Shown in pieces: positions 1 to 51,463 of a stretch of 51,463 nt of DNA; within the stretch, counting starts at the first letter, position 1; each line of letters begins with the position of its first letter. Source of the DNA: an uncultured Bacteroides sp. (lineage in GTDB: Bacteria; Bacteroidota; Bacteroidia; Bacteroidales; Bacteroidaceae); NCBI GenBank assembly GCA_900553815.1, contig USEY01000014.1:1-51463 (forward strand). The letters run 5' to 3'. The notes below the pieces were generated by a model, which was not told the origin of the DNA, did not search any database, and saw only the letters and a program-made list of their open reading frames with translations. Position numbers and translations under genes: made by a program.

Positions 1-31
1 GACAACGAAAAACATAAAAAGACATCGCAAA

Positions 32-2360
32 ATGAGAAAACTGAAAATTGCCTGGCTGCTACTTGTCAGCCTCACCGCCTCCATCGGACTGTCGGCACAA
101 ACCGTCAGCGGAAAACTGGTGGATGAACAAAACCAACCATTGCCTTACGCCAACATAGTCCTACTGTCTCTCCCCGACTCTACTTTCGTGACGGGTACCG
201 TCAGTGCCGAAGACGGAACATTCAGCCTTGCCACCACAGCAGGGAAGCAGTTGGTCCGCATCTCCTCCATAGGATATAACACCCTTTACAGACCGGCACA
301 ACCAGCCGACATGGGGGTGATACAATTGACGACTGATGCACAGATGCTGGGTGAAGTGGTAGTGAAAGCCGATTTGCCGAAAACACGTGTAAAAGGCGAT
401 GCAATGGTGACCACTGTGTCAGGAAGCATACTTGAAAATGCTGGTACAGGAAATGACCTGTTAAACAAGATACCCGGCGTATCTGCTAATGAAGGAGACA
501 TTAAAGTATTCGGTGCTGGAACCCCTGAAATATATATTAACGGGCGTAAAGTACGGGATAAATCCGAACTTGACCAACTTGCTTCCGATAACATCAAAAG
601 TGTTGAAGTAGTGAACAATCCCGGTTCACGCTATGATGCGACGGTCAATGCGGTTATCCGTATTCAGACCAAAAAGCCGCAAGGTGAAGGATTCGGTTTC
701 AACAACCGTTTTTACACAGGCTACGGTTATGGATGGAATGTGCTGGACCAATACAACTTCAATTACCGAAAAGGAGGCTTTGACCTTTCGGGTATGCTGT
801 ATGGCAAGAAAGGATACACGGAAGACCGCAAGACCATAAAACAGAAAACGCTGTTGGATAAAACATGGATACAGGATTCATATCTCAGCACACAATATGA
901 CATGAAAGATGTTTCGGCCATGCTGTCGCTGAATTATCAGTTTAACGAGAACCATTCACTGGGTGCACGCTATGATTATGACCGGACACCGGAACGCCAT
1001 GAAACGGTAGATCCGATGAATACCCTGGTGTATCAGGATGATGCTCTTTATGAGGAGAGTCACACTACGGGCTGGAGAAATACACAGGAAACCAGACATA
1101 CCCTCAATGCTTATTATAACGGACGTATAGGAGACTGGAATATCGACTTCAATGCGGACGGTTTCTGGTCGGATACAAAGAATCCACAGGAAATGCTGGA
1201 GCTGTTCACTCCGGCGGGAGGTTCCTTAGAGAAACAGACTGTCACCACCAAAAATCTGACAGACAATACCCTTTATGCGACCAAACTGATTTTTGGTCAT
1301 CCACTATGGGGAGGAAACCTCTCTTTTGGCGGGGAATACACCTATACGAACCGGAATAATTCGTACATGAATGTGGAAGGAATCCTGGATGACAATAACA
1401 GCAATATCAAAGAAAACTCAACTTCTGCTTTTCTGGAATATGCCCGCAGCTTCGGCAAGCTACAGGCACAGTTAGGTGTACGGTATGAGCATCTGTCTTC
1501 CGACTATTACGAGGATGGCAAGTATATAGACGAGCAAAGCAGGACATACGACAATGTATTCCCGTCCGTGTCCTTGAATCTTCCGATTGGTAAAGTACAG
1601 ACCCAACTGACCTACACCGGCAGTATCTACCGCCCTTCATACTGGATGTTGAGAAGTGATATCATGTACGGAAACCGATATACTTACGAAGGAGGTAATC
1701 CGCTACTGAAACCGTCTCTGATAAACCGTCTTACACTGAATGTGTCGTACAAGTGGATATATCTCAATTCAAGATACATACACGGAGAAGATGCCATTAC
1801 ACAGTTAAGCAGGGCATATTCGGAAGACAATCCGACCGTTTCGTTATATTCCTTCTACAACATGTATAACAGTGACAAGTTATATACCACTCTTACATTG
1901 TCTCCAACAATCGGATTATGGTCTCCGCAGTTTAATTTCCTTCTGCTCCAGCAATGGTATAAGGTGGAAACATCCAATGGAACAAAACTTCAATAATCCG
2001 ATATTGAACTTTGCCTGGAACAACAATTTCAAGCTGCCACTTGGTATCAGTCTCGATGTAGATTTAGGTTTTGATACTCCAGGTGACAACGAAAATACAA
2101 AGGTCGAAGAATGGTGCTGGTTTGCCAACATCAGTCTTTACAAGAGTTTCCTTAAAGACCGTCTTTCGGTTCAGCTGAAAGCCTATGATCTTTTCAACTC
2201 ATATCAGGCAAAATCAACCATTTACAGTGGTAACCGTCTGATGACAGGAAAAATGGAAGCCCGCAGAAATATTGGTATTACTTTACGCTATAAGTTTAAT
2301 GCTGCCAAGAGCAAGTACAAGGGTACTGGAGCCGGCGACAGCCAAAAGAGCCGTATGTAA
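32..2360 (+). pseudogene. Outer-membrane beta-barrel (TonB-receptor-like) protein, frameshifted near its 3' end
   Basis: The first frame (32-1996, 654 codons) starts with a signal peptide ending LSAQ. A carboxypeptidase-regulatory-like domain (about residues 25-105) follows, then a plug-like domain with GSILENAGTGNDLLNKIPGV and INGRKV motifs, then a long barrel of alternating strands, as in the bacteroidal outer-membrane beta-barrel family. This frame stops at about 1996. The barrel continues without interruption in the next frame to 2360 (NPILNFAWNNNFKLPLG through LRYKFNAA). Removing one A from the four-A run at about 1983-1987 restores one product of about 775 residues, close to the usual family length. 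The break is therefore a one-base insertion: a real mutation, a phase-variable site or a sequencing error. Such proteins sit in the outer membrane; the substrate is unknown. The next gene starts 46 bp downstream and is probably co-transcribed. Confidence 0.85.
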
Positions 2361-2406
2361 GTCTTATATTAAATCCAAGAATGAACTCGAATAAATAATT
2401 TTATAT

Positions 2407-3624
2407 ATGAGAAACTTATTCCTTTTTATTTTCAGTGCCTTCACAGCCATTGCTTTAAAGGCACAAACACCCTCTATTGAGGCATTGCGTACATGTGCAG
2501 CTGAAAAGGGAATTCCTCCCAAAGAATACATATTCAAGCAGTTTGAGAAATCGGATATAATAGTGCTGGGCGAGCGCGACCACCGCGACACGGTACAATA
2601 CGACCTGATTCACGACATCCTGGCCGATCCCCGTTTTGCCGAACAGATAGGATATGTTTATACCGAAGTAGGCTCGTACAACATGACCGATGATGTAAAC
2701 CGCCTGCTGCAAGGCAATTATCCAACGGAGGCGGCCTTCATGGACAGCCTGTTTGCCTATTATAGAAAGTCTGAGACCTTCTATCCGATTTGGGAGAAAT
2801 GCAACCGTGTGAAGTTCCTGAAAGGTATTTATGAAATAAACCGTACCTCTCCGAAGAAAATCAAACTCGGACTGACCGATTGCGAGTTCTCATGGGACAA
2901 GATTCGTACTGTAGAAGACTACAAGAAATTCTGGGAATCTCGTACAGTGAACTATCGCGACAGTTTAATGGCTGCCCACTTTGCAGAAATGTATGCACGC
3001 CAAACACCCTTGAAAGGTAAGCGCAAGGCTCTGTTGATAACCAATCAGCCGCATGCCATCGACTATTCGATGATTCTCAAAAAGAGAAACACAGTTTATG
3101 GAACACAGGGCTGGTGGATGAAGAAAATCTTTGGAGAAGAAAAAGTCAAAATCGTGGTACTGAATTGGTTTGATTACAACCTGTTTGACGGCAGTAATTT
3201 CCCGATGACCGGTGGTGGAAATTGGGATGCAGCCTTTGAACTGTTGGAATGCCGCCCGTTCGCCATTGATTTGAAAAACACACCTTACGGAGAAACGGCT
3301 TACAACGGTTTTGCCGGAGGTACCACTACCCATGTAAAGAACAAATGTTGGCAGGATGTGGCCGATGGGCTTATCTACTATGCACCTCTCTACGACCATG
3401 TTGCTGCATGGGGTATTGAAGGACTTGCAACCAAAGAGTTTGAATCTGAAATCAAACGCCGTCTGACCATATTTTACCAAGCAACACAACCCGGCGTAGA
3501 AATACCCCTGGAGGTTGCCATTGACGAATACAATGTTTTTCACGCCCAACCGGCTGCCATCAAAAGCAAAGAGGAAGTGAAAGAAATTATTCGGAAAGTG
3601 CTGGAAAAAAACACGCAGCAATAA
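2407..3624 (+). CDS. Secreted protein, possibly with an EreA/ChaN-like fold
   Basis: A 405-residue protein with a signal peptide (MRNLFLFIFSAFTAIALKAQ). The segment DIIVLGERDHRDTVQYD, followed by an IGYVYTEVG strand and later ITNQPHAIDYS, resembles the LGE-x-H layout of the erythromycin-esterase/ChaN/Tiki-like superfamily, which contains heme-binding and hydrolytic members. This is a fold-level guess from short motifs, so no reaction is assigned. The protein is predicted to be periplasmic or outside the cell. It follows the outer-membrane barrel gene by 46 bp on the same strand, so the two may act on the same substrate. No transmembrane segment is visible after the signal peptide. Confidence 0.7.
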   Translation: MRNLFLFIFSAFTAIALKAQTPSIEALRTCAAEKGIPPKEYIFKQFEKSDIIVLGERDHRDTVQYDLIHDILADPRFAEQIGYVYTEVGSYNMTDDVNRLLQGNYPTEAAFMDSLFAYYRKSETFYPIWEKCNRVKFLKGIYEINRTSPKKIKLGLTDCEFSWDKIRTVEDYKKFWESRTVNYRDSLMAAHFAEMYARQTPLKGKRKALLITNQPHAIDYSMILKKRNTVYGTQGWWMKKIFGEEKVKIVVLNWFDYNLFDGSNFPMTGGGNWDAAFELLECRPFAIDLKNTPYGETAYNGFAGGTTTHVKNKCWQDVADGLIYYAPLYDHVAAWGIEGLATKEFESEIKRRLTIFYQATQPGVEIPLEVAIDEYNVFHAQPAAIKSKEEVKEIIRKVLEKNTQQ

Positions 3625-3648
3625 CAGACCCAAGTTTCAGTAAAACCG

Positions 3649-4153
3649 AAACTTGCAGGAGTTAAAGAAGTTAGAAGGAGTTATCGCCCGCCTTTAGTCG
3701 GGCTAAGGAGTTAAAAGCCGGATGCCGGACATACATCCCAAGCTATCGGCTTTAACTCCTGCAACTCCTGCAAGTAAATAATATTCAACAAACTATATGC
3801 CGGCCTCTCTGGTAGCTACCAAGACCTCCCCTCGGTAGCTACCAAGGCACTGCCAAGGTAGCTACTAAGGCACCCCCGAGGTAGCTACCAAGGGAACAGG
3901 GAAGCAAGAGAAGAAGTAAGCAGCTGAATATCAGCAAAATGACAAAAATAAGCTGAATACTCATAATAGTTTACATTAATACGAATGCAAGTTTCGCAGG
4001 TTTATGATTTGTTTGTAGTTAAGAAGTTAAGGAATTAAGCCAATACTTTTGTGCAAAGTATGCCGCCCATACATCCCAAACTATTGGCTTTAACTTCTAA
4101 ACCCACCCCGGTGGGTGATAACTCCTTTTCAACTTCTCTAACTCCTGCAAGTT
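3649..4153. repeat. Composite inverted-repeat block upstream of the first HU-like gene
   Basis: The 575-bp gap 3625-4199 holds no convincing gene. Its ends, 3649-3685 and 4117-4153, are near-perfect inverted copies of about 37 bp (AACTTGCAGGAGTTA... facing ...TAACTCCTGCAAGTT). Just inside each end is a GC-rich hairpin (CGCCCGCC/GGGC and ACCCACCCCGGTGGGT). Two related inner segments share ACATCCCAA followed by GGCTTTAACT, at about 3727-3768 and 4066-4096. The 23-bp array 3811-3902 lies in the middle. The layout resembles a MITE-like or composite palindromic element, but no target duplication was identified. Confidence 0.7.
3811..3902. repeat. Tandem array 1: four units, 23-bp period, core GGTAGCTACC
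   Basis: The perfect 10-bp palindrome GGTAGCTACC (one copy ends ACT) begins at 3811, 3834, 3857 and 3880, exactly 23 bp apart. Each core is followed by AAG and then a variable, mostly C- or purine-rich 8-10 bp. The array lies about 300 bp upstream of the first HU-like gene. Its architecture matches the arrays at 8808, 15109, 26765, 28667, 41146 and 49837, although the sequence is unrelated to theirs. Confidence 0.9.
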
Positions 4154-4199
4154 TTGCACTTGCGAAACTTGAAATATTAACCCTTAAAACTTTAAAGCT

Positions 4200-4667
4200 A
4201 TGCCATTCTACAAGAAAGCATTCCACAAAAGAACCAATGTCTACTACCCGCAAGCCATTGTACAGGGCGAACCGGTAGAAACGGAAACGCTGGCCAAGGA
4301 CCTGGCCAAGATTTCCACTGTATCGAACTCGGACGTACAAGCCGTATTGGGCGACATCGCCGGCGTGATGCACACACGCATGTCAATGGGCAAGAGCGTC
4401 CACATCAAGGGACTGGGCTACTTCCGCTACGTGCTCGACACGAAGGGCGTGGAGAGACTCGAAGATTTTGACTTTAAGAAACAGGTGAAGGCCGTGCGTG
4501 TGCAGTTCACCCCCGAACGTACTATGAGCAGCAGCGGCACCTACACCCGTGCACTGGTGGACAGCGAAACGCTGGAGTGGATAGAAATGCCGCCCACTAC
4601 TCCCGACCAAGACCCGGCTGCGGGTGGCGGTGAAGAGGAAGAAGGAGGAGGAGGCAGCATGGGCTGA
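4200..4667 (+). CDS. HU-related DNA-binding protein with Glu/Gly tail
   Basis: A 155-residue protein of the bacteroidal HU-related family. It has an HU-like dimer/DNA-binding core (about residues 30-125) with VETETLAKDLAKISTVS and the strand SVHIKGLGYFRYVLDTKG, followed by a VQFTPERT region. The low-complexity tail is GGGEEEEGGGGSMG. Classical HU is about 90 residues; the longer N-terminal segment and acidic/glycine tail are typical of this subfamily. Such proteins bind or bend DNA, and the specific role is unknown. The start is chosen at the ATG after an AT-rich leader. The gene stands alone behind the composite inverted-repeat block and 23-bp array. A paralogue at 49255-49758 ends with nearly the same tail. 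Confidence 0.85.
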   Translation: MPFYKKAFHKRTNVYYPQAIVQGEPVETETLAKDLAKISTVSNSDVQAVLGDIAGVMHTRMSMGKSVHIKGLGYFRYVLDTKGVERLEDFDFKKQVKAVRVQFTPERTMSSSGTYTRALVDSETLEWIEMPPTTPDQDPAAGGGEEEEGGGGSMG

Positions 4668-4846
4668 TTGCCCCGGCCTCTCTTGCTGCTTTTCCGGTCA
4701 TACAGCCGGTCAGGAGGCTGATTTCCGGCTTCCTGATGCGGATGAGACAGTACGAAGGGAATGCTGATTCCCTACCCTGTTTCATCCGCATTTTGGTGCA
4801 GATAACCTTATATTTACGCTGAAAAGTAAAAAAAAAAAACAAATAG

Positions 4847-4879
4847 TTTAAGGGAGTAAGTGGAATTGTATTATCTTTG
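4847..4879 (+). promoter_or_regulatory. Bacteroides-type promoter for the TPR/HTH regulator
   Basis: A TTTA box at 4847-4850 is followed, after 21 bp, by TATCTTTG at 4872-4879, matching the TTTG / TAnnTTTG pattern. The gene starts at 4916, leaving a short leader. Confidence 0.6.
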
Positions 4880-4915
4880 CGCCTGTTTTCTATAATATAA
4901 CAGTAAAACAGGACT

Positions 4916-6589
4916 ATGCGCAACTTACTACCAACCCTATATACATTCATTCTGATTATCCTCTGTGCTGCCTGCCACAACCGACAGGCGCTTCCACCTC
5001 AACTGGCCAACGCCGATACACTTATCACCCGGCCGGATACACGCTCCATGCTGGAAGAGATGGGGCGGCCGGACGACAGCTATGCCGCTGCCGTGTGGAA
5101 CGCCATCATGTATCACCGGTTTGTGGCTGACTATACACCGAAGAGTTTTGCCGTTTGGAAAGGTACTGTGCCCGGCGACAGCTTGCGACAAGCGGCGCTG
5201 GCATATTTCGAACAGCATCGTGACCCTTATTTCCTGGCTCTGATAAATTATGACGAAGCCTCTATAGACTTCTTGGCCGACCGCATGGACGTGGCGCAAG
5301 AAAAACTGCTGGATGCTGCCCGCCAGTTGGAAAAGGTGGACGAGGGCTATCGGTTGAAATACCTGGTTTATAGCCGTCTGGGAACTATTTCGTTCTACCA
5401 CCGCATGCCCGAAGCGGAAGATTATTACACGAAAGCACATGAGGCCGCCCTGAACGGCGGGAGCAAAGCTTTCATAGCCTCTACCCTGCAAATGATGGCT
5501 CTCTGCCGCAGCAACAAGGAAGACTATACAACGGCCCTGGGCTACATGCACAGAGCCATCGGCATTGCCCGGCAACTCAACTATGCCTTGCTGGAAGAAT
5601 CAATATGGGGCGACATGTCGAGAGTGTACTTTCAGAAGGGCGATGCCGACAGTTGCCTCGTAGCCGCAAGAGCCTCTGCGAAGATACGGGTCAGCAGGGG
5701 GCTGTCGCCTTATCAGTATGTCACGGCTCTTTATTCGATGCGTTCGTTCTTACAGAAACAACAACCCGACTCGGCCCTGTTCTATGCCGACCGTGCCATA
5801 GAGACGGGCGACATATATACCCAGCAGGAGGTGTACGACGCCCTGCGCAATTATTACCGTACGCAGAAACTGACGGCCGATGCCGACCGCTACGACCGCC
5901 TCTACCTGCAAGTCACCGACTCGATAGATGTGCTGAGCAAACTCAGCACCCTGAAACAGGAGCAACACAACTACAACCGTGAACAGACCCGCAACGAAGT
6001 GCATAAGGCCGAGAACGAGCGCAACCACAGCATCCTGATAGGCGCGGCTGTGGCAGTGGTCCTGACAGTAATCATCGTCTTCGGCCGCAGAGCCTATCTG
6101 CGCCGGCTGCGTAGCGGCGACCGCCGGCTACACGAACACGAGGCCACCATCAGCACCCTGCAAACCAATCTGGAGGAGGCACAGACCCAGGTACGCGAAG
6201 TGGGCGGACGCCTGGAGCAGGTGAAGAAACGCGGACGGCAACTGAGCGAAACGCTGGCCAACGACACCCAACTGGTGCGCGACCTGCGCCAGCAGCCCCG
6301 GTTCCTGCAGGATGCCGAGTGGGAGCAGCTGCGCCTGCTTGCCGACCGTGTTTACGACAACTACAGCACCCGCCTGCATCAGCGCTTCCCCCAACTGACG
6401 GAGCAGGAAGTACGCCTGTGCCTGCTCATCCGCCTGCAATTCATCAATGCCCAGCTGGCCATCCTTTTCGGCGTGTCGCCCGCTTCTGTGTCGCAAAAGA
6501 AGTTCCGGTTGAAGAAGCACCTCACTACCCTGACCGAAGATGGTTTCCCTGAAGGCATGACGCTGGAGCAATGGGTGGAGGAGAACTGA
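4916..6589 (+). CDS. Membrane-tethered TPR regulator with C-terminal HTH
   Basis: A 557-residue protein. The N-terminus carries a lipobox-like sequence (LIILCAAC). A helical TPR-like region spans about residues 60-340 (for example RLKYLVYSRLGTISFYHRMPEAEDYYTKA). One transmembrane helix (SILIGAAVAVVLTVIIVFG) lies at about 372-391, then a charged coiled coil at about 400-470, and a C-terminal LuxR-like helix-turn-helix at about 494-536 (LTEQEVRLCLLIRL...FGVSPASVSQKKFRLKKHL). The layout suggests periplasmic TPRs that sense something and pass a signal through the membrane to a cytoplasmic DNA-binding end. This type is common in Bacteroidota; the targets are unknown. It is a single gene with its own promoter. 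The transglutaminase-like gene downstream has a separate promoter. Confidence 0.8.
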   Translation: MRNLLPTLYTFILIILCAACHNRQALPPQLANADTLITRPDTRSMLEEMGRPDDSYAAAVWNAIMYHRFVADYTPKSFAVWKGTVPGDSLRQAALAYFEQHRDPYFLALINYDEASIDFLADRMDVAQEKLLDAARQLEKVDEGYRLKYLVYSRLGTISFYHRMPEAEDYYTKAHEAALNGGSKAFIASTLQMMALCRSNKEDYTTALGYMHRAIGIARQLNYALLEESIWGDMSRVYFQKGDADSCLVAARASAKIRVSRGLSPYQYVTALYSMRSFLQKQQPDSALFYADRAIETGDIYTQQEVYDALRNYYRTQKLTADADRYDRLYLQVTDSIDVLSKLSTLKQEQHNYNREQTRNEVHKAENERNHSILIGAAVAVVLTVIIVFGRRAYLRRLRSGDRRLHEHEATISTLQTNLEEAQTQVREVGGRLEQVKKRGRQLSETLANDTQLVRDLRQQPRFLQDAEWEQLRLLADRVYDNYSTRLHQRFPQLTEQEVRLCLLIRLQFINAQLAILFGVSPASVSQKKFRLKKHLTTLTEDGFPEGMTLEQWVEEN

Positions 6590-6715
6590 AATCTGCCAAT
6601 GTAGAGACATGTATTTGGTGAGCAATTCAAATATATCTGTTTTTCAAATAGTTAGTTATTTCGTATATAGTCAGAATGTAGAGATGATATTCGTACAACC
6701 TTAATTGATTATCAC

Positions 6716-6723
6716 TATTTTTG
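6716..6723 (+). promoter_or_regulatory. Candidate -7 element (TATTTTTG) for the transglutaminase-like gene
   Basis: TATTTTTG matches TAnnTTTG. Transcription would begin near 6730, so the upstream in-frame ATG at 6705 cannot be the start. No good -33 TTTG was found at the usual distance. Confidence 0.4.
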
Positions 6724-6770
6724 TCGGCATAAAAAACGAAACAACAAAACTATTTAAAATGAATTGCAGA

Positions 6771-7991
6771 ATGAAAACACTGAAAAAAACATGGTTAATC
6801 GTATTTATCAGTTTAGTCGGCATCACAAACCTGTGGGCACAGACTGATGCCGAACTGAAGTTCCTGGCCAAGGCCGACTCACTGACTACACAGCTCCTCA
6901 ACGCTTATAACGGGAAAGACTATCCGGCAGCCGAAGCTTTCTGCCTGGAGATTATCAACCTCTACGATGCACACGCAACGCAGCTGTCCGAAAGCTATGC
7001 CTACTACAAATACGCCAACTACTACAACATGGCCAGTATGCAGGCAAAACAAGGCAAGAAAGAGGAAGCTGCTACCAGCCTGGCCAAAGCGTTGGACAGC
7101 GACAGGATGGAAATCAGCTACAGCCAGGTAATCAACGATGAGGACCTGAAAGGCATTCTGGATGCAGAAGTGCTGCAACCTGTCTTGAAGCGGCTGAAGG
7201 AAACCTCCGATTATCTTTCTATCCTGAAGAATGCGCCGGAATATACCCGCACGCAGCAGCCCGACAGCCTGCCGCAGATAGTCTATGCACAGGCCGACGA
7301 CCCCAATCTGGTGCGTGTCCGCGAATATTTCCGGCTGGACAGCGTGGCCGTGGCAGGCGACGAAGTGGCTACCATCAAACGTATCCTGACCTATATCCAC
7401 GACAAAATACGCCACGACGGACAGAACGGCAACCCGGCAGGCGGAAACAACTCCATCAACTATGCCGAAGCCTGCAAGGACGGCAGCCGCGGACTGAACT
7501 GCCGTGGGCTGGCTACGGTGTTGAACGAGTGCTACCTGTCGATGGGCATCCCGTCGCGCGTCATCACCTGCATGCCAAAGACATACATTACCGACTGCCA
7601 CGTCATCAACGCCGTCTACTCGTCTGCCCTCGGCAAATGGCTCTGGATAGACCCCACGAACAATGCCTGGGTGACGGACGACCGGGGCAATATGCTGAGT
7701 GTGCAAGAGGTACGCGAACGGCTCAGAAGCGGCCAGCCCGTACAAGTCAATGAAGAGGCTAACTGGAACAATGAAAAGAAGACCACGACAGAAGACTATC
7801 TGTACGAGTACATGGCCAAGAACCTGTTCTACCTGGAAAGCTGGACACGCTATGGGTTCAACACGGAAAGCGACCATGAGAACCTCATCAACTACATCTT
7901 CCTGCAGCCCACCGGTTGCGACAGCAGTCAACGGAATTCGAGGAACCTGTCTGTCAACGACGACCAATATTTCTGGCAGGCACCCCGATGA
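6771..7991 (+). CDS. Secreted transglutaminase-like domain protein
   Basis: A 406-residue protein from the ATG at 6771. This start gives a clean signal peptide ([24 protein letters not shown]); an ATG 12 bp upstream is possible. The N-terminal part is helical and TPR-like. The C-terminal half is a transglutaminase/cysteine-protease-like domain with the full triad: Cys244 in [11 protein letters not shown], His277 in [10 protein letters not shown] and Asp294 in WIDPTNN. Members of this fold cleave or cross-link amides, or act as peptidases. The substrate here is unknown, and action in the periplasm or at the surface is inferred from the signal peptide. The next gene, yihA, has its own promoter overlapping the end of this gene. 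Confidence 0.8.
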
Positions 7992-8004
7992 AGAACCGGC
8001 CTTA

Positions 8005-8036
8005 TTTGTCATATCTCCTGTTTTTGCTTACCTTTG
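8005..8036 (+). promoter_or_regulatory. Strong Bacteroides-type promoter for yihA
   Basis: TTTG at 8005-8008, a 20-bp spacer and TACCTTTG at 8029-8036 give a textbook match to the Bacteroides sigma-ABfr consensus. The ATG of yihA is at 8092, so the leader is about 45-50 nt. Confidence 0.8.
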
Positions 8037-8091
8037 CAGGCACGAGTTATACAAAAACAATACTTCACACCATAAACCCAGAAGAAGAAAG

Positions 8092-8706
8092 ATGGAGATA
8101 ACCAGCGCCGAATTCATTATCAGCAACACCGACTTCAGAAAGTGCCCGTCGGGCATGTTCCCCGAGTATGCCTTCATTGGCCGCTCGAACGTGGGCAAAT
8201 CGAGCCTTATCAATATGCTGACCAACCGTAAAGGGCTGGCCATGACCTCGGCCATGCCGGGAAAGACCATGCTCATCAACCACTTCCTGATAAACAAGAG
8301 CTGGTATCTGGTGGACCTGCCGGGCTATGGCTACGCCAAACGCAACCTGAAGGGACAGGAGCAGATACAGAAAATCATAGAAAGCTACATATTGGGACGC
8401 GGACAGATGGCTTGCCTTTTTGTACTGGTAGACAGCCGGCACGAACCGCAGCGCATAGACTTGTCGTTCATCGAATGGCTGGGCGAGAATGCCGTACCCT
8501 TTGCACTGGTCTTCACCAAGGCCGACAAGCTGACAACCGGAAAGCTGAACAGTAATATCCGCCGCTACCTGGAAATATTGCAGGAACAATGGGAGGAACT
8601 GCCCCCCTACTTCATCACTTCGTCGGAGAACCGGACCGGACGGCAAGAGATGCTGGATTATATAGAACAGATAAACCGGGATGTGGCAGCACAGACTGTC
8701 AAGTGA
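8092..8706 (+). CDS. yihA: Ribosome biogenesis GTPase YihA/YsxC (EngB)
   Basis: A 204-residue TRAFAC-class GTPase acting in large ribosomal subunit assembly. Motifs: G1 GRSNVGKS at residues 30-37, the switch region around TSAMPGKT, G3 DLPGYGYA from residue 75, and G4 TKAD at 142-145. Length is normal for the family. The frame is open upstream to 7699, but the ATG at 8092 is the start because it lies just after a strong promoter and the upstream frame overlaps the transglutaminase-like gene with unrelated sequence. The gene ends 102 bp before tandem array 2 and is insulated from the convergent downstream gene by a terminator. Confidence 0.93.
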
Positions 8707-8807
8707 AATAAGACGTGCTGACTACTGAGATGAATTGTCCTGAAATAATAAGTTGATTTCCTTTTGAATGTCAAAACATAGGATGACGATACTTTTGGTG
8801 CGCGTCA

Positions 8808-8893
8808 TTCTGCGCTCGCAGAATACGCCCTTCTCCGAACACAGAATGAGTTGTTCTCCGAGCGCAGAACGCACCGTTCTGTAAATACAGGAA
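8808..8893. repeat. Tandem array 2: four units, 23-bp period, TTCTgCG..CGCAGAA dyad
   Basis: Units beginning TTCT start at 8808, 8831, 8854 and 8877, exactly 23 bp apart. Each has an internal inverted repeat, clearest in the first (TTCTGCGCTCGCAGAA) and also TTCTCCGAGCGCAGAA and TTCTGTAAATACAG. Spacers of 7 bp are not conserved. The array lies between yihA and its terminator. Confidence 0.88.
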
Positions 8894-8917
8894 GTCAAGC
8901 TAAGCCGGAAAAAATAA

Positions 8918-8966
8918 AATCCCTCCCACCCTTGCGTCGACACACAAGTGCGGGAGGGATTCTTTT
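8918..8966. terminator. Bidirectional intrinsic terminator between convergent genes
   Basis: The stem AATCCCTCCC...CTTG pairs with CAAG...GGGAGGGATT. It is followed by TCTTTTG on the plus strand and by a T-rich stretch on the minus strand. It separates yihA (plus) from the redoxin-like gene (minus). Apart from the array and this hairpin, I see nothing else in 8707-9058. Confidence 0.8.
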
Positions 8967-9058
8967 GTTGTATTCATTCCCTCTTTTGACACTTTCTTCA
9001 GAACAGCCCCGGGCGTCATGCCACTGCATAAGCTCTCGTCGGGCCCCTAAAGAAACAT

Positions 9059-9613
9059 TCAAACCTTCGGCTTATCCTTATCAGCGCCAGTTGCCGACGC
9101 AACCAGCATATTATTGTTCAAATAATCCGAAAGTTCCTCAGCAGAGATGTTTTTGGTTATTATCACACCATTTTCATCCAGTAAATAGTTAGTGAATCCC
9201 TTGTTCAAACGATATTTACGGAACAAAGCGGAATTCTCGCCCTCAGTTTCCACGAAACAAGCCGGCGCAACTATTTGGTCCTTACGAACGGTTTCCTTGA
9301 ATACCGACTGATACTCGTCGAACGAAACGGAAACCATTTCCACATTATCACAGGCCGCGCTGCGGAGTACGTTGCTCAAACTTACGTTCTGCATCCGGGA
9401 CGTAGCATCGTAGCTGGCCCAAAAACTAAGCAACACGTATTTGCCTCTCAAGTCGGAGAGGTCCATTACCGGTTGCTCTTGCGACACAGTCTGGATACAA
9501 AAATCCGGGGCTATGTCGCCCACGTTCAAACCTCCGGTAGGTTTGTCTTTTTCTACAAAAGAAGTCAAGGAACTAATTAGTAATACAACAAAAATCCATT
9601 TTACATATCTCAT
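9059..9613 (-). CDS. Exported thioredoxin-fold (redoxin/TlpA-like) protein lacking CXXC
   Basis: A 184-residue protein with an N-terminal signal sequence (MRYVKWIFVVLLISSLTSF), then GDIAPDF and LRGKYVLLSFWAS, typical of AhpC/TSA and TlpA-like redoxins. Where redox-active members have WCxxC, this protein has W65-A-S-Y-D, so it has no catalytic cysteine pair. Later parts (VEMVSVSFDEY, a C-terminal YLLDENGVIITKNISAEEL strand-helix) fit the fold. It is probably a binding or structural protein rather than a disulfide reductase. It is a single gene, with its own promoter and a structured leader of about 125 nt, convergent with yihA. Confidence 0.8.
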   Translation of the reverse strand: MRYVKWIFVVLLISSLTSFVEKDKPTGGLNVGDIAPDFCIQTVSQEQPVMDLSDLRGKYVLLSFWASYDATSRMQNVSLSNVLRSAACDNVEMVSVSFDEYQSVFKETVRKDQIVAPACFVETEGENSALFRKYRLNKGFTNYLLDENGVIITKNISAEELSDYLNNNMLVASATGADKDKPKV

Positions 9614-9638
9614 GTAATTCGGTTTTGGTTAATACTAT

Positions 9639-9676
9639 CCGGGACTGCCATCTCTTTGGCAGTGATTTCTCCCCGG
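9639..9676 (-). promoter_or_regulatory. Nested hairpin in the 5' leader of the redoxin-like gene
   Basis: Read on the plus strand, CCGGG (9639-9643) pairs with CCCGG (9672-9676), and ACTGCCA (9644-9650) pairs with TGGCAGT (9657-9663). The structure lies between the inferred transcription start and the start codon, so it would form in the leader RNA. Its function is unknown. Confidence 0.55.
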
Positions 9677-9746
9677 AACATTGTCTGTAGGCCCTGCTTT
9701 CAGGAAAAAGAACTGATAAACAAGGCTTTTGTTTCTGAAATCGCGG

Positions 9747-9779
9747 CAAAGGTACGTATTTCTAAAACTAAGTTCCAAA
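9747..9779 (-). promoter_or_regulatory. Bacteroides-type promoter for the redoxin-like gene
   Basis: On the minus strand, TTTG (plus 9776-9779), a 21-bp spacer and TACCTTTG (plus 9747-9754) match the consensus. It lies in the 337-bp divergent gap between this gene and serB. Confidence 0.72.
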
Positions 9780-9824
9780 TAAACAAGTAAATTTCTCAGT
9801 TTTTGCGCCTATATTTTTATGTTA

Positions 9825-9858
9825 TTTAGCATAAATCGGAGGATTTTTCCTACATTTG
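9825..9858 (+). promoter_or_regulatory. Candidate promoter for serB
   Basis: TACATTTG at 9851-9858 matches the -7 pattern. A weaker TTTA lies 22 bp upstream at 9825-9828. The leader to serB is about 85 nt. Confidence 0.55.
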
Positions 9859-9950
9859 TGGCTGATAAATCAAAGTTGGGCAAGGCAGAGAAACTGCCTG
9901 TACAACCCTGAAACAACAAGAATACGTAACCTTATAAAAACAGCAAAAAC

Positions 9951-11186
9951 ATGCAACAAACAGCCACTACGGAACTTATCCTTGTACGCATCACAGGCGA
10001 AGACCGTCCGGGACTCACAGCTTCCATCACCGAGATTCTGGCCAAGTATGACACCACTATCCTCGATATTGGCCAAGCTGATATTCATAATACCCTGTCG
10101 CTGGGTATCCTGTTCAAGACCGAGGAACAGTACTCGGGATTCATCATGAAAGAACTGCTCTTCAAAGCATCGTCGCTGGGAGTAACCATCCGCTTCTATC
10201 CCATTACAACCAAAGAGTATGAGGAATGGGTAGGCATGCAGGGCAAAAACCGGTACATCCTGACACTGCTCGGCCGAAAGCTGTCGGCCCGCCAGATATC
10301 GGCCGCTACCAGCATTCTGGCCGAACAAGGGATGAACATTGATGCCATCAAGCGACTGACCGGTCGTATCCCCCTGAACGAATGCGAAGCTAAGACAAGG
10401 GCATGTATTGAATTCTCAGTGCGTGGAACACCGAAAGACCGCATAGCCATGCAAGAGAAGCTGATGAAGATGGCAGGTGAACTGGAGGTGGACTTCTCCT
10501 TCCAGCTGGATAATATGTATCGCCGTATGCGAAGACTTATCTGTTTTGATATGGACTCAACACTGATTGAAACAGAAGTTATTGACGAATTGGCCATGCG
10601 GGCCGGTGTAGGCGACCAAGTAAAAGCCATCACTGAACGAGCCATGCGGGGAGAGATTGACTTCATTGAAAGCTTCCGCGAACGAGTGGCACTGCTCAAA
10701 GGATTGGACGTATCTGTCATGCAGGAAATAGCCGAGAACCTGCCCATAACCGAAGGCGTAGACCGGCTGATGTTCGTATTGAAAAAGTATGGCTACAAGA
10801 TTGCTATCCTGTCGGGTGGATTCACCTACTTTGGCGAGTATCTGCAAAAGAAATATGGCATTGACTACGTATATGCCAACGAACTGGAGATAGAGAACGG
10901 TAAGCTGACGGGACGCTATGTAGGCGACGTGGTAGACGGTAAGCGCAAGGCTGAGTTGCTGCGCCTGATTGCCCAGGTAGAAAAGGTAGACATAGCACAG
11001 ACCATTGCCGTAGGCGACGGAGCCAATGACCTCCCCATGCTGGGCGTTGCCGGACTGGGTATCGCTTTCCATGCCAAACCCAAGGTGGTGGCCAATGCCA
11101 AACAGTCCATCAATACCATAGGTCTGGACGGTGTACTCTACTTCCTGGGATTCAAGGATTCGTATATAGATGCTCCCAACTGTTAA
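9951..11186 (+). CDS. serB: Phosphoserine phosphatase with tandem N-terminal ACT domains
   Basis: A 411-residue enzyme that dephosphorylates phosphoserine, the last step of serine synthesis. Two ACT-type regulatory domains come first (about residues 8-85, starting LVRITGEDRPGLTASI, and about 100-185, starting RYILTLLGRKLSARQIS). A HAD phosphatase domain follows with nucleophile motif DMDST at 200-204, an ILSGGF motif, and the Mg-binding GDGANDLPML at 355-364. The paired ACT domains make it longer than E. coli SerB; this layout is common in Bacteroidota and suggests amino-acid feedback. The gene is monocistronic, bounded by its promoter and a strong terminator. Confidence 0.93.
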   Translation: MQQTATTELILVRITGEDRPGLTASITEILAKYDTTILDIGQADIHNTLSLGILFKTEEQYSGFIMKELLFKASSLGVTIRFYPITTKEYEEWVGMQGKNRYILTLLGRKLSARQISAATSILAEQGMNIDAIKRLTGRIPLNECEAKTRACIEFSVRGTPKDRIAMQEKLMKMAGELEVDFSFQLDNMYRRMRRLICFDMDSTLIETEVIDELAMRAGVGDQVKAITERAMRGEIDFIESFRERVALLKGLDVSVMQEIAENLPITEGVDRLMFVLKKYGYKIAILSGGFTYFGEYLQKKYGIDYVYANELEIENGKLTGRYVGDVVDGKRKAELLRLIAQVEKVDIAQTIAVGDGANDLPMLGVAGLGIAFHAKPKVVANAKQSINTIGLDGVLYFLGFKDSYIDAPNC

Positions 11187-11225
11187 GCCCGGAACAGTCT
11201 ATAAGCCATGGCGGCTATAAAAACA

Positions 11226-11267
11226 TTAAGGGTGTGTTCTCGTAACGTGGAACACACCCTTAATTTA
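11226..11267 (+). terminator. Intrinsic terminator after serB
   Basis: A 14-bp perfect stem, TTAAGGGTGTGTTC (11226-11239) with GAACACACCCTTAA (11250-11263), followed by a short T-rich stretch. It probably also works for the convergent lipoprotein gene that ends at 11288. Confidence 0.85.
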
Positions 11268-11287
11268 TCTTAGAAATCTTGTCGATA

Positions 11288-11722
11288 CTATATTCTGCGG
11301 AAAGTCACGTTTACCCCATCGAGCATACCAGACAAATAGTTCTCGCGAACCCAAACATTGTCAAAGTAAGTTATCTCGCCTCCACCGTAGTTAAGTTCCA
11401 GTCCTTCCATGTTGCTGTCGAGCCAACTCCAAGAGAAACGTTTGGACACTGTTTCGTAGGGACGAGTCTCACCGCTACGATAATATTCCCAAACTTCCTG
11501 CCCGTCGTTTCCAGACTTGCTCTTGGCAAACTTCAACTGGTGGTTGCAAATCACCTCCACATTGTCATCGTTGGTAGTCTGGAACTCCTCTACCCACGTA
11601 CTACCGCAGAGTTTCTCGTCACTGTTCTGTATGGTGTAATATACATTATCATCGCCACACGAAGCCAGTCCCAAGAATACTGTCAACAAAAGTAATATCT
11701 TCAAACTTACAGATTTCTTCAT
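11288..11722 (-). CDS. Small lipoprotein of unknown function, lipocalin-like
   Basis: A 144-residue protein from the ATG at 11722. That start gives a lipoprotein signal (MKKSVSLKILLLLTVFLGLASC, with LASC as lipobox). The frame is open to an ATG at 11809, but the extra N-terminus does not look like a signal. The mature part is beta-rich with repeated Trp/Tyr positions (WVEEF, QEVWEYYRSGE, FSWSWLDSNMEGLELNYGGG), like the small lipocalin-like lipoproteins common in Bacteroides. No ligand or reaction can be assigned. It lies 92 bp downstream of carB on the same strand, so read-through from the pyrimidine operon is possible but unproven. Confidence 0.7.
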   Translation of the reverse strand: MKKSVSLKILLLLTVFLGLASCGDDNVYYTIQNSDEKLCGSTWVEEFQTTNDDNVEVICNHQLKFAKSKSGNDGQEVWEYYRSGETRPYETVSKRFSWSWLDSNMEGLELNYGGGEITYFDNVWVRENYLSGMLDGVNVTFRRI

Positions 11723-11814
11723 ATTAATATCCATTTTAACGTTAATACTTGGCGGCAAACATACAATAAATTTATTGAATATGCCGTATGAAGTAACGTT
11801 TTTTATCAATGATA

Positions 11815-14800
11815 TTACTTATACTCTGCCCACGACTTGATGCGCAAATCGTCTACCGACATCGTGCAGAAGGCATTGATAAAGGCACTGGCCAGACGCG
11901 CATTGGTGATAAGCGGAATATTGAGATCGATGGCTGCACGGCGTATCTTGTAGCCATTGCTCAACTCGCCTGCCGTCAGATTCTTGGGGATATTCACCAC
12001 CATGTCTATTTCCTTGCGGTGAAGCATATCGAGTGCCTGCGGCTGACCATCTTCGCTGGGCCAGAACACACGGGTATTCTCCACACCGTTCTCCGTGAGG
12101 AATTTCGACGTGCCGCCTGTAGCAAAAAGCTTGTATCCCTTGCGCTGGAGCTGGCGGGCAGCCTGTAGCATGTCGACCTTCTGTTTGGTAGAACCGGTAG
12201 ACAGCAGAATATTCTTCTGAGGAATGCGATAGCCTACGGAAAGCATGGCCTTGAGCACGGCACATGATGTATCATCGCCGATACAGCCTACCTCGCCCGT
12301 CGAAGCCATGTCGACACCCAGCACAGGGTCGGCCTTCTGCAAGCGGTTGAAGGAGAACTGCGAAGCCTTGATACCTACATAGTCCAAGTCGAAGAGGTTC
12401 TTATCGGGCTTCTCGACAGGAATGCCCAGCATGATTTTCGTAGCCAACTCAATGAAGTTAAGCTTCAGCACCTTGCTGACGAAGGGGAAGGAACGCGACG
12501 CACGCAGGTTACACTCAATAACCTTGATGTCATTGTCGCGTGCCAGGAACTGGATGTTGAAAGGACCGGAGATGTTAAGTTCCTTGGCTATCTCACGGCT
12601 GATGCGCTTGATACGGCGAACAGTCTCTACATAAAGCTTCTGAGGCGGGAACTGAATGGTGGCATCACCCGAGTGAACGCCGGCAAACTCGATATGTTCG
12701 GAAATGGCATAGGCAATAATCTCACCATTCTGTGCCACGGCATCCATCTCTACTTCCTTGGCATGCTCGATAAACTGGCTTACTACTACCGGATGCTTCT
12801 TCGAGACATTGGCTGCCAATTGCAGGAAACGTTCCAGCTCTTCCTGATTGGAGCAGACATTCATGGCTGCACCACTCAATACGTATGACGGACGAACAAG
12901 CACAGGGAATCCTACCTTCTGAATGAAGGCATTGATGTCTTCCATGGAAGTCAGTGCGCTCCACTCGGGCTGGTCTACACCAATACGGTCGAGCATGGCC
13001 GAGAATTTGTCGCGGTCTTCAGCATTGTCGATACTCTTGGCCGATGTACCGAGAATATTGATATGTTGGGCATCCAGGCGCAGAGCGAGGTTGTTAGGAA
13101 TCTGGCCTCCGGTAGACACGATGACACCGTGCGGATTCTCCAGGTCGAGAATATCCATGACGCGCTCGAAAGTGAGTTCGTCAAAATAAAGGCGGTCGCA
13201 CATGTCGTAGTCGGTCGATACAGTTTCCGGATTGTAGTTAATCATCACGCTGCGATAGCCTTCCTTGCGGATAGTATTGAGTGCCTGCACGCCGCACCAG
13301 TCGAACTCAACCGACGAACCGATACGGTAAGCGCCAGAGCCCAACACAACGATGCTCTTGCGGTCGCCCAAATAGTGTACATCATTGGCCACGCCACTAT
13401 AGGTCAGATACAGATAGTTGGTCTGCGCAGGATATTCGGCAGCCAAGGTGTCAATCTGCTTCACCACGGGTACAATGCCACGCTCCTTGCGATGACGTCT
13501 TAAAGTGACAATGGCATCTTCCATTTCTCCTTCCATGCCTATGGCGCGGGCCACCTGAAAGTCGGAGAAGCCCTGACGCTTGGCCTTGCGCAGCAAATCA
13601 TCGGGCAAGTCGGCCAGCAGTTTATGGTTTCCGGCCCAGCTGTGCAATTCCTTGGAAGTGTGCATAATGTTCATCAGCTTCTCCAGGAACCAGCGGTCAA
13701 TCTTTGTCAGCTCATGTACCTGGTCCACGGTATAGCCTGCACGGAAAGCCTTGGAGATAACGAATATACGCTTATCCGTCGGTTCGCGGAGGGCTTTGTC
13801 GATGTCAGGAATGACAAGCTCCTTGTTCTCTACAAAGCCATGCATACCCTGGCCTATCATACGCAAGCCCTTCTGAATGGCTTCCTCAAAGGTGCGGCCA
13901 ATGGCCATGACCTCGCCCACCGACTTCATGGACGAACCCAACTCCTTGTCTACGCCATGGAACTTACCCAAGTCCCAGCGCGGTATCTTGCAGACTACGT
14001 AGTCCAATGCAGGCTCGAAGAAAGCCGAAGTGGTCTTGGTAACGGAGTTCTTCAGGTCGAACAATCCATATCCCAGTCCCAGCTTGGCAGCCACAAATGC
14101 CAGTGGATAGCCGGTAGCCTTACTTGCCAAGGCTGATGAACGTGACAGACGGGCATTGACCTCGATGACGCGATAATCCTCAGACTGCGGGTCGTAGGCA
14201 TACTGCACATTGCACTCGCCCACAATGCCGATGTGGCGGATGATGCGGATTGCCAGCTCGCGCAGCTTATGGTAATCGGTATTTGAAAGTGTCTGACTGG
14301 GAGCGATGACGATGCTCTCGCCCGTATGGATGCCCAGCGGGTCAAAGTTCTCCATGTTGCAGACGGTGATACAGTTGTCGAAACGGTCGCGCACTACCTC
14401 GTACTCCACCTCTTTCCATCCGCGAAGGCTCTTCTCAACGAGCACTTGAGGCGAAAAAGAAAAGGCTTTCTCAACCAGTACATTCAGTTCTTCCTCGTTG
14501 TCGCAGAAACCTGAGCCCAGTCCGCCAAGGGCATAAGCGGCACGGACAATGACCGGATAGCCCAGCTCAGCCGCCGCACGACGGGCATCGGCCGCATTCT
14601 CAACGGCTTCACTCTTGATTGTCTTTACGTCAATCTCGTTCAGTTTCTCGACGAACAGCTCACGGTCTTCTGTGTCGATGATGGCCTGCACAGGAGTACC
14701 CAGTACTTGCACGTTATATTTTTCCAGCACCTTATCCTTGTAGAGAGCCACTCCACAGTTCAGTGCCGTCTGTCCACCGAAGGCCAGCATGATGCCGTCG

Positions 14801-15045
14801 GGCCGTTCCTTTTCGATGACTTTCTCCACGAAGTATGGGGTGACGGGCAGGAAGTAGATTTGGTCCGCCACGCCCTCCGAGGTCTGCACGGTGGCAATGT
14901 TGGGATTGATAAGGACTGTATAGATACCCTCTTCTTTAAGAGCCTTGAGCGCCTGCGAACCGGAGTAGTCGAACTCGCCGGCTTCACCAATCTTCAGCGC
15001 GCCGCTTCCGAGCAGCAGGACTTTTCGTATATTATTCTCTTTCAT
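11815..15045 (-). CDS. carB: Carbamoyl-phosphate synthase large subunit
   Basis: A 1076-residue ATP-dependent subunit that makes carbamoyl phosphate for pyrimidines and arginine from bicarbonate, two ATP and ammonia channelled from CarA. It has the usual duplicated ATP-grasp architecture. The first half starts KVLLLGSGALKIGEAGEFDYSGSQALKAL and the second repeats this as SIVVLGSGAYRIGSSVEFDWCGVQAL. A C-terminal MGS-like allosteric domain is near LLSTGSTKQKVDMLQAARQLQRKGYKLFATGG. Length is normal. It follows carA on the minus strand, but the 236-bp gap between them contains tandem array 3, unusual for subunits of one complex. Confidence 0.96.
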   Translation of the reverse strand: MKENNIRKVLLLGSGALKIGEAGEFDYSGSQALKALKEEGIYTVLINPNIATVQTSEGVADQIYFLPVTPYFVEKVIEKERPDGIMLAFGGQTALNCGVALYKDKVLEKYNVQVLGTPVQAIIDTEDRELFVEKLNEIDVKTIKSEAVENAADARRAAAELGYPVIVRAAYALGGLGSGFCDNEEELNVLVEKAFSFSPQVLVEKSLRGWKEVEYEVVRDRFDNCITVCNMENFDPLGIHTGESIVIAPSQTLSNTDYHKLRELAIRIIRHIGIVGECNVQYAYDPQSEDYRVIEVNARLSRSSALASKATGYPLAFVAAKLGLGYGLFDLKNSVTKTTSAFFEPALDYVVCKIPRWDLGKFHGVDKELGSSMKSVGEVMAIGRTFEEAIQKGLRMIGQGMHGFVENKELVIPDIDKALREPTDKRIFVISKAFRAGYTVDQVHELTKIDRWFLEKLMNIMHTSKELHSWAGNHKLLADLPDDLLRKAKRQGFSDFQVARAIGMEGEMEDAIVTLRRHRKERGIVPVVKQIDTLAAEYPAQTNYLYLTYSGVANDVHYLGDRKSIVVLGSGAYRIGSSVEFDWCGVQALNTIRKEGYRSVMINYNPETVSTDYDMCDRLYFDELTFERVMDILDLENPHGVIVSTGGQIPNNLALRLDAQHINILGTSAKSIDNAEDRDKFSAMLDRIGVDQPEWSALTSMEDINAFIQKVGFPVLVRPSYVLSGAAMNVCSNQEELERFLQLAANVSKKHPVVVSQFIEHAKEVEMDAVAQNGEIIAYAISEHIEFAGVHSGDATIQFPPQKLYVETVRRIKRISREIAKELNISGPFNIQFLARDNDIKVIECNLRASRSFPFVSKVLKLNFIELATKIMLGIPVEKPDKNLFDLDYVGIKASQFSFNRLQKADPVLGVDMASTGEVGCIGDDTSCAVLKAMLSVGYRIPQKNILLSTGSTKQKVDMLQAARQLQRKGYKLFATGGTSKFLTENGVENTRVFWPSEDGQPQALDMLHRKEIDMVVNIPKNLTAGELSNGYKIRRAAIDLNIPLITNARLASAFINAFCTMSVDDLRIKSWAEYK

Positions 15046-15104
15046 ATCTTGTTTATTCGTTGCTATATGACTATTAAAATATATTTACAGTACCAGGATT
15101 TCTC

Positions 15105-15210
15105 CCCTAAGACGGCACCTTTTCCTACATAAGGCGGCACCTTTTCCTACATAAGGTGGGGAGTTATCCTACATAAGGTGGCGAGTTATCTTACATAAGG
15201 TGGGGAGTTT
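15105..15210. repeat. Tandem array 3: five units, 22-bp period, inside the carA-carB gap
   Basis: Units carrying CCTACATAAGGnGG (first copy diverged) have their AAG at 15109, 15131, 15153, 15175 and 15197, exactly 22 bp apart. Two variants of the inner segment occur: GGCACCTTTTCC and GGGGAGTTATCC. The internal dyad is weak (CCT...AGG). The array would be transcribed as part of the carA-carB message if the genes form an operon. Confidence 0.85.
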
Positions 15211-15281
15211 TGTACCCTCTCTTACAATTCTTGATTATCAACTTATTACGGAGACGCCCCAAATGGTATGTCTTCTTGACA

Positions 15282-16355
15282 TCAGAGCATCCCCGCGAAC
15301 TCGTCGAAGAGGAACTCCGTGTCCGTGGGTCCCGAGGCGGCCTCCGGGTGGAACTGGGCCGAGAACCAGGGATTGCGCTTGTGGCGGATGCCCTCGTTGG
15401 AGCCATCGTTCATATTGATGAAAAGAGGTTCCCAATCGGTACCCAAGGTATTGTTGTCCACAGCATAGCCATGATTCTGGCTGGTGATGAAGCAACGGTT
15501 GGTACCCACCATGCGCACGGGCTGGTTGTGGCTGCGGTGTCCATACTTCAGTTTATATATCTTGGCGCCTCCGGCCTTGCTGAGGAGCTGATTGCCCATA
15601 CAGATACCAAAAATAGGGAGCTTTTCGTTGACCATAGCCTTGCGGATGTTCTGCACGGCAGCGTCGCATGTATCGGGGTCGCCTGGGCCATTGGAGATGA
15701 AGAGGCCATCGAAATCCAAGCTGTTGAAGTCATAGTCCCAAGGCACGCGAATGACCTCCACGCCACGACGGAGCAAGCAGCGCAGGATGTTGGCCTTTAC
15801 GCCACAATCAACGAGCACAACCTTCTTTCCTGCTCCCTCATTATAGCGAATGACTTCCTTGCATGACACTTTGTCCACATAGTTCACACCTGCATAAGTA
15901 GCTTCGGGGATATCATTTGGTTCGTCGTCGAAGACAATCTTACCCATCATTACGCCATGCTCACGCAACACCTTGGTCAGTTCGCGAGTGTCTATACCTG
16001 TGATGCCGGGTATGTGCTCGCGTTTCAACCAGTCAGCCAAGCTCTGGGCAGCATTCCAATGGCTATAGTTCTCACTGTAATCGCTTACAATAATTGCTTC
16101 GGCATGGATTTTCTCACTCTCCATAAACGTAGGGAGCCCGTTCTTTTCGAAAGTAAAAGGCGGTACTCCATAATTGCCTACCAACGGATAGGTCAACGTC
16201 ATCAACTGTCCGGCATACGAAGGGTCGGTCAAGCTCTCAGGGTATCCTGTCATAGCTGTATTAAAAACCACTTCACCTGCTACCGGCTTTTCATAACCAA
16301 ACGAAGTACCACGAAAGGTAGTACCATCGTCAAGAATAAGGGTTACGTTTCTCAT
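15282..16355 (-). CDS. carA: Carbamoyl-phosphate synthase small (glutaminase) subunit
   Basis: A 357-residue class I glutamine amidotransferase subunit that hydrolyses glutamine and passes ammonia to CarB. The N-terminal CarA domain includes LILDDGTTFRG, VFNTAMTGYPESLTDPSY and TGIDTRELT. The GATase domain has the nucleophile in PIFGICMGNQLL, where the residue before MGN is the catalytic Cys, and the His/Glu pair in QFHPEAASGP. Length is normal. Its start overlaps the stop of the 71-residue membrane-protein gene by 4 bp (ATGA type), so it is translationally coupled to that gene and belongs to the glmS-purF-carA unit. Confidence 0.95.
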   Translation of the reverse strand: MRNVTLILDDGTTFRGTSFGYEKPVAGEVVFNTAMTGYPESLTDPSYAGQLMTLTYPLVGNYGVPPFTFEKNGLPTFMESEKIHAEAIIVSDYSENYSHWNAAQSLADWLKREHIPGITGIDTRELTKVLREHGVMMGKIVFDDEPNDIPEATYAGVNYVDKVSCKEVIRYNEGAGKKVVLVDCGVKANILRCLLRRGVEVIRVPWDYDFNSLDFDGLFISNGPGDPDTCDAAVQNIRKAMVNEKLPIFGICMGNQLLSKAGGAKIYKLKYGHRSHNQPVRMVGTNRCFITSQNHGYAVDNNTLGTDWEPLFINMNDGSNEGIRHKRNPWFSAQFHPEAASGPTDTEFLFDEFAGML

Positions 16356-16567
16356 TGCTTGTTAGTATCGTTATTGTTACTGTTGTTGTCTTTGTTCTTT
16401 CTTCTCTTCTTCATTACACTCAGGGCGAGGGCCATGGCTACGCCCGCGGGCAACCAGAGGGCCAGATTGTCGAAAATGATGCCCAAGGCCGTACCTAATG
16501 ACAGACCGATAGCCAGTGAGGAATCGTCGATATCTTCTTTGTCCTTCTGCTTCTGTTCTTCTTCCAT
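16352..16567 (-). CDS. Small glycine-rich membrane protein in the purF-carA operon
   Basis: A 71-residue protein. It has a charged N-terminus rich in Glu, Lys and Asp, then two hydrophobic stretches with spaced small residues (SLAIGLSLGTALGIIFDN and LALWLPAGVAMALALSVM), then a very basic, Asn-rich tail (KKRRKNKDNNSNNN). It resembles glycine-zipper-type small membrane proteins. It is probably a real gene: it starts 4 bp after the purF-homologue stop and overlaps the carA start by 4 bp. The function is unknown. A position between two glutamine amidotransferases suggests a structural or regulatory link, but this is inference. Confidence 0.72.
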   Translation of the reverse strand: MEEEQKQKDKEDIDDSSLAIGLSLGTALGIIFDNLALWLPAGVAMALALSVMKKRRKNKDNNSNNNDTNKQ

Positions 16568-16571
16568 GTAC

Positions 16572-18455
16572 TTAGAATTGATATACCTGTTCGATGTAGT
16601 CGATAAACGCCTTGTTGAGCAGCTTCACACCGCCCGGCGTGGGATAGTCGCCGCTGAAGTACCAGTCGCCCGGATGGTTGGGGCAGGCCTCGCGCAATCC
16701 TTGGAGAGGCTGATAGACTATCTGCACTTTGGCGCGAACATTTTCTGGTGTAAGCAGTTCCACCATCTTGGCAGAGATTTCATCGTCGGTGAAAGGGGCA
16801 TAAATATCCTTCACGTAGTTCACCATCTGTTCCTTGGGCAGGTCGGCCTGGTCCTTGGACTTCCGATAAGCGGCTGCAATGACATCCTTCATGTCGCGGT
16901 CGCGCAACAGTTCTATGGCTGCCTTAAAAGCAATAAACTCACTCATGCGCGACATGTCTATGCCGTAGTAGTCGGGATAACGCACCTGAGGTGAGGAGCT
17001 GACGATGACAATTTTCTTCGGCCCCAGACGGTCCAAGATGCCAATGATGCTCTGGCGCAAGGTTGTGCCGCGCACAATAGAGTCGTCTATTATCACCAGA
17101 TTGTCTACTCCCTGCACCAGGCTGCCGTATGTGATGTCATAGACGTGAGCCGCCAAATCGTTGCGCGTATTGCCCTCCGCAATGAAGGTACGTAGCTTGA
17201 TATCCTTTATGGCTACCTTCTCGCTGCGTATACGTCGGGAAAGGATACGCTCCAGCTCTTCATGGCTCGGATTATGCCCCAGGGCTGCAATCTGCTGTAC
17301 TTTTTCCTGGTTCAGATAGTCGTCAAGCCCTTGAAGCATGCCATAAAAGGCAACTTCGGCCGTATTGGGAATAAATGAAAAGACCGTATGGTCAATATCA
17401 TTGTTTACCGCCTTCAAGATGCTGGGAACCAGTTTCTGCCCCAGCAACTTACGCTCACGATAGATGTCCATGTCGCTACCACGACTGAAGTAGATGCGTT
17501 CGAAGGAACAGGGACGCAATTCGCGTGGCTTGTTTATCTGCACTGTGCGCAACTTGCCTGCCTTGCTGATGAATACGGCTTGTCCGGGTTGCAACTCACG
17601 TATGCTTTCGGCCGGAACGTTGAGCACAGTTTGTATGACTGGACGTTCGCTGGCCAACACTGCTATTTCTTCATCCTGATACCAGAAAGCTGTACGTATT
17701 CCCCAAGGATCACGGATGGCAAAACTTTCACCGCTACCGGTCAAGCCACACATTACATAGCCACCATCCCACTCGCGGCTTGATGTACGCAGCACGTTAG
17801 CTAAGTCTATATGTTCTTCTATATAGTGCGTTATGTCCATGCCTGTCAGTCCTTCAGCCTCTGCCAGCTTGAAGAGGCGCTCTACTTCACGGTCCAGACG
17901 ATGCCCCACCTGTTCGAGCATGATGTAGGTATCGGCATATTTGCGAGGATGTTGTCCCATAGCAGTAATACGGGCAAATATCTCGTCTACGTTAGTCAGA
18001 TTGAAGTTACCGCAAAGGGCCAGATTCTTTGCCCGCCAATTATTACGACGCAGGAATGGATGCACGTAAGTAAGACCCGATTTGCCCGTGGTCGAATAAC
18101 GCAAGTGGCCCATATAGACTTCCCCTGCAAATGGCAAGTACTTCTCTGCATATACTGCATCGGCAAGTTGAGCAGGCGTCAGGTCCTTGAACTGGCTTTG
18201 TACAGTAGAAAAGATTTCGGTAATGGCTCCCGACCCTAAGGCACGCTCGCGGAACATGTATTCCTCACCAGGATTGGCTGCCAATTTAACACAGGCCAGT
18301 CCAGCGCCTTCTTGTCCACGGTTATGCTGCTTCTCCATCAACAGATAGAGTTTATTCAGCCCATACATCCATGTACCATATTTCTTCTGATAATAATCAA
18401 GCGGTTTGAGTAGGCGTATCATAGCCACACCGCATTCATGTTTCAGCTGTTCCAT
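16572..18455 (-). CDS. purF: Amidophosphoribosyltransferase homologue, long form
   Basis: A 627-residue enzyme of the PurF type, which transfers glutamine ammonia to PRPP in the first step of purine synthesis. The N-terminal Ntn glutaminase domain has its catalytic Cys at position 8 (MEQLKHECGVAMI), so a 7-residue propeptide must be removed, as in Bacillus-type PurF. A phosphoribosyltransferase domain with the PRPP loop VIIDDSIVRGTT is at about 450-461. It is more than 100 residues longer than E. coli PurF, with extra sequence in the glutaminase half and at the C-terminus. A second, ordinary PurF may exist elsewhere in the genome. It sits 40 bp downstream of glmS and 4 bp upstream of the small membrane-protein gene. 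Confidence 0.88.
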   Translation of the reverse strand: MEQLKHECGVAMIRLLKPLDYYQKKYGTWMYGLNKLYLLMEKQHNRGQEGAGLACVKLAANPGEEYMFRERALGSGAITEIFSTVQSQFKDLTPAQLADAVYAEKYLPFAGEVYMGHLRYSTTGKSGLTYVHPFLRRNNWRAKNLALCGNFNLTNVDEIFARITAMGQHPRKYADTYIMLEQVGHRLDREVERLFKLAEAEGLTGMDITHYIEEHIDLANVLRTSSREWDGGYVMCGLTGSGESFAIRDPWGIRTAFWYQDEEIAVLASERPVIQTVLNVPAESIRELQPGQAVFISKAGKLRTVQINKPRELRPCSFERIYFSRGSDMDIYRERKLLGQKLVPSILKAVNNDIDHTVFSFIPNTAEVAFYGMLQGLDDYLNQEKVQQIAALGHNPSHEELERILSRRIRSEKVAIKDIKLRTFIAEGNTRNDLAAHVYDITYGSLVQGVDNLVIIDDSIVRGTTLRQSIIGILDRLGPKKIVIVSSSPQVRYPDYYGIDMSRMSEFIAFKAAIELLRDRDMKDVIAAAYRKSKDQADLPKEQMVNYVKDIYAPFTDDEISAKMVELLTPENVRAKVQIVYQPLQGLREACPNHPGDWYFSGDYPTPGGVKLLNKAFIDYIEQVYQF

Positions 18456-18495
18456 TCTCGTCTACAATGTTTTTATATAATTCATTTATGTCTTT

Positions 18496-20340
18496 TTATT
18501 CCACCGTCACCGACTTGGCCAAATTGCGGGGTTGATCAACATCCATTCCTTTGTAAGTTGCTATATGATAGGCCATCAACTGTAAAGGTAGTGTGGTCAG
18601 TAAGGGGTCAAGACATTCTATTGTTTCCGGTAATTCGATGCAAATATCGGCAATTTTGCTGATAACTGTATCACCTTGCGTAACTAATGCTATAACTTTT
18701 CCTTTCCGAGCCTTGATTTCCTGAATGTTGCTGAGGACCTTTTCATATAGGGCATTCTGGGTGGCAATAACCACAACTGGCATCTCTGCATCAATTAGGG
18801 CTATAGGACCATGTTTCATCTCTGCGGCCGGATAACCTTCGGCATGTATATATGATATCTCTTTTAATTTCAATGCTCCTTCCAAGGCTACAGGATAAGA
18901 GTAACCACGACCTAAATAGATAAAGTTACGAGCATAGGTAAATATGCGAGAGAACTCTGCAATATAATCATTCAACATCAACACTTTCTGCATCTTGTCA
19001 GGAATAGCCTGCAATTCATGTACTATCTTTGCATAACAAGTATTTTCTATAGTTCCTTTTTCCTTAGCTAATGCCAAAGCAAGCATGGTCAATACCGTAA
19101 CTTGTCCTGTAAAGGCTTTTGTCGATGCCACTCCTATCTCAGGACCAACATGAATATATGAACCGGTATGAGTGACGCGTGAAATACTTGAACCGACAGC
19201 ATTACATATACCATATATAAATGCACCTCGGCCTTTTGCCAATTCTATGGCAGCCAAAGTGTCTGCAGTTTCACCACTCTGCGAAATGGCTATAACGACA
19301 TCATTCGGTTTTATTACAGGGTCTCGATAACGAAACTCTGATGCATATTCCACCTCGACCGGTACACGACATAAACTCTCTATGAGCTGTTTGCCTATCA
19401 ATCCCGCATGCCACGATGTGCCACATGCCACAATAATAAATCGTTGCGCTGCCAATAATTGCTCTTTATAATCTATTACAGCAGAAAGTACCACATTGTT
19501 ACCTTCTATATTGATACGACCGCGCATACAATCGTTAATACAAGCCGGCTGTTCAAAGATTTCCTTTAGCATAAAATGGGGATAACCACCTTTCTCCAAT
19601 TGTCCCAAGTTCATGCTTACCGTCTTTACTTCGTGGGGGCACTCCACATTCTTCAAATTTACCACTCGCAGAGGTCGGTTACGTCTAATGACAGCTATTT
19701 CTTCATCTTCCAAATACACGACCTTATCTGTATATTCTACAATAGGTGTTGCATCCGATGCCAAGAAGAATTCATCCTTTCCAATACCCACTACCAGAGG
19801 GCTACTTTTACGAGCTGCCACAATCTCATCAGGATGTTCACGATCGAGTACTGCTATAGCATACGCTCCTATTACCTCCTGCAAAGCCAACTGTACACTA
19901 GTTAGCAAATCTAATTGATGAGAAATCTGAATATATTCAATGAGCTGTACAAGCACCTCGGTATCAGTATTGCTTATGAAAGTGTAACCCTTGCTTTGAA
20001 GCTTTTGTTTAAGGACAGCATAATTCTCTATAATGCCGTTATGAATAAGCGCCAAACGCTTTGAAGAAGAAAAATGAGGATGAGCATTTACTGAATTAGG
20101 TTCTCCATGAGTAGCCCAACGTGTATGAGCGATTCCAATAGTTCCAGAAATATCTTTATTAGTTACAGAAGCCTCAAGCTCTGAAACTTTTCCTTTTGCT
20201 TTATATACATTCAGTTGTTGTTGCTCATTTATTAAAGCTACTCCAGCACTATCATAACCGCGATACTCCAATCGCTTCAGGCCTTTAATGAGAATGGGAA
20301 AAGCTTCTCGACAGCCCATATAGCCTACAATTCCACACAT
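18496..20340 (-). CDS. glmS: Glutamine-fructose-6-phosphate aminotransferase (isomerizing)
   Basis: A 614-residue enzyme that makes glucosamine-6-phosphate for peptidoglycan and lipopolysaccharide. Cys2 (MCGIVGYMG) is the glutaminase nucleophile, so the start at 20340 is certain. The glutaminase domain has LEYRGYDSAG and HTRWATHG. Two SIS sugar-isomerase domains follow (CGTSWHAGLIGK, SQSGETADTLAA, AEGYPAAEMKHGPIAL), ending in the conserved DQPRNLAKSVTVE. It is the first gene of the minus-strand arm, under a divergent promoter opposite gltB. By eye its codons are more AT-rich than those of the downstream purF and car genes. No glmS ribozyme is visible in the leader. Confidence 0.96.
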   Translation of the reverse strand: MCGIVGYMGCREAFPILIKGLKRLEYRGYDSAGVALINEQQQLNVYKAKGKVSELEASVTNKDISGTIGIAHTRWATHGEPNSVNAHPHFSSSKRLALIHNGIIENYAVLKQKLQSKGYTFISNTDTEVLVQLIEYIQISHQLDLLTSVQLALQEVIGAYAIAVLDREHPDEIVAARKSSPLVVGIGKDEFFLASDATPIVEYTDKVVYLEDEEIAVIRRNRPLRVVNLKNVECPHEVKTVSMNLGQLEKGGYPHFMLKEIFEQPACINDCMRGRINIEGNNVVLSAVIDYKEQLLAAQRFIIVACGTSWHAGLIGKQLIESLCRVPVEVEYASEFRYRDPVIKPNDVVIAISQSGETADTLAAIELAKGRGAFIYGICNAVGSSISRVTHTGSYIHVGPEIGVASTKAFTGQVTVLTMLALALAKEKGTIENTCYAKIVHELQAIPDKMQKVLMLNDYIAEFSRIFTYARNFIYLGRGYSYPVALEGALKLKEISYIHAEGYPAAEMKHGPIALIDAEMPVVVIATQNALYEKVLSNIQEIKARKGKVIALVTQGDTVISKIADICIELPETIECLDPLLTTLPLQLMAYHIATYKGMDVDQPRNLAKSVTVE

Positions 20341-20692
20341 AATAGAAAAGCATTAAAATAAAATTGTTGCAAATATAGATAAAAAACAATCATAATGTAA
20401 AATCTATATAGTATTATTTATCTTAACGAAAGTAGAAATACTTCATATAATTACAATGTAATAAGTAATATTTATTTCATCCATATATCCTCAAAAAACA
20501 ATTTATAAGGGAAATATGCGATTTTGATTGCAATCAAATACATATTCACGCATTTCAAGTATCAATTTGAAACTATTTTATTTTCGTTCGATTTTTTACA
20601 GCCACAAAATACAGCAACAAATAATCCAATTTGAAATATAAAACATAATTTTGTAGTCAAAATATCGCAAATATAACTTAAAACAAAGCAAT
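20341..20692. promoter_or_regulatory. AT-rich divergent control region between glmS and gltB
   Basis: A 352-bp gap without genes. On the glmS side, TATATTTG on the minus strand (plus 20370-20377) has a TTTA about 20 bp further up. On the gltB side, TAATTTTG is at 20646-20653 with no well-spaced -33 box. A perfect 16-bp palindrome, TTTGATTGCAATCAAA, lies at 20523-20538. The region is the likely control point for both arms of the glutamine-using cluster. Confidence 0.65.
20523..20538. promoter_or_regulatory. Candidate operator: 16-bp perfect palindrome upstream of gltB
   Basis: TTTGATTGCAATCAAA is fully self-complementary. It lies about 108 bp upstream of the candidate gltB -7 element. Size and position suit a dimeric regulator. 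I found no second copy upstream of the other nitrogen genes. Confidence 0.45.
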
Positions 20693-23600
20693 ATGAAAGC
20701 TAAAACAAGAAAACCTGAAAACTTAAGCAATTCCATCAGAGAGCAAATACCCAAACTAGAAAATGAATTGATAAGTTCACAAAGCTTCCCTGTTTACAAT
20801 GACGGATTATACAATCCTGACAATGAACATGACGCATGCGGTGTAGGAATGATTGTAAATCTGAATGGTAACAAATCGCATGAATTGGTAGACTCTGCGT
20901 TGCGCGTATTGGAAAATATGAAGCATCGTGGAGCTGAAGGAGCTGACAACAAGACTGGCGATGGTGCTGGTATCATGGTTCAGATTCCGCATGAATTCAT
21001 TTTGCTACAAGGTATCCCTGTACCCGAAAAAGGGAAATATGGTACCGGACTCATTTTCTTGCCCAAAGACTCGAAAGAACAAGAATATATATTAAGCATT
21101 GTCATAGAAGAAGTAGAACGGGAAGGACTCACACTCATGCACCTACGCACAGTCCCTGTCAATTCTGACATCCTGGGACAAAGCGCGCGCGAAACGGAAC
21201 CCGATATCAAACAAGTGTTCATCACAGGAACAGGAAACAGCGAAAATTTGGAGCGAACACTTTATATTATCCGTAAAAAGATTGAGCAACGAGTACACCA
21301 TAAAGACTTTTACATCGTATCCTTATCCAGCCGCACCATTATATATAAAGGAATGTTGTCGTCTACACAAGTAAGAACGTATTTCTGTGACTTGACCCAG
21401 CCCTACTTTACCAGTGGACTTGCCATCGTGCACTCGCGTTTCAGTACAAACACATTTCCTACATGGAGCCTGGCACAGCCTTTCCGCTTATTGGCGCACA
21501 ATGGTGAAATCAACACTATCCGTGGCAACAGAGGATGGATGGAAGCACGTGAAAGCGTATTATCCACACCAACCTTAGGAAACGTCAAAGATATACGCCC
21601 GATTATTCAGCCGGACATGAGTGATTCTGCTTCGCTGGATAATGTATTGGAATTCTTCGTCATGTCAGGCTTGAGTCTTCCTCATGCCATGGCTATGCTA
21701 ATACCAGAATCTTTTAACGACAAAAATCCTATTAGCGAAGACTTAAAGGCCTTTTACGAATATCACTCTATCCTGATGGAGCCATGGGACGGGCCGGCAG
21801 CCTTGCTCTTCAGCGACGGCCGATATGCCGGAGGCATGCTGGACCGAAATGGATTACGTCCTGCCCGTTATTTGCTGACTCACGACGGTACAATGGTGGT
21901 AGCCAGCGAAGCTGGAGTCATTAACTTTGAAGCCGAAAATATCAAAGAAAAGGGCCGTTTACAACCAGGCAAAATTCTGATTGTAGATACCGAAGAAGGT
22001 AAAATATATTATGACAACCAATTGAAAGAACAGCTTGCAGCCGCCAAGCCTTACCGTCAGTGGCTATCAGCTAACCGTATAGAACTGGATACATTGAAGA
22101 GTGGACGTAAAGTAACCAATACGGTAGATGACTATGAACGCCGGCTACGTGCTTTTGGTTTCACACGTGAAGATGTGGAGCGCATCATTATCCCTATGTG
22201 TAGCAATGGAACAGAGCCGACCGCATCCATGGGCAATGATACACCGCTAGCTATATTGAGCAACCAGCCACAGTTATTGTTCAATTACTTCCGACAGCAA
22301 TTTGCTCAAGTAACCAACCCACCTATTGACCCAATTCGTGAGGAACTGGTAATGTCTCTTAGCGAATATATTGGTGCTGTTGGCATGAATATACTGCTGC
22401 CTAGCGAAACACATTGCAAAATGGTACGTCTTCCCTATCCTATTTTAAGTAATACGCAACTGGATATTCTTTGCAACATACGCTATAAGGGATTTAATAC
22501 CGTAAAACTACCCATGCTATTTGAAGCCGCACGTGGTAAAGCCGGCCTACAAGAAGCTATCGACCGTTTGTGTAAAGCTGCCGAACAAGCTGTTACTGAT
22601 GGCGCCAACTATATCATTCTGTCTGACCGCGATATCAATGCCACTCAGGCAGCCATTCCTTCATTATTGGCTATCAGTGCTGTACACCATCATCTAATCA
22701 GTGTACAGAAACGTGTGCAGACAGCTCTTATTGTAGAGAGTGGAGAGATACGAGAAGTCATGCACGCCGCCTTATTACTGGGCTATGGTGCCAGTGCCAT
22801 CTGTCCTTACATGGCTTATGCCGTATTGAATGAGTTGGTACAAAAAGGTGAAGTGCAGATGAACTACGAAACTGCAGAGAAGAACTATATCAAAGCCGTT
22901 TGTAAAGGACTCTACAAAATAATGAGCAAGATGGGTATCAGTACCATTCGTTCTTATCGCGGTGCGAAGATATTTGAAGCCGTAGGACTTAGTGAAGAAT
23001 TACTTAAGAGCTACTTTGGCACAACGACCTCCACTATTGGTGGCATTCGTCTGGAAGAGATTGCCAAAGACTACATCACCTTCCATGACAACGGTTTCGT
23101 TACCGAGACTATAGACCCGCTATTGCCCTACATCGGACAAATGTCTTACCGTAAAGACGGCGAGCAACATGCTTGGAATCCGGAAACCATTAGCACTCTG
23201 CAACTGGCTACCCGTACAGGCAGTTACATGAAATTTAAAGAATTTACCCATGTGGTTGACCAAAAGAGCAACCCTATATTCCTGCGCGACTTTTTCGACT
23301 TCCGACGTAACCCGATAGATATTGAACAAGTGGAACCGGTGGAAAGCATTGTGAAGCATTTTGTGACAGGTGCCATCTCTTTTGGTGCCATAAGCAAGGA
23401 GGCACACGAAGCACTGGCACTAGCCATGAATGAACTAGGCACACGTAGCAATACAGGTGAAGGCGGTGAAGATAGCTCTCGTTTCCATGAGACAATTGAG
23501 GGAATCAGTCTCTCCAGCAAGACCAAACAAGTCGCTTCAGGACGCTTCGGAGTAACAGCGGAGTATTTGGCAAATGCTGAAGAAATACAAATCAAGGTAG

Positions 23601-25261
23601 CTCAGGGTGCTAAACCTGGTGAGGGTGGACAACTGCCCGGTTTTAAAGTAGACGAAGTCATTGCCCGTACACGTCATTCAATCCCTGGTATATCGCTCAT
23701 ATCACCCCCACCTCATCACGATATCTACTCCATTGAGGACCTGGCACAGCTTATCTTCGACTTGAAGAATGTGAACCCACGTGCCGCCATCAGTGTGAAA
23801 CTTGTAGCAGAGAGTGGTGTGGGTACCATTGCTGCCGGAGTGGCCAAAGCAAAGGCAGACCTCATTGTTATTTCAGGTGCTGAAGGAGGCACAGGTGCAT
23901 CGCCGGCTTCCTCTATCCGTTACGCAGGCATATCGCCAGAGATAGGTTTGAGCGAAACGCAGCAAACCCTGGTACTGAACGGACTACGTGGACAAGTGCG
24001 CCTTCAAACAGACGGACAGTTGAAAACAGGACGTGATATTATCTGCATGGCCCTGCTTGGTGCCGAAGAGTTTGCTTTTGGAACTACAGCACTTATCGTA
24101 CTAGGCTGTGTCATGATGCGCAAATGTCACTCCAATACATGCCCTGTAGGAGTTGCAACACAGGACCCCAAACTACGGGCTCACTTCCGTGGTCATTATA
24201 AATATGTAGTAAACTACTTCCGATTCCTTGCTCAGGAAGTGCGCGAATACTTGGCTGAGCTGGGCTTCAAAAGCTTAAATGACATTGTAGGCCGCACCGA
24301 TCTCATCGAAATACATCCAGCACCTACAGGCACGAAGGCCAGTCTACTGGATTTCAGTCGTTTGCTGCATCGTGTAGAGAGCACATCTGCCCTTTTCCAT
24401 TGCACAGAACAGCAACACGACATCGCACACGTAAAAGATGTAGAGATGTTGCAAGCAGCAGCACCGGCCTTGAACAATAAACGGGAAGTATCATTAGAGT
24501 ATGCCATAGGTAATACCGACCGTGCAGTAGGAGCCATGCTATCAGGAGCCGTGGCAGCTAAATATGGTAACGATGGTCTACCCGATAACACCATCAGTAT
24601 AAAATTCAAGGGCTCAGCAGGGCAAAGCTTCGGTGCGTTCCTGGCTCACGGTATCAGCTTCAAACTGGAAGGTGAAGCTAATGACTACTTGGGCAAGGGA
24701 CTGAGCGGCGGACATATAGCCGTACTACCTCCTGTACGCAGTAACTTTGCGGCAGAACAAAACACCATCGTAGGCAACACCTTGCTTTACGGAGCTACCA
24801 GTGGTGAAGTTTACATCAACGGACGAGCAGGTGAACGTTTTGCGGTGCGCAATTCAGGCGCCATAGCGGTCGTTGAAGGTGTAGGCGACCATTGCTGCGA
24901 ATACATGACCGGAGGGCGTGTGGTAGTATTGGGACAGACGGGACGAAATTTTGCAGCAGGCATGAGTGGTGGTGTAGCTTATGTGTGGAACCCACAAGGA
25001 ACGTTCGACTACTTCTGCAACATGGACATGGTAGAACTATCATTACTAGAAGATTCTACTGCCCGCAAAGAATTGCACGAACTAATCCGTCAGCACTACT
25101 TATATACTGGTTCTACGCTTGCCCGTACCATGCTCGACAACTGGCCACGTTACGTTGAGGAGTTCATCCAGGTAACCCCCATCGAATACAAAAAAGTACT
25201 GGCTGAAGAGCAGATGCGCAAGCTACAACAAAAAATTGCTGAAGTGCAAAGAGATTATTAA
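20693..25261 (+). CDS. gltB: Glutamate synthase large (alpha) subunit
   Basis: A 1522-residue GOGAT large subunit that converts glutamine and 2-oxoglutarate to two glutamates. Residues 1-48 form a propeptide; the expected N-terminal nucleophile after processing is Cys49 (NEHDACGVGM). The glutaminase domain is followed by a central domain, then the FMN-binding synthase domain (GAEGGTGASPASSIRYAG). The 3Fe-4S ligands lie in CVMMRKCHSNTCPVG at about 1139-1153, and a GXGXG-type beta-helix domain (GGRVVVLGQTGRNFAAGMSGG) ends the protein. Length is normal for bacterial GltB. It begins the plus-strand arm. gltD follows after a short gap that contains TTCTTCATTCTTAATTCTTC. Confidence 0.96.
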   Translation: MKAKTRKPENLSNSIREQIPKLENELISSQSFPVYNDGLYNPDNEHDACGVGMIVNLNGNKSHELVDSALRVLENMKHRGAEGADNKTGDGAGIMVQIPHEFILLQGIPVPEKGKYGTGLIFLPKDSKEQEYILSIVIEEVEREGLTLMHLRTVPVNSDILGQSARETEPDIKQVFITGTGNSENLERTLYIIRKKIEQRVHHKDFYIVSLSSRTIIYKGMLSSTQVRTYFCDLTQPYFTSGLAIVHSRFSTNTFPTWSLAQPFRLLAHNGEINTIRGNRGWMEARESVLSTPTLGNVKDIRPIIQPDMSDSASLDNVLEFFVMSGLSLPHAMAMLIPESFNDKNPISEDLKAFYEYHSILMEPWDGPAALLFSDGRYAGGMLDRNGLRPARYLLTHDGTMVVASEAGVINFEAENIKEKGRLQPGKILIVDTEEGKIYYDNQLKEQLAAAKPYRQWLSANRIELDTLKSGRKVTNTVDDYERRLRAFGFTREDVERIIIPMCSNGTEPTASMGNDTPLAILSNQPQLLFNYFRQQFAQVTNPPIDPIREELVMSLSEYIGAVGMNILLPSETHCKMVRLPYPILSNTQLDILCNIRYKGFNTVKLPMLFEAARGKAGLQEAIDRLCKAAEQAVTDGANYIILSDRDINATQAAIPSLLAISAVHHHLISVQKRVQTALIVESGEIREVMHAALLLGYGASAICPYMAYAVLNELVQKGEVQMNYETAEKNYIKAVCKGLYKIMSKMGISTIRSYRGAKIFEAVGLSEELLKSYFGTTTSTIGGIRLEEIAKDYITFHDNGFVTETIDPLLPYIGQMSYRKDGEQHAWNPETISTLQLATRTGSYMKFKEFTHVVDQKSNPIFLRDFFDFRRNPIDIEQVEPVESIVKHFVTGAISFGAISKEAHEALALAMNELGTRSNTGEGGEDSSRFHETIEGISLSSKTKQVASGRFGVTAEYLANAEEIQIKVAQGAKPGEGGQLPGFKVDEVIARTRHSIPGISLISPPPHHDIYSIEDLAQLIFDLKNVNPRAAISVKLVAESGVGTIAAGVAKAKADLIVISGAEGGTGASPASSIRYAGISPEIGLSETQQTLVLNGLRGQVRLQTDGQLKTGRDIICMALLGAEEFAFGTTALIVLGCVMMRKCHSNTCPVGVATQDPKLRAHFRGHYKYVVNYFRFLAQEVREYLAELGFKSLNDIVGRTDLIEIHPAPTGTKASLLDFSRLLHRVESTSALFHCTEQQHDIAHVKDVEMLQAAAPALNNKREVSLEYAIGNTDRAVGAMLSGAVAAKYGNDGLPDNTISIKFKGSAGQSFGAFLAHGISFKLEGEANDYLGKGLSGGHIAVLPPVRSNFAAEQNTIVGNTLLYGATSGEVYINGRAGERFAVRNSGAIAVVEGVGDHCCEYMTGGRVVVLGQTGRNFAAGMSGGVAYVWNPQGTFDYFCNMDMVELSLLEDSTARKELHELIRQHYLYTGSTLARTMLDNWPRYVEEFIQVTPIEYKKVLAEEQMRKLQQKIAEVQRDY

Positions 25262-25369
25262 AATAGGAGTTTAAGGAATATCGATAGCTTGGCTAACGAC
25301 AAAACCAATCATAAGGCGAAACTATCGACCTCACTCCAGATTTCTTCATTCTTAATTCTTCATTATAAT

Positions 25370-26713
25370 ATGGGAAACCCGAAAGCATTTCTTACTATTC
25401 CGCGACAAGAAGCGGGATACAGACCGATACACGAAAGAATAAATGATTATAGCGAAGTAGAGCAAACACTAAACACCAGTGAAAGGAAGCTGCAAGCCAG
25501 CCGCTGCATGGATTGTGGTGTACCCTTCTGCCACTGGGCTTGCCCGCTGGGCAACCGCCCACCTGAATTTCAAGATGCGCTATATAAAGGTGAGTGGCGC
25601 AAAGCTTACGACATACTGAGTTCCACAAACGATTTTCCCGAGTTTACAGGAAGGATATGCCCTGCACTATGCGAAAAGTCATGTGTACTTAAATTATCGT
25701 TCGACGCCCCTGTTACTATCCGCGAAGACGAAGCTGCCATTATAGAGGCAGCCTTCCGCGAAGGCTATGTCAGTCCACAGGAAATCAAACGTAACGGACA
25801 ACGGGTAGCCGTCATTGGTTCCGGACCAGCCGGGCTGGCTACTGCCAACCAGCTGAATCACAAAGGCTACGAAGTAACCGTCTTTGAACGCGACGAAATG
25901 ATAGGTGGACTGTTACGCTACGGCATCCCAAACTTCAAACTCAGCAAGAATATCATAGACCGACGCCTGCGTATTATGGAAGCAGAGGGCATCGTATTCA
26001 AAACAAACAGTGAAATAGACATAGCCCATTTGCCTGAAGGTTTTGATGCTTATGCCATCTGTACCGGAACACCCCAAGCACGCGACCTTGCTATCCCGGG
26101 CCGTGACCTTATGGGCATTCATTTTGCCATGGAAATGTTGTCTCAGCAGAACCGGATACTGGCAGGGCAAATAATGGATGAGAAAACACGCATTACTGCA
26201 AAAGGCAAGCATGTATTGGTTATCGGCGGCGGCGATACGGGTAGTGACTGTATAGGCACTGCCCATCGGCAAGGGGCGCAAAGTGTCACTCAGATAGAAA
26301 TCATGCCCCAACCTCCCGTAGGCTACAACCCCGCTACACCCTGGCCACAATGGCCCATAGTGTTAAAGACCAGTTCCAGCCATGAAGAAGGATGTACACG
26401 TCGCTGGAGTCTAAACTCCAATAAATTCATTGGCAAGAATGGCCGTGTCACTGGCGTAGAAGTAGAGGAAGTGGAATGGCTCCCCAATCCAGAAGGCGGA
26501 CGACCTGTTATGAAACCAACAGGAAAGAAGGAAGTCATCAAAGCCGACCTCGTACTATTGGCCATGGGCTTTCTTCGCCCGCAACTACCTACATTGCCAC
26601 CCAATGCTGTCGTTGCAGGCGATGCCGCTACCGGTCCAAGCCTTGTAGTAAAGTGCATAGCTGCCGGACGACAGGCAGCACAAAGCATCGACCGAATTTT
26701 AAAAGGGAAATAG
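25370..26713 (+). CDS. gltD: Glutamate synthase small (beta) subunit
   Basis: A 447-residue NADPH-dependent flavoprotein that feeds electrons to GltB. I chose the ATG at 25370 (MGNPKAFLTIPRQE). A TTG-initiated extension from 25289 is in frame, but its sequence is not conserved-looking. The N-terminal cluster-binding cysteines are C46, C49, C54 and C58 (CMDCGVPFCHWACPLGN), with a second set in CPALCEKSC. An FAD motif (VIGSGPAGLATANQL) and an NADPH motif (VIGGGDTGSDC) follow, ending with VVAGDAATGPSLVVKCIAAG. Length is normal. It is part of the gltB-gltD-asnB run, with tandem array 4 between gltD and asnB. Confidence 0.95.
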   Translation: MGNPKAFLTIPRQEAGYRPIHERINDYSEVEQTLNTSERKLQASRCMDCGVPFCHWACPLGNRPPEFQDALYKGEWRKAYDILSSTNDFPEFTGRICPALCEKSCVLKLSFDAPVTIREDEAAIIEAAFREGYVSPQEIKRNGQRVAVIGSGPAGLATANQLNHKGYEVTVFERDEMIGGLLRYGIPNFKLSKNIIDRRLRIMEAEGIVFKTNSEIDIAHLPEGFDAYAICTGTPQARDLAIPGRDLMGIHFAMEMLSQQNRILAGQIMDEKTRITAKGKHVLVIGGGDTGSDCIGTAHRQGAQSVTQIEIMPQPPVGYNPATPWPQWPIVLKTSSSHEEGCTRRWSLNSNKFIGKNGRVTGVEVEEVEWLPNPEGGRPVMKPTGKKEVIKADLVLLAMGFLRPQLPTLPPNAVVAGDAATGPSLVVKCIAAGRQAAQSIDRILKGK

Positions 26714-26754
26714 AGTTTCCCTCCCGGAATCGACATTACTGCAAATATAGTCAT

Positions 26755-26853
26755 GTTTCATCTTGTTTCATAAGCCCTGAAACATTGTTTCAGAAGCATT
26801 AAAACATTGTTTCAGTTGTTTTGAAACACTGTTTCAGTAGCTATGAAACATTA
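26755..26853. repeat. Tandem array 4: four units, 22-bp period, TGAAACA-N-TGTTTCA dyad
   Basis: GTTTCA begins at 26765, 26787, 26809 and 26831, exactly 22 bp apart, with an extra TGTTTCA at about 26754. Three units carry the inverted repeat TGAAACA/TGTTTCA, with one mismatch in the second. The last half-unit supplies an ATG at 26843 that is not the asnB start. The array fills the gltD-asnB gap. Confidence 0.88.
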
Positions 26854-26890
26854 TTATTCAAATTATCCACTTATTAAAAAATCAGATATT

Positions 26891-28585
26891 ATGTGTGGAA
26901 TAGCCTGCATCTTTAACATCAAGCAACAAACGCCTGAACTGAGACAGAAAGCTCTCACCATGGCGAAACGCATACGCCACCGCGGACCCGATTGGAGTGG
27001 CATCTACTGTGGCGGATCAGCCATTCTGGCCCATGAACGACTGTCTATCGTTGACCCACAAAGTGGCGGACAGCCTCTTTTCTCGCCCGACCGTCGACAA
27101 ATACTGGCTGTAAACGGTGAAATCTATAATCATCGTGACATTCGCGCCGACTTTGCCGATGAATATAATTTCCAGACAGGCAGTGACTGCGAGGTTATAC
27201 TTGCTTTATATCGCCGTTATGGCACGGACTTTATTGAACGGTTAAGCGGCATCTTCGCTTTTGCTCTTTACGATGAGGAGCGTGACGAATTTCTCATAGC
27301 CCGCGATGCTATTGGCGTTATACCATTATATATAGGCTACGATGCCGATGGAACGGTTTACTGCGCCAGTGAACTGAAAGCACTTGAAGGACTATGCTAC
27401 AAGTATGAACCTTTCCTGCCAGGCCATTATTATTGGAGCCGTGAGGGCAAGATGCACCGTTGGTATAAACGAGATTGGACGGAATATGACGCTGTGAAAG
27501 ACCGTTATACCTCATTACCCGCCAACGATGCTTACCAAGCACAAGTGGCTGATGTGCGAAATGCTTTGGAAGCTGCCGTTCGCAGACAACTAATGAGTGA
27601 CGTACCCTACGGTGTGCTGCTCTCCGGCGGATTGGACTCGTCGGTTATTTCCGCCGTTGCAAAGCTCTATGCCGACCGTCGCATCGAGACCGACGGACAG
27701 CAGGCTGCCTGGTGGCCACAGCTCCATTCCTTCGCTGTAGGCCTGAAAGGTGCACCCGACCTGGAGAAGGCACGACTGGTAGCTGAACATATCGGCACCG
27801 TACATCATGAAATCAACTATACCATACAAGAAGGACTGGACGCCATCCGCGATGTAATTTACTACATTGAGACCTATGATGTCACCACTGTACGAGCCTC
27901 CACACCGATGTATTTGTTAGCACGTGTCATCAAATCAATGGGTATCAAAATGGTACTCAGCGGCGAAGGAGCCGATGAGGTGTTTGGTGGTTATCTGTAC
28001 TTCCACAAAGCACCCGACGCACGTGCTTTTCATGAAGAAACTGTTCGCAAGCTGTCTAAGCTCCACCTCTACGATTGCCTGCGAGCCAACAAAAGTCTCT
28101 CGGCCTGGGGTGTGGAAGGACGTGTTCCCTTTCTTGACAAGGAGTTTCTCGATGTAGCCATGCGACTGAACCCTGCGGTAAAAATGTGTCCAGGTCATAC
28201 GATTGAAAAAAAGATTGTCCGAGATGCTTTTGCTTCACTACTGCCCGAAGAGGTAGCTTGGCGTCAGAAAGAGCAATTCTCAGATGGCGTAGGCTATTCG
28301 TGGATTGATACGCTGAAAGCAATGACTACAGCAGCTGTCAGCGATGAACAAATGGCCCATGCAGCCGAACGTTTCCCCATCAATCCTCCACAGAACAAGG
28401 AAGAATATTATTATCGCAGTATATTCGAGGAACACTTCTCCAGCGACAGTGCCGCACGTTCCGTACCTAGTGTACCCAGCGTAGCATGTTCTACTGCCGA
28501 GGCTTTGGCTTGGGATGCTTCCTTCCGTAATCTGAACGACCCAAGCGGCCGGGCGGTAGCAGGTATACATGAACAAGCCTATTAA
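26891..28585 (+). CDS. asnB: Asparagine synthase B (glutamine-hydrolysing)
   Basis: A 564-residue enzyme that makes asparagine from aspartate, ATP and glutamine. The start is the ATG at 26891 because the next residue must be the nucleophile (MCGIACIFN); an in-frame ATG at 26843 would bury it and lies in the repeat array. The N-terminal Ntn glutaminase has RIRHRGPDWSG and HERLSIVDP. The synthetase domain has the pyrophosphate loop SGGLDSS at 245-251, and later SGEGADEVFGGYLYF and GRVPFLDKEFLD. The length and C-terminal extension match AsnB of enterics. It is the third gene of the plus-strand arm. Confidence 0.95.
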   Translation: MCGIACIFNIKQQTPELRQKALTMAKRIRHRGPDWSGIYCGGSAILAHERLSIVDPQSGGQPLFSPDRRQILAVNGEIYNHRDIRADFADEYNFQTGSDCEVILALYRRYGTDFIERLSGIFAFALYDEERDEFLIARDAIGVIPLYIGYDADGTVYCASELKALEGLCYKYEPFLPGHYYWSREGKMHRWYKRDWTEYDAVKDRYTSLPANDAYQAQVADVRNALEAAVRRQLMSDVPYGVLLSGGLDSSVISAVAKLYADRRIETDGQQAAWWPQLHSFAVGLKGAPDLEKARLVAEHIGTVHHEINYTIQEGLDAIRDVIYYIETYDVTTVRASTPMYLLARVIKSMGIKMVLSGEGADEVFGGYLYFHKAPDARAFHEETVRKLSKLHLYDCLRANKSLSAWGVEGRVPFLDKEFLDVAMRLNPAVKMCPGHTIEKKIVRDAFASLLPEEVAWRQKEQFSDGVGYSWIDTLKAMTTAAVSDEQMAHAAERFPINPPQNKEEYYYRSIFEEHFSSDSAARSVPSVPSVACSTAEALAWDASFRNLNDPSGRAVAGIHEQAY

Positions 28586-28644
28586 GCAGCCCATTCAACT
28601 CCTGCAGGCTATCATTAAAGAGAAATGGGTAATTCCAAAGTATA

Positions 28645-28760
28645 TCACACCCTTTCACACTAAGACTGTGAAGCTGTCACAAACGGACTGTGAAGCCATC
28701 ACATAGAAACTGTGAAACCTTCACATAGGGAGTGTGAAACTGTAACATCCTAACTTTGAT
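28645..28760. repeat. Tandem array 5: four to five units, 22-bp period, TGTGAA...TCACA dyad
   Basis: TGTGAA begins at 28667, 28689, 28711 and 28733, exactly 22 bp apart, each followed by a TCACA-like arm (TGTCACA, CATCACA, CTTCACA, TGTAACA). Degenerate half-units flank the array: TCACAC on the left and ACTTTGA on the right. It occupies the start of the 662-bp asnB-dapF gap. Confidence 0.85.
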
Positions 28761-28922
28761 AGATGTGAATCTGTACAATCTTGTCTTTCTGGAACTACCT
28801 TACTAAAGTCAAATGCCAATAGCGACGTCGTATGGTTGGCATATAAACTAATTGAATTCAGCAACAACCCAACAAGAGCTTGCTTGCTATACTTGAACAA
28901 AGTGATAAAAAACATTCCTTAA
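28750..28922 (+). other. Possible decayed coding remnant in the asnB-dapF gap
   Basis: A frame without a start codon ends ...SDVVWLAYKLIEFSNNPTRACLLYLNKVIKNIP and then a stop at 28920-28922. It is protein-like but short, with no recognisable family. It may be a fragment of an old gene or chance. Confidence 0.2.
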
Positions 28923-28994
28923 AACGCGGTTGAGCAAAAAATAAGCGTGATATGTAGACTCAAATATCCGCCAAATCCGCCTCAATCGCGTTTT
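28921..28994. repeat. Inverted repeat AAAACGCGgTTGAG / CTCAATCGCGTTTT
   Basis: A 14-bp stem with one mismatch, arms 28921-28934 and 28981-28994, encloses 46 bp. It could act as a terminator for the asnB side or be the remains of a small mobile repeat. The rest of the gap to 29190 is AT-rich with nothing I recognise. Confidence 0.6.
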
Positions 28995-29191
28995 ATATAT
29001 ATCATTTCTCTGATAGTTCCACTTTCCCTACAATCCTTTTCAGATGAAAGAACAATGACAATATAAGCTGTTACTCATAATAAAAGTTACAAATTAGCAC
29101 TTTTGAGCATATTGAAGTTACAAACCGTAAGAATCACTATTATAATCTAAACAAAAGGCAGCAAAAACGCTACATATATTCCATTATTTCG

Positions 29192-29199
29192 TAATTTTG
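29192..29199 (+). promoter_or_regulatory. Candidate -7 element (TAATTTTG) for dapF
   Basis: TAATTTTG matches TAnnTTTG and would start transcription about 40 nt before the dapF ATG at 29248. No clear -33 box is visible. If used, dapF-dapL can be expressed apart from gltB-gltD-asnB. Confidence 0.5.
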
Positions 29200-29247
29200 C
29201 AACAAACAAAAGCAAATAGAAAATATAATCTATCAAATTCAAACAAA

Positions 29248-30063
29248 ATGGCAAAAAAGATATCCTTTACAAAAATGCACGGAGCCGGCAATGACTATAT
29301 ATATGTGGACAATACACATGCCGTTCTTTCCACTCCGGAAAAATGGGCTGTAGACTGGAGCCGTGCACACACTGGTATCGGAGCCGACGGATTAGTACTG
29401 ATAGGCACATCGGCTATGGCCGACTTCAGCATGCGAATATTCAATGCTGACGGTTCTGAAGCTCGTATGTGTGGCAACGCCAGCCGTTGTATTGGCAAGT
29501 ATGTTTATGACAAAGGACTGACAAATAAGACCACAGTTACACTCGAAACTTTATCGGGTATTAAAACCCTTTCCCTTCATGTAGGCAACAACAGACAAGT
29601 AGACCAAGTAACAGTAGACATGGATGAACCATGCGACATGCGAGTAGTAGACTTGGGCGATGGATACGATTTTGCTAGAGGACAGTTTGTCTCAATGGGG
29701 AATCCACACTTGGTGCTTTTTGTCCCCGACCCAGATGCACTCGACATAGCCCAAATAGGACCACGGTTGGAACATCATCCACTGTTTCCTGATGGTATTA
29801 ACGTAGAATTTGCCCATGTATTAGACGATGGGCGTATCCGGATGCGTGTTTGGGAACGTGGTTCAGGCATCACACAAGCCTGTGGGACGGGCGCTTGCGC
29901 TACTGCCGTAGCAGCATCGCTGGCTCATTTGACAGGACGAAAGTCTATAGTGTTGATGGACGGTGGCGAAGTAACCGTAGAATGGCAAACAACCGACAAC
30001 CATGTGTACATGACGGGAGGAGCCGTGAAAGTTTTTGATGGAACAATAGAACTTAACAACTAA
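29248..30063 (+). CDS. dapF: Diaminopimelate epimerase
   Basis: A 271-residue PLP-independent epimerase that converts LL- to meso-diaminopimelate for lysine and peptidoglycan. The start at 29248 ([21 protein letters not shown]) is preferred over an in-frame ATG further up, because it fits the promoter and the family N-terminus. The two catalytic cysteines are Cys75 in RMCGNASRC and Cys212 in [10 protein letters not shown]. Length is normal. It lies 16 bp upstream of dapL, whose product supplies its LL-DAP substrate, so the two form an operon. Confidence 0.95.
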
Positions 30064-30079
30064 ATATAAAGAACTGATT

Positions 30080-31312
30080 ATGGCATTAGTAAACGAACAT
30101 TTTCTGAAATTGCCCGGCAGCTATCTCTTTTCTGACATAGCCAAGAAGGTAAACACATTCAAGATAACCCATCCCAAGCAAGACCTTGTGCGACTGGGCA
30201 TCGGCGACGTTACCCGTCCTTTGCCTCCAGCCTGCATCGAGGCTATGCATAAGGCAGTAGACGAAATGGCCAATGAAAAGACCTTTCGAGGCTACGGTCC
30301 CGAACAAGGTTATGACTTCCTTATCGATGCCATTCTCAAAAATGACTTTGCACCAAGAGGCGTTCACCTCTCACCCTCTGAGATTTTTATTAATGACGGT
30401 GCCAAGAGCGACACAGGCAACATTGGTGAACTACTGCGCTGGGACAACAGCATGGGTATTACCGACCCTGTCTATCCTGTTTACGTAGACAGCAACATTA
30501 TGTGTGGCCGGGCTGGAACCTTGGAAGAAGGAGGACATTGGAGCAACGTCACCTACCTGCCTTGCACAGAAGAGAACGGCTTTGTACCCGAAATTCCCGA
30601 CCGACGCATTGACCTCATTTACTTGTGCTATCCCAATAACCCCACAGGAACAACATTGACTAAGACCGAACTGAAAAAATGGGTAGACTATGCACTGGAC
30701 AACGACACACTTATCGTCTTCGATGCTGCCTATGAGGCTTACATCCGCAAAGACGATGTACCCCACTCCATTTACGAAGTGAAAGGAGCCAAAAAGTGTG
30801 CCATCGAGATACGCAGTTTCTCAAAAACAGCCGGATTCACAGGCGTTCGTTGCGGCTATACCGTAGTACCCAAGGAACTGACTGCTGCCACACTGACCGG
30901 TGACCGCGTAGCCCTGAACAAACTGTGGAACCGCCGTCAGTGTACTAAATTTAATGGTACAAGCTACATCACTCAACGTGCAGCCGAAGCCATTTACACT
31001 CCCGAAGGCAAACAACAGGTAAAAGAAAATATAGACTATTATATGACAAACGCCAGTACCATGAAGACAGCTTTAAGTAAAGCAGGATTCAAAGTATATG
31101 GCGGAGTAAATGCCCCCTACATCTGGCTCAAAGCCCCCGACGGACTAACATCGTGGCGTTTCTTCGAGCAAATGCTCTACGAGGCTAATGTAGTAGGCAC
31201 ACCTGGTGTAGGATTTGGCCCGAGTGGCGAGGGATACTTACGCCTTACAGCCTTCGGCTCACATGCCGACTGCGAGGAAGCTATGAGACGCATCAGGAAA
31301 TGGATGTCCTGA
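30080..31312 (+). CDS. dapL: LL-diaminopimelate aminotransferase
   Basis: A 410-residue PLP enzyme that turns tetrahydrodipicolinate and glutamate directly into LL-diaminopimelate, bypassing the succinylase and dehydrogenase branches. The N-terminus has LPGSYLFSDIAKKVNTF and RLGIGDVTRPLPPA, typical of DapL. Further motifs are DPVYPVYVDSN, YPNNPTGT and the PLP lysine Lys249 in SFSKTAGFTGVRCGY. Length is normal. Its amino donor is glutamate made by the GltB/GltD pair encoded upstream. It is coupled to dapF. Confidence 0.95.
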   Translation: MALVNEHFLKLPGSYLFSDIAKKVNTFKITHPKQDLVRLGIGDVTRPLPPACIEAMHKAVDEMANEKTFRGYGPEQGYDFLIDAILKNDFAPRGVHLSPSEIFINDGAKSDTGNIGELLRWDNSMGITDPVYPVYVDSNIMCGRAGTLEEGGHWSNVTYLPCTEENGFVPEIPDRRIDLIYLCYPNNPTGTTLTKTELKKWVDYALDNDTLIVFDAAYEAYIRKDDVPHSIYEVKGAKKCAIEIRSFSKTAGFTGVRCGYTVVPKELTAATLTGDRVALNKLWNRRQCTKFNGTSYITQRAAEAIYTPEGKQQVKENIDYYMTNASTMKTALSKAGFKVYGGVNAPYIWLKAPDGLTSWRFFEQMLYEANVVGTPGVGFGPSGEGYLRLTAFGSHADCEEAMRRIRKWMS

Positions 31313-31349
31313 GCAAAATACCGAAATATGCAGCGCGCCATATAATAAA

Positions 31350-31370
31350 AAGTGGCCTGATCAACCACTT
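31350..31370 (+). terminator. Weak hairpin between dapL and the barrel gene
   Basis: AAGTGG (31350-31355) and CCACTT (31365-31370) can pair around a 9-nt loop. There is no T-run, so it may only attenuate read-through. Confidence 0.25.
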
Positions 31371-31407
31371 GCCATTAAATTAATAAACAATAAAATAGGT
31401 ATTAAGT

Positions 31408-32121
31408 ATGAAGCAAATGATCAATCTGAACAAGATGCTCATCGTCTGTATGATGACAGTGGGATACGTCATCCAAGGCAGAGCACAAGAGAAAGTGGAA
31501 GCATCGGCAGGAGCCGACGTGGTAAGCAGTTACATTTGGCGTGGTACAGACTGCGGCGGCATTAGTTTTCAGCCCAACATGTCAGTCTCTTATAAAGGAC
31601 TTATGATAGGCGCATGGGGGTCGGTAAGCGTAAACAAGGAAGATACCAAAGAATTAGACCTTATCCTAAACTACAAGACAGGTGGCTTGAGCTTAGGAGT
31701 GACTGACTACTGGTTTTTCCCTAGCGACCAGACGGCACAAGTGGGCTATTTCAAATACGGAGCACACAATACACAACATGTTTTTGAAGTAAATGCTGCA
31801 TACGATTTTGGCGTAATGGCCATCAGCTGGAATACCAACTTTGCCGGAGCCGACTACTACAATGCCGATGGTAAACGTTCCTACTCCACATATATAGCCT
31901 TAAGCGCACCATTTAAACTGGGTGGATTGGAGTGGAATGCCGAAGTAGGGTTAACACCTTGGGAAGGTTTATATGCGAACAAATTTAACGTGACCAATCT
32001 CTCGCTGAAGGCATCCAAAGAAATAGCCATTACCGACCGTTTTTCTCTGCCGTTATTTGCCCAACTCACCTTTAATCCCTATACACAAGGTGCTTACTTC
32101 GTTGTAGGATTGAGTTTGTAA
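31408..32121 (+). CDS. Outer-membrane barrel protein, TorF-like, beside P-II and amtB
   Basis: A 237-residue protein with a signal peptide cut near residue 26 (GRA before QEK). The mature part is made of alternating strands, begins ASAGADVVSSYIWRGTDCGG and ends in an aromatic-rich strand (GAYFVVGLSL), as in small outer-membrane barrels. The SSYxWRG opening resembles the TorF/Gcw_chp putative porin family. It is 50 bp upstream of the P-II gene and in one run with amtB and glnA, so it may let a nitrogen compound cross the outer membrane. That role is inferred only from position. No substrate is visible in the sequence. Confidence 0.75.
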   Translation: MKQMINLNKMLIVCMMTVGYVIQGRAQEKVEASAGADVVSSYIWRGTDCGGISFQPNMSVSYKGLMIGAWGSVSVNKEDTKELDLILNYKTGGLSLGVTDYWFFPSDQTAQVGYFKYGAHNTQHVFEVNAAYDFGVMAISWNTNFAGADYYNADGKRSYSTYIALSAPFKLGGLEWNAEVGLTPWEGLYANKFNVTNLSLKASKEIAITDRFSLPLFAQLTFNPYTQGAYFVVGLSL

Positions 32122-32171
32122 GCATAGAGACAAATATACAAATACACTAACTATTTCAAAGGTAAAAAGGT

Positions 32172-32528
32172 ATGAAAAAGATTGAAGCTATCATTCGCAA
32201 GACCAAATTCGAGGAAGTGAAAGAAGCACTGCTCGAAGCAGACATCGAATGGTTCTCTTATTACGATGTCAGAGGTGTCGGCAAGTCACGCCAAGCGCGC
32301 ATCTACCGTGGAGTAATGTACGATACCAGCTCCATCGAACGTATACTTGTCTCCATCGTAGTACGCGACAAAAATGTGGAGAAAACAGTGAATGCCATAC
32401 AAAAAGCAGCCTGGACAGGTGAGATAGGCGACGGACGTATCTTCATCATTCCCATAGAAGACGCCATCCGCATACGTACCGCCGAACGAGGAGATATTGC
32501 ACTATTCAACGCTGAACAAGAAAAATAA
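32172..32528 (+). CDS. glnK: P-II family nitrogen regulator
   Basis: A 118-residue P-II signalling protein, expected to bind ATP/ADP and 2-oxoglutarate and to gate AmtB. Family features: MKKIEAIIRKTKFEEVKEAL, DVRGVGKSRQ, the T-loop YRGVMY with Tyr45 and Tyr50 (aligned to Tyr46 and Tyr51 of E. coli), and TGEIGDGRIFIIPIEDAIRIRT. The T-loop side is one residue shorter than in E. coli, and the strand after it (DTSSIERILVSIVV) differs. Whether Tyr50 is uridylylated is unknown. It is directly upstream of amtB, the classic glnK-amtB pair. Confidence 0.93.
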   Translation: MKKIEAIIRKTKFEEVKEALLEADIEWFSYYDVRGVGKSRQARIYRGVMYDTSSIERILVSIVVRDKNVEKTVNAIQKAAWTGEIGDGRIFIIPIEDAIRIRTAERGDIALFNAEQEK

Positions 32529-32544
32529 TAAAACCACAAATGTT

Positions 32545-33912
32545 ATGAAAACTTATATATCACGTAGCTTTCCACGGCTATGTACAGCCATCGCTATATT
32601 CTTACTGTTAGGCACTACAACTGTATGGGCAGGAGAGGCGGACGCAACCGCCACCACTGATACACTGGCCGAAATGGCCTCAGGTATTGATACCGTTTGG
32701 ATGTTGTTAGCTGCCATGCTCGTTTTCTTCATGCAACCGGGATTTGCACTGGTTGAAGCAGGATTTACACGTACTAAAAACACAGGCAACATCCTGATGA
32801 AGAACTTTGTAGACTTCATGCTGGGTTCACTGCTCTTTTGGTTCATCGGATTCGGACTGATGTTTGGAGCTGGAGGATTTGTTGGAATGCCACACTTCTT
32901 TGACTTGTCCTTTCTTGATACGAAACTGCCCAGCGAGGGTTTCTTAGTTTTCCAAACTGTATTCTGTGCTACTTCAGCCACAATTGTATCGGGCGCTATG
33001 GCCGAACGTACAAAGTTCTCCATGTACGTGGTCTACACCGTTGCTATCAGCGTATTGATTTATCCCATATCAGGCCACTGGACATGGGGTGGAGGCTGGC
33101 TGACAAATGGTGAAGAAGGGTCGTTCATGATGAACCTATTCGGCACCACTTTCCACGACTTTGCCGGATCTACAGTGGTTCACTCTGTAGGTGGCTGGAT
33201 TGCTCTCGTTGGCGCTGCCATTTTGGGACCACGTATCGGTAAGTATGGCAAGGACGGCAGCTCCAAAGCCATTCCCGGACACAACCTTACCATTGCTGCC
33301 TTAGGCGTCTTCATCCTGTGGTTTGGCTGGTTTGGCTTCAATCCGGGTTCACAACTGGCAGCTTCAACTACAGCAGACCAGGTGGCCATATCACATGTCT
33401 TCCTTATCACCAACTTGGCGGCCTGCGCTGGAGGTTTTGCGGCACTTGTCACCAGCTGGATAAAGTATCGCAAGCCGTCTCTCTCACTTACCCTGAACGG
33501 TATCTTAGCTGGTCTTGTAGGAGTTACCGCAGGTTGCGACTGTGTTTCGGCAGGTGGAGCAGCCTTTATCGGACTTATCTGCGGCGTACTGATGATACTC
33601 GCCGTAGAGTTCATTGACAAGACGCTGAAAATTGACGACCCGGTAGGTGCAAGTTCCGTTCATGGTGTATGCGGATTTGTAGGCACCATCCTGACCGGTT
33701 TGTTCTCTACCAGTGAAGGCTTATTCTACGGCGCCGGCTGGGGATTCCTGGGAGCACAGGTTTTCGGAGCTCTTGTCGTAGGAGGTTGGGCTGCTTTAAT
33801 GGGCTACATCATCTTCAAATTGCTTGATAAGATACACGGACTTAGAGTCCCTGCCCGTGTTGAAGAAGAAGGACTTGATATTTATGAACACGGAGAGTCA
33901 GCCTATAACTGA
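32545..33912 (+). CDS. amtB: Ammonium transporter
   Basis: A 455-residue Amt/Rh channel protein of the inner membrane. The start is the ATG at 32545, which opens with a signal-like helix ending VWAGEA; an ATG at 32497 overlaps glnK and gives no sensible N-terminus. About 11 membrane spans follow, with the family signatures MQPGFALVEAGFTR, NILMKNFVDF, DFAGSTVVHSVGGW and DDPVGASSVHGVCG (the two pore histidines lie in the latter two). The C-terminal tail (KIHGLRVPARVEEEGLDIYEHGESAYN) includes the conserved region contacted by P-II. Length is normal. Confidence 0.96.
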   Translation: MKTYISRSFPRLCTAIAIFLLLGTTTVWAGEADATATTDTLAEMASGIDTVWMLLAAMLVFFMQPGFALVEAGFTRTKNTGNILMKNFVDFMLGSLLFWFIGFGLMFGAGGFVGMPHFFDLSFLDTKLPSEGFLVFQTVFCATSATIVSGAMAERTKFSMYVVYTVAISVLIYPISGHWTWGGGWLTNGEEGSFMMNLFGTTFHDFAGSTVVHSVGGWIALVGAAILGPRIGKYGKDGSSKAIPGHNLTIAALGVFILWFGWFGFNPGSQLAASTTADQVAISHVFLITNLAACAGGFAALVTSWIKYRKPSLSLTLNGILAGLVGVTAGCDCVSAGGAAFIGLICGVLMILAVEFIDKTLKIDDPVGASSVHGVCGFVGTILTGLFSTSEGLFYGAGWGFLGAQVFGALVVGGWAALMGYIIFKLLDKIHGLRVPARVEEEGLDIYEHGESAYN

Positions 33913-33928
33913 TAACCAAATAAAAAAA

Positions 33929-33966
33929 GAATGTAGTGATTTACATTTCTGCAAGTCACTACATTC
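33929..33966 (+). terminator. Hairpin after amtB
   Basis: A perfect 11-bp stem, GAATGTAGTGA (33929-33939) with TCACTACATTC (33956-33966), lies 17 bp after the amtB stop. There is no T-run, as often seen in this group. It probably separates amtB from glnA. Confidence 0.6.
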
Positions 33967-34131
33967 CAAATACCACAATACAAAAACAATAAACAAAATA
34001 TATATAAGCCGATAAAACGGTAAATGACATGTAAGTGAATGACAAATAGCAAGACTAATTGATGTCTTATTCAGTCAGCTTACTTACACAATAATAAATT
34101 AACACTTTTAAACCAACTAATATAAAGTAAC

Positions 34132-36321
34132 ATGTCAAAGTTAAGATTCAGAGTAGTGGAAACGGCCTTCAAGAAAAAGCCGGTTTCCGTAGAGATTCCC
34201 AAAGAGCGTCCATCCGAGTATTTTGCCAAGTATGTATTCAACAAGGAAAAGATGTTCAGATACCTGCCAAGCAAAGTATACGACAAACTGGTAGACGTGA
34301 TAGATAACGGTGCGCAGCTGGACCGCAGTATTGCTGACGAAGTAGCGGCTGGCATGAAGAAATGGGCCATCGAAATGGGTGCAACCCACTATACCCACTG
34401 GTTTCATCCGTTGACCGAGGGAACAGCGGAAAAGCATGATGCTTTTGTAGAACACGACGGAAAGGGTGGTATGATGGAAGAATTTACCGGTAAACTGCTC
34501 GTACAGCAGGAGCCAGATGCTTCCAGCTTCCCCAACGGCGGTATCCGCAACACATTCGAGGCACGTGGCTACTCTGCTTGGGATCCATCGTCTCCAGCTT
34601 TCATCGTTGACGATACACTGTGCATTCCTACTATCTTCATTGCCTATACCGGAGAATCACTCGATTATAAGGCTCCGTTGCTCAAGGCATTGCGTGCAGT
34701 CAACAAGGCTGCTACAGAAGTCTGCCACTATTTTAACCCCGATGTGAAGAAAGTCAATGCCTACTTGGGATGGGAACAGGAATATTTCCTTGTAGACGAA
34801 GGTCTGTATGCAGCCCGCCCCGACCTGCTGATGACTGGTCGTACCCTCACCGGACACGACTCTGCCAAGAACCAGCAACTTGAAGACCACTACTTCGGTG
34901 CCATCCCGCCCCGTGTGGCCGCTTTCATGAAGGAACTGGAAATTGAAGCTCTGAAACTGGGCATTCCTGTCAAGACACGTCACAACGAGGTAGCCCCCAA
35001 CCAGTTTGAGTTGGCACCTATCTACGAAGAGTGCAACCTGGCTGTGGACCATAACATGCTTATCATGGCACTGATGCGTAAGATTGCACGCAACCATGGC
35101 TTCCGCGTCCTGCTTCACGAAAAGCCTTTCAAGGGTGTCAACGGTAGTGGCAAACACAACAACTGGTCGCTGGGTACAGATACAGGTGTACTCCTGATGG
35201 CTCCGGGCAAGACTGCCGAAGAAAACTTGCGTTTCATCACCTTCATAGTCAATACCCTGATGGCTGTTTATCGCCACAACGGACTATTAAAAGCCAGCAT
35301 TTCCAGCGCTACCAACGCACACCGTCTGGGAGCCAACGAAGCACCTCCTGCAATCATCTCTTCCTTCCTTGGCAAGCAGCTTTCACAGGTATTGGCCCAC
35401 ATAGAAGAAAGTGACAAGGACGAACTCATCAGCCTGAGCGGAAAACAAGGCATGAAGCTGGACATCCCACAGATTCCCGAACTGCTCATTGACAACACAG
35501 ACCGCAACCGTACGTCGCCTTTTGCCTTCACCGGCAACCGTTTCGAATTCCGTGCGGTAGGTTCGGAAGCCAACTGTGCAAGTGCCATGATTGCCCTCAA
35601 CACAGCATTGGCCGAACAGCTCACCGACTTCAAGCACGACGTAGACGCCCTTATTGAAAAAGGCGAAGACAAAGTATCGGCTATCCTCGATATTATCCGC
35701 CGTGACCTCAAAATATGCAAACCTATTCATTTTGACGGCAATGGTTATAGCGAAGAATGGAAAGCTGAAGCTGCCCGCCGTGGTTTGGATTGCGAAACCA
35801 GTGTGCCTGTCATTTTCGACAATTATTTGAAAGAAGACAGCATTGCCATGTTTGAAAAGACAGGCGTTATGACCCGTAAAGAACTGGAGGCCCGCAACGA
35901 AGTAAAATGGGAAATGTACACCAAGAAGATTCAGATTGAAGCACGCGTATTGGGCGACTTAGCCATGAACCACATCATCCCCGTCGCTACCCAATACCAG
36001 ACCGAACTGATAGACAACGTGTATAAAATGAATGGACTATTTCCTGCAGAAAAAGCAGCCAAGCTGTCGGCCAAGAATTTGGAACTGATAGAAGAAATCG
36101 CTGACCGCACGGCTTTTATCAAGGAGCATGTAGACGCCATGATTGAATCGCGCAAGGTAGCCAACAAGATAGACAACGAACGTTCGAAGGCCATTGCCTA
36201 TCACGACTACATTGTCCCGATGATGGAGGAAATCAGATACCACATTGACAAGCTTGAACTGATTGTTGATAACCAAATGTGGACACTGCCCAAATATAGA
36301 GAATTGTTATTTATCCGATAA
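34132..36321 (+). CDS. glnA: Glutamine synthetase type III
   Basis: A 729-residue GSIII enzyme that makes glutamine from glutamate, ammonia and ATP. It is much longer than GSI (about 470), as expected for this class. Motifs: the N-terminal GSIII domain with THYTHWFHPLTEGTAEKHD, the ATP site NGSGKHNNWSLGTDTG, ANEAPPAIISSFLG, and NRTSPFAFTGNRFEFRAVGS. Often called glnN. GSIII is not known to be adenylylated like enteric GSI. The gene ends the nitrogen block and is followed by a strong terminator. The leader region 33967-34131 is AT-rich without a clear TAnnTTTG element. Confidence 0.95.
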   Translation: MSKLRFRVVETAFKKKPVSVEIPKERPSEYFAKYVFNKEKMFRYLPSKVYDKLVDVIDNGAQLDRSIADEVAAGMKKWAIEMGATHYTHWFHPLTEGTAEKHDAFVEHDGKGGMMEEFTGKLLVQQEPDASSFPNGGIRNTFEARGYSAWDPSSPAFIVDDTLCIPTIFIAYTGESLDYKAPLLKALRAVNKAATEVCHYFNPDVKKVNAYLGWEQEYFLVDEGLYAARPDLLMTGRTLTGHDSAKNQQLEDHYFGAIPPRVAAFMKELEIEALKLGIPVKTRHNEVAPNQFELAPIYEECNLAVDHNMLIMALMRKIARNHGFRVLLHEKPFKGVNGSGKHNNWSLGTDTGVLLMAPGKTAEENLRFITFIVNTLMAVYRHNGLLKASISSATNAHRLGANEAPPAIISSFLGKQLSQVLAHIEESDKDELISLSGKQGMKLDIPQIPELLIDNTDRNRTSPFAFTGNRFEFRAVGSEANCASAMIALNTALAEQLTDFKHDVDALIEKGEDKVSAILDIIRRDLKICKPIHFDGNGYSEEWKAEAARRGLDCETSVPVIFDNYLKEDSIAMFEKTGVMTRKELEARNEVKWEMYTKKIQIEARVLGDLAMNHIIPVATQYQTELIDNVYKMNGLFPAEKAAKLSAKNLELIEEIADRTAFIKEHVDAMIESRKVANKIDNERSKAIAYHDYIVPMMEEIRYHIDKLELIVDNQMWTLPKYRELLFIR

Positions 36322-36355
36322 AATCGGTTTTCTTTATTAGTTGTTTTAAGTCAGT

Positions 36356-36394
36356 AAAGAGGAAGATAGCTGTGACAGCCACCTTCCTCTTTCA
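36356..36394. terminator. Terminator between glnA and holA (convergent)
   Basis: AGAGGAAG and CTTCCTCT pair around an inner GCTGT/ACAGC stem, followed by TTTC. The genes on both sides converge on it. Confidence 0.75.
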
Positions 36395-36447
36395 TTATAT
36401 CTTATAACTTAGAGGTTATATGATAAAAGCCTTCATCTAAAGCGGTA

Positions 36448-37467
36448 TCAATGCAGAATGAAAAAGATGAGCTCGCGAAGCAACTCGCCATCGCTCAATG
36501 AAGAATTACCCACACCTTTCGATTTGGCATCCGTCTGCCGTATTTCGCCAATGATTCGCATAGTCTTTACCCCCGTGTATTTCCGCATAGCAGTCTGATA
36601 TTCGCGCGCCTGCCACGGAGACTTCAGGCCAAGGAAAGCAGCTATGCCCTGCTCCGATTTCTCTGGAGCATAATAGGCCAACATAAGGTTGGAGAAGAAA
36701 CCGAAGAGTACGGCAAGGGTCATCTGAATAGGATTTGTCTTAGGATTATCCTCAAAATATCTGATTATCTTGTTTGCCTTCAACACGTCTTTTTCCACCA
36801 GCGCATTGCGTAATTCAAAGTTATTGTAATCCTTGCTGATTCCGATATTTTGCTCCACCTGTTCAGGGGTCACACGCGTTTTACCGTGCGGCAATGTAAT
36901 GACAAGTTTCTCCATTTCACCCGTCAAGCGGCTCAAATCTGCCCCCACGAAGTCTGCCAGCATGGCAGCCGCCTTAGGCTCTATGTCCGTACCTTTACGC
37001 TTCATGTAAGCAGAGATAAAAGCTGGCAGTTGGCCCTCTTTCAGTTTCTTCGATTCAAAAAGAATCCCAACCTTCTCTATCTCGCCGGCAATCTTCTTCC
37101 TACGATCAAGCGCACCATGCTTATGACAAAAGACAAGAATGGTAGAAGGCTGCGGCTTTTGCAGATAGTAAGACAGTTCGTCAATATTAGACAGATTCTG
37201 TGCCTCTTTCACAATAATAACCTGATGCTCTGACATCATGGGATAGCGTTTGGCCGCATTGATGACCGAAGCTATGTCCGTCTCATTGCCATAAATTACT
37301 GTAAGGTTAAACTCCTTCTCGGTTTCGGTCAATACCTTGTCTTCTATATAGTCCGCTATCAGGTCAATATAATAAGCTTCTTCGCCCATGAGGTAATAGA
37401 CAGGACGATATTGTTTTGCTTTCAGTTCTTTCAGTATTTCGTCGCAGGTGATTTCGTTTTTCGCCAT
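36448..37467 (-). CDS. holA: DNA polymerase III delta subunit
   Basis: A 339-residue clamp-loader subunit that opens the beta sliding clamp during replication. It has the low-conservation HolA pattern: EILKELKAKQYRPVYYLMGEEAYYIDLIADYI near the start, ILVFCHKHGALDRRKK and LADFVGADLSRLTGEMEKLV in the centre, and a helical C-terminal collar domain (AFLGLKSPWQAREYQTAMRKYTG). Length is normal. It is on the minus strand, downstream of amn but separated from it by a hairpin at 37490-37518. Confidence 0.9.
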   Translation of the reverse strand: MAKNEITCDEILKELKAKQYRPVYYLMGEEAYYIDLIADYIEDKVLTETEKEFNLTVIYGNETDIASVINAAKRYPMMSEHQVIIVKEAQNLSNIDELSYYLQKPQPSTILVFCHKHGALDRRKKIAGEIEKVGILFESKKLKEGQLPAFISAYMKRKGTDIEPKAAAMLADFVGADLSRLTGEMEKLVITLPHGKTRVTPEQVEQNIGISKDYNNFELRNALVEKDVLKANKIIRYFEDNPKTNPIQMTLAVLFGFFSNLMLAYYAPEKSEQGIAAFLGLKSPWQAREYQTAMRKYTGVKTMRIIGEIRQTDAKSKGVGNSSLSDGELLRELIFFILH

Positions 37468-37489
37468 TTGCTATAAAATTTGTAATGCA

Positions 37490-37518
37490 GGAGTCAGAGA
37501 GATATAGAAACTGACTCC
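37490..37518 (-). terminator. Hairpin between amn and holA
   Basis: GGAGTCAG (37490-37497) and CTGACTCC (37511-37518) form an 8-bp stem downstream of amn. There is no T-run. Confidence 0.5.
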
Positions 37519-37558
37519 CAATATTAAACCAGAATTATAATCATCTGAAGATTTTATC

Positions 37559-38335
37559 CTACCAATCAAATCTCAAATGTTTCACGGTTTGGTTATTATC
37601 TATTATCATTCTCAACGCCTCAATACCTATATCAACATGCGTAGCCACATAGTTTTGCGTCACCATATTGTCACTTTTATCTGTCTTAATACCTTCAGGT
37701 ATCATAGGTTGGTCCGATACAAGCAGCAACGCACCGGTAGGTATTTTATTGGCAAACCCACAACTGAAAAGAGTAGCCGTTTCCATATCTACAGCCATTG
37801 CATGGGTCTTCTTTAGATAGGACTTAAACTGTTCATCATGTTCCCAAATACGTCGGTTGGTCGTATAAACAGTCCCTGTCCAATAATCACGCCCATGATT
37901 TCGTATAGCTGAAGAAACCGCACGCTGAAGAGCAAAAGATGGCAAAGATGGGACTTCAGGCGGCAAATAATCGTTAGAAGTACCTTCACCTCTGATGGCA
38001 GCAATAGGCAATATAAGATCCCCCAGACGATTCTTCTCATCTATACCTCCACACTTACCTAAGAAAAGGCAAGCCCGGGGATGGATGGCACTAAGCAAAT
38101 CCATAATGATAGCTGCATTGGGGCTGCCCATACCAAAATTTATCATCGTAATGCCATGAGCGCTGACCGAGGTCATATTAGCATCGTACCCGAGGATAGG
38201 CGCATCAAATTTAGCCGCAAAGATTTCTATATATTTATTGAAATTGGTAAGTAGAATGCAGCTTTCAAAGTCATCAAGTGCCCGTTTGGTATAGCGCGGA
38301 AGCCAGTTTGCTACTATTTCTTCTTTTGTTTTCAT
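37559..38335 (-). CDS. amn: AMP nucleosidase (short form)
   Basis: A 258-residue protein of the nucleoside phosphorylase/nucleosidase fold, annotated in Bacteroidota as AMP nucleosidase, which splits AMP into adenine and ribose-5-phosphate. Visible fold motifs: GITMINFGMGSPNAAIIMDLL, ACLFLGKCGGIDEKNRLGDLILP, and AVDMETATLFSCGF, whose DMETA holds the ribose-binding Glu. It lacks the N-terminal domain of E. coli Amn (about 480 residues). The substrate is assigned from the family. It is divergent from the HsdR-N-like gene at 38485. Confidence 0.85.
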   Translation of the reverse strand: MKTKEEIVANWLPRYTKRALDDFESCILLTNFNKYIEIFAAKFDAPILGYDANMTSVSAHGITMINFGMGSPNAAIIMDLLSAIHPRACLFLGKCGGIDEKNRLGDLILPIAAIRGEGTSNDYLPPEVPSLPSFALQRAVSSAIRNHGRDYWTGTVYTTNRRIWEHDEQFKSYLKKTHAMAVDMETATLFSCGFANKIPTGALLLVSDQPMIPEGIKTDKSDNMVTQNYVATHVDIGIEALRMIIDNNQTVKHLRFDW

Positions 38336-38484
38336 GGGATTTTTCTAATTTTGTAGTCATGAAACACGTGAACATTCGGCCATTCTTTCCTATAAATCCT
38401 GTTGAAAGGATAGACAGGCTCAGAAAGACATGAAGCCACACTTTTGTTTCAATGCTATCTTTTTACCAATTACAAATGTAGTAA

Positions 38485-38937
38485 ATGTTATCGTTAAACT
38501 TACCAAGCTTTGATACGAAAATAGCCATCAAGGAAGGGAAAAATGTCATTTTTGACCCCTTACGACGAAAATACGTTGCCCTCACCCCAGAAGAATGGGT
38601 ACGACAACATTTCATCAACTTTCTGATAACTTACAAGGGATACCCAACGGCACTGATGGCCAATGAAGTGCAAGTGATATTAAATGGTACGCGCAAACGT
38701 TGTGACTCCGTGCTATATCGGAAAGACTTATCTGCCCGCATGATAATGGAATATAAAGCACCGGATATATCAATCAATCAAATGGTCTTCGACCAAATTG
38801 TGCGCTACAATATTGTTCTGAAAGTTGATTATCTGGTAGTCAGCAACGGGCTGGAGCATTATTGTTGCCGTATAGATTATAAAAAGAACACGTATGCGTT
38901 CTTGCCTGACATTCCCCGCTATGAAGAATTAATTTGA
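38485..38937 (+). CDS. Stand-alone HsdR N-terminal-like nuclease-fold protein
   Basis: A 150-residue protein resembling only the N-terminal domain of type I restriction HsdR subunits. The PD-(D/E)XK pattern is present: Glu61 (ANEVQV), Asp74 (KRCDSVLY) and Glu89-x-Lys91 (MEYKAP), followed by QIVRYN and YLVVSNG. No helicase domain, and no hsdM or hsdS gene, is nearby, so it is not a restriction system. A role in DNA maintenance is possible given holA on the other side of amn, but it is unproven. The gene is followed by a strong terminator. Confidence 0.8.
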   Translation: MLSLNLPSFDTKIAIKEGKNVIFDPLRRKYVALTPEEWVRQHFINFLITYKGYPTALMANEVQVILNGTRKRCDSVLYRKDLSARMIMEYKAPDISINQMVFDQIVRYNIVLKVDYLVVSNGLEHYCCRIDYKKNTYAFLPDIPRYEELI

Positions 38938-38958
38938 AAGACAAGGTCTTAAAAAAAT

Positions 38959-39011
38959 CAGATTTCAGAGTCATAACCATTCAGTTCTCTGGCTGAAAAC
39001 TCTGAAATCTG
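38959..39011. terminator. Bidirectional terminator between convergent genes
   Basis: A perfect 13-bp stem, CAGATTTCAGAGT (38959-38971) with ACTCTGAAATCTG (38999-39011). On the plus strand it is preceded by AAAAAAA, which gives a T-run for minus-strand transcription. Confidence 0.8.
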
Positions 39012-39028
39012 AAATATAAAAATGAATA

Positions 39029-39859
39029 TTATTCAGCGCTTGCTGCTTTTCTGCGTCCTCTTGTCGGTTTTTCCTTTACAGCTTCTTCTTTGTGGTCTGT
39101 AGTTACACCAGCCAATTCGGGGTCAATCATGATACGGCCACAGTACTCGCATACAATGATTTTCTTGCGTGAGCGAATGTCAAGCTGTCTCTGAGGCGGA
39201 ATTTTGTTGAAACATCCACCACAAGCATCACGCTGTACGTATACGATACCCAAACCATTGTGTGAATTCTTGCGGATACGCTTGAAAGACTGAAGCAAAC
39301 GAGGCTCAATCTTTGTCTCAAGATCTTTGGCCTTGTCTCTCAGTTTTTCTTCTTCCTGCTTTGTTTCCGAGATGATTTCATCAAGTTCACTCTTCTTGAT
39401 TTCCAGGTCCTTCTGTCTTTCGGTCAATGCAATCTCGCTATTTGAACACTCTGTAGACTTATCCTGCTCCTGTGCTGTGAATTCCTTGATCTTCTTCTCG
39501 CAAAGTTCAATTTCCAGAGTTTGGAATTCAATCTCCTTGGTAAGGAAATCATATTCGCGGTTGTTACGTACATTGTTTTGCTGGTCCTTGTATTTAGCAA
39601 CAGAAGCTTTGGCGGTTTCTATTTCTACTTTCTTCCCGGCAATAGCAGATTTCAGTTCACTAATCTCGGATTTGATTCTTTCAATACGAGTTTTTAAACC
39701 GGCAATTTCGTCTTCAAGGTCCTGAACTTCCAAGGGAAGCTCACCTCTCAACGTCTTAATCTCATCAATTTTAGACAACATGGTCTGTAATTGAAACAAT
39801 GTTTTCAGTTTCTGCTCAACGGTCAGTTCCTGAGGATCTTTTTTTGCTTCTTTAGCCAT
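39029..39859 (-). CDS. Coiled-coil protein with C-terminal C4 zinc ribbon
   Basis: A 276-residue protein. A long heptad-rich coiled coil covers about residues 10-200 (QKLKTLFQLQTMLSKIDEIKTLRGEL...). A zinc ribbon with two CxxC pairs follows at about 213-240 (CGGC...CEYC), then a basic tail ending RGRRKAASAE. This is the CT398-like zinc-ribbon family, found widely and thought to bind nucleic acid or assist flagella/secretion systems in other phyla; the role here is unknown. It starts 5 bp downstream of the Nif3-like gene and is co-transcribed with it, a pairing common in Bacteroidota. Confidence 0.85.
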   Translation of the reverse strand: MAKEAKKDPQELTVEQKLKTLFQLQTMLSKIDEIKTLRGELPLEVQDLEDEIAGLKTRIERIKSEISELKSAIAGKKVEIETAKASVAKYKDQQNNVRNNREYDFLTKEIEFQTLEIELCEKKIKEFTAQEQDKSTECSNSEIALTERQKDLEIKKSELDEIISETKQEEEKLRDKAKDLETKIEPRLLQSFKRIRKNSHNGLGIVYVQRDACGGCFNKIPPQRQLDIRSRKKIIVCEYCGRIMIDPELAGVTTDHKEEAVKEKPTRGRRKAASAE

Positions 39860-39864
39860 TTTAC

Positions 39865-40959
39865 TTACATGTATTTTATAGGATTCGTATTAATTTTTGT
39901 TATTCGGGTCTCAAGGTCAGGAAAATGTTTCTCCAAAAGTTCAGCAAACAGTTCCTGCGTATATTGCTCACTCTCATAGTGACCTATTTCAGCTATCAGG
40001 AGATCTGACTCATGCCCAAAATAATCATGATATTTCACCTCTCCCGTCAGGAAAGCATCCGCATGGCAACGCATAGCCTGTGGCATCAGGAATGCACCAG
40101 CCCCACCACAAAGAGCCACTTTCTGGATTTCACGCCCAGTCAGCTTATTGTGCCTCAGGCAAGCCACTTCGAAAGTTTTCTTTACGCTCCGCAGGAATTC
40201 CAATTCCGTCATCGGCTGTTCAAACTCTCCTACAATACCTGCCCCGACTTGCTCATACGCATTCTGCAACTGATAAAAATCAAATGCCGGTTCTTCGTAT
40301 GGATGACTTTTCAGCAAAGCTCTCAGTGCCTCTGCTTTCTTGTAAACCGGCAAAACAGTCTCAATCCTTACCTCCTGTTCGGTATGAAGTTCACCCACCT
40401 GTCCGCAATACGGATGTGTTCCCTCTTGCGCACGGAAAGTTCCTTGTCCAGACACGTTATAGCTGCATGAATCATAGTTACCTATACATCCACACCCTGC
40501 TCCGAAAAGGCTTTTCCTCACTTCTTCAGCATGCGACACCGGTACATAAGTCACCATCTTCAGCAACACACCATCCTTTGGCTCCAACATCTGTATATTC
40601 CGAAGCCCCAGTTTCTCGGCTATCTTAAAGTTTACGCCTCCCCAGGCATTGTCCAGATTCGTGTGTGCAGCATATATCACAAGGTCATTCTTTATAGCCT
40701 TTAAGATACAGCGCTCCACATAATCTTTTCCTGTGATAGACTTATATCCTTTAAACAGCAAGGGATGATGGGCTATGACAAGATTGTAACCGCAAACGAT
40801 AGCTTCGTCAAGCACAGCTTCGGTTACGTCAAGACACAACAAAGCCCCTGTAGCTTCCGCATCTGTCAACCCGATTTGCAAGCCGGCATTATCAAATCCA
40901 TCTTGCAATGGCAGAGGCGCAAAACGTTCAAGGGCGCTTACAATTTCTCTAATTTTCAT
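39865..40959 (-). CDS. Nif3-like dinuclear metal centre protein
   Basis: A 364-residue member of the Nif3/YbgI family of toroidal hexamers with a two-metal site; the reaction is unsettled. Metal ligands are visible in VIAHHPLLFKG (His64, His65) and in the C-terminal GEVKYHDYFGHESDLLIAEIGHYESEQY. The long form carries the usual inserted PII/CutA-like domain in the middle (about 130-240). Length is normal for this form. It is the first gene of a two-gene unit with the zinc-ribbon protein. A TATTTTTG -7 element lies on the minus strand at plus 40981-40988. Confidence 0.9.
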   Translation of the reverse strand: MKIREIVSALERFAPLPLQDGFDNAGLQIGLTDAEATGALLCLDVTEAVLDEAIVCGYNLVIAHHPLLFKGYKSITGKDYVERCILKAIKNDLVIYAAHTNLDNAWGGVNFKIAEKLGLRNIQMLEPKDGVLLKMVTYVPVSHAEEVRKSLFGAGCGCIGNYDSCSYNVSGQGTFRAQEGTHPYCGQVGELHTEQEVRIETVLPVYKKAEALRALLKSHPYEEPAFDFYQLQNAYEQVGAGIVGEFEQPMTELEFLRSVKKTFEVACLRHNKLTGREIQKVALCGGAGAFLMPQAMRCHADAFLTGEVKYHDYFGHESDLLIAEIGHYESEQYTQELFAELLEKHFPDLETRITKINTNPIKYM

Positions 40960-40980
40960 TTATATGATAGAAAATTTGCG

Positions 40981-40988
40981 CAAAAATA
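40981..40988 (-). promoter_or_regulatory. Candidate -7 element (TATTTTTG) for the Nif3-like gene
   Basis: CAAAAATA on the plus strand reads TATTTTTG on the minus strand, 21 bp before the start codon. The -33 box is poor. Confidence 0.45.
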
Positions 40989-41145
40989 CATTTTTTCTAC
41001 GAGATACGAAATCAAATAATGAATAAAATTGCAACTTTACCAAGGCTCTTTTATATTTAATGCATGATCACAACCATTTACTATCAAGCCTAAAATAACA
41101 AACAACAAGCACATTCCCACAGGCAAACTCAGTCAGTCGCATTTA

Positions 41146-41240
41146 GTTTCATGCCTTGAAACTAATGGTTTCATACGTTGAAACTAACGGTTTCATCCTT
41201 TGAAACTGATGGTTTCATGCCTTGAAACGAATCTGAAACT
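41146..41240. repeat. Tandem array 6: four units, 22-bp period, GTTTCA-N5-TGAAAC dyad
   Basis: GTTTCA begins at 41146, 41168, 41190 and 41212, exactly 22 bp apart. Each is followed by 5 bp and TGAAAC, making a 6+6 inverted repeat. A final TGAAAC lies at 41234. The array lies in the 455-bp gap between the Nif3-like gene and DUF805. Apart from it and the terminator at 41334, the gap shows nothing else. Confidence 0.9.
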
Positions 41241-41333
41241 TTACTCTTTAATTTAATAAGAATAGCTCGTGGCATTTTCAAGACAAACTCGTTATAGATA
41301 ATAGATGAACTATATCTATACCTAGCACAAAAA

Positions 41334-41377
41334 AAGCAAGCATGCAACAGGAAATTCCTTCATTACATGCTTGCCTT
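41334..41377 (-). terminator. Intrinsic terminator after the DUF805 gene
   Basis: AAGCAAGCATG (41334-41344) and CATGCTTGCCTT (41366-41377) form a long stem. On the minus strand it is followed by a T7 run. Confidence 0.85.
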
Positions 41378-41414
41378 GAAAAAACTTATATGTTATTTCA
41401 ATACACTCCGTGTA

Positions 41415-41870
41415 TCATTCAACTTTATGTTCTTCCTCTACTTTCTTTTCAGCATTAACATTTACTGTCACATTGAACGAAGAAGGTTGCTGTTGATAAG
41501 GCATGCGGTTCTTGGGGTCAGGACCATATTGATTCGGGCCTACAGTACCATCAGCAAAGAGCATATAAAGTGCAAAAATCCAGCCTACAAAGGGAATATA
41601 GCAAATCAGAATCAACCAACCTGATTTGTCAAGGTCATGCAAACGTTTAATACCCTGAGCCAATGAGAACCAGATGGCAGCAATAATAGCTACAACGCCA
41701 ATCAAAAGACCAAACGCTGAACCGGCAGCCGACCCACTTCCTGCTCCTAACAAGAAGGTGCCAACTCCTAACAACATAGCAATCCAAACAACAACGCCAC
41801 AAACAAGGCCTGAAAGGAAATACTCAATACGACGAATGCGTCCGTCAAAAGAAAAAGGTGCTTTAAACAT
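41415..41870 (-). CDS. DUF805 inner-membrane protein
   Basis: A 151-residue protein. It starts MFKAPFSFDGRIRRIEYFLSGL, a typical DUF805 N-terminus. Three to four membrane spans follow (about residues 16-36, 45-70 and 88-106), with the conserved GIKRLHDLDKSGW loop and a polar tail (ADGTVGPNQYGPDPK...). The function of the family is unknown. It is a single gene with a terminator behind it and a TATATTTG element on the minus strand at plus 41922-41929, with CTTG about 21 bp upstream. Confidence 0.88.
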   Translation of the reverse strand: MFKAPFSFDGRIRRIEYFLSGLVCGVVVWIAMLLGVGTFLLGAGSGSAAGSAFGLLIGVVAIIAAIWFSLAQGIKRLHDLDKSGWLILICYIPFVGWIFALYMLFADGTVGPNQYGPDPKNRMPYQQQPSSFNVTVNVNAEKKVEEEHKVE

Positions 41871-41921
41871 GGTACATCCAATTTTTAAGTGAATAAAAAA
41901 GATTTGTTAATTATATACCTA

Positions 41922-41954
41922 CAAATATATAAAAATAGGTTTAAATAAAACAAG
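41922..41954 (-). promoter_or_regulatory. Candidate promoter for the DUF805 gene
   Basis: On the minus strand, CTTG (plus 41951-41954), a 21-bp spacer and TATATTTG (plus 41922-41929). It lies in the 481-bp divergent gap 41871-42351, which otherwise holds a hairpin (AGCCTGTACT/AGTACA..CAGGCT, 42203-42235) and the clpC -7 element. Confidence 0.5.
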
Positions 41955-42298
41955 AAACGCCAAATATATTTTTGGCTATTTATTTCAAACAGCAGAAATA
42001 AAGACCATTATAGTTACAAGTATCAAGCAAAGACTATTCAAATACACGAGAATAATAGCTTTTTTCTCCATAATCCAGAAAAAAGAACTACAATTGGAGG
42101 CATTTACAACACAACAACCTGATTATCCTGCTACATACTGACGCAAATTCGATAGTGCAAAATCATGCTATACTTGGCACGATATTTGTTGATACAATAA
42201 AAAGCCTGTACTTTCTGACGAGTACAATGCAGGCTCATGGCATTGTTATTTTTACTTTAATCGGCAGAAAGTGTGCAGAGATATATTTAAATATAGTG

Positions 42299-42306
42299 TA
42301 TCTTTG
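42299..42306 (+). promoter_or_regulatory. Candidate -7 element (TATCTTTG) for clpC
   Basis: TATCTTTG matches TAnnTTTG, 46 bp before the clpC start. No good -33 box and no CIRCE-type heat-shock operator are visible. Confidence 0.5.
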
Positions 42307-42351
42307 CAGGCGCATATAATAAATAGGTTATAAGTTAGAGAAGAAAAGATA

Positions 42352-44871
42352 ATGAACAATCAATTTTCACAACGAGTTTCAGATGTTATCACATACAGTA
42401 AAGAGGAAGCTTACCGTTTGGGCAACAGCTCTATAGCACCTGAGCATCTTCTGTTGGGCATCCTGCGCGACGGAAGTGGAAAGGCTGTGGAGATTCTGCT
42501 CAAGCTGAATGTGGATTTGAAACAGATAAAACAACAGATTGAAAGTTTCCTGAGGGTAGATGATGAAGAAGATACACTGAATGACAAGGAAATAGAGTTC
42601 TCCCCACTCAGCAACAAGATACTAAAAATGTGCATTTTGGAAGCACGGCTATTGCAAAGCGAAACGGTAGACACTGAGCATATTCTGTTGGCCATACTGA
42701 AAGACGGCGACAACCTGGCCAGCTCTGTTCTTGAAGAGCGGCATGTCACCTACCAATCGGTATACGAACTGCTGTCGCTGAAACACAATGCCAATTTCAG
42801 AATGGGATTTACAGAAGAAGATGATGAAGACGAAGAAAGCGGAATGCCGTCGTCCAACAAGTCATCGTCGCAATCTATGGGTCCCTACTCCACCCAAAAG
42901 AAAACGACTGCCAACGATACTCCCGTACTCGACAACTTCGGGGTCGACATGACAAAATTGGCAGAAGAAGGAAAGATGGACCCTGTAGTAGGTCGTGAGC
43001 GTGAAATAGAGCGTCTGGCACAGATACTGAGCCGACGCAAAAAGAACAACCCTATCCTGATAGGCGAGCCGGGCGTCGGTAAGTCAGCCATTGTTGAAGG
43101 ACTGTCACTGCGCATCACACAGAAAAAAGTGTCGCGCGTGCTCTTCGACAAGCGGGTCATCATGCTCGACATGGCATCGGTAGTGGCCGGTACCAAATAC
43201 CGTGGTCAGTTCGAAGAACGCATCCGCTCCATCATCAAAGAGTTGCAGAAGAACCCAAACATCATCCTATTCATCGATGAGATACATACCATCGTAGGCG
43301 CAGGTGCAGCTGCCGGCTCCATGGATGCCGCCAACATGCTGAAGCCAGCCCTGGCACGTGGCGAAATACAGTGCATCGGTGCCACTACACTCGATGAATA
43401 TCGCAAGAACATTGAGAAAGACGGTGCCTTGGAACGTCGTTTCCAGAAAGTAATAGTAGAACCGACTACTGCCGAAGAGACACTGCAAATCTTGAACAAT
43501 ATTAAAGATAAATACGAAGAATACCACAACGTGAACTACACCGAAGACGCGTTGAAAGCCTGCGTAAATCTGACCGAGCGCTACATCAGCGACCGACACT
43601 TCCCCGACAAGGCCATCGACGCTCTCGATGAGGCTGGCTCGCGTGTACACCTTTCTTCTATCTCCGTACCCAAGGAAATCGAAGAACAGGAGAAGCTGAT
43701 AGAAAATGCACGCACCCAGAAGACGGAAGCCGTAAAGTCGCAAAACTATGAATTGGCCGCCAGCTTCCGCGACCAGGAGAAGGAACTGTCCAAACGCCTG
43801 GAGCAGATGAAAGAAGACTGGGAAAAGAAACTCAGAGACGATCGCCGTACGGTAGACGAAGAAGATATTGCCAACGTAGTTTCTCTCATGTCAGGCATTC
43901 CCGTACAACGCATGGCGCAGGCCGAAGGTGCCAAACTGGCCGGTATGAAAGGTGTGCTCCAGTCCAAAGTCATTGCACAGGATGCAGCCATCGAGAAACT
44001 GACCAAAGCCATCCTCCGTAGCCGCGTAGGTCTGAAAGACCCCAACCGGCCCATTGGAACTTTCCTGTTTCTGGGACCTACCGGCGTAGGTAAGACCTAC
44101 TTGGCCAAAGAATTGGCAGAATTCATGTTTGGCAGCACCGATGCCTTGATACGTATCGACATGAGCGAATACATGGAGAAGTTCACCGTGTCGCGCCTTG
44201 TTGGTGCCCCTCCGGGCTATGTAGGTTACGAAGAAGGCGGACAGCTGACCGAACGTGTGCGTCGCAAGCCCTACTCCATTGTACTGCTCGACGAGATTGA
44301 GAAAGCTCATGGCGATGTCTTCAATCTTCTGCTGCAAGTCATGGATGAAGGCCGCCTGACCGACAGTAACGGACGTACCGTTGACTTTAAGAATACCGTC
44401 ATCATCATGACATCCAATGTCGGTACACGCCAGCTGAAGGATTTTGGCGCTGGCATAGGCTTTGCCGCCAGACAACGTATTGACAACAAGGAATATGCCC
44501 GCGACGTCATCCAGAAGGCACTGAACAAGACCTTCTCGCCCGAGTTCCTGAATCGTATCGACGAGATTATCACCTTCGACCAACTCTCTCAAGAGGCTAT
44601 CCGAAGCATTATCGACATCGAGCTGAAAGGACTTTACCGTCGCATCGAAGCTTTGGGCTACCGTCTGGAGTTGACCGATGATGCCAAGAACTTCCTGGCG
44701 ACCAAAGGCTATGATGTACAATATGGTGCCCGTCCATTGAAACGCGCACTTCAAAACTATCTGGAAGACGAACTGTCCGAGTTGCTCATCACGACCGAAA
44801 TGAAGCCAGGCAACGTGATAAGCGTATCGGCCAATACGGAAAAGGATAAACTGGTTGTGACCGTTAAATAA
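42352..44871 (+). CDS. clpC: ATP-dependent Clp protease ATP-binding subunit ClpC
   Basis: An 839-residue AAA+ unfoldase that feeds proteins to ClpP. Two Clp-N repeats come first (about 1-145, with [15 protein letters not shown] and [15 protein letters not shown]). AAA1 follows with Walker A GEPGVGKS at 238-245, then a UVR-type coiled middle domain ([18 protein letters not shown]). AAA2 has Walker A GPTGVGKT at 575-582, and the ClpB-D2-type C-terminal domain ends the protein. The UVR motif identifies ClpC rather than ClpA or ClpB. It is monocistronic, with its own promoter and a strong terminator before htpG. Confidence 0.94.
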
Positions 44872-44927
44872 CTTCTTTTTCTCAGGAAACAAGCAAATTC
44901 GACATATTTCTGTCGCTCCAACCGTCA

Positions 44928-44962
44928 AAATGTCAGTCTTTCCCAGACTGGCATTTTTTTTG
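44928..44962 (+). terminator. Intrinsic terminator after clpC
   Basis: AATGTCAGTCT pairs with AGACTGGCATT (one G-T pair) around a 5-nt loop, followed by a T-run. Confidence 0.88.
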
Positions 44963-45017
44963 CCTGTCACTTTTCCGTTAAATCAATTCATCGAACAAAT
45001 TTAAAACTATAAACGAT

Positions 45018-47066
45018 ATGCAAAAAGGTAACATTGGGGTAACTACTGAAAACATCTTCCCCGTCATCAAAAAGTTTTTGTACAGCGACCACGAAATATT
45101 CTTGCGCGAATTGGTATCAAACGCAGTCGACGCTACCCAGAAACTGAAGACATTCGCCTCCATGGGCGAGTTCAAGGGTGAACTGGGCGACCTCACCGTA
45201 CATGTATCGGTTGACAACGACCGCATCATCGTATCCGACCGCGGTATTGGTCTCACCGCCGAAGAGATTGACAAGTACATCAACCAGATAGCCTTCTCGG
45301 GAGCCAACGACTTCCTCGAGAAGTACAAGAACGACGCCAACGCCATCATCGGCCACTTTGGTCTCGGTTTCTACTCTGCTTTCATGGTAGCCAAGAAGGT
45401 GGAAATTATCACCAAGTCCTACAAGGACGACGCCAAGGCCGTGAAATGGACTTGCGACGGCAGCCCCGAGTTCACCATCGAAGATGCTGACAAGGCCGAC
45501 CGTGGTTCTGACATCATCCTCTACATTGACGATGATTGCAAGGAATTCCTCGACCACAACCGCATCCAGTCACTACTGAAGAAGTACTGCCGCTTCCTCC
45601 CTGTGCCCATCGCATTCGGAAAGAAGAAAGAATGGAAAGACGGCAAAGAAGTGGAGACAGCAGAAGACAACGTCATCAACGACACCTGCCCTCTGTGGAC
45701 ACGCAAGCCCAGCGAACTGAAGGATGAAGACTACAAAAAGTTCTATGGCGAGCTCTACCCCATGGCCGACGAGCCCCTCTTCTGGATTCATCTGAACGTA
45801 GACTATCCCTTCCACCTGACCGGTGTGCTCTACTTCCCGAAGGTGAAGAGCAACATCGAGCTCAACAAGAACAAGATACAGCTCTACTGCAACCAGGTTT
45901 ATGTCACCGACTCCGTCGAAGGTATCGTACCAGACTTCCTCACCCTGCTCCACGGAGTGCTCGATTCGCCCGACATCCCGCTAAACGTATCGCGTTCATA
46001 CTTGCAGAGCGACTCAAACGTAAAGAAGATTTCTACCTACATCACCAAGAAGGTAGCCGACCGTCTGCAATCCATCTTCAAGAACGACCGCAAACAATAC
46101 GAGGAAAAGTGGAACGACCTGAAGATATTCATCGACTACGGCATGCTGACGCAGGAAGATTTCTACGAACGCGCCAAAGACTTTGCCCTGCTGACCGACA
46201 CCGACGGCAAGTGCTACACTTACGAGGAGTACAAGACCCTGATTAAGGACAACCAGACCGACAAGGACGACAACCTCATCTACCTCTACGCCAACAACAA
46301 GGAGGAGCAATACGCTTACATCGAGGCAGCCAAAAACAAAGGCTATAACGTGCTGCTGATGGACGGACAGCTCGACATCGCCGTCGTAGGCATGCTGGAG
46401 CAGAAGCTGGAGAAATCGCGCTTCATGCGTGTGGACAGCGACACCGTGGACAACCTCATCGTGAAGAAAGACCAGACCAAGGACGCCATTGTCGAAGGCG
46501 ACAAACAGGAAGCTCTGTCGGCCATCTTCAAGAGCCAGCTGCCAAAAGTAGAGAAAGCCGAATTCAACATCATGGCACAGTACATGGGCGAGAACAGCGC
46601 ACCCGTTATGATTACCCAAAGCGAGTACATGCGCCGTATGAAGGAAATGGCCAACATACAGGCTGGCATGAGCTTCTACGGTGAAATGCCCGACATGTTC
46701 AACCTCGTGCTCAACGCCGACCACGCCCTCATCAAGCGTATCCTCGACGACGAGAACCAAACCTGCGCCGCCCAAGTAACTCCCGTTCAGCAGCAGATGG
46801 ACGAAACCAATGCCCGTCTTGGCGAACTGAAGAAGAAACAGGAAGGCAAGAAAGACGAGGAAATTCCTACTGCCGAAAAGGACGAAGTCAGCGAACTGGA
46901 CAAGAAATGGCAGGAACTGAAGCAGCAGAAAGAAAACATCTTTGCCAACTATGCTGCCGGCAACAAAGTAGTGCGCCAGCTCATCGACCTCGCCCTGCTG
47001 CAAAACGGCATGCTGAAAGGCGAAGCACTGAACAACTTCGTAAAGCGCAGCATCGAGCTTATCTGA
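45018..47066 (+). CDS. htpG: Molecular chaperone HtpG (Hsp90)
   Basis: A 682-residue Hsp90. The N-terminal GHKL ATPase has FLRELVSNAVDATQKLK, VSDRGIGLTAEEID and GHFGLGFYSAFMVA. The middle domain (IHLNVDYPFHLTGVLYFPK, PLNVSRSYLQSD) and the C-terminal dimerisation domain follow. It is longer than E. coli HtpG (624) because of a Lys/Glu-rich coiled insert near the C-terminus (about 600-640, LGELKKKQEGKKDEEIPTAEKDE), seen in other Bacteroidota. It follows clpC on the same strand but is separated by a terminator. No heat-shock operator is visible. Confidence 0.95.
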   Translation: MQKGNIGVTTENIFPVIKKFLYSDHEIFLRELVSNAVDATQKLKTFASMGEFKGELGDLTVHVSVDNDRIIVSDRGIGLTAEEIDKYINQIAFSGANDFLEKYKNDANAIIGHFGLGFYSAFMVAKKVEIITKSYKDDAKAVKWTCDGSPEFTIEDADKADRGSDIILYIDDDCKEFLDHNRIQSLLKKYCRFLPVPIAFGKKKEWKDGKEVETAEDNVINDTCPLWTRKPSELKDEDYKKFYGELYPMADEPLFWIHLNVDYPFHLTGVLYFPKVKSNIELNKNKIQLYCNQVYVTDSVEGIVPDFLTLLHGVLDSPDIPLNVSRSYLQSDSNVKKISTYITKKVADRLQSIFKNDRKQYEEKWNDLKIFIDYGMLTQEDFYERAKDFALLTDTDGKCYTYEEYKTLIKDNQTDKDDNLIYLYANNKEEQYAYIEAAKNKGYNVLLMDGQLDIAVVGMLEQKLEKSRFMRVDSDTVDNLIVKKDQTKDAIVEGDKQEALSAIFKSQLPKVEKAEFNIMAQYMGENSAPVMITQSEYMRRMKEMANIQAGMSFYGEMPDMFNLVLNADHALIKRILDDENQTCAAQVTPVQQQMDETNARLGELKKKQEGKKDEEIPTAEKDEVSELDKKWQELKQQKENIFANYAAGNKVVRQLIDLALLQNGMLKGEALNNFVKRSIELI

Positions 47067-47122
47067 CACAGGTAAAAGAATGGGGGGCGGCCACCGCTTG
47101 AAGACCGCCCACCCCCAATAAG

Positions 47123-47177
47123 AAACGGGACAGACATCCACTTTCCACAGTGGTTGTCTGTCCCGTTTGTTTTTTAT
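47123..47177 (+). terminator. Intrinsic terminator after htpG
   Basis: A perfect 14-bp stem, AAACGGGACAGACA (47123-47136) with TGTCTGTCCCGTTT (47155-47168), with an inner CCAC/GTGG pairing, followed by GTTTTTTATT. A second GC-rich hairpin (GGGCGG/CCGCCC) precedes it at about 47082-47110. Confidence 0.9.
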
Positions 47178-47239
47178 TGCCTACAGCTCCTCACCCTGGG
47201 AGGAAGGCTGGAGATGAAGCTTTGGCCGGAAGTGAAGTC

Positions 47240-48502
47240 TCAGGCAGCCGCCCCACTACTGAACAGCATGGAACCCAAGAAATCCCACAAGCCCATGTAG
47301 CGCAACACGAACTCTATGCCGCCCCACACGTGGTTGGGCATCGTCAGGTCGGTCAGTGTGGACGTGGGCCAAAGCTCGTGCGCACTGACCGCATTGCTGT
47401 AAGGCACAAAATCGTCCTGGGGCGAGTGATAGAGATAGATGGTGCTCTGCGGCTTGGTCGACGCATTCACCAGCGAATTGGCCTGCAATGCCGCAACGAC
47501 AGCCTTCACGTCGGCGTTGTCATTGTACGTCGGAGCCGCAAAGAAGTCGGGATGCACCACCTGCCTAATGTCCGTGCCCAAGGCATCGTGCCACTCCGAC
47601 AATGGCCGTGTAGAAAACATCTTGTTCAGCCCGTTCTCTATCACCACCGGCGCATACAGGTTTTCATCGATCACCCTCAGCTGCTCGCCGTAAACCATTC
47701 CACGTATCAGATAAGGCAAGTAACCGCTGCGTGCATACGGCACGGTAGCGTTGGCCGGAGAAAGGAACGTCTGCAAGATGCTCTCCAGGTCATAGGCACC
47801 GCCGCCGGCATACACCCCGCGGATGCGCCCCGCCTGTCCGCGACGCTCCAGCTCCAGCAACGTGGCCATGGAGGCCTGTCCGCCCTGCGAGTAGCCCATC
47901 AGCTCTATCTTGTCGGCGTCCTCGCCCACTCCCTTCTGCCGCAGGTACTCGCGTGCCGCCTCAATCATGTCCGCGCAGGCCGTCCCCGTCAGGCGGGCAT
48001 GCAGGTACGGGTGCTGGCGGTCGGCAGTCTGGCTGGCACCGTAGCCCAGATAATCGGCCATGACCACCACATGCCCGTTCACCACCGGCATCATCTCATA
48101 ATAAAACATCTGTATGGAAGGCGCTTCCTCCATATTGAGCGTGCCGTGCTGTATGCTCAGCAAGTGGTCGTAAGACGTCGTCCCGCTCGGCATCGCCACC
48201 ACGCCCGATGCCTCCACCTGGCCACCCTCGGCAGCCGTGGTAGTGTAAGTGATGGATGCCACATCCACGTCGCACAAGAACGCCATCAGCATTGATTCGG
48301 GCAGCTCAATGCCCTGCGACGCGGCATATCCGGCCAGCATCTCAGCTATCTCCGCCTTTCCGATATGCTGTTCGGCGGTAACTCCCGTCAGATAAAGGTT
48401 CTCGGAAGGATTGTCACCCGGCAGGTCGTCGTCCGTCTGGCAAGCCACACAACACAACAGCAATCCTAATACAAACAATTTACATGCTACAACTTTATTC
48501 AT
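47240..48502 (-). CDS. Secreted alpha/beta-hydrolase lipoprotein
   Basis: A 420-residue protein with a lipoprotein signal (FVLGLLLCCVAC, lipid on Cys21). The alpha/beta-hydrolase fold shows a strand followed by ADYLGYGAS, and the nucleophile elbow GYSQGG with Ser near residue 203. Asp and His candidates are in LYHSPQDDFVPY and TMPNHVWGG. The pattern resembles secretory lipases and prolyl-oligopeptidase-like esterases. The substrate (lipid, acyl sugar or peptide) cannot be told from the sequence. It is a single gene with a TATTTTTG -7 element on the minus strand at plus 48543-48550, facing the repeat hotspot. Confidence 0.82.
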   Translation of the reverse strand: MNKVVACKLFVLGLLLCCVACQTDDDLPGDNPSENLYLTGVTAEQHIGKAEIAEMLAGYAASQGIELPESMLMAFLCDVDVASITYTTTAAEGGQVEASGVVAMPSGTTSYDHLLSIQHGTLNMEEAPSIQMFYYEMMPVVNGHVVVMADYLGYGASQTADRQHPYLHARLTGTACADMIEAAREYLRQKGVGEDADKIELMGYSQGGQASMATLLELERRGQAGRIRGVYAGGGAYDLESILQTFLSPANATVPYARSGYLPYLIRGMVYGEQLRVIDENLYAPVVIENGLNKMFSTRPLSEWHDALGTDIRQVVHPDFFAAPTYNDNADVKAVVAALQANSLVNASTKPQSTIYLYHSPQDDFVPYSNAVSAHELWPTSTLTDLTMPNHVWGGIEFVLRYMGLWDFLGSMLFSSGAAA

Positions 48503-48542
48503 ATACTATTCCTTACTATTGAGATAAATACTAATAACCGGA

Positions 48543-48572
48543 CAAAAATACACTTTTCAAGAATAATACAAA
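48543..48572 (-). promoter_or_regulatory. Candidate promoter for the alpha/beta-hydrolase gene
   Basis: On the minus strand, TTTG (plus 48569-48572), an 18-bp spacer and TATTTTTG (plus 48543-48550). The spacing is slightly short. Confidence 0.5.
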
Positions 48573-48619
48573 ATAGCTGGGGACATAATATAAAAATAGC
48601 AGCAAAGGACGACAGGACG

Positions 48620-49250
48620 TAACACCGCACTGGATGCGGGACCTAGGCACACAGATGACACGGATAAAAAGTGATTAGTGGTAAGTGGTCAGCGGTAAGC
48701 AGTCAGCAGTAAGCACCGCACCCACGGGCTTCAGCCCGTCATCCCGCACTTGATGCGGGACCTAAGCACACAGATGACACAGATGGGACAGATGACCACA
48801 AATATGTGTGTACCCTCCTGCTCCCCTAACATAGGGGAGCTGCCCGCAGGGCTGAGGGGTATCGTTATTCAGTGGTAAGTGGTCAGTGGTTAGCGATAAG
48901 CGGTCAGTGGTAAGCACCGCGCAGCCACGGGCTTCAGCCCGTCATCCCGCACTTGATGCGGGATCTAAGCACACAGATGACACAGATGGAACAGATGACC
49001 ACAGATAAAAAAAGATCTGCGACACAGCATGCTCGTACCGTTATACCGCGCAGCCCACTCCCCTCCTTCGGGAAGGAGGGGTGGCCAAAGGCCGGGGTGG
49101 TAGGTCTTTACGATAGCTTGTATATCAATGCTTTATGCTTTTACCTACTACCTCCCCCTTCGGGTACTCCTCCTTCCAGAAGGAGGAGAGCCGGAGATAC
49201 CACGCCCGCCTGTCCACCCCTCTCCTTCCAGAAGGAGGACAGGAGGTGAG
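48620..49250. repeat. Repeat hotspot: REP-like hairpins and 7-bp tracts
   Basis: This gap holds no convincing gene. Two copies of a long module are present (about 48670-48800 and 48871-49003). Each has six 7-bp units (AGTGGTA type; 48670-48711 and 48871-48912), then the hairpins ACGGGCTTCAGCCCGT and TCCCGCACTTGATGCGGGA, then ACAGATGACACAGATG runs. A partial copy lies at about 48627-48663. Other hairpins: CCCCTAACATAGGGG (about 48822), CTCCTTCGGGAAGGAG (about 49061), and TCCTTCCAGAAGGAGGA twice (about 49167 and 49223). Confidence 0.8.
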
Positions 49251-49254
49251 GCCC

Positions 49255-49758
49255 TCATCCCATCGAGCCGCCACCTTCTTCCTCGCCCCCCGGCTCCTCC
49301 GTTGTGCCGCCGCCCGAGGTCTGCCCCTTCACCTTGCGGTACGAGGCGATGCTGCCATACTTGATGCCGTCTTCCACCACGCCTTCCACCTCGAACTGCG
49401 CACTGGCCAGCGCGGCCTTCATCGTCTTCGAGGGGGTAAAGATGAACTTCGGGTTGCGTATCATCGAGGCCGTGTCGAAATCCTCGAGGTTGGCCACGCC
49501 CTTGCTGCCAAACGACAGGCGCAGCTTGCCCAGGTCGCCGATGGTGATGGTCACGCCGCTCAGCAGCAGCGCAATCAGCTTCTCGCTCGTCACCTCCATG
49601 GCATGTTTATACTCGCCTTTCGACAGCGTAGTGTCGGCCACGGCCATCGCCGCTGTCTCGTCCGCGTCGAGCGCACCCTTGCTTGCCGGAACGGCATACC
49701 ACTGTTTTTCTTTTGTCTGCGGGTTGACCCTAAGGGCCAGGTTAAAATTCGCTTTCAT
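49255..49758 (-). CDS. HU-related DNA-binding protein with Glu/Gly tail (second copy)
   Basis: A 167-residue member of the bacteroidal HU-related family. The N-terminus (MKANFNLALRVNPQTKEKQWYAVPASKGALDADE) is followed by an HU-like core with VTITIGDLGKLRLSFGSKGVANLEDFD and FTPSKTMKAALASA, and ends in a tail (GGGTTEEPGGEEEGGGSMG). It aligns in layout with the protein at 4200-4667 and shares the terminal GGGSMG, but the cores differ enough to be separate paralogues. Its GC content by eye is higher than that of the nitrogen block. Its leader contains a small hairpin (AGCAGA/TCTGCT, 49788-49805) and, further up, tandem array 7. The target and role are unknown. Confidence 0.85.
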   Translation of the reverse strand: MKANFNLALRVNPQTKEKQWYAVPASKGALDADETAAMAVADTTLSKGEYKHAMEVTSEKLIALLLSGVTITIGDLGKLRLSFGSKGVANLEDFDTASMIRNPKFIFTPSKTMKAALASAQFEVEGVVEDGIKYGSIASYRKVKGQTSGGGTTEEPGGEEEGGGSMG

Positions 49759-49831
49759 GATAATTAGTTTTTAAATGGTTAATAATGAGCAGATTAAGTT
49801 CTGCTGATAATATTCTTGCAAAAAGACGCCG

Positions 49832-49980
49832 GTGTAGCCGGAACGGGAGCAGCGTGCAGCCGGAACGGGAGCAGCGTGCAGCCGGAACCGGAGCGGCGTG
49901 CAGCCGGAACGGGAGCAGCGTGCAGCCGGAACCGGAGCGGCGTGTAGCTGGAACGGGAGCGGCGTGTTTGCGGGGACGCA
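49832..49980. repeat. Tandem array 7: six to seven units, 22-bp period, GCCGGAAC(C/G)GGAGC core
   Basis: GCCGGA (last copy GCTGGA) begins at 49837, 49859, 49881, 49903, 49925 and 49947, exactly 22 bp apart, with a decayed copy at 49969. Variant units contain the dyad CCGGAACCGG. Because 22 is not a multiple of 3, several overlapping open frames of repetitive peptide appear here and are artefacts. The array is about 80 bp upstream of the second HU-like gene. Confidence 0.92.
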
Positions 49981-50074
49981 CCGGCATGGGCCACAGATGA
50001 CACAGATGAGACAGATTTTCACAGATTATTTGGTAGGATTGCCTGGGGGGGGATATGTGAGTAATGATTTGATG

Positions 50075-50207
50075 CTCAACTCTCCACTCTCACCTCTCCC
50101 CTCTCAACTCTCTCACCTCTCCCCTCTCAACTCTCTCAACTCTCCCCTCTCAACTCTCCACCCTCAACTCTCCACCCTCAACTCTCCCCTCTCAACTCTC
50201 CACTCCC
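50075..50207. repeat. Pyrimidine-rich 7-bp repeat tract
   Basis: About 19 units of 7 bp of the form CTCAACT / AACTCTC with C/T variants and at least one phase shift. The plus strand is almost pure pyrimidine plus A. It abuts the stop codon of the 55-residue peptide gene. Confidence 0.8.
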
Positions 50208-50375
50208 TCACCATCTCCCCGACCGATAGCCTTGCATGCCCGGATTATACTGTCCGCTGTCGGTCAGCACCAGGTTATGTTCCGGGTCCAGCGCTATCAC
50301 CTCGCACTGCGGAGCCACATACTTTTCTTTCTTTGCTTCCTTTGCTTGTTTCTTGTTGGTTGTTATTGGTTTCAT
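50208..50375 (-). CDS. 55-residue peptide of unknown function
   Basis: A short gene starting at the ATG at 50373-50375 and ending in TGA at 50208-50210. The product has a Lys-rich N-terminus (MKPITTNKKQAKEAKKEK), then YVAPQCEVIALDPEHNLVLTDSG, then a Gly/aromatic end (QYNPGMQGYRSGRW). The middle follows a pattern I associate with many small Bacteroidota peptides (Y-x-x-P-x-x-x-V-x-x-L-x-x-E, then a short hydrophobic run and SG), often near surface-protein genes. It lacks a signal peptide. It lies between the large secreted protein and the second HU-like gene, all on the minus strand. The function is not known, and the call rests on this pattern and on sensible codon use. Confidence 0.6.
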   Translation of the reverse strand: MKPITTNKKQAKEAKKEKYVAPQCEVIALDPEHNLVLTDSGQYNPGMQGYRSGRW

Positions 50376-50429
50376 ATTGTTGAATGTTTTTTGTTATTAC
50401 TGGGGGGGGAAGTTATGATTTGGGAGTCA

Positions 50430-50590
50430 TGACAGGAGTTATCGGGAGTAAAAAGGAGTTATTCGGGAGTTATCGGCCAATACTTTGATTAATGGCGAAT
50501 GACAAATTCTTCATTTATCTGTTGGCCTTTAACTCCTTAGCCCGCCCTGCGGGCGATAACTCCCTTTAACTTCCTCTAACTCCTTTAACT
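50430..50590. repeat. Palindromic GGAGTTA/TAACTCC element
   Basis: The left part has GGAGTTATCGG...GGAGTTATTCGGGAGTTATCGGCCAATAC, written here in pieces. The right part has GTTGGCCTTTAACTCC, the hairpin GCCCGCCCTGCGGGC (50540-50554), then GATAACTCC and further AACTCC copies. It is related to the two halves of the block at 3649-4153 (same order of GGC, TTTAACT, GC hairpin, GATAACTCC). It separates the large secreted protein gene from the 55-residue peptide gene. Confidence 0.72.
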
Positions 50591-50592
50591 GC

Positions 50593-51463
50593 CTATCTCA
50601 CCATCCCCTTCTTTCCGTTCACTACATACACCCCGCTCTCCAGCTCCAGTGTCCGTTCGCCGTCCACCGTGCCGTGCCACAGCAGCTGGCCCTGCATGTT
50701 GCAGACCGTGACGCCCAGCGGGCGCGACGTGCGGATGACCAGACGGCCGGCCGCGCCATACACGCGCAGCTCGTCGGCGTCGGTGGCCGGGGCGCTCTCA
50801 ATGCCCGTCAGCGTGCCGTCGCCGTTGCCTATGCTCAGGCACGGAGGCAGCGAGCCCGTGCCGCGGGTAGAGGCCTGCGTGTCTGCTGTGATGTAGGCAC
50901 GGAAGGGGGCCGACGAGGCGTCGGCAGCCTGTAGTTCGAAGAGGCTGCCGTCAGCGTTCAGCAGGTAGCTGCTGCCCGTGGCCACCGGGGTAGTGGCGTA
51001 GGCACCGCCGAAGGTGTAGGCGTCGGCGGTTGCACGGTTGGTCGTCATGCTGACCGTTACATCCGTGCCTACCACGCTGAATGCCTTACCCTCCAGGCTC
51101 TCGCCTTCGAACTCACTGCCCGGCAGGGCAATGATGTAGGGCACGCCTGCCTTAATGGAGGCATCGGCCCCCGTCTCGTAGCTGCTGAACAGCAGCGTGG
51201 TGCCGCTGACGCCGGTCAGGCGGCGCAGCCAGTAGCCGCCCTCTTCTCCGGTGGTGACGGGTGTCAGCGGCGTGTCGTCCACCCGGAGCTGTCCGCCGAA
51301 GGGCAGGCAAAGCGTTTCCCAGCCCTGGCTGCCGTCGGCATAGACCTGCGGCTGACGGCTGTAGGTGGCCTGCGCGGCGGTGAAGTCATAAGGCGTGTAG
51401 AAGTCGGCGCCGTCGGTCAGTACCAGGTTGGCGCAGGTATAGGCATCGCCGCTCTTCACCACG
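50593..51463 (-). CDS. C-terminal part of a large secreted surface protein (partial)
   Basis: An open frame of at least 289 codons that runs off the right edge, so the start is not in the window. The sequence is beta-rich with phrases common in large Bacteroidales secreted proteins (QGWETLCLPFGGQ, KAGVPYIIALPG, SSYLLNADGSLFEL). The last 70 residues (DELRVYGAAGRLVIRTSRPLGVTVCNMQGQLLW... LESGVYVVNGKKGMVR) look like a C-terminal sorting-type domain, similar to those of type IX secretion cargo but not a definite match. It is probably on the cell surface or released. The function is unknown. Its GC content by eye is high. Confidence 0.75.
   Translation of the reverse strand, partial: VVKSGDAYTCANLVLTDGADFYTPYDFTAAQATYSRQPQVYADGSQGWETLCLPFGGQLRVDDTPLTPVTTGEEGGYWLRRLTGVSGTTLLFSSYETGADASIKAGVPYIIALPGSEFEGESLEGKAFSVVGTDVTVSMTTNRATADAYTFGGAYATTPVATGSSYLLNADGSLFELQAADASSAPFRAYITADTQASTRGTGSLPPCLSIGNGDGTLTGIESAPATDADELRVYGAAGRLVIRTSRPLGVTVCNMQGQLLWHGTVDGERTLELESGVYVVNGKKGMVR

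Follow-up and report, generated by a model that had tools for sequence, protein, structure and literature searches.

Porphyromonas gingivalis belongs to the same order, Bacteroidales, as the organism whose DNA is analyzed here, a stretch of 51,463 nucleotides referred to as the window. REP/BIME repeats, a second point of reference, are palindromic and intergenic and lie mostly outside gaps between divergent genes, and a 2020 paper by Subirana and Messeguer reportedly deals with repeats of 22/44 and 52 nt. BrickBuilt of P. gingivalis is described as a 23-nt tandem repeat that is always intergenic and occurs in 19 copies with a leader and a tail; the count of units is variable, some positions of the unit are conserved and others free, and its many copies form one sequence family with terminal inverted repeats (PMC4596501). 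The satellites of Subirana and Messeguer are, in the accounts cited, tandem and noncoding, of constant size (20–23 nt) and variable sequence, with several species-specific families per genome; those of Bacillus measure 20–21 and 52 nt and have short conserved sequences in each species, and a protein requiring a constant repeat size was already proposed for these satellites (PMC8161180, PMC6749651). A constant period with variable sequence is, by the account in PMC8161180, in print since at least 2021. Finally, a bacterial sequence periodicity of ~11 bp has been linked to supercoiled DNA (PMC4132750, PMC516772); as described there, it resembles the arrays reported below in that 22 = 2 × 11, about two helical turns, but differs from them in being a diffuse dinucleotide signal without discrete dyad units.

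Seven arrays in the window

The first-pass annotation of the window had reported seven intergenic tandem arrays with an exact spacing of 22 or 23 bp, and this was borne out by the unit starts read from the sequence and by the positions of the window genes backed by Pfam matches, outside which all seven arrays lie. The step is exactly 23 bp in the arrays at 3811 and 8808 and exactly 22 bp in the other five. The arrays (no strand assigned) and the related features are as follows.

3811..3893: array 1, GGTAGCTACC palindrome, 4 units at 23 bp (starts 3811/3834/3857/3880), upstream of an HU-HIG gene
4200..4667, plus strand: HU-HIG (PF18291) gene lying downstream of array 1
8808..8893: array 2, TTCTGCG/CGCAGAA-type dyad, 4 units at 23 bp (starts 8808/8831/8854/8877)
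15108..15209: array 3, CCTACATAAGGTGG..., 4–5 units at 22 bp (starts 15124/15146/15168/15190), between carA and carB, without a significant dyad
26714..26884, plus strand: gltD-asnB gap, about 172 bp in the window, compared among orthologs
26763..26852: array 4, TGTTTCA-N7-TGAAACA dyad, 4 units at 22 bp (starts 26764/26786/26808/26830), in the gltD-asnB gap
28655..28748: array 5, TCACA...TGTGA dyad, 4 units at 22 bp (starts 28655/28677/28699/28721), downstream of asnB
41146..41232: array 6, GTTTCA-N5-TGAAAC dyad, 4 units at 22 bp (starts 41146/41168/41190/41212), between a DUF805 gene and a NIF3-family gene
49255..49758, minus strand: HU-HIG (PF18291) gene adjoining array 7
49832..49967: array 7, GTGCAGCCGGAACGGGAGCAGC, 6 units at 22 bp (starts 49832...49942), ~75 bp upstream of the minus-strand HU-HIG gene, without a significant dyad

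For array 7, our script chose a spurious plus-strand ORF as the neighbor in place of the true one, the minus-strand HU-HIG gene; both give a tandem gap. TRF found six of the seven arrays and missed the one at 8808 because it is too diverged. CRISPR was rejected, as the units are contiguous and lack a pattern of conserved repeats and unique spacers. The claim that the arrays share a period but no sequence needs a correction for those at 26763 and 41146, which have GTTTCA/TGAAAC half-sites in common (72% identity over 67 bp, E = 0.006).

Like BrickBuilt, the window arrays are spacer-less intergenic tandem repeats of 22/23 nt. However, BrickBuilt is one sequence family, whereas the window arrays differ in sequence and have no common leader and tail, and comparison of their flanks between arrays (400 bp per side) yielded nothing at E ≤ 0.05; one family (A) of the array-rich genome G018 does have a head and a tail. 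The 41-nt repeats of BrickBuilt's sister MITE, as described (PMC4596501), resemble double-step arrays in the genome G303. With about 4 to 6 units of 22/23 bp, the arrays also have the at least four tandem noncoding units of 20–23 nt that characterize the satellites of Subirana and Messeguer, and several families of the same length and different sequence occur both in the 51 kb of the window and in G018, which has four palindrome families. Compared with those satellites as described, inverted half-sites, in-phase mixing of families and an orthologous array with a changing motif are features of the present arrays.

Period distribution and the orthologous gltD-asnB gap

We counted intergenic arrays of period 16–60 with a detector in a sample of 1.46 Mb, consisting of the window and 80 relatives, and this yielded 20 arrays (5 in the window, 15 elsewhere), all with periods of 21 (3 arrays), 22 (14), 23 (2) or 24 bp (1) and none at 16–20 or 25–60, while three order-2 Markov resamplings of the 1.46 Mb gave 0 arrays of period 9–60. 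The sampled DNA therefore did not show an even distribution of periods between 15 and 40 bp, the outcome named beforehand as evidence against a fixed step. In 500 kb of G018 there were 12 intergenic arrays of period 22 and no other of period 16–60, and 500 kb of G154 contained 10 of period 22 and 4 of period 23. Using TRF, which allows gaps and was run with genes included, we obtained 87 arrays, of which 38 were at 21–24, 9 at 16–18 and 6 at 33–76, and the period peak is less sharp in this analysis. No intergenic array of period 18–60 was detected in G224 (220 kb) or in G187, G019, G262 and G336 (100 kb each), yet G262 carries an array at gltD-asnB; the distribution of arrays is patchy among relatives.

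These counts depend on thresholds that pass over diverged arrays (for example, 8808, L279 and L269), and the L033 array of period 37 (2.76 units) falls just below the survey limit. Gene calls were greedy longest ORFs, which makes the intergenic and orientation labels approximate; arrays called coding were excluded from the intergenic counts, and in G303 these include periods of 22, 40, 41, 41 and 42. Periods of 7/14 and 8 bp were set apart as a low-complexity class. Four units as a preferred number is not claimed, as detection favors arrays of ~4 units.

In ten related genomes, an array was found at the same place in the gltD-asnB gap, with shared flanks. Nine of the ten aligned without gaps inside the array and the tenth was short by exactly 44 bp, and so the sole length change inside the array is exactly two units; indels within and just beside it measure 44 and 22 bp. 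Identity among the ten genomes falls as low as 58% over 92 bp while the step stays at 22. The comparison of orthologous gaps suggested by the first-pass annotation thus showed position and step kept, motif changed and unit number altered once, and its view that the period rather than the sequence is the common property held at this locus and in other genomes. Because the array and its flanks are common to the ten genomes, the array is inherited in them. Taken together, it is well supported that the arrays are a Bacteroidales-wide class of intergenic minisatellites with a constant step and a variable sequence.

Half-sites, phase and a proposed two-turn lattice

Dyads were assessed by column shuffling (100 shuffles per array for 51 arrays and 1000 per array for the window's seven). 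A short dyad had been noted in most units, and this stood for five of the seven window arrays (3811, P = 0.004; 8808, P = 0.001; 26763, P < 0.001; 28655, P = 0.005; 41146, P < 0.001) and not for 15108 (P = 0.28) and 49832 (P = 0.86), for which 1000 column shuffles gave no significant dyad. CCGGAACCGG, quoted for 49832, is not a consistent feature of that array, since the dyad there does not beat column shuffling. Across the 51 arrays, 29 had a dyad at P ≤ 0.05, several of these sharing one family and hence not being independent; in the 22 others, including two in the window, there was no significant dyad, and a dimer site is for this reason not demonstrated in them. Inverted half-sites at integral helical spacing were found in the majority of arrays, to which 15108 and 49832 do not belong.

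In five families with enough copies, pairing at variable arm positions was not significantly above the independent expectation, with the exception of positions 6 and 7 of family A and position 1 of AGTGCA, and the arms vary mostly as independent half-sites. Two 42-bp repeats hold two different dyads each, 21.0 bp apart, and one 46-bp repeat holds two different dyads 23.0 bp apart. In mixed A/B arrays of G018, different palindrome families share one register of 22 bp, deviating from it by no more than about 1 bp. Placement of the arrays is also uneven: divergent gaps, which make up 28% of intergenic bases, contain 4 of 49 arrays (P = 0.0006).

Three mechanisms had been put forward at first pass: phased binding of a dimeric protein, a string of RNA hairpins, and local amplification with a fixed step. 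Phased double-stranded sites for a putative dimeric protein fit best among these, because the half-sites are mostly independent, the dyads keep a step of 21–23 in the 42/46-bp repeats, and the register is shared in G018. The explanation that we favor, tentatively and with a little less than even confidence, is that the arrays are minisatellites akin to BrickBuilt and to the constant-length noncoding satellites, acting as two-turn double-stranded lattices for one or more putative dimeric proteins. What stays constant in this reading is a step of 22 bp (21–23), close to two turns of the helix; the sequence is that of a half-site which differs by lineage or locus and in most cases occurs as an inverted pair. 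The array may then form a lattice of double-stranded sites on one helix face, on which copies of one dimeric protein, or of a few related proteins, would lie side by side, with a stronger need for the spacing than for any fixed sequence. Whole units may be gained or lost through slippage or recombination, and some families may also have spread in the genome within larger dispersed elements. The binding protein itself is putative, and a single sequence-specific protein cannot read all arrays, since the half-sites differ between families. A fixed-step mutational process or common descent of the arrays would preserve the period too.

A protein that requires a constant repeat size was, as noted, proposed for the satellites of PMC8161180, and the Bacteroidales arrays open this question to testing: there is an orthologous array whose motif is replaced with its 22-bp step unchanged, the half-sites vary mostly independently, and the dispersed families supply dozens of natural variants on which binding and phasing can be studied. 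Discovery of a dimeric protein would make the arrays a new kind of DNA mark, one that is read by spacing; failing that, the fixed step would suggest a duplication process not yet known. HU-HIG proteins were considered as the partner and rejected: their genes adjoin arrays 1 and 7, yet genome counts do not follow array density, with 8, 18, 24, 8 and 3 genes in G018, G154, G003, G450 and G451, chosen as array-richer, and 29, 5, 3, 26 and 9 in G224, G187, G019, G262 and G336, chosen as array-poorer.

Dispersed families and competing explanations

A non-autonomous mobile element of the BrickBuilt kind, a MITE composed of leader, 22/23-bp minisatellite and tail that is moved by an IS transposase and sometimes eroded to the minisatellite, is possible, if rather doubtful. 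BrickBuilt itself, as described, is a precedent for it (PMC4596501). Tens of loci in G018 and in G154 carry the same palindrome families, and the first-pass statement that the arrays are "not copying of one mobile repeat" is therefore only partly right and not supported as it was put. Family A of G018 forms part of a larger dispersed element that has a tail and, at its head, a conserved block, and its pattern had at least 81 forward and at least 80 reverse matches in G018 and none in 14 other genomes of the genus. The net head-to-array length of the A elements is nearly constant (280, 280, 281 and 282; 301 and 302), three more copies (332–366) being probably misanchored. By contrast, the flanks of different window arrays do not match, no terminal inverted repeat or target duplication was seen by eye in family A or around the gltD-asnB array of the window, and that array is inherited in the ten genomes; moreover, a mobile element accounts for the spread and not for the constant step. 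Purging of indels from G018 arrays (1.5 gaps per 100 substitutions versus 15–16 in the flanks) was dropped as a candidate, as the net lengths of the flanks are near-constant too, and the low indel rate within arrays is not clearly special.

Functionless amplification, in which replication slippage or a mobile-element process makes and homogenizes units of ~22 bp, we regard as less likely than not. Palindromes would persist here because hairpins promote slippage and templated correction, and the period would record the machinery and not a bound protein. The same period in dyad-less arrays, the 44- and 22-bp indels at gltD-asnB, a B array of G018 with at least 17 near-identical units and the patchy, species-specific distribution are all consistent with it. 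We know, however, of no process with a 22-bp step; the linkers of family A in G018 are just 41–42% identical with the step unchanged, different dyads stay in phase, and templated correction predicts paired arms, whereas pairing exceeds chance at only a minority of the variable arm positions.

Transcribed strings of hairpins that stabilize or process mRNA 3′ ends are quite improbable. Arrays are scarce in divergent gaps, by the counts given above, array 2 is flanked by the stop codon of a gene (8706) and, by eye, a terminator-like hairpin with a T-run (about 8920–8965), and transcription has been reported for B. coagulans satellites in the accounts cited (PMC8625621; PMC8161180). Nevertheless, RNA hairpins are disfavored because the arms are mostly half-site-like, without covariation apart from the exceptions given above, and G.U pairs are not favored: on the sense strand of arrays in tandem gaps (512 cells), G.T occurred 7 times, A.C 16 times and other mismatches 36 times, a G.T versus A.C difference (P = 0.09) opposite in direction to a wobble preference. 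In other gaps (309 cells), the respective numbers were 15, 16 and 20. A perfect 10-bp palindrome such as GGTAGCTACC would give just a 3-bp stem with a 4-nt loop, hairpins do not require a fixed 22-nt step, and an Rfam search of the window gave no match at the gathering threshold.

Repeats of REP/BIME type processed by a RAYT (Y1) transposase are very improbable: the arrays are likewise palindromic, dispersed and rare between divergent genes, with species-specific families, and two Y1_Tnp matches in the array-rich relative G154 exceed the cut-off, but Y1_Tnp matches of any score occurred in 2 of 10 genomes (above the cut-off in one) and neither in the array-rich relative G018 nor in G003 or G450, and the arrays form a rigid 22-bp lattice with several families per genome.

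A broader proposal, which we offer as a speculation with little likelihood, is that Bacteroidales use a length code instead of a letter code, in which a two-turn lattice of inverted half-sites would be read by putative fast-evolving dimeric proteins that organize the chromosome. The placement of families A and B in G018 was examined with exact-pattern matches and whole-circle counts among the matches listed. Centering of family A on the origin was rejected, as dnaA at 2.95 Mb is at the edge, not the center, of an A-poor arc. Among the matches listed, 16 of 80 A+B spacings fell below 20 kb where 27.8 were expected (P = 0.0002), which is more even than random, and this evenness was weak at limits of 30 and 40 kb (P = 0.05 and 0.06). 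The arc from 1.83 to 2.91 Mb held 4 of 44 A and 15 of 36 B among the matches listed; evenly spaced together and favoring different arcs, the two families look as if they were interchangeable marks.

The 22-bp period in the window and in relatives

The window (51,463 bp, 47.7% GC) carries Pfam matches that fit carAB, glmS, gltBD, asnB, dapF, an ammonium transporter, a type III glutamine synthetase, a ClpC-like ATPase and HSP90, and its gene order recurs in Bacteroides loci, e.g., L007 and L015. All seven intergenic arrays reported by the first-pass annotation were recovered with exact steps, 23 bp for those starting at 3811 and 8808 and 22 bp for those at 15108, 26763, 28655, 41146 and 49832. 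That most units contain a short dyad (an inverted pair of half-sites) held for five of the seven, since the dyad was significant against 1000 column shuffles (p 0.005 or less) in arrays 3811, 8808, 26763, 28655 and 41146 and not significant in 15108 and 49832. Arrays 26763 and 41146 have GTTTCA/TGAAAC half-sites in common, with different centre spacing.

Using an ungapped periodicity detector, we examined the window together with 80 asnB-bearing loci (1,460,514 bases, about 181 kb of them intergenic by simple ORF calls), and of the arrays with 2.8 units or more, 49 were intergenic and 24 coding. The intergenic periods were 8-9 (n=19), 14-15 (n=10), 21 (n=3), 22 (n=14), 23 (n=2) and 24 (n=1), with none of 16-20 or 25-60, and five of the period-22 arrays lay inside the window and nine elsewhere. 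When these bases were resampled three times with an order-2 Markov model, 7 arrays came up altogether, each with a period of 8, and the shared period thus withstood the randomised control. The 7/14- and 8-bp arrays were taken as low-complexity sequence and 22 as a distinct peak. The picture from TRF (gaps allowed, genes included) was less sharp: 38 of its 87 arrays were of period 21-24 (21 of them of 22), 9 of 16-18, 6 of 33-76, and the others of 10-15.

Array abundance was patchy in stretches of ten other Bacteroidales genomes (G numbers). Intergenic period-22 arrays numbered 7, 3 and 1 in 100 kb each of G154, G018 and G254, respectively; G303 (240 kb) had one intergenic array of period 23 and three with longer periods (42, 42 and 46), and no intergenic array of period 18-60 was found in G224 (220 kb), G187, G019, G262, G336 (100 kb each) or G311 (22 kb). 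Arrays within ORF calls were tallied separately (periods 22, 40, 41, 41 and 42 in G303, 23 in G336, 41 in G311). Over 500 kb, G018 contained 12 intergenic arrays with periods in the range 16-60, all of them 22, while 500 kb of G154 contained 10 of period 22 and 4 of 23; period-14 intergenic arrays numbered 13 in the latter and none in the former.

The gltD-asnB gap across relatives

The gap between gltD and asnB was at most 50 bp in 17 of 26 relatives of a first set and in 25 of 58 from the genus-level group of G303, the latter frequency not being unbiased because 39 of the 59 genomes read in that group were picked partly for a long-looking gap. Also in this group are the genomes that carry the B. 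acidifaciens and B. cellulosilyticus loci, G002 and G004; 135 of its 158 genomes matched, and the 59 read comprised the 20 best plus 39 more, with gltD found in 58. A 21/22-bp lattice (a row of units at constant step) occupied the gap in 14 of these 59 partly gap-selected genomes.

Lattices in the gltD-asnB gap
G262, G435, G388, G525, G465, G493, G413, G403 (two units), G449, G515: orthologous arrays with shared flanks
G274, G380, G455: lattices below the detector threshold, recognised by eye; 17-bp dyad plus 5, GTTTC/GAAAC half-sites
G303: 42-bp period

The lattices of loci L279 and L269 are among those recognised by eye below the detector threshold, and low-complexity periodicities (L244, L257, L274, L286) were excluded from the 14. 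The remaining gaps were empty or held other short elements; that of G409, the closest relative at asnB, is just 32 bp, and that of the array-rich G154 30 bp. A different inverted element of GCGGATT-like motifs occupies the gap in L011, L246, L249 and L251.

When the ten orthologous arrays were aligned, nine were gap-free within the array, and the tenth, G403, was without exactly 44 bp. G413 has a 22-bp insertion just past the array, and the other indels in the aligned gaps (10, 7, 4 and 1 bp) all fall outside it. G435 and G449 showed an identity of 0.58 over 92 bp of array with zero indels, versus 0.87 over the first 250 bp of asnB. Therefore, position, step and mostly unit number are kept while the motif changes, which extends to orthologous gaps what the first-pass annotation had described from locus to locus. 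The gltD-asnB array of the window is built in a similar way and is a candidate ortholog only. Upstream of the NIF3 gene, where the window has an array, none of period 18-60 was detected at 30 loci (flanks of up to 1.5 kb), and L114 alone of the 30 has an array downstream.

Lattice, dispersal and placement

Among the families surveyed in G018 and G154, unit spacing was almost always 22 bp (23 in one G154 family), the deviations being isolated spacings of 21 or 23, or multiples where a unit was too diverged to count. Single arrays of G018 combine palindromes of two dispersed families, A and B, that stay in register with one another to about 1 bp, and linkers between family A units show 41-42% identity across copies. 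In G303, each of two 42-bp repeats holds a pair of different dyads at a distance of 21.0 bp, and a 46-bp repeat holds two dyads at 23.0 bp; these double-step arrays of 42 and 46 bp (L126, L127, L130, L234) recall the 41-nt repeats of P. gingivalis MITE464. The step is near two helical turns (22 = 2 x 11), in line with the ~11-bp periodicity reported for bacterial genomes (PMC4132750, PMC516772). The best-supported reading is that double-stranded sites line up along one face of the helix, where a putative dimeric protein would occupy them, and that the row would be lengthened and shortened by whole units. Alternatively, the arrays may stem from a duplication process whose inherent step is 22 bp.

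The family A pattern gave 81 forward and 80 reverse matches in G018 and no match in 14 other genomes of its genus. A G154 palindrome (at most one mismatch) gave 96 matches in G154 and was also matched in 12 of the 59 other genomes sampled from its genus, just four of which (18, 11, 8 and 7 hits) exceeded the reversed-pattern control (0-1 hits). Judged from these pattern matches, array families appear to be species-specific where tested. In the G018 sample, a conserved head block and tail blocks are common to nine copies of A. In the six with a clear anchor, the head precedes the array by ~280-300 bp, and part of the class therefore behaves as a dispersed element. The earlier statement that the arrays are "not copying of one mobile repeat" thus stood for the window, where comparison of the flanks of different arrays gave no common match at E<=0.05, and failed for the class, as the A element is dispersed in G018. 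A MITE origin may apply and accounts for this spread, but it leaves the step unexplained.

Arrays with neighbours called on both sides (n=49) lay in 32 tandem, 13 convergent and 4 divergent gaps. They were depleted in divergent gaps, which make up 28% of intergenic bases but held 4/49 arrays (p=0.0006); the 13/49 in convergent gaps were not a significant excess (p=0.12). Since 18 of the 32 tandem-gap arrays were closer to the upstream stop than to the downstream start, there is no clear end preference. This placement speaks against a main role as operators bound at promoters. Along the G018 chromosome (a single genome, exact-pattern hits alone), elements were more evenly spaced than random, with 1 spacing under 20 kb versus 9.1 expected for family A (44 elements, P=0.0001) and 16 versus 27.8 for A and B together (80 elements, P=0.0002); the A+B evenness was weaker at 30-40 kb (P about 0.05), and a count with fewer sites gave the same picture. 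Within the arc 1.83-2.91 Mb (1.08 Mb), A is scarce (4/44) and B common (15/36).

Half-sites, known repeats and other elements of the window

We measured dyad strength in 51 intergenic arrays with periods of 20-24 against 100 column shuffles of each array, and 29 arrays, several from one family and not independent, had a dyad at p<=0.05. The step is therefore more widespread than the dyad, which is significant in only part of the arrays. At variable arm positions in families with enough copies, pairing was mostly no better than independent half-site draws. Family A (51 units) has an almost constant AAAC core, and its outermost base, C or G, depends little on its partner (paired 0.61 versus 0.57 expected); a free A/T position of family B (27 units) was paired at 0.33 versus 0.52 expected. 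Covarying exceptions were A positions 6 (p<0.001) and 7 (p 0.04) and position 1 of the G154 palindrome family AGTGCA (p 0.002), with a slight bias against covariation possible because units were chosen by a mismatch limit to the consensus. On the sense strand of tandem-gap arrays with a significant dyad, we counted 7 G.T, 16 A.C, 36 other mismatched and 453 Watson-Crick cells; the plus strand in non-tandem gaps gave 15, 16, 20 and 258, respectively. The arm mismatches and pairing pattern are the signature of duplex-DNA half-sites more than of a folded strand, and they speak against a string of RNA hairpins, the weakest of the three ideas in the first-pass annotation.

Bacterial satellites that vary in sequence but not in size have been described by Subirana and Messeguer, with lengths of 20-21 or 52 nt in Bacillus and of 20-23 nt in many groups; the authors suggest a protein requiring constant spacing and remark on the two helix turns (PMC8161180). 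BrickBuilt of P. gingivalis is a 23-nt intergenic minisatellite within a MITE (PMC4596501). Among the listed titles and abstract openings of open-licence literature, we found no description of the half-site grammar, of different palindromes in one register or of an orthologous array with changing motif.

Further elements of the window
3650-3775 and 4015-4150: short element GGAGTTATCGCCCGCC...GGCTTTAACTCC, inverted copies either side of array 1, 63 bp at 83%
50435-50600, near the right end: letters related to this element
50075-50205: pyrimidine-rich array CTCAACTCTCCACT, period 7/14/23 bp, resembling the separate 7/14-bp low-complexity class
48630-49010 and 49995-50030, between genes: repeated ACACAGATGACACAGATG and AGTGGTAAGTGGTCAG stretches, GCGGGA hairpin elements
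4200-4667 (+) and 49255-49758 (-): two HU-HIG genes, each adjoining an array

Genome-wide HU-HIG counts in ten relatives do not track arrays. The asnB protein (L001; window 26885-28585) is 91% identical to that of Bacteroides caecigallinarum ET21, versus 77% for gltB and 74% for glmS, and possible readings of these identities are uneven inheritance of asnB or simply a slower protein.
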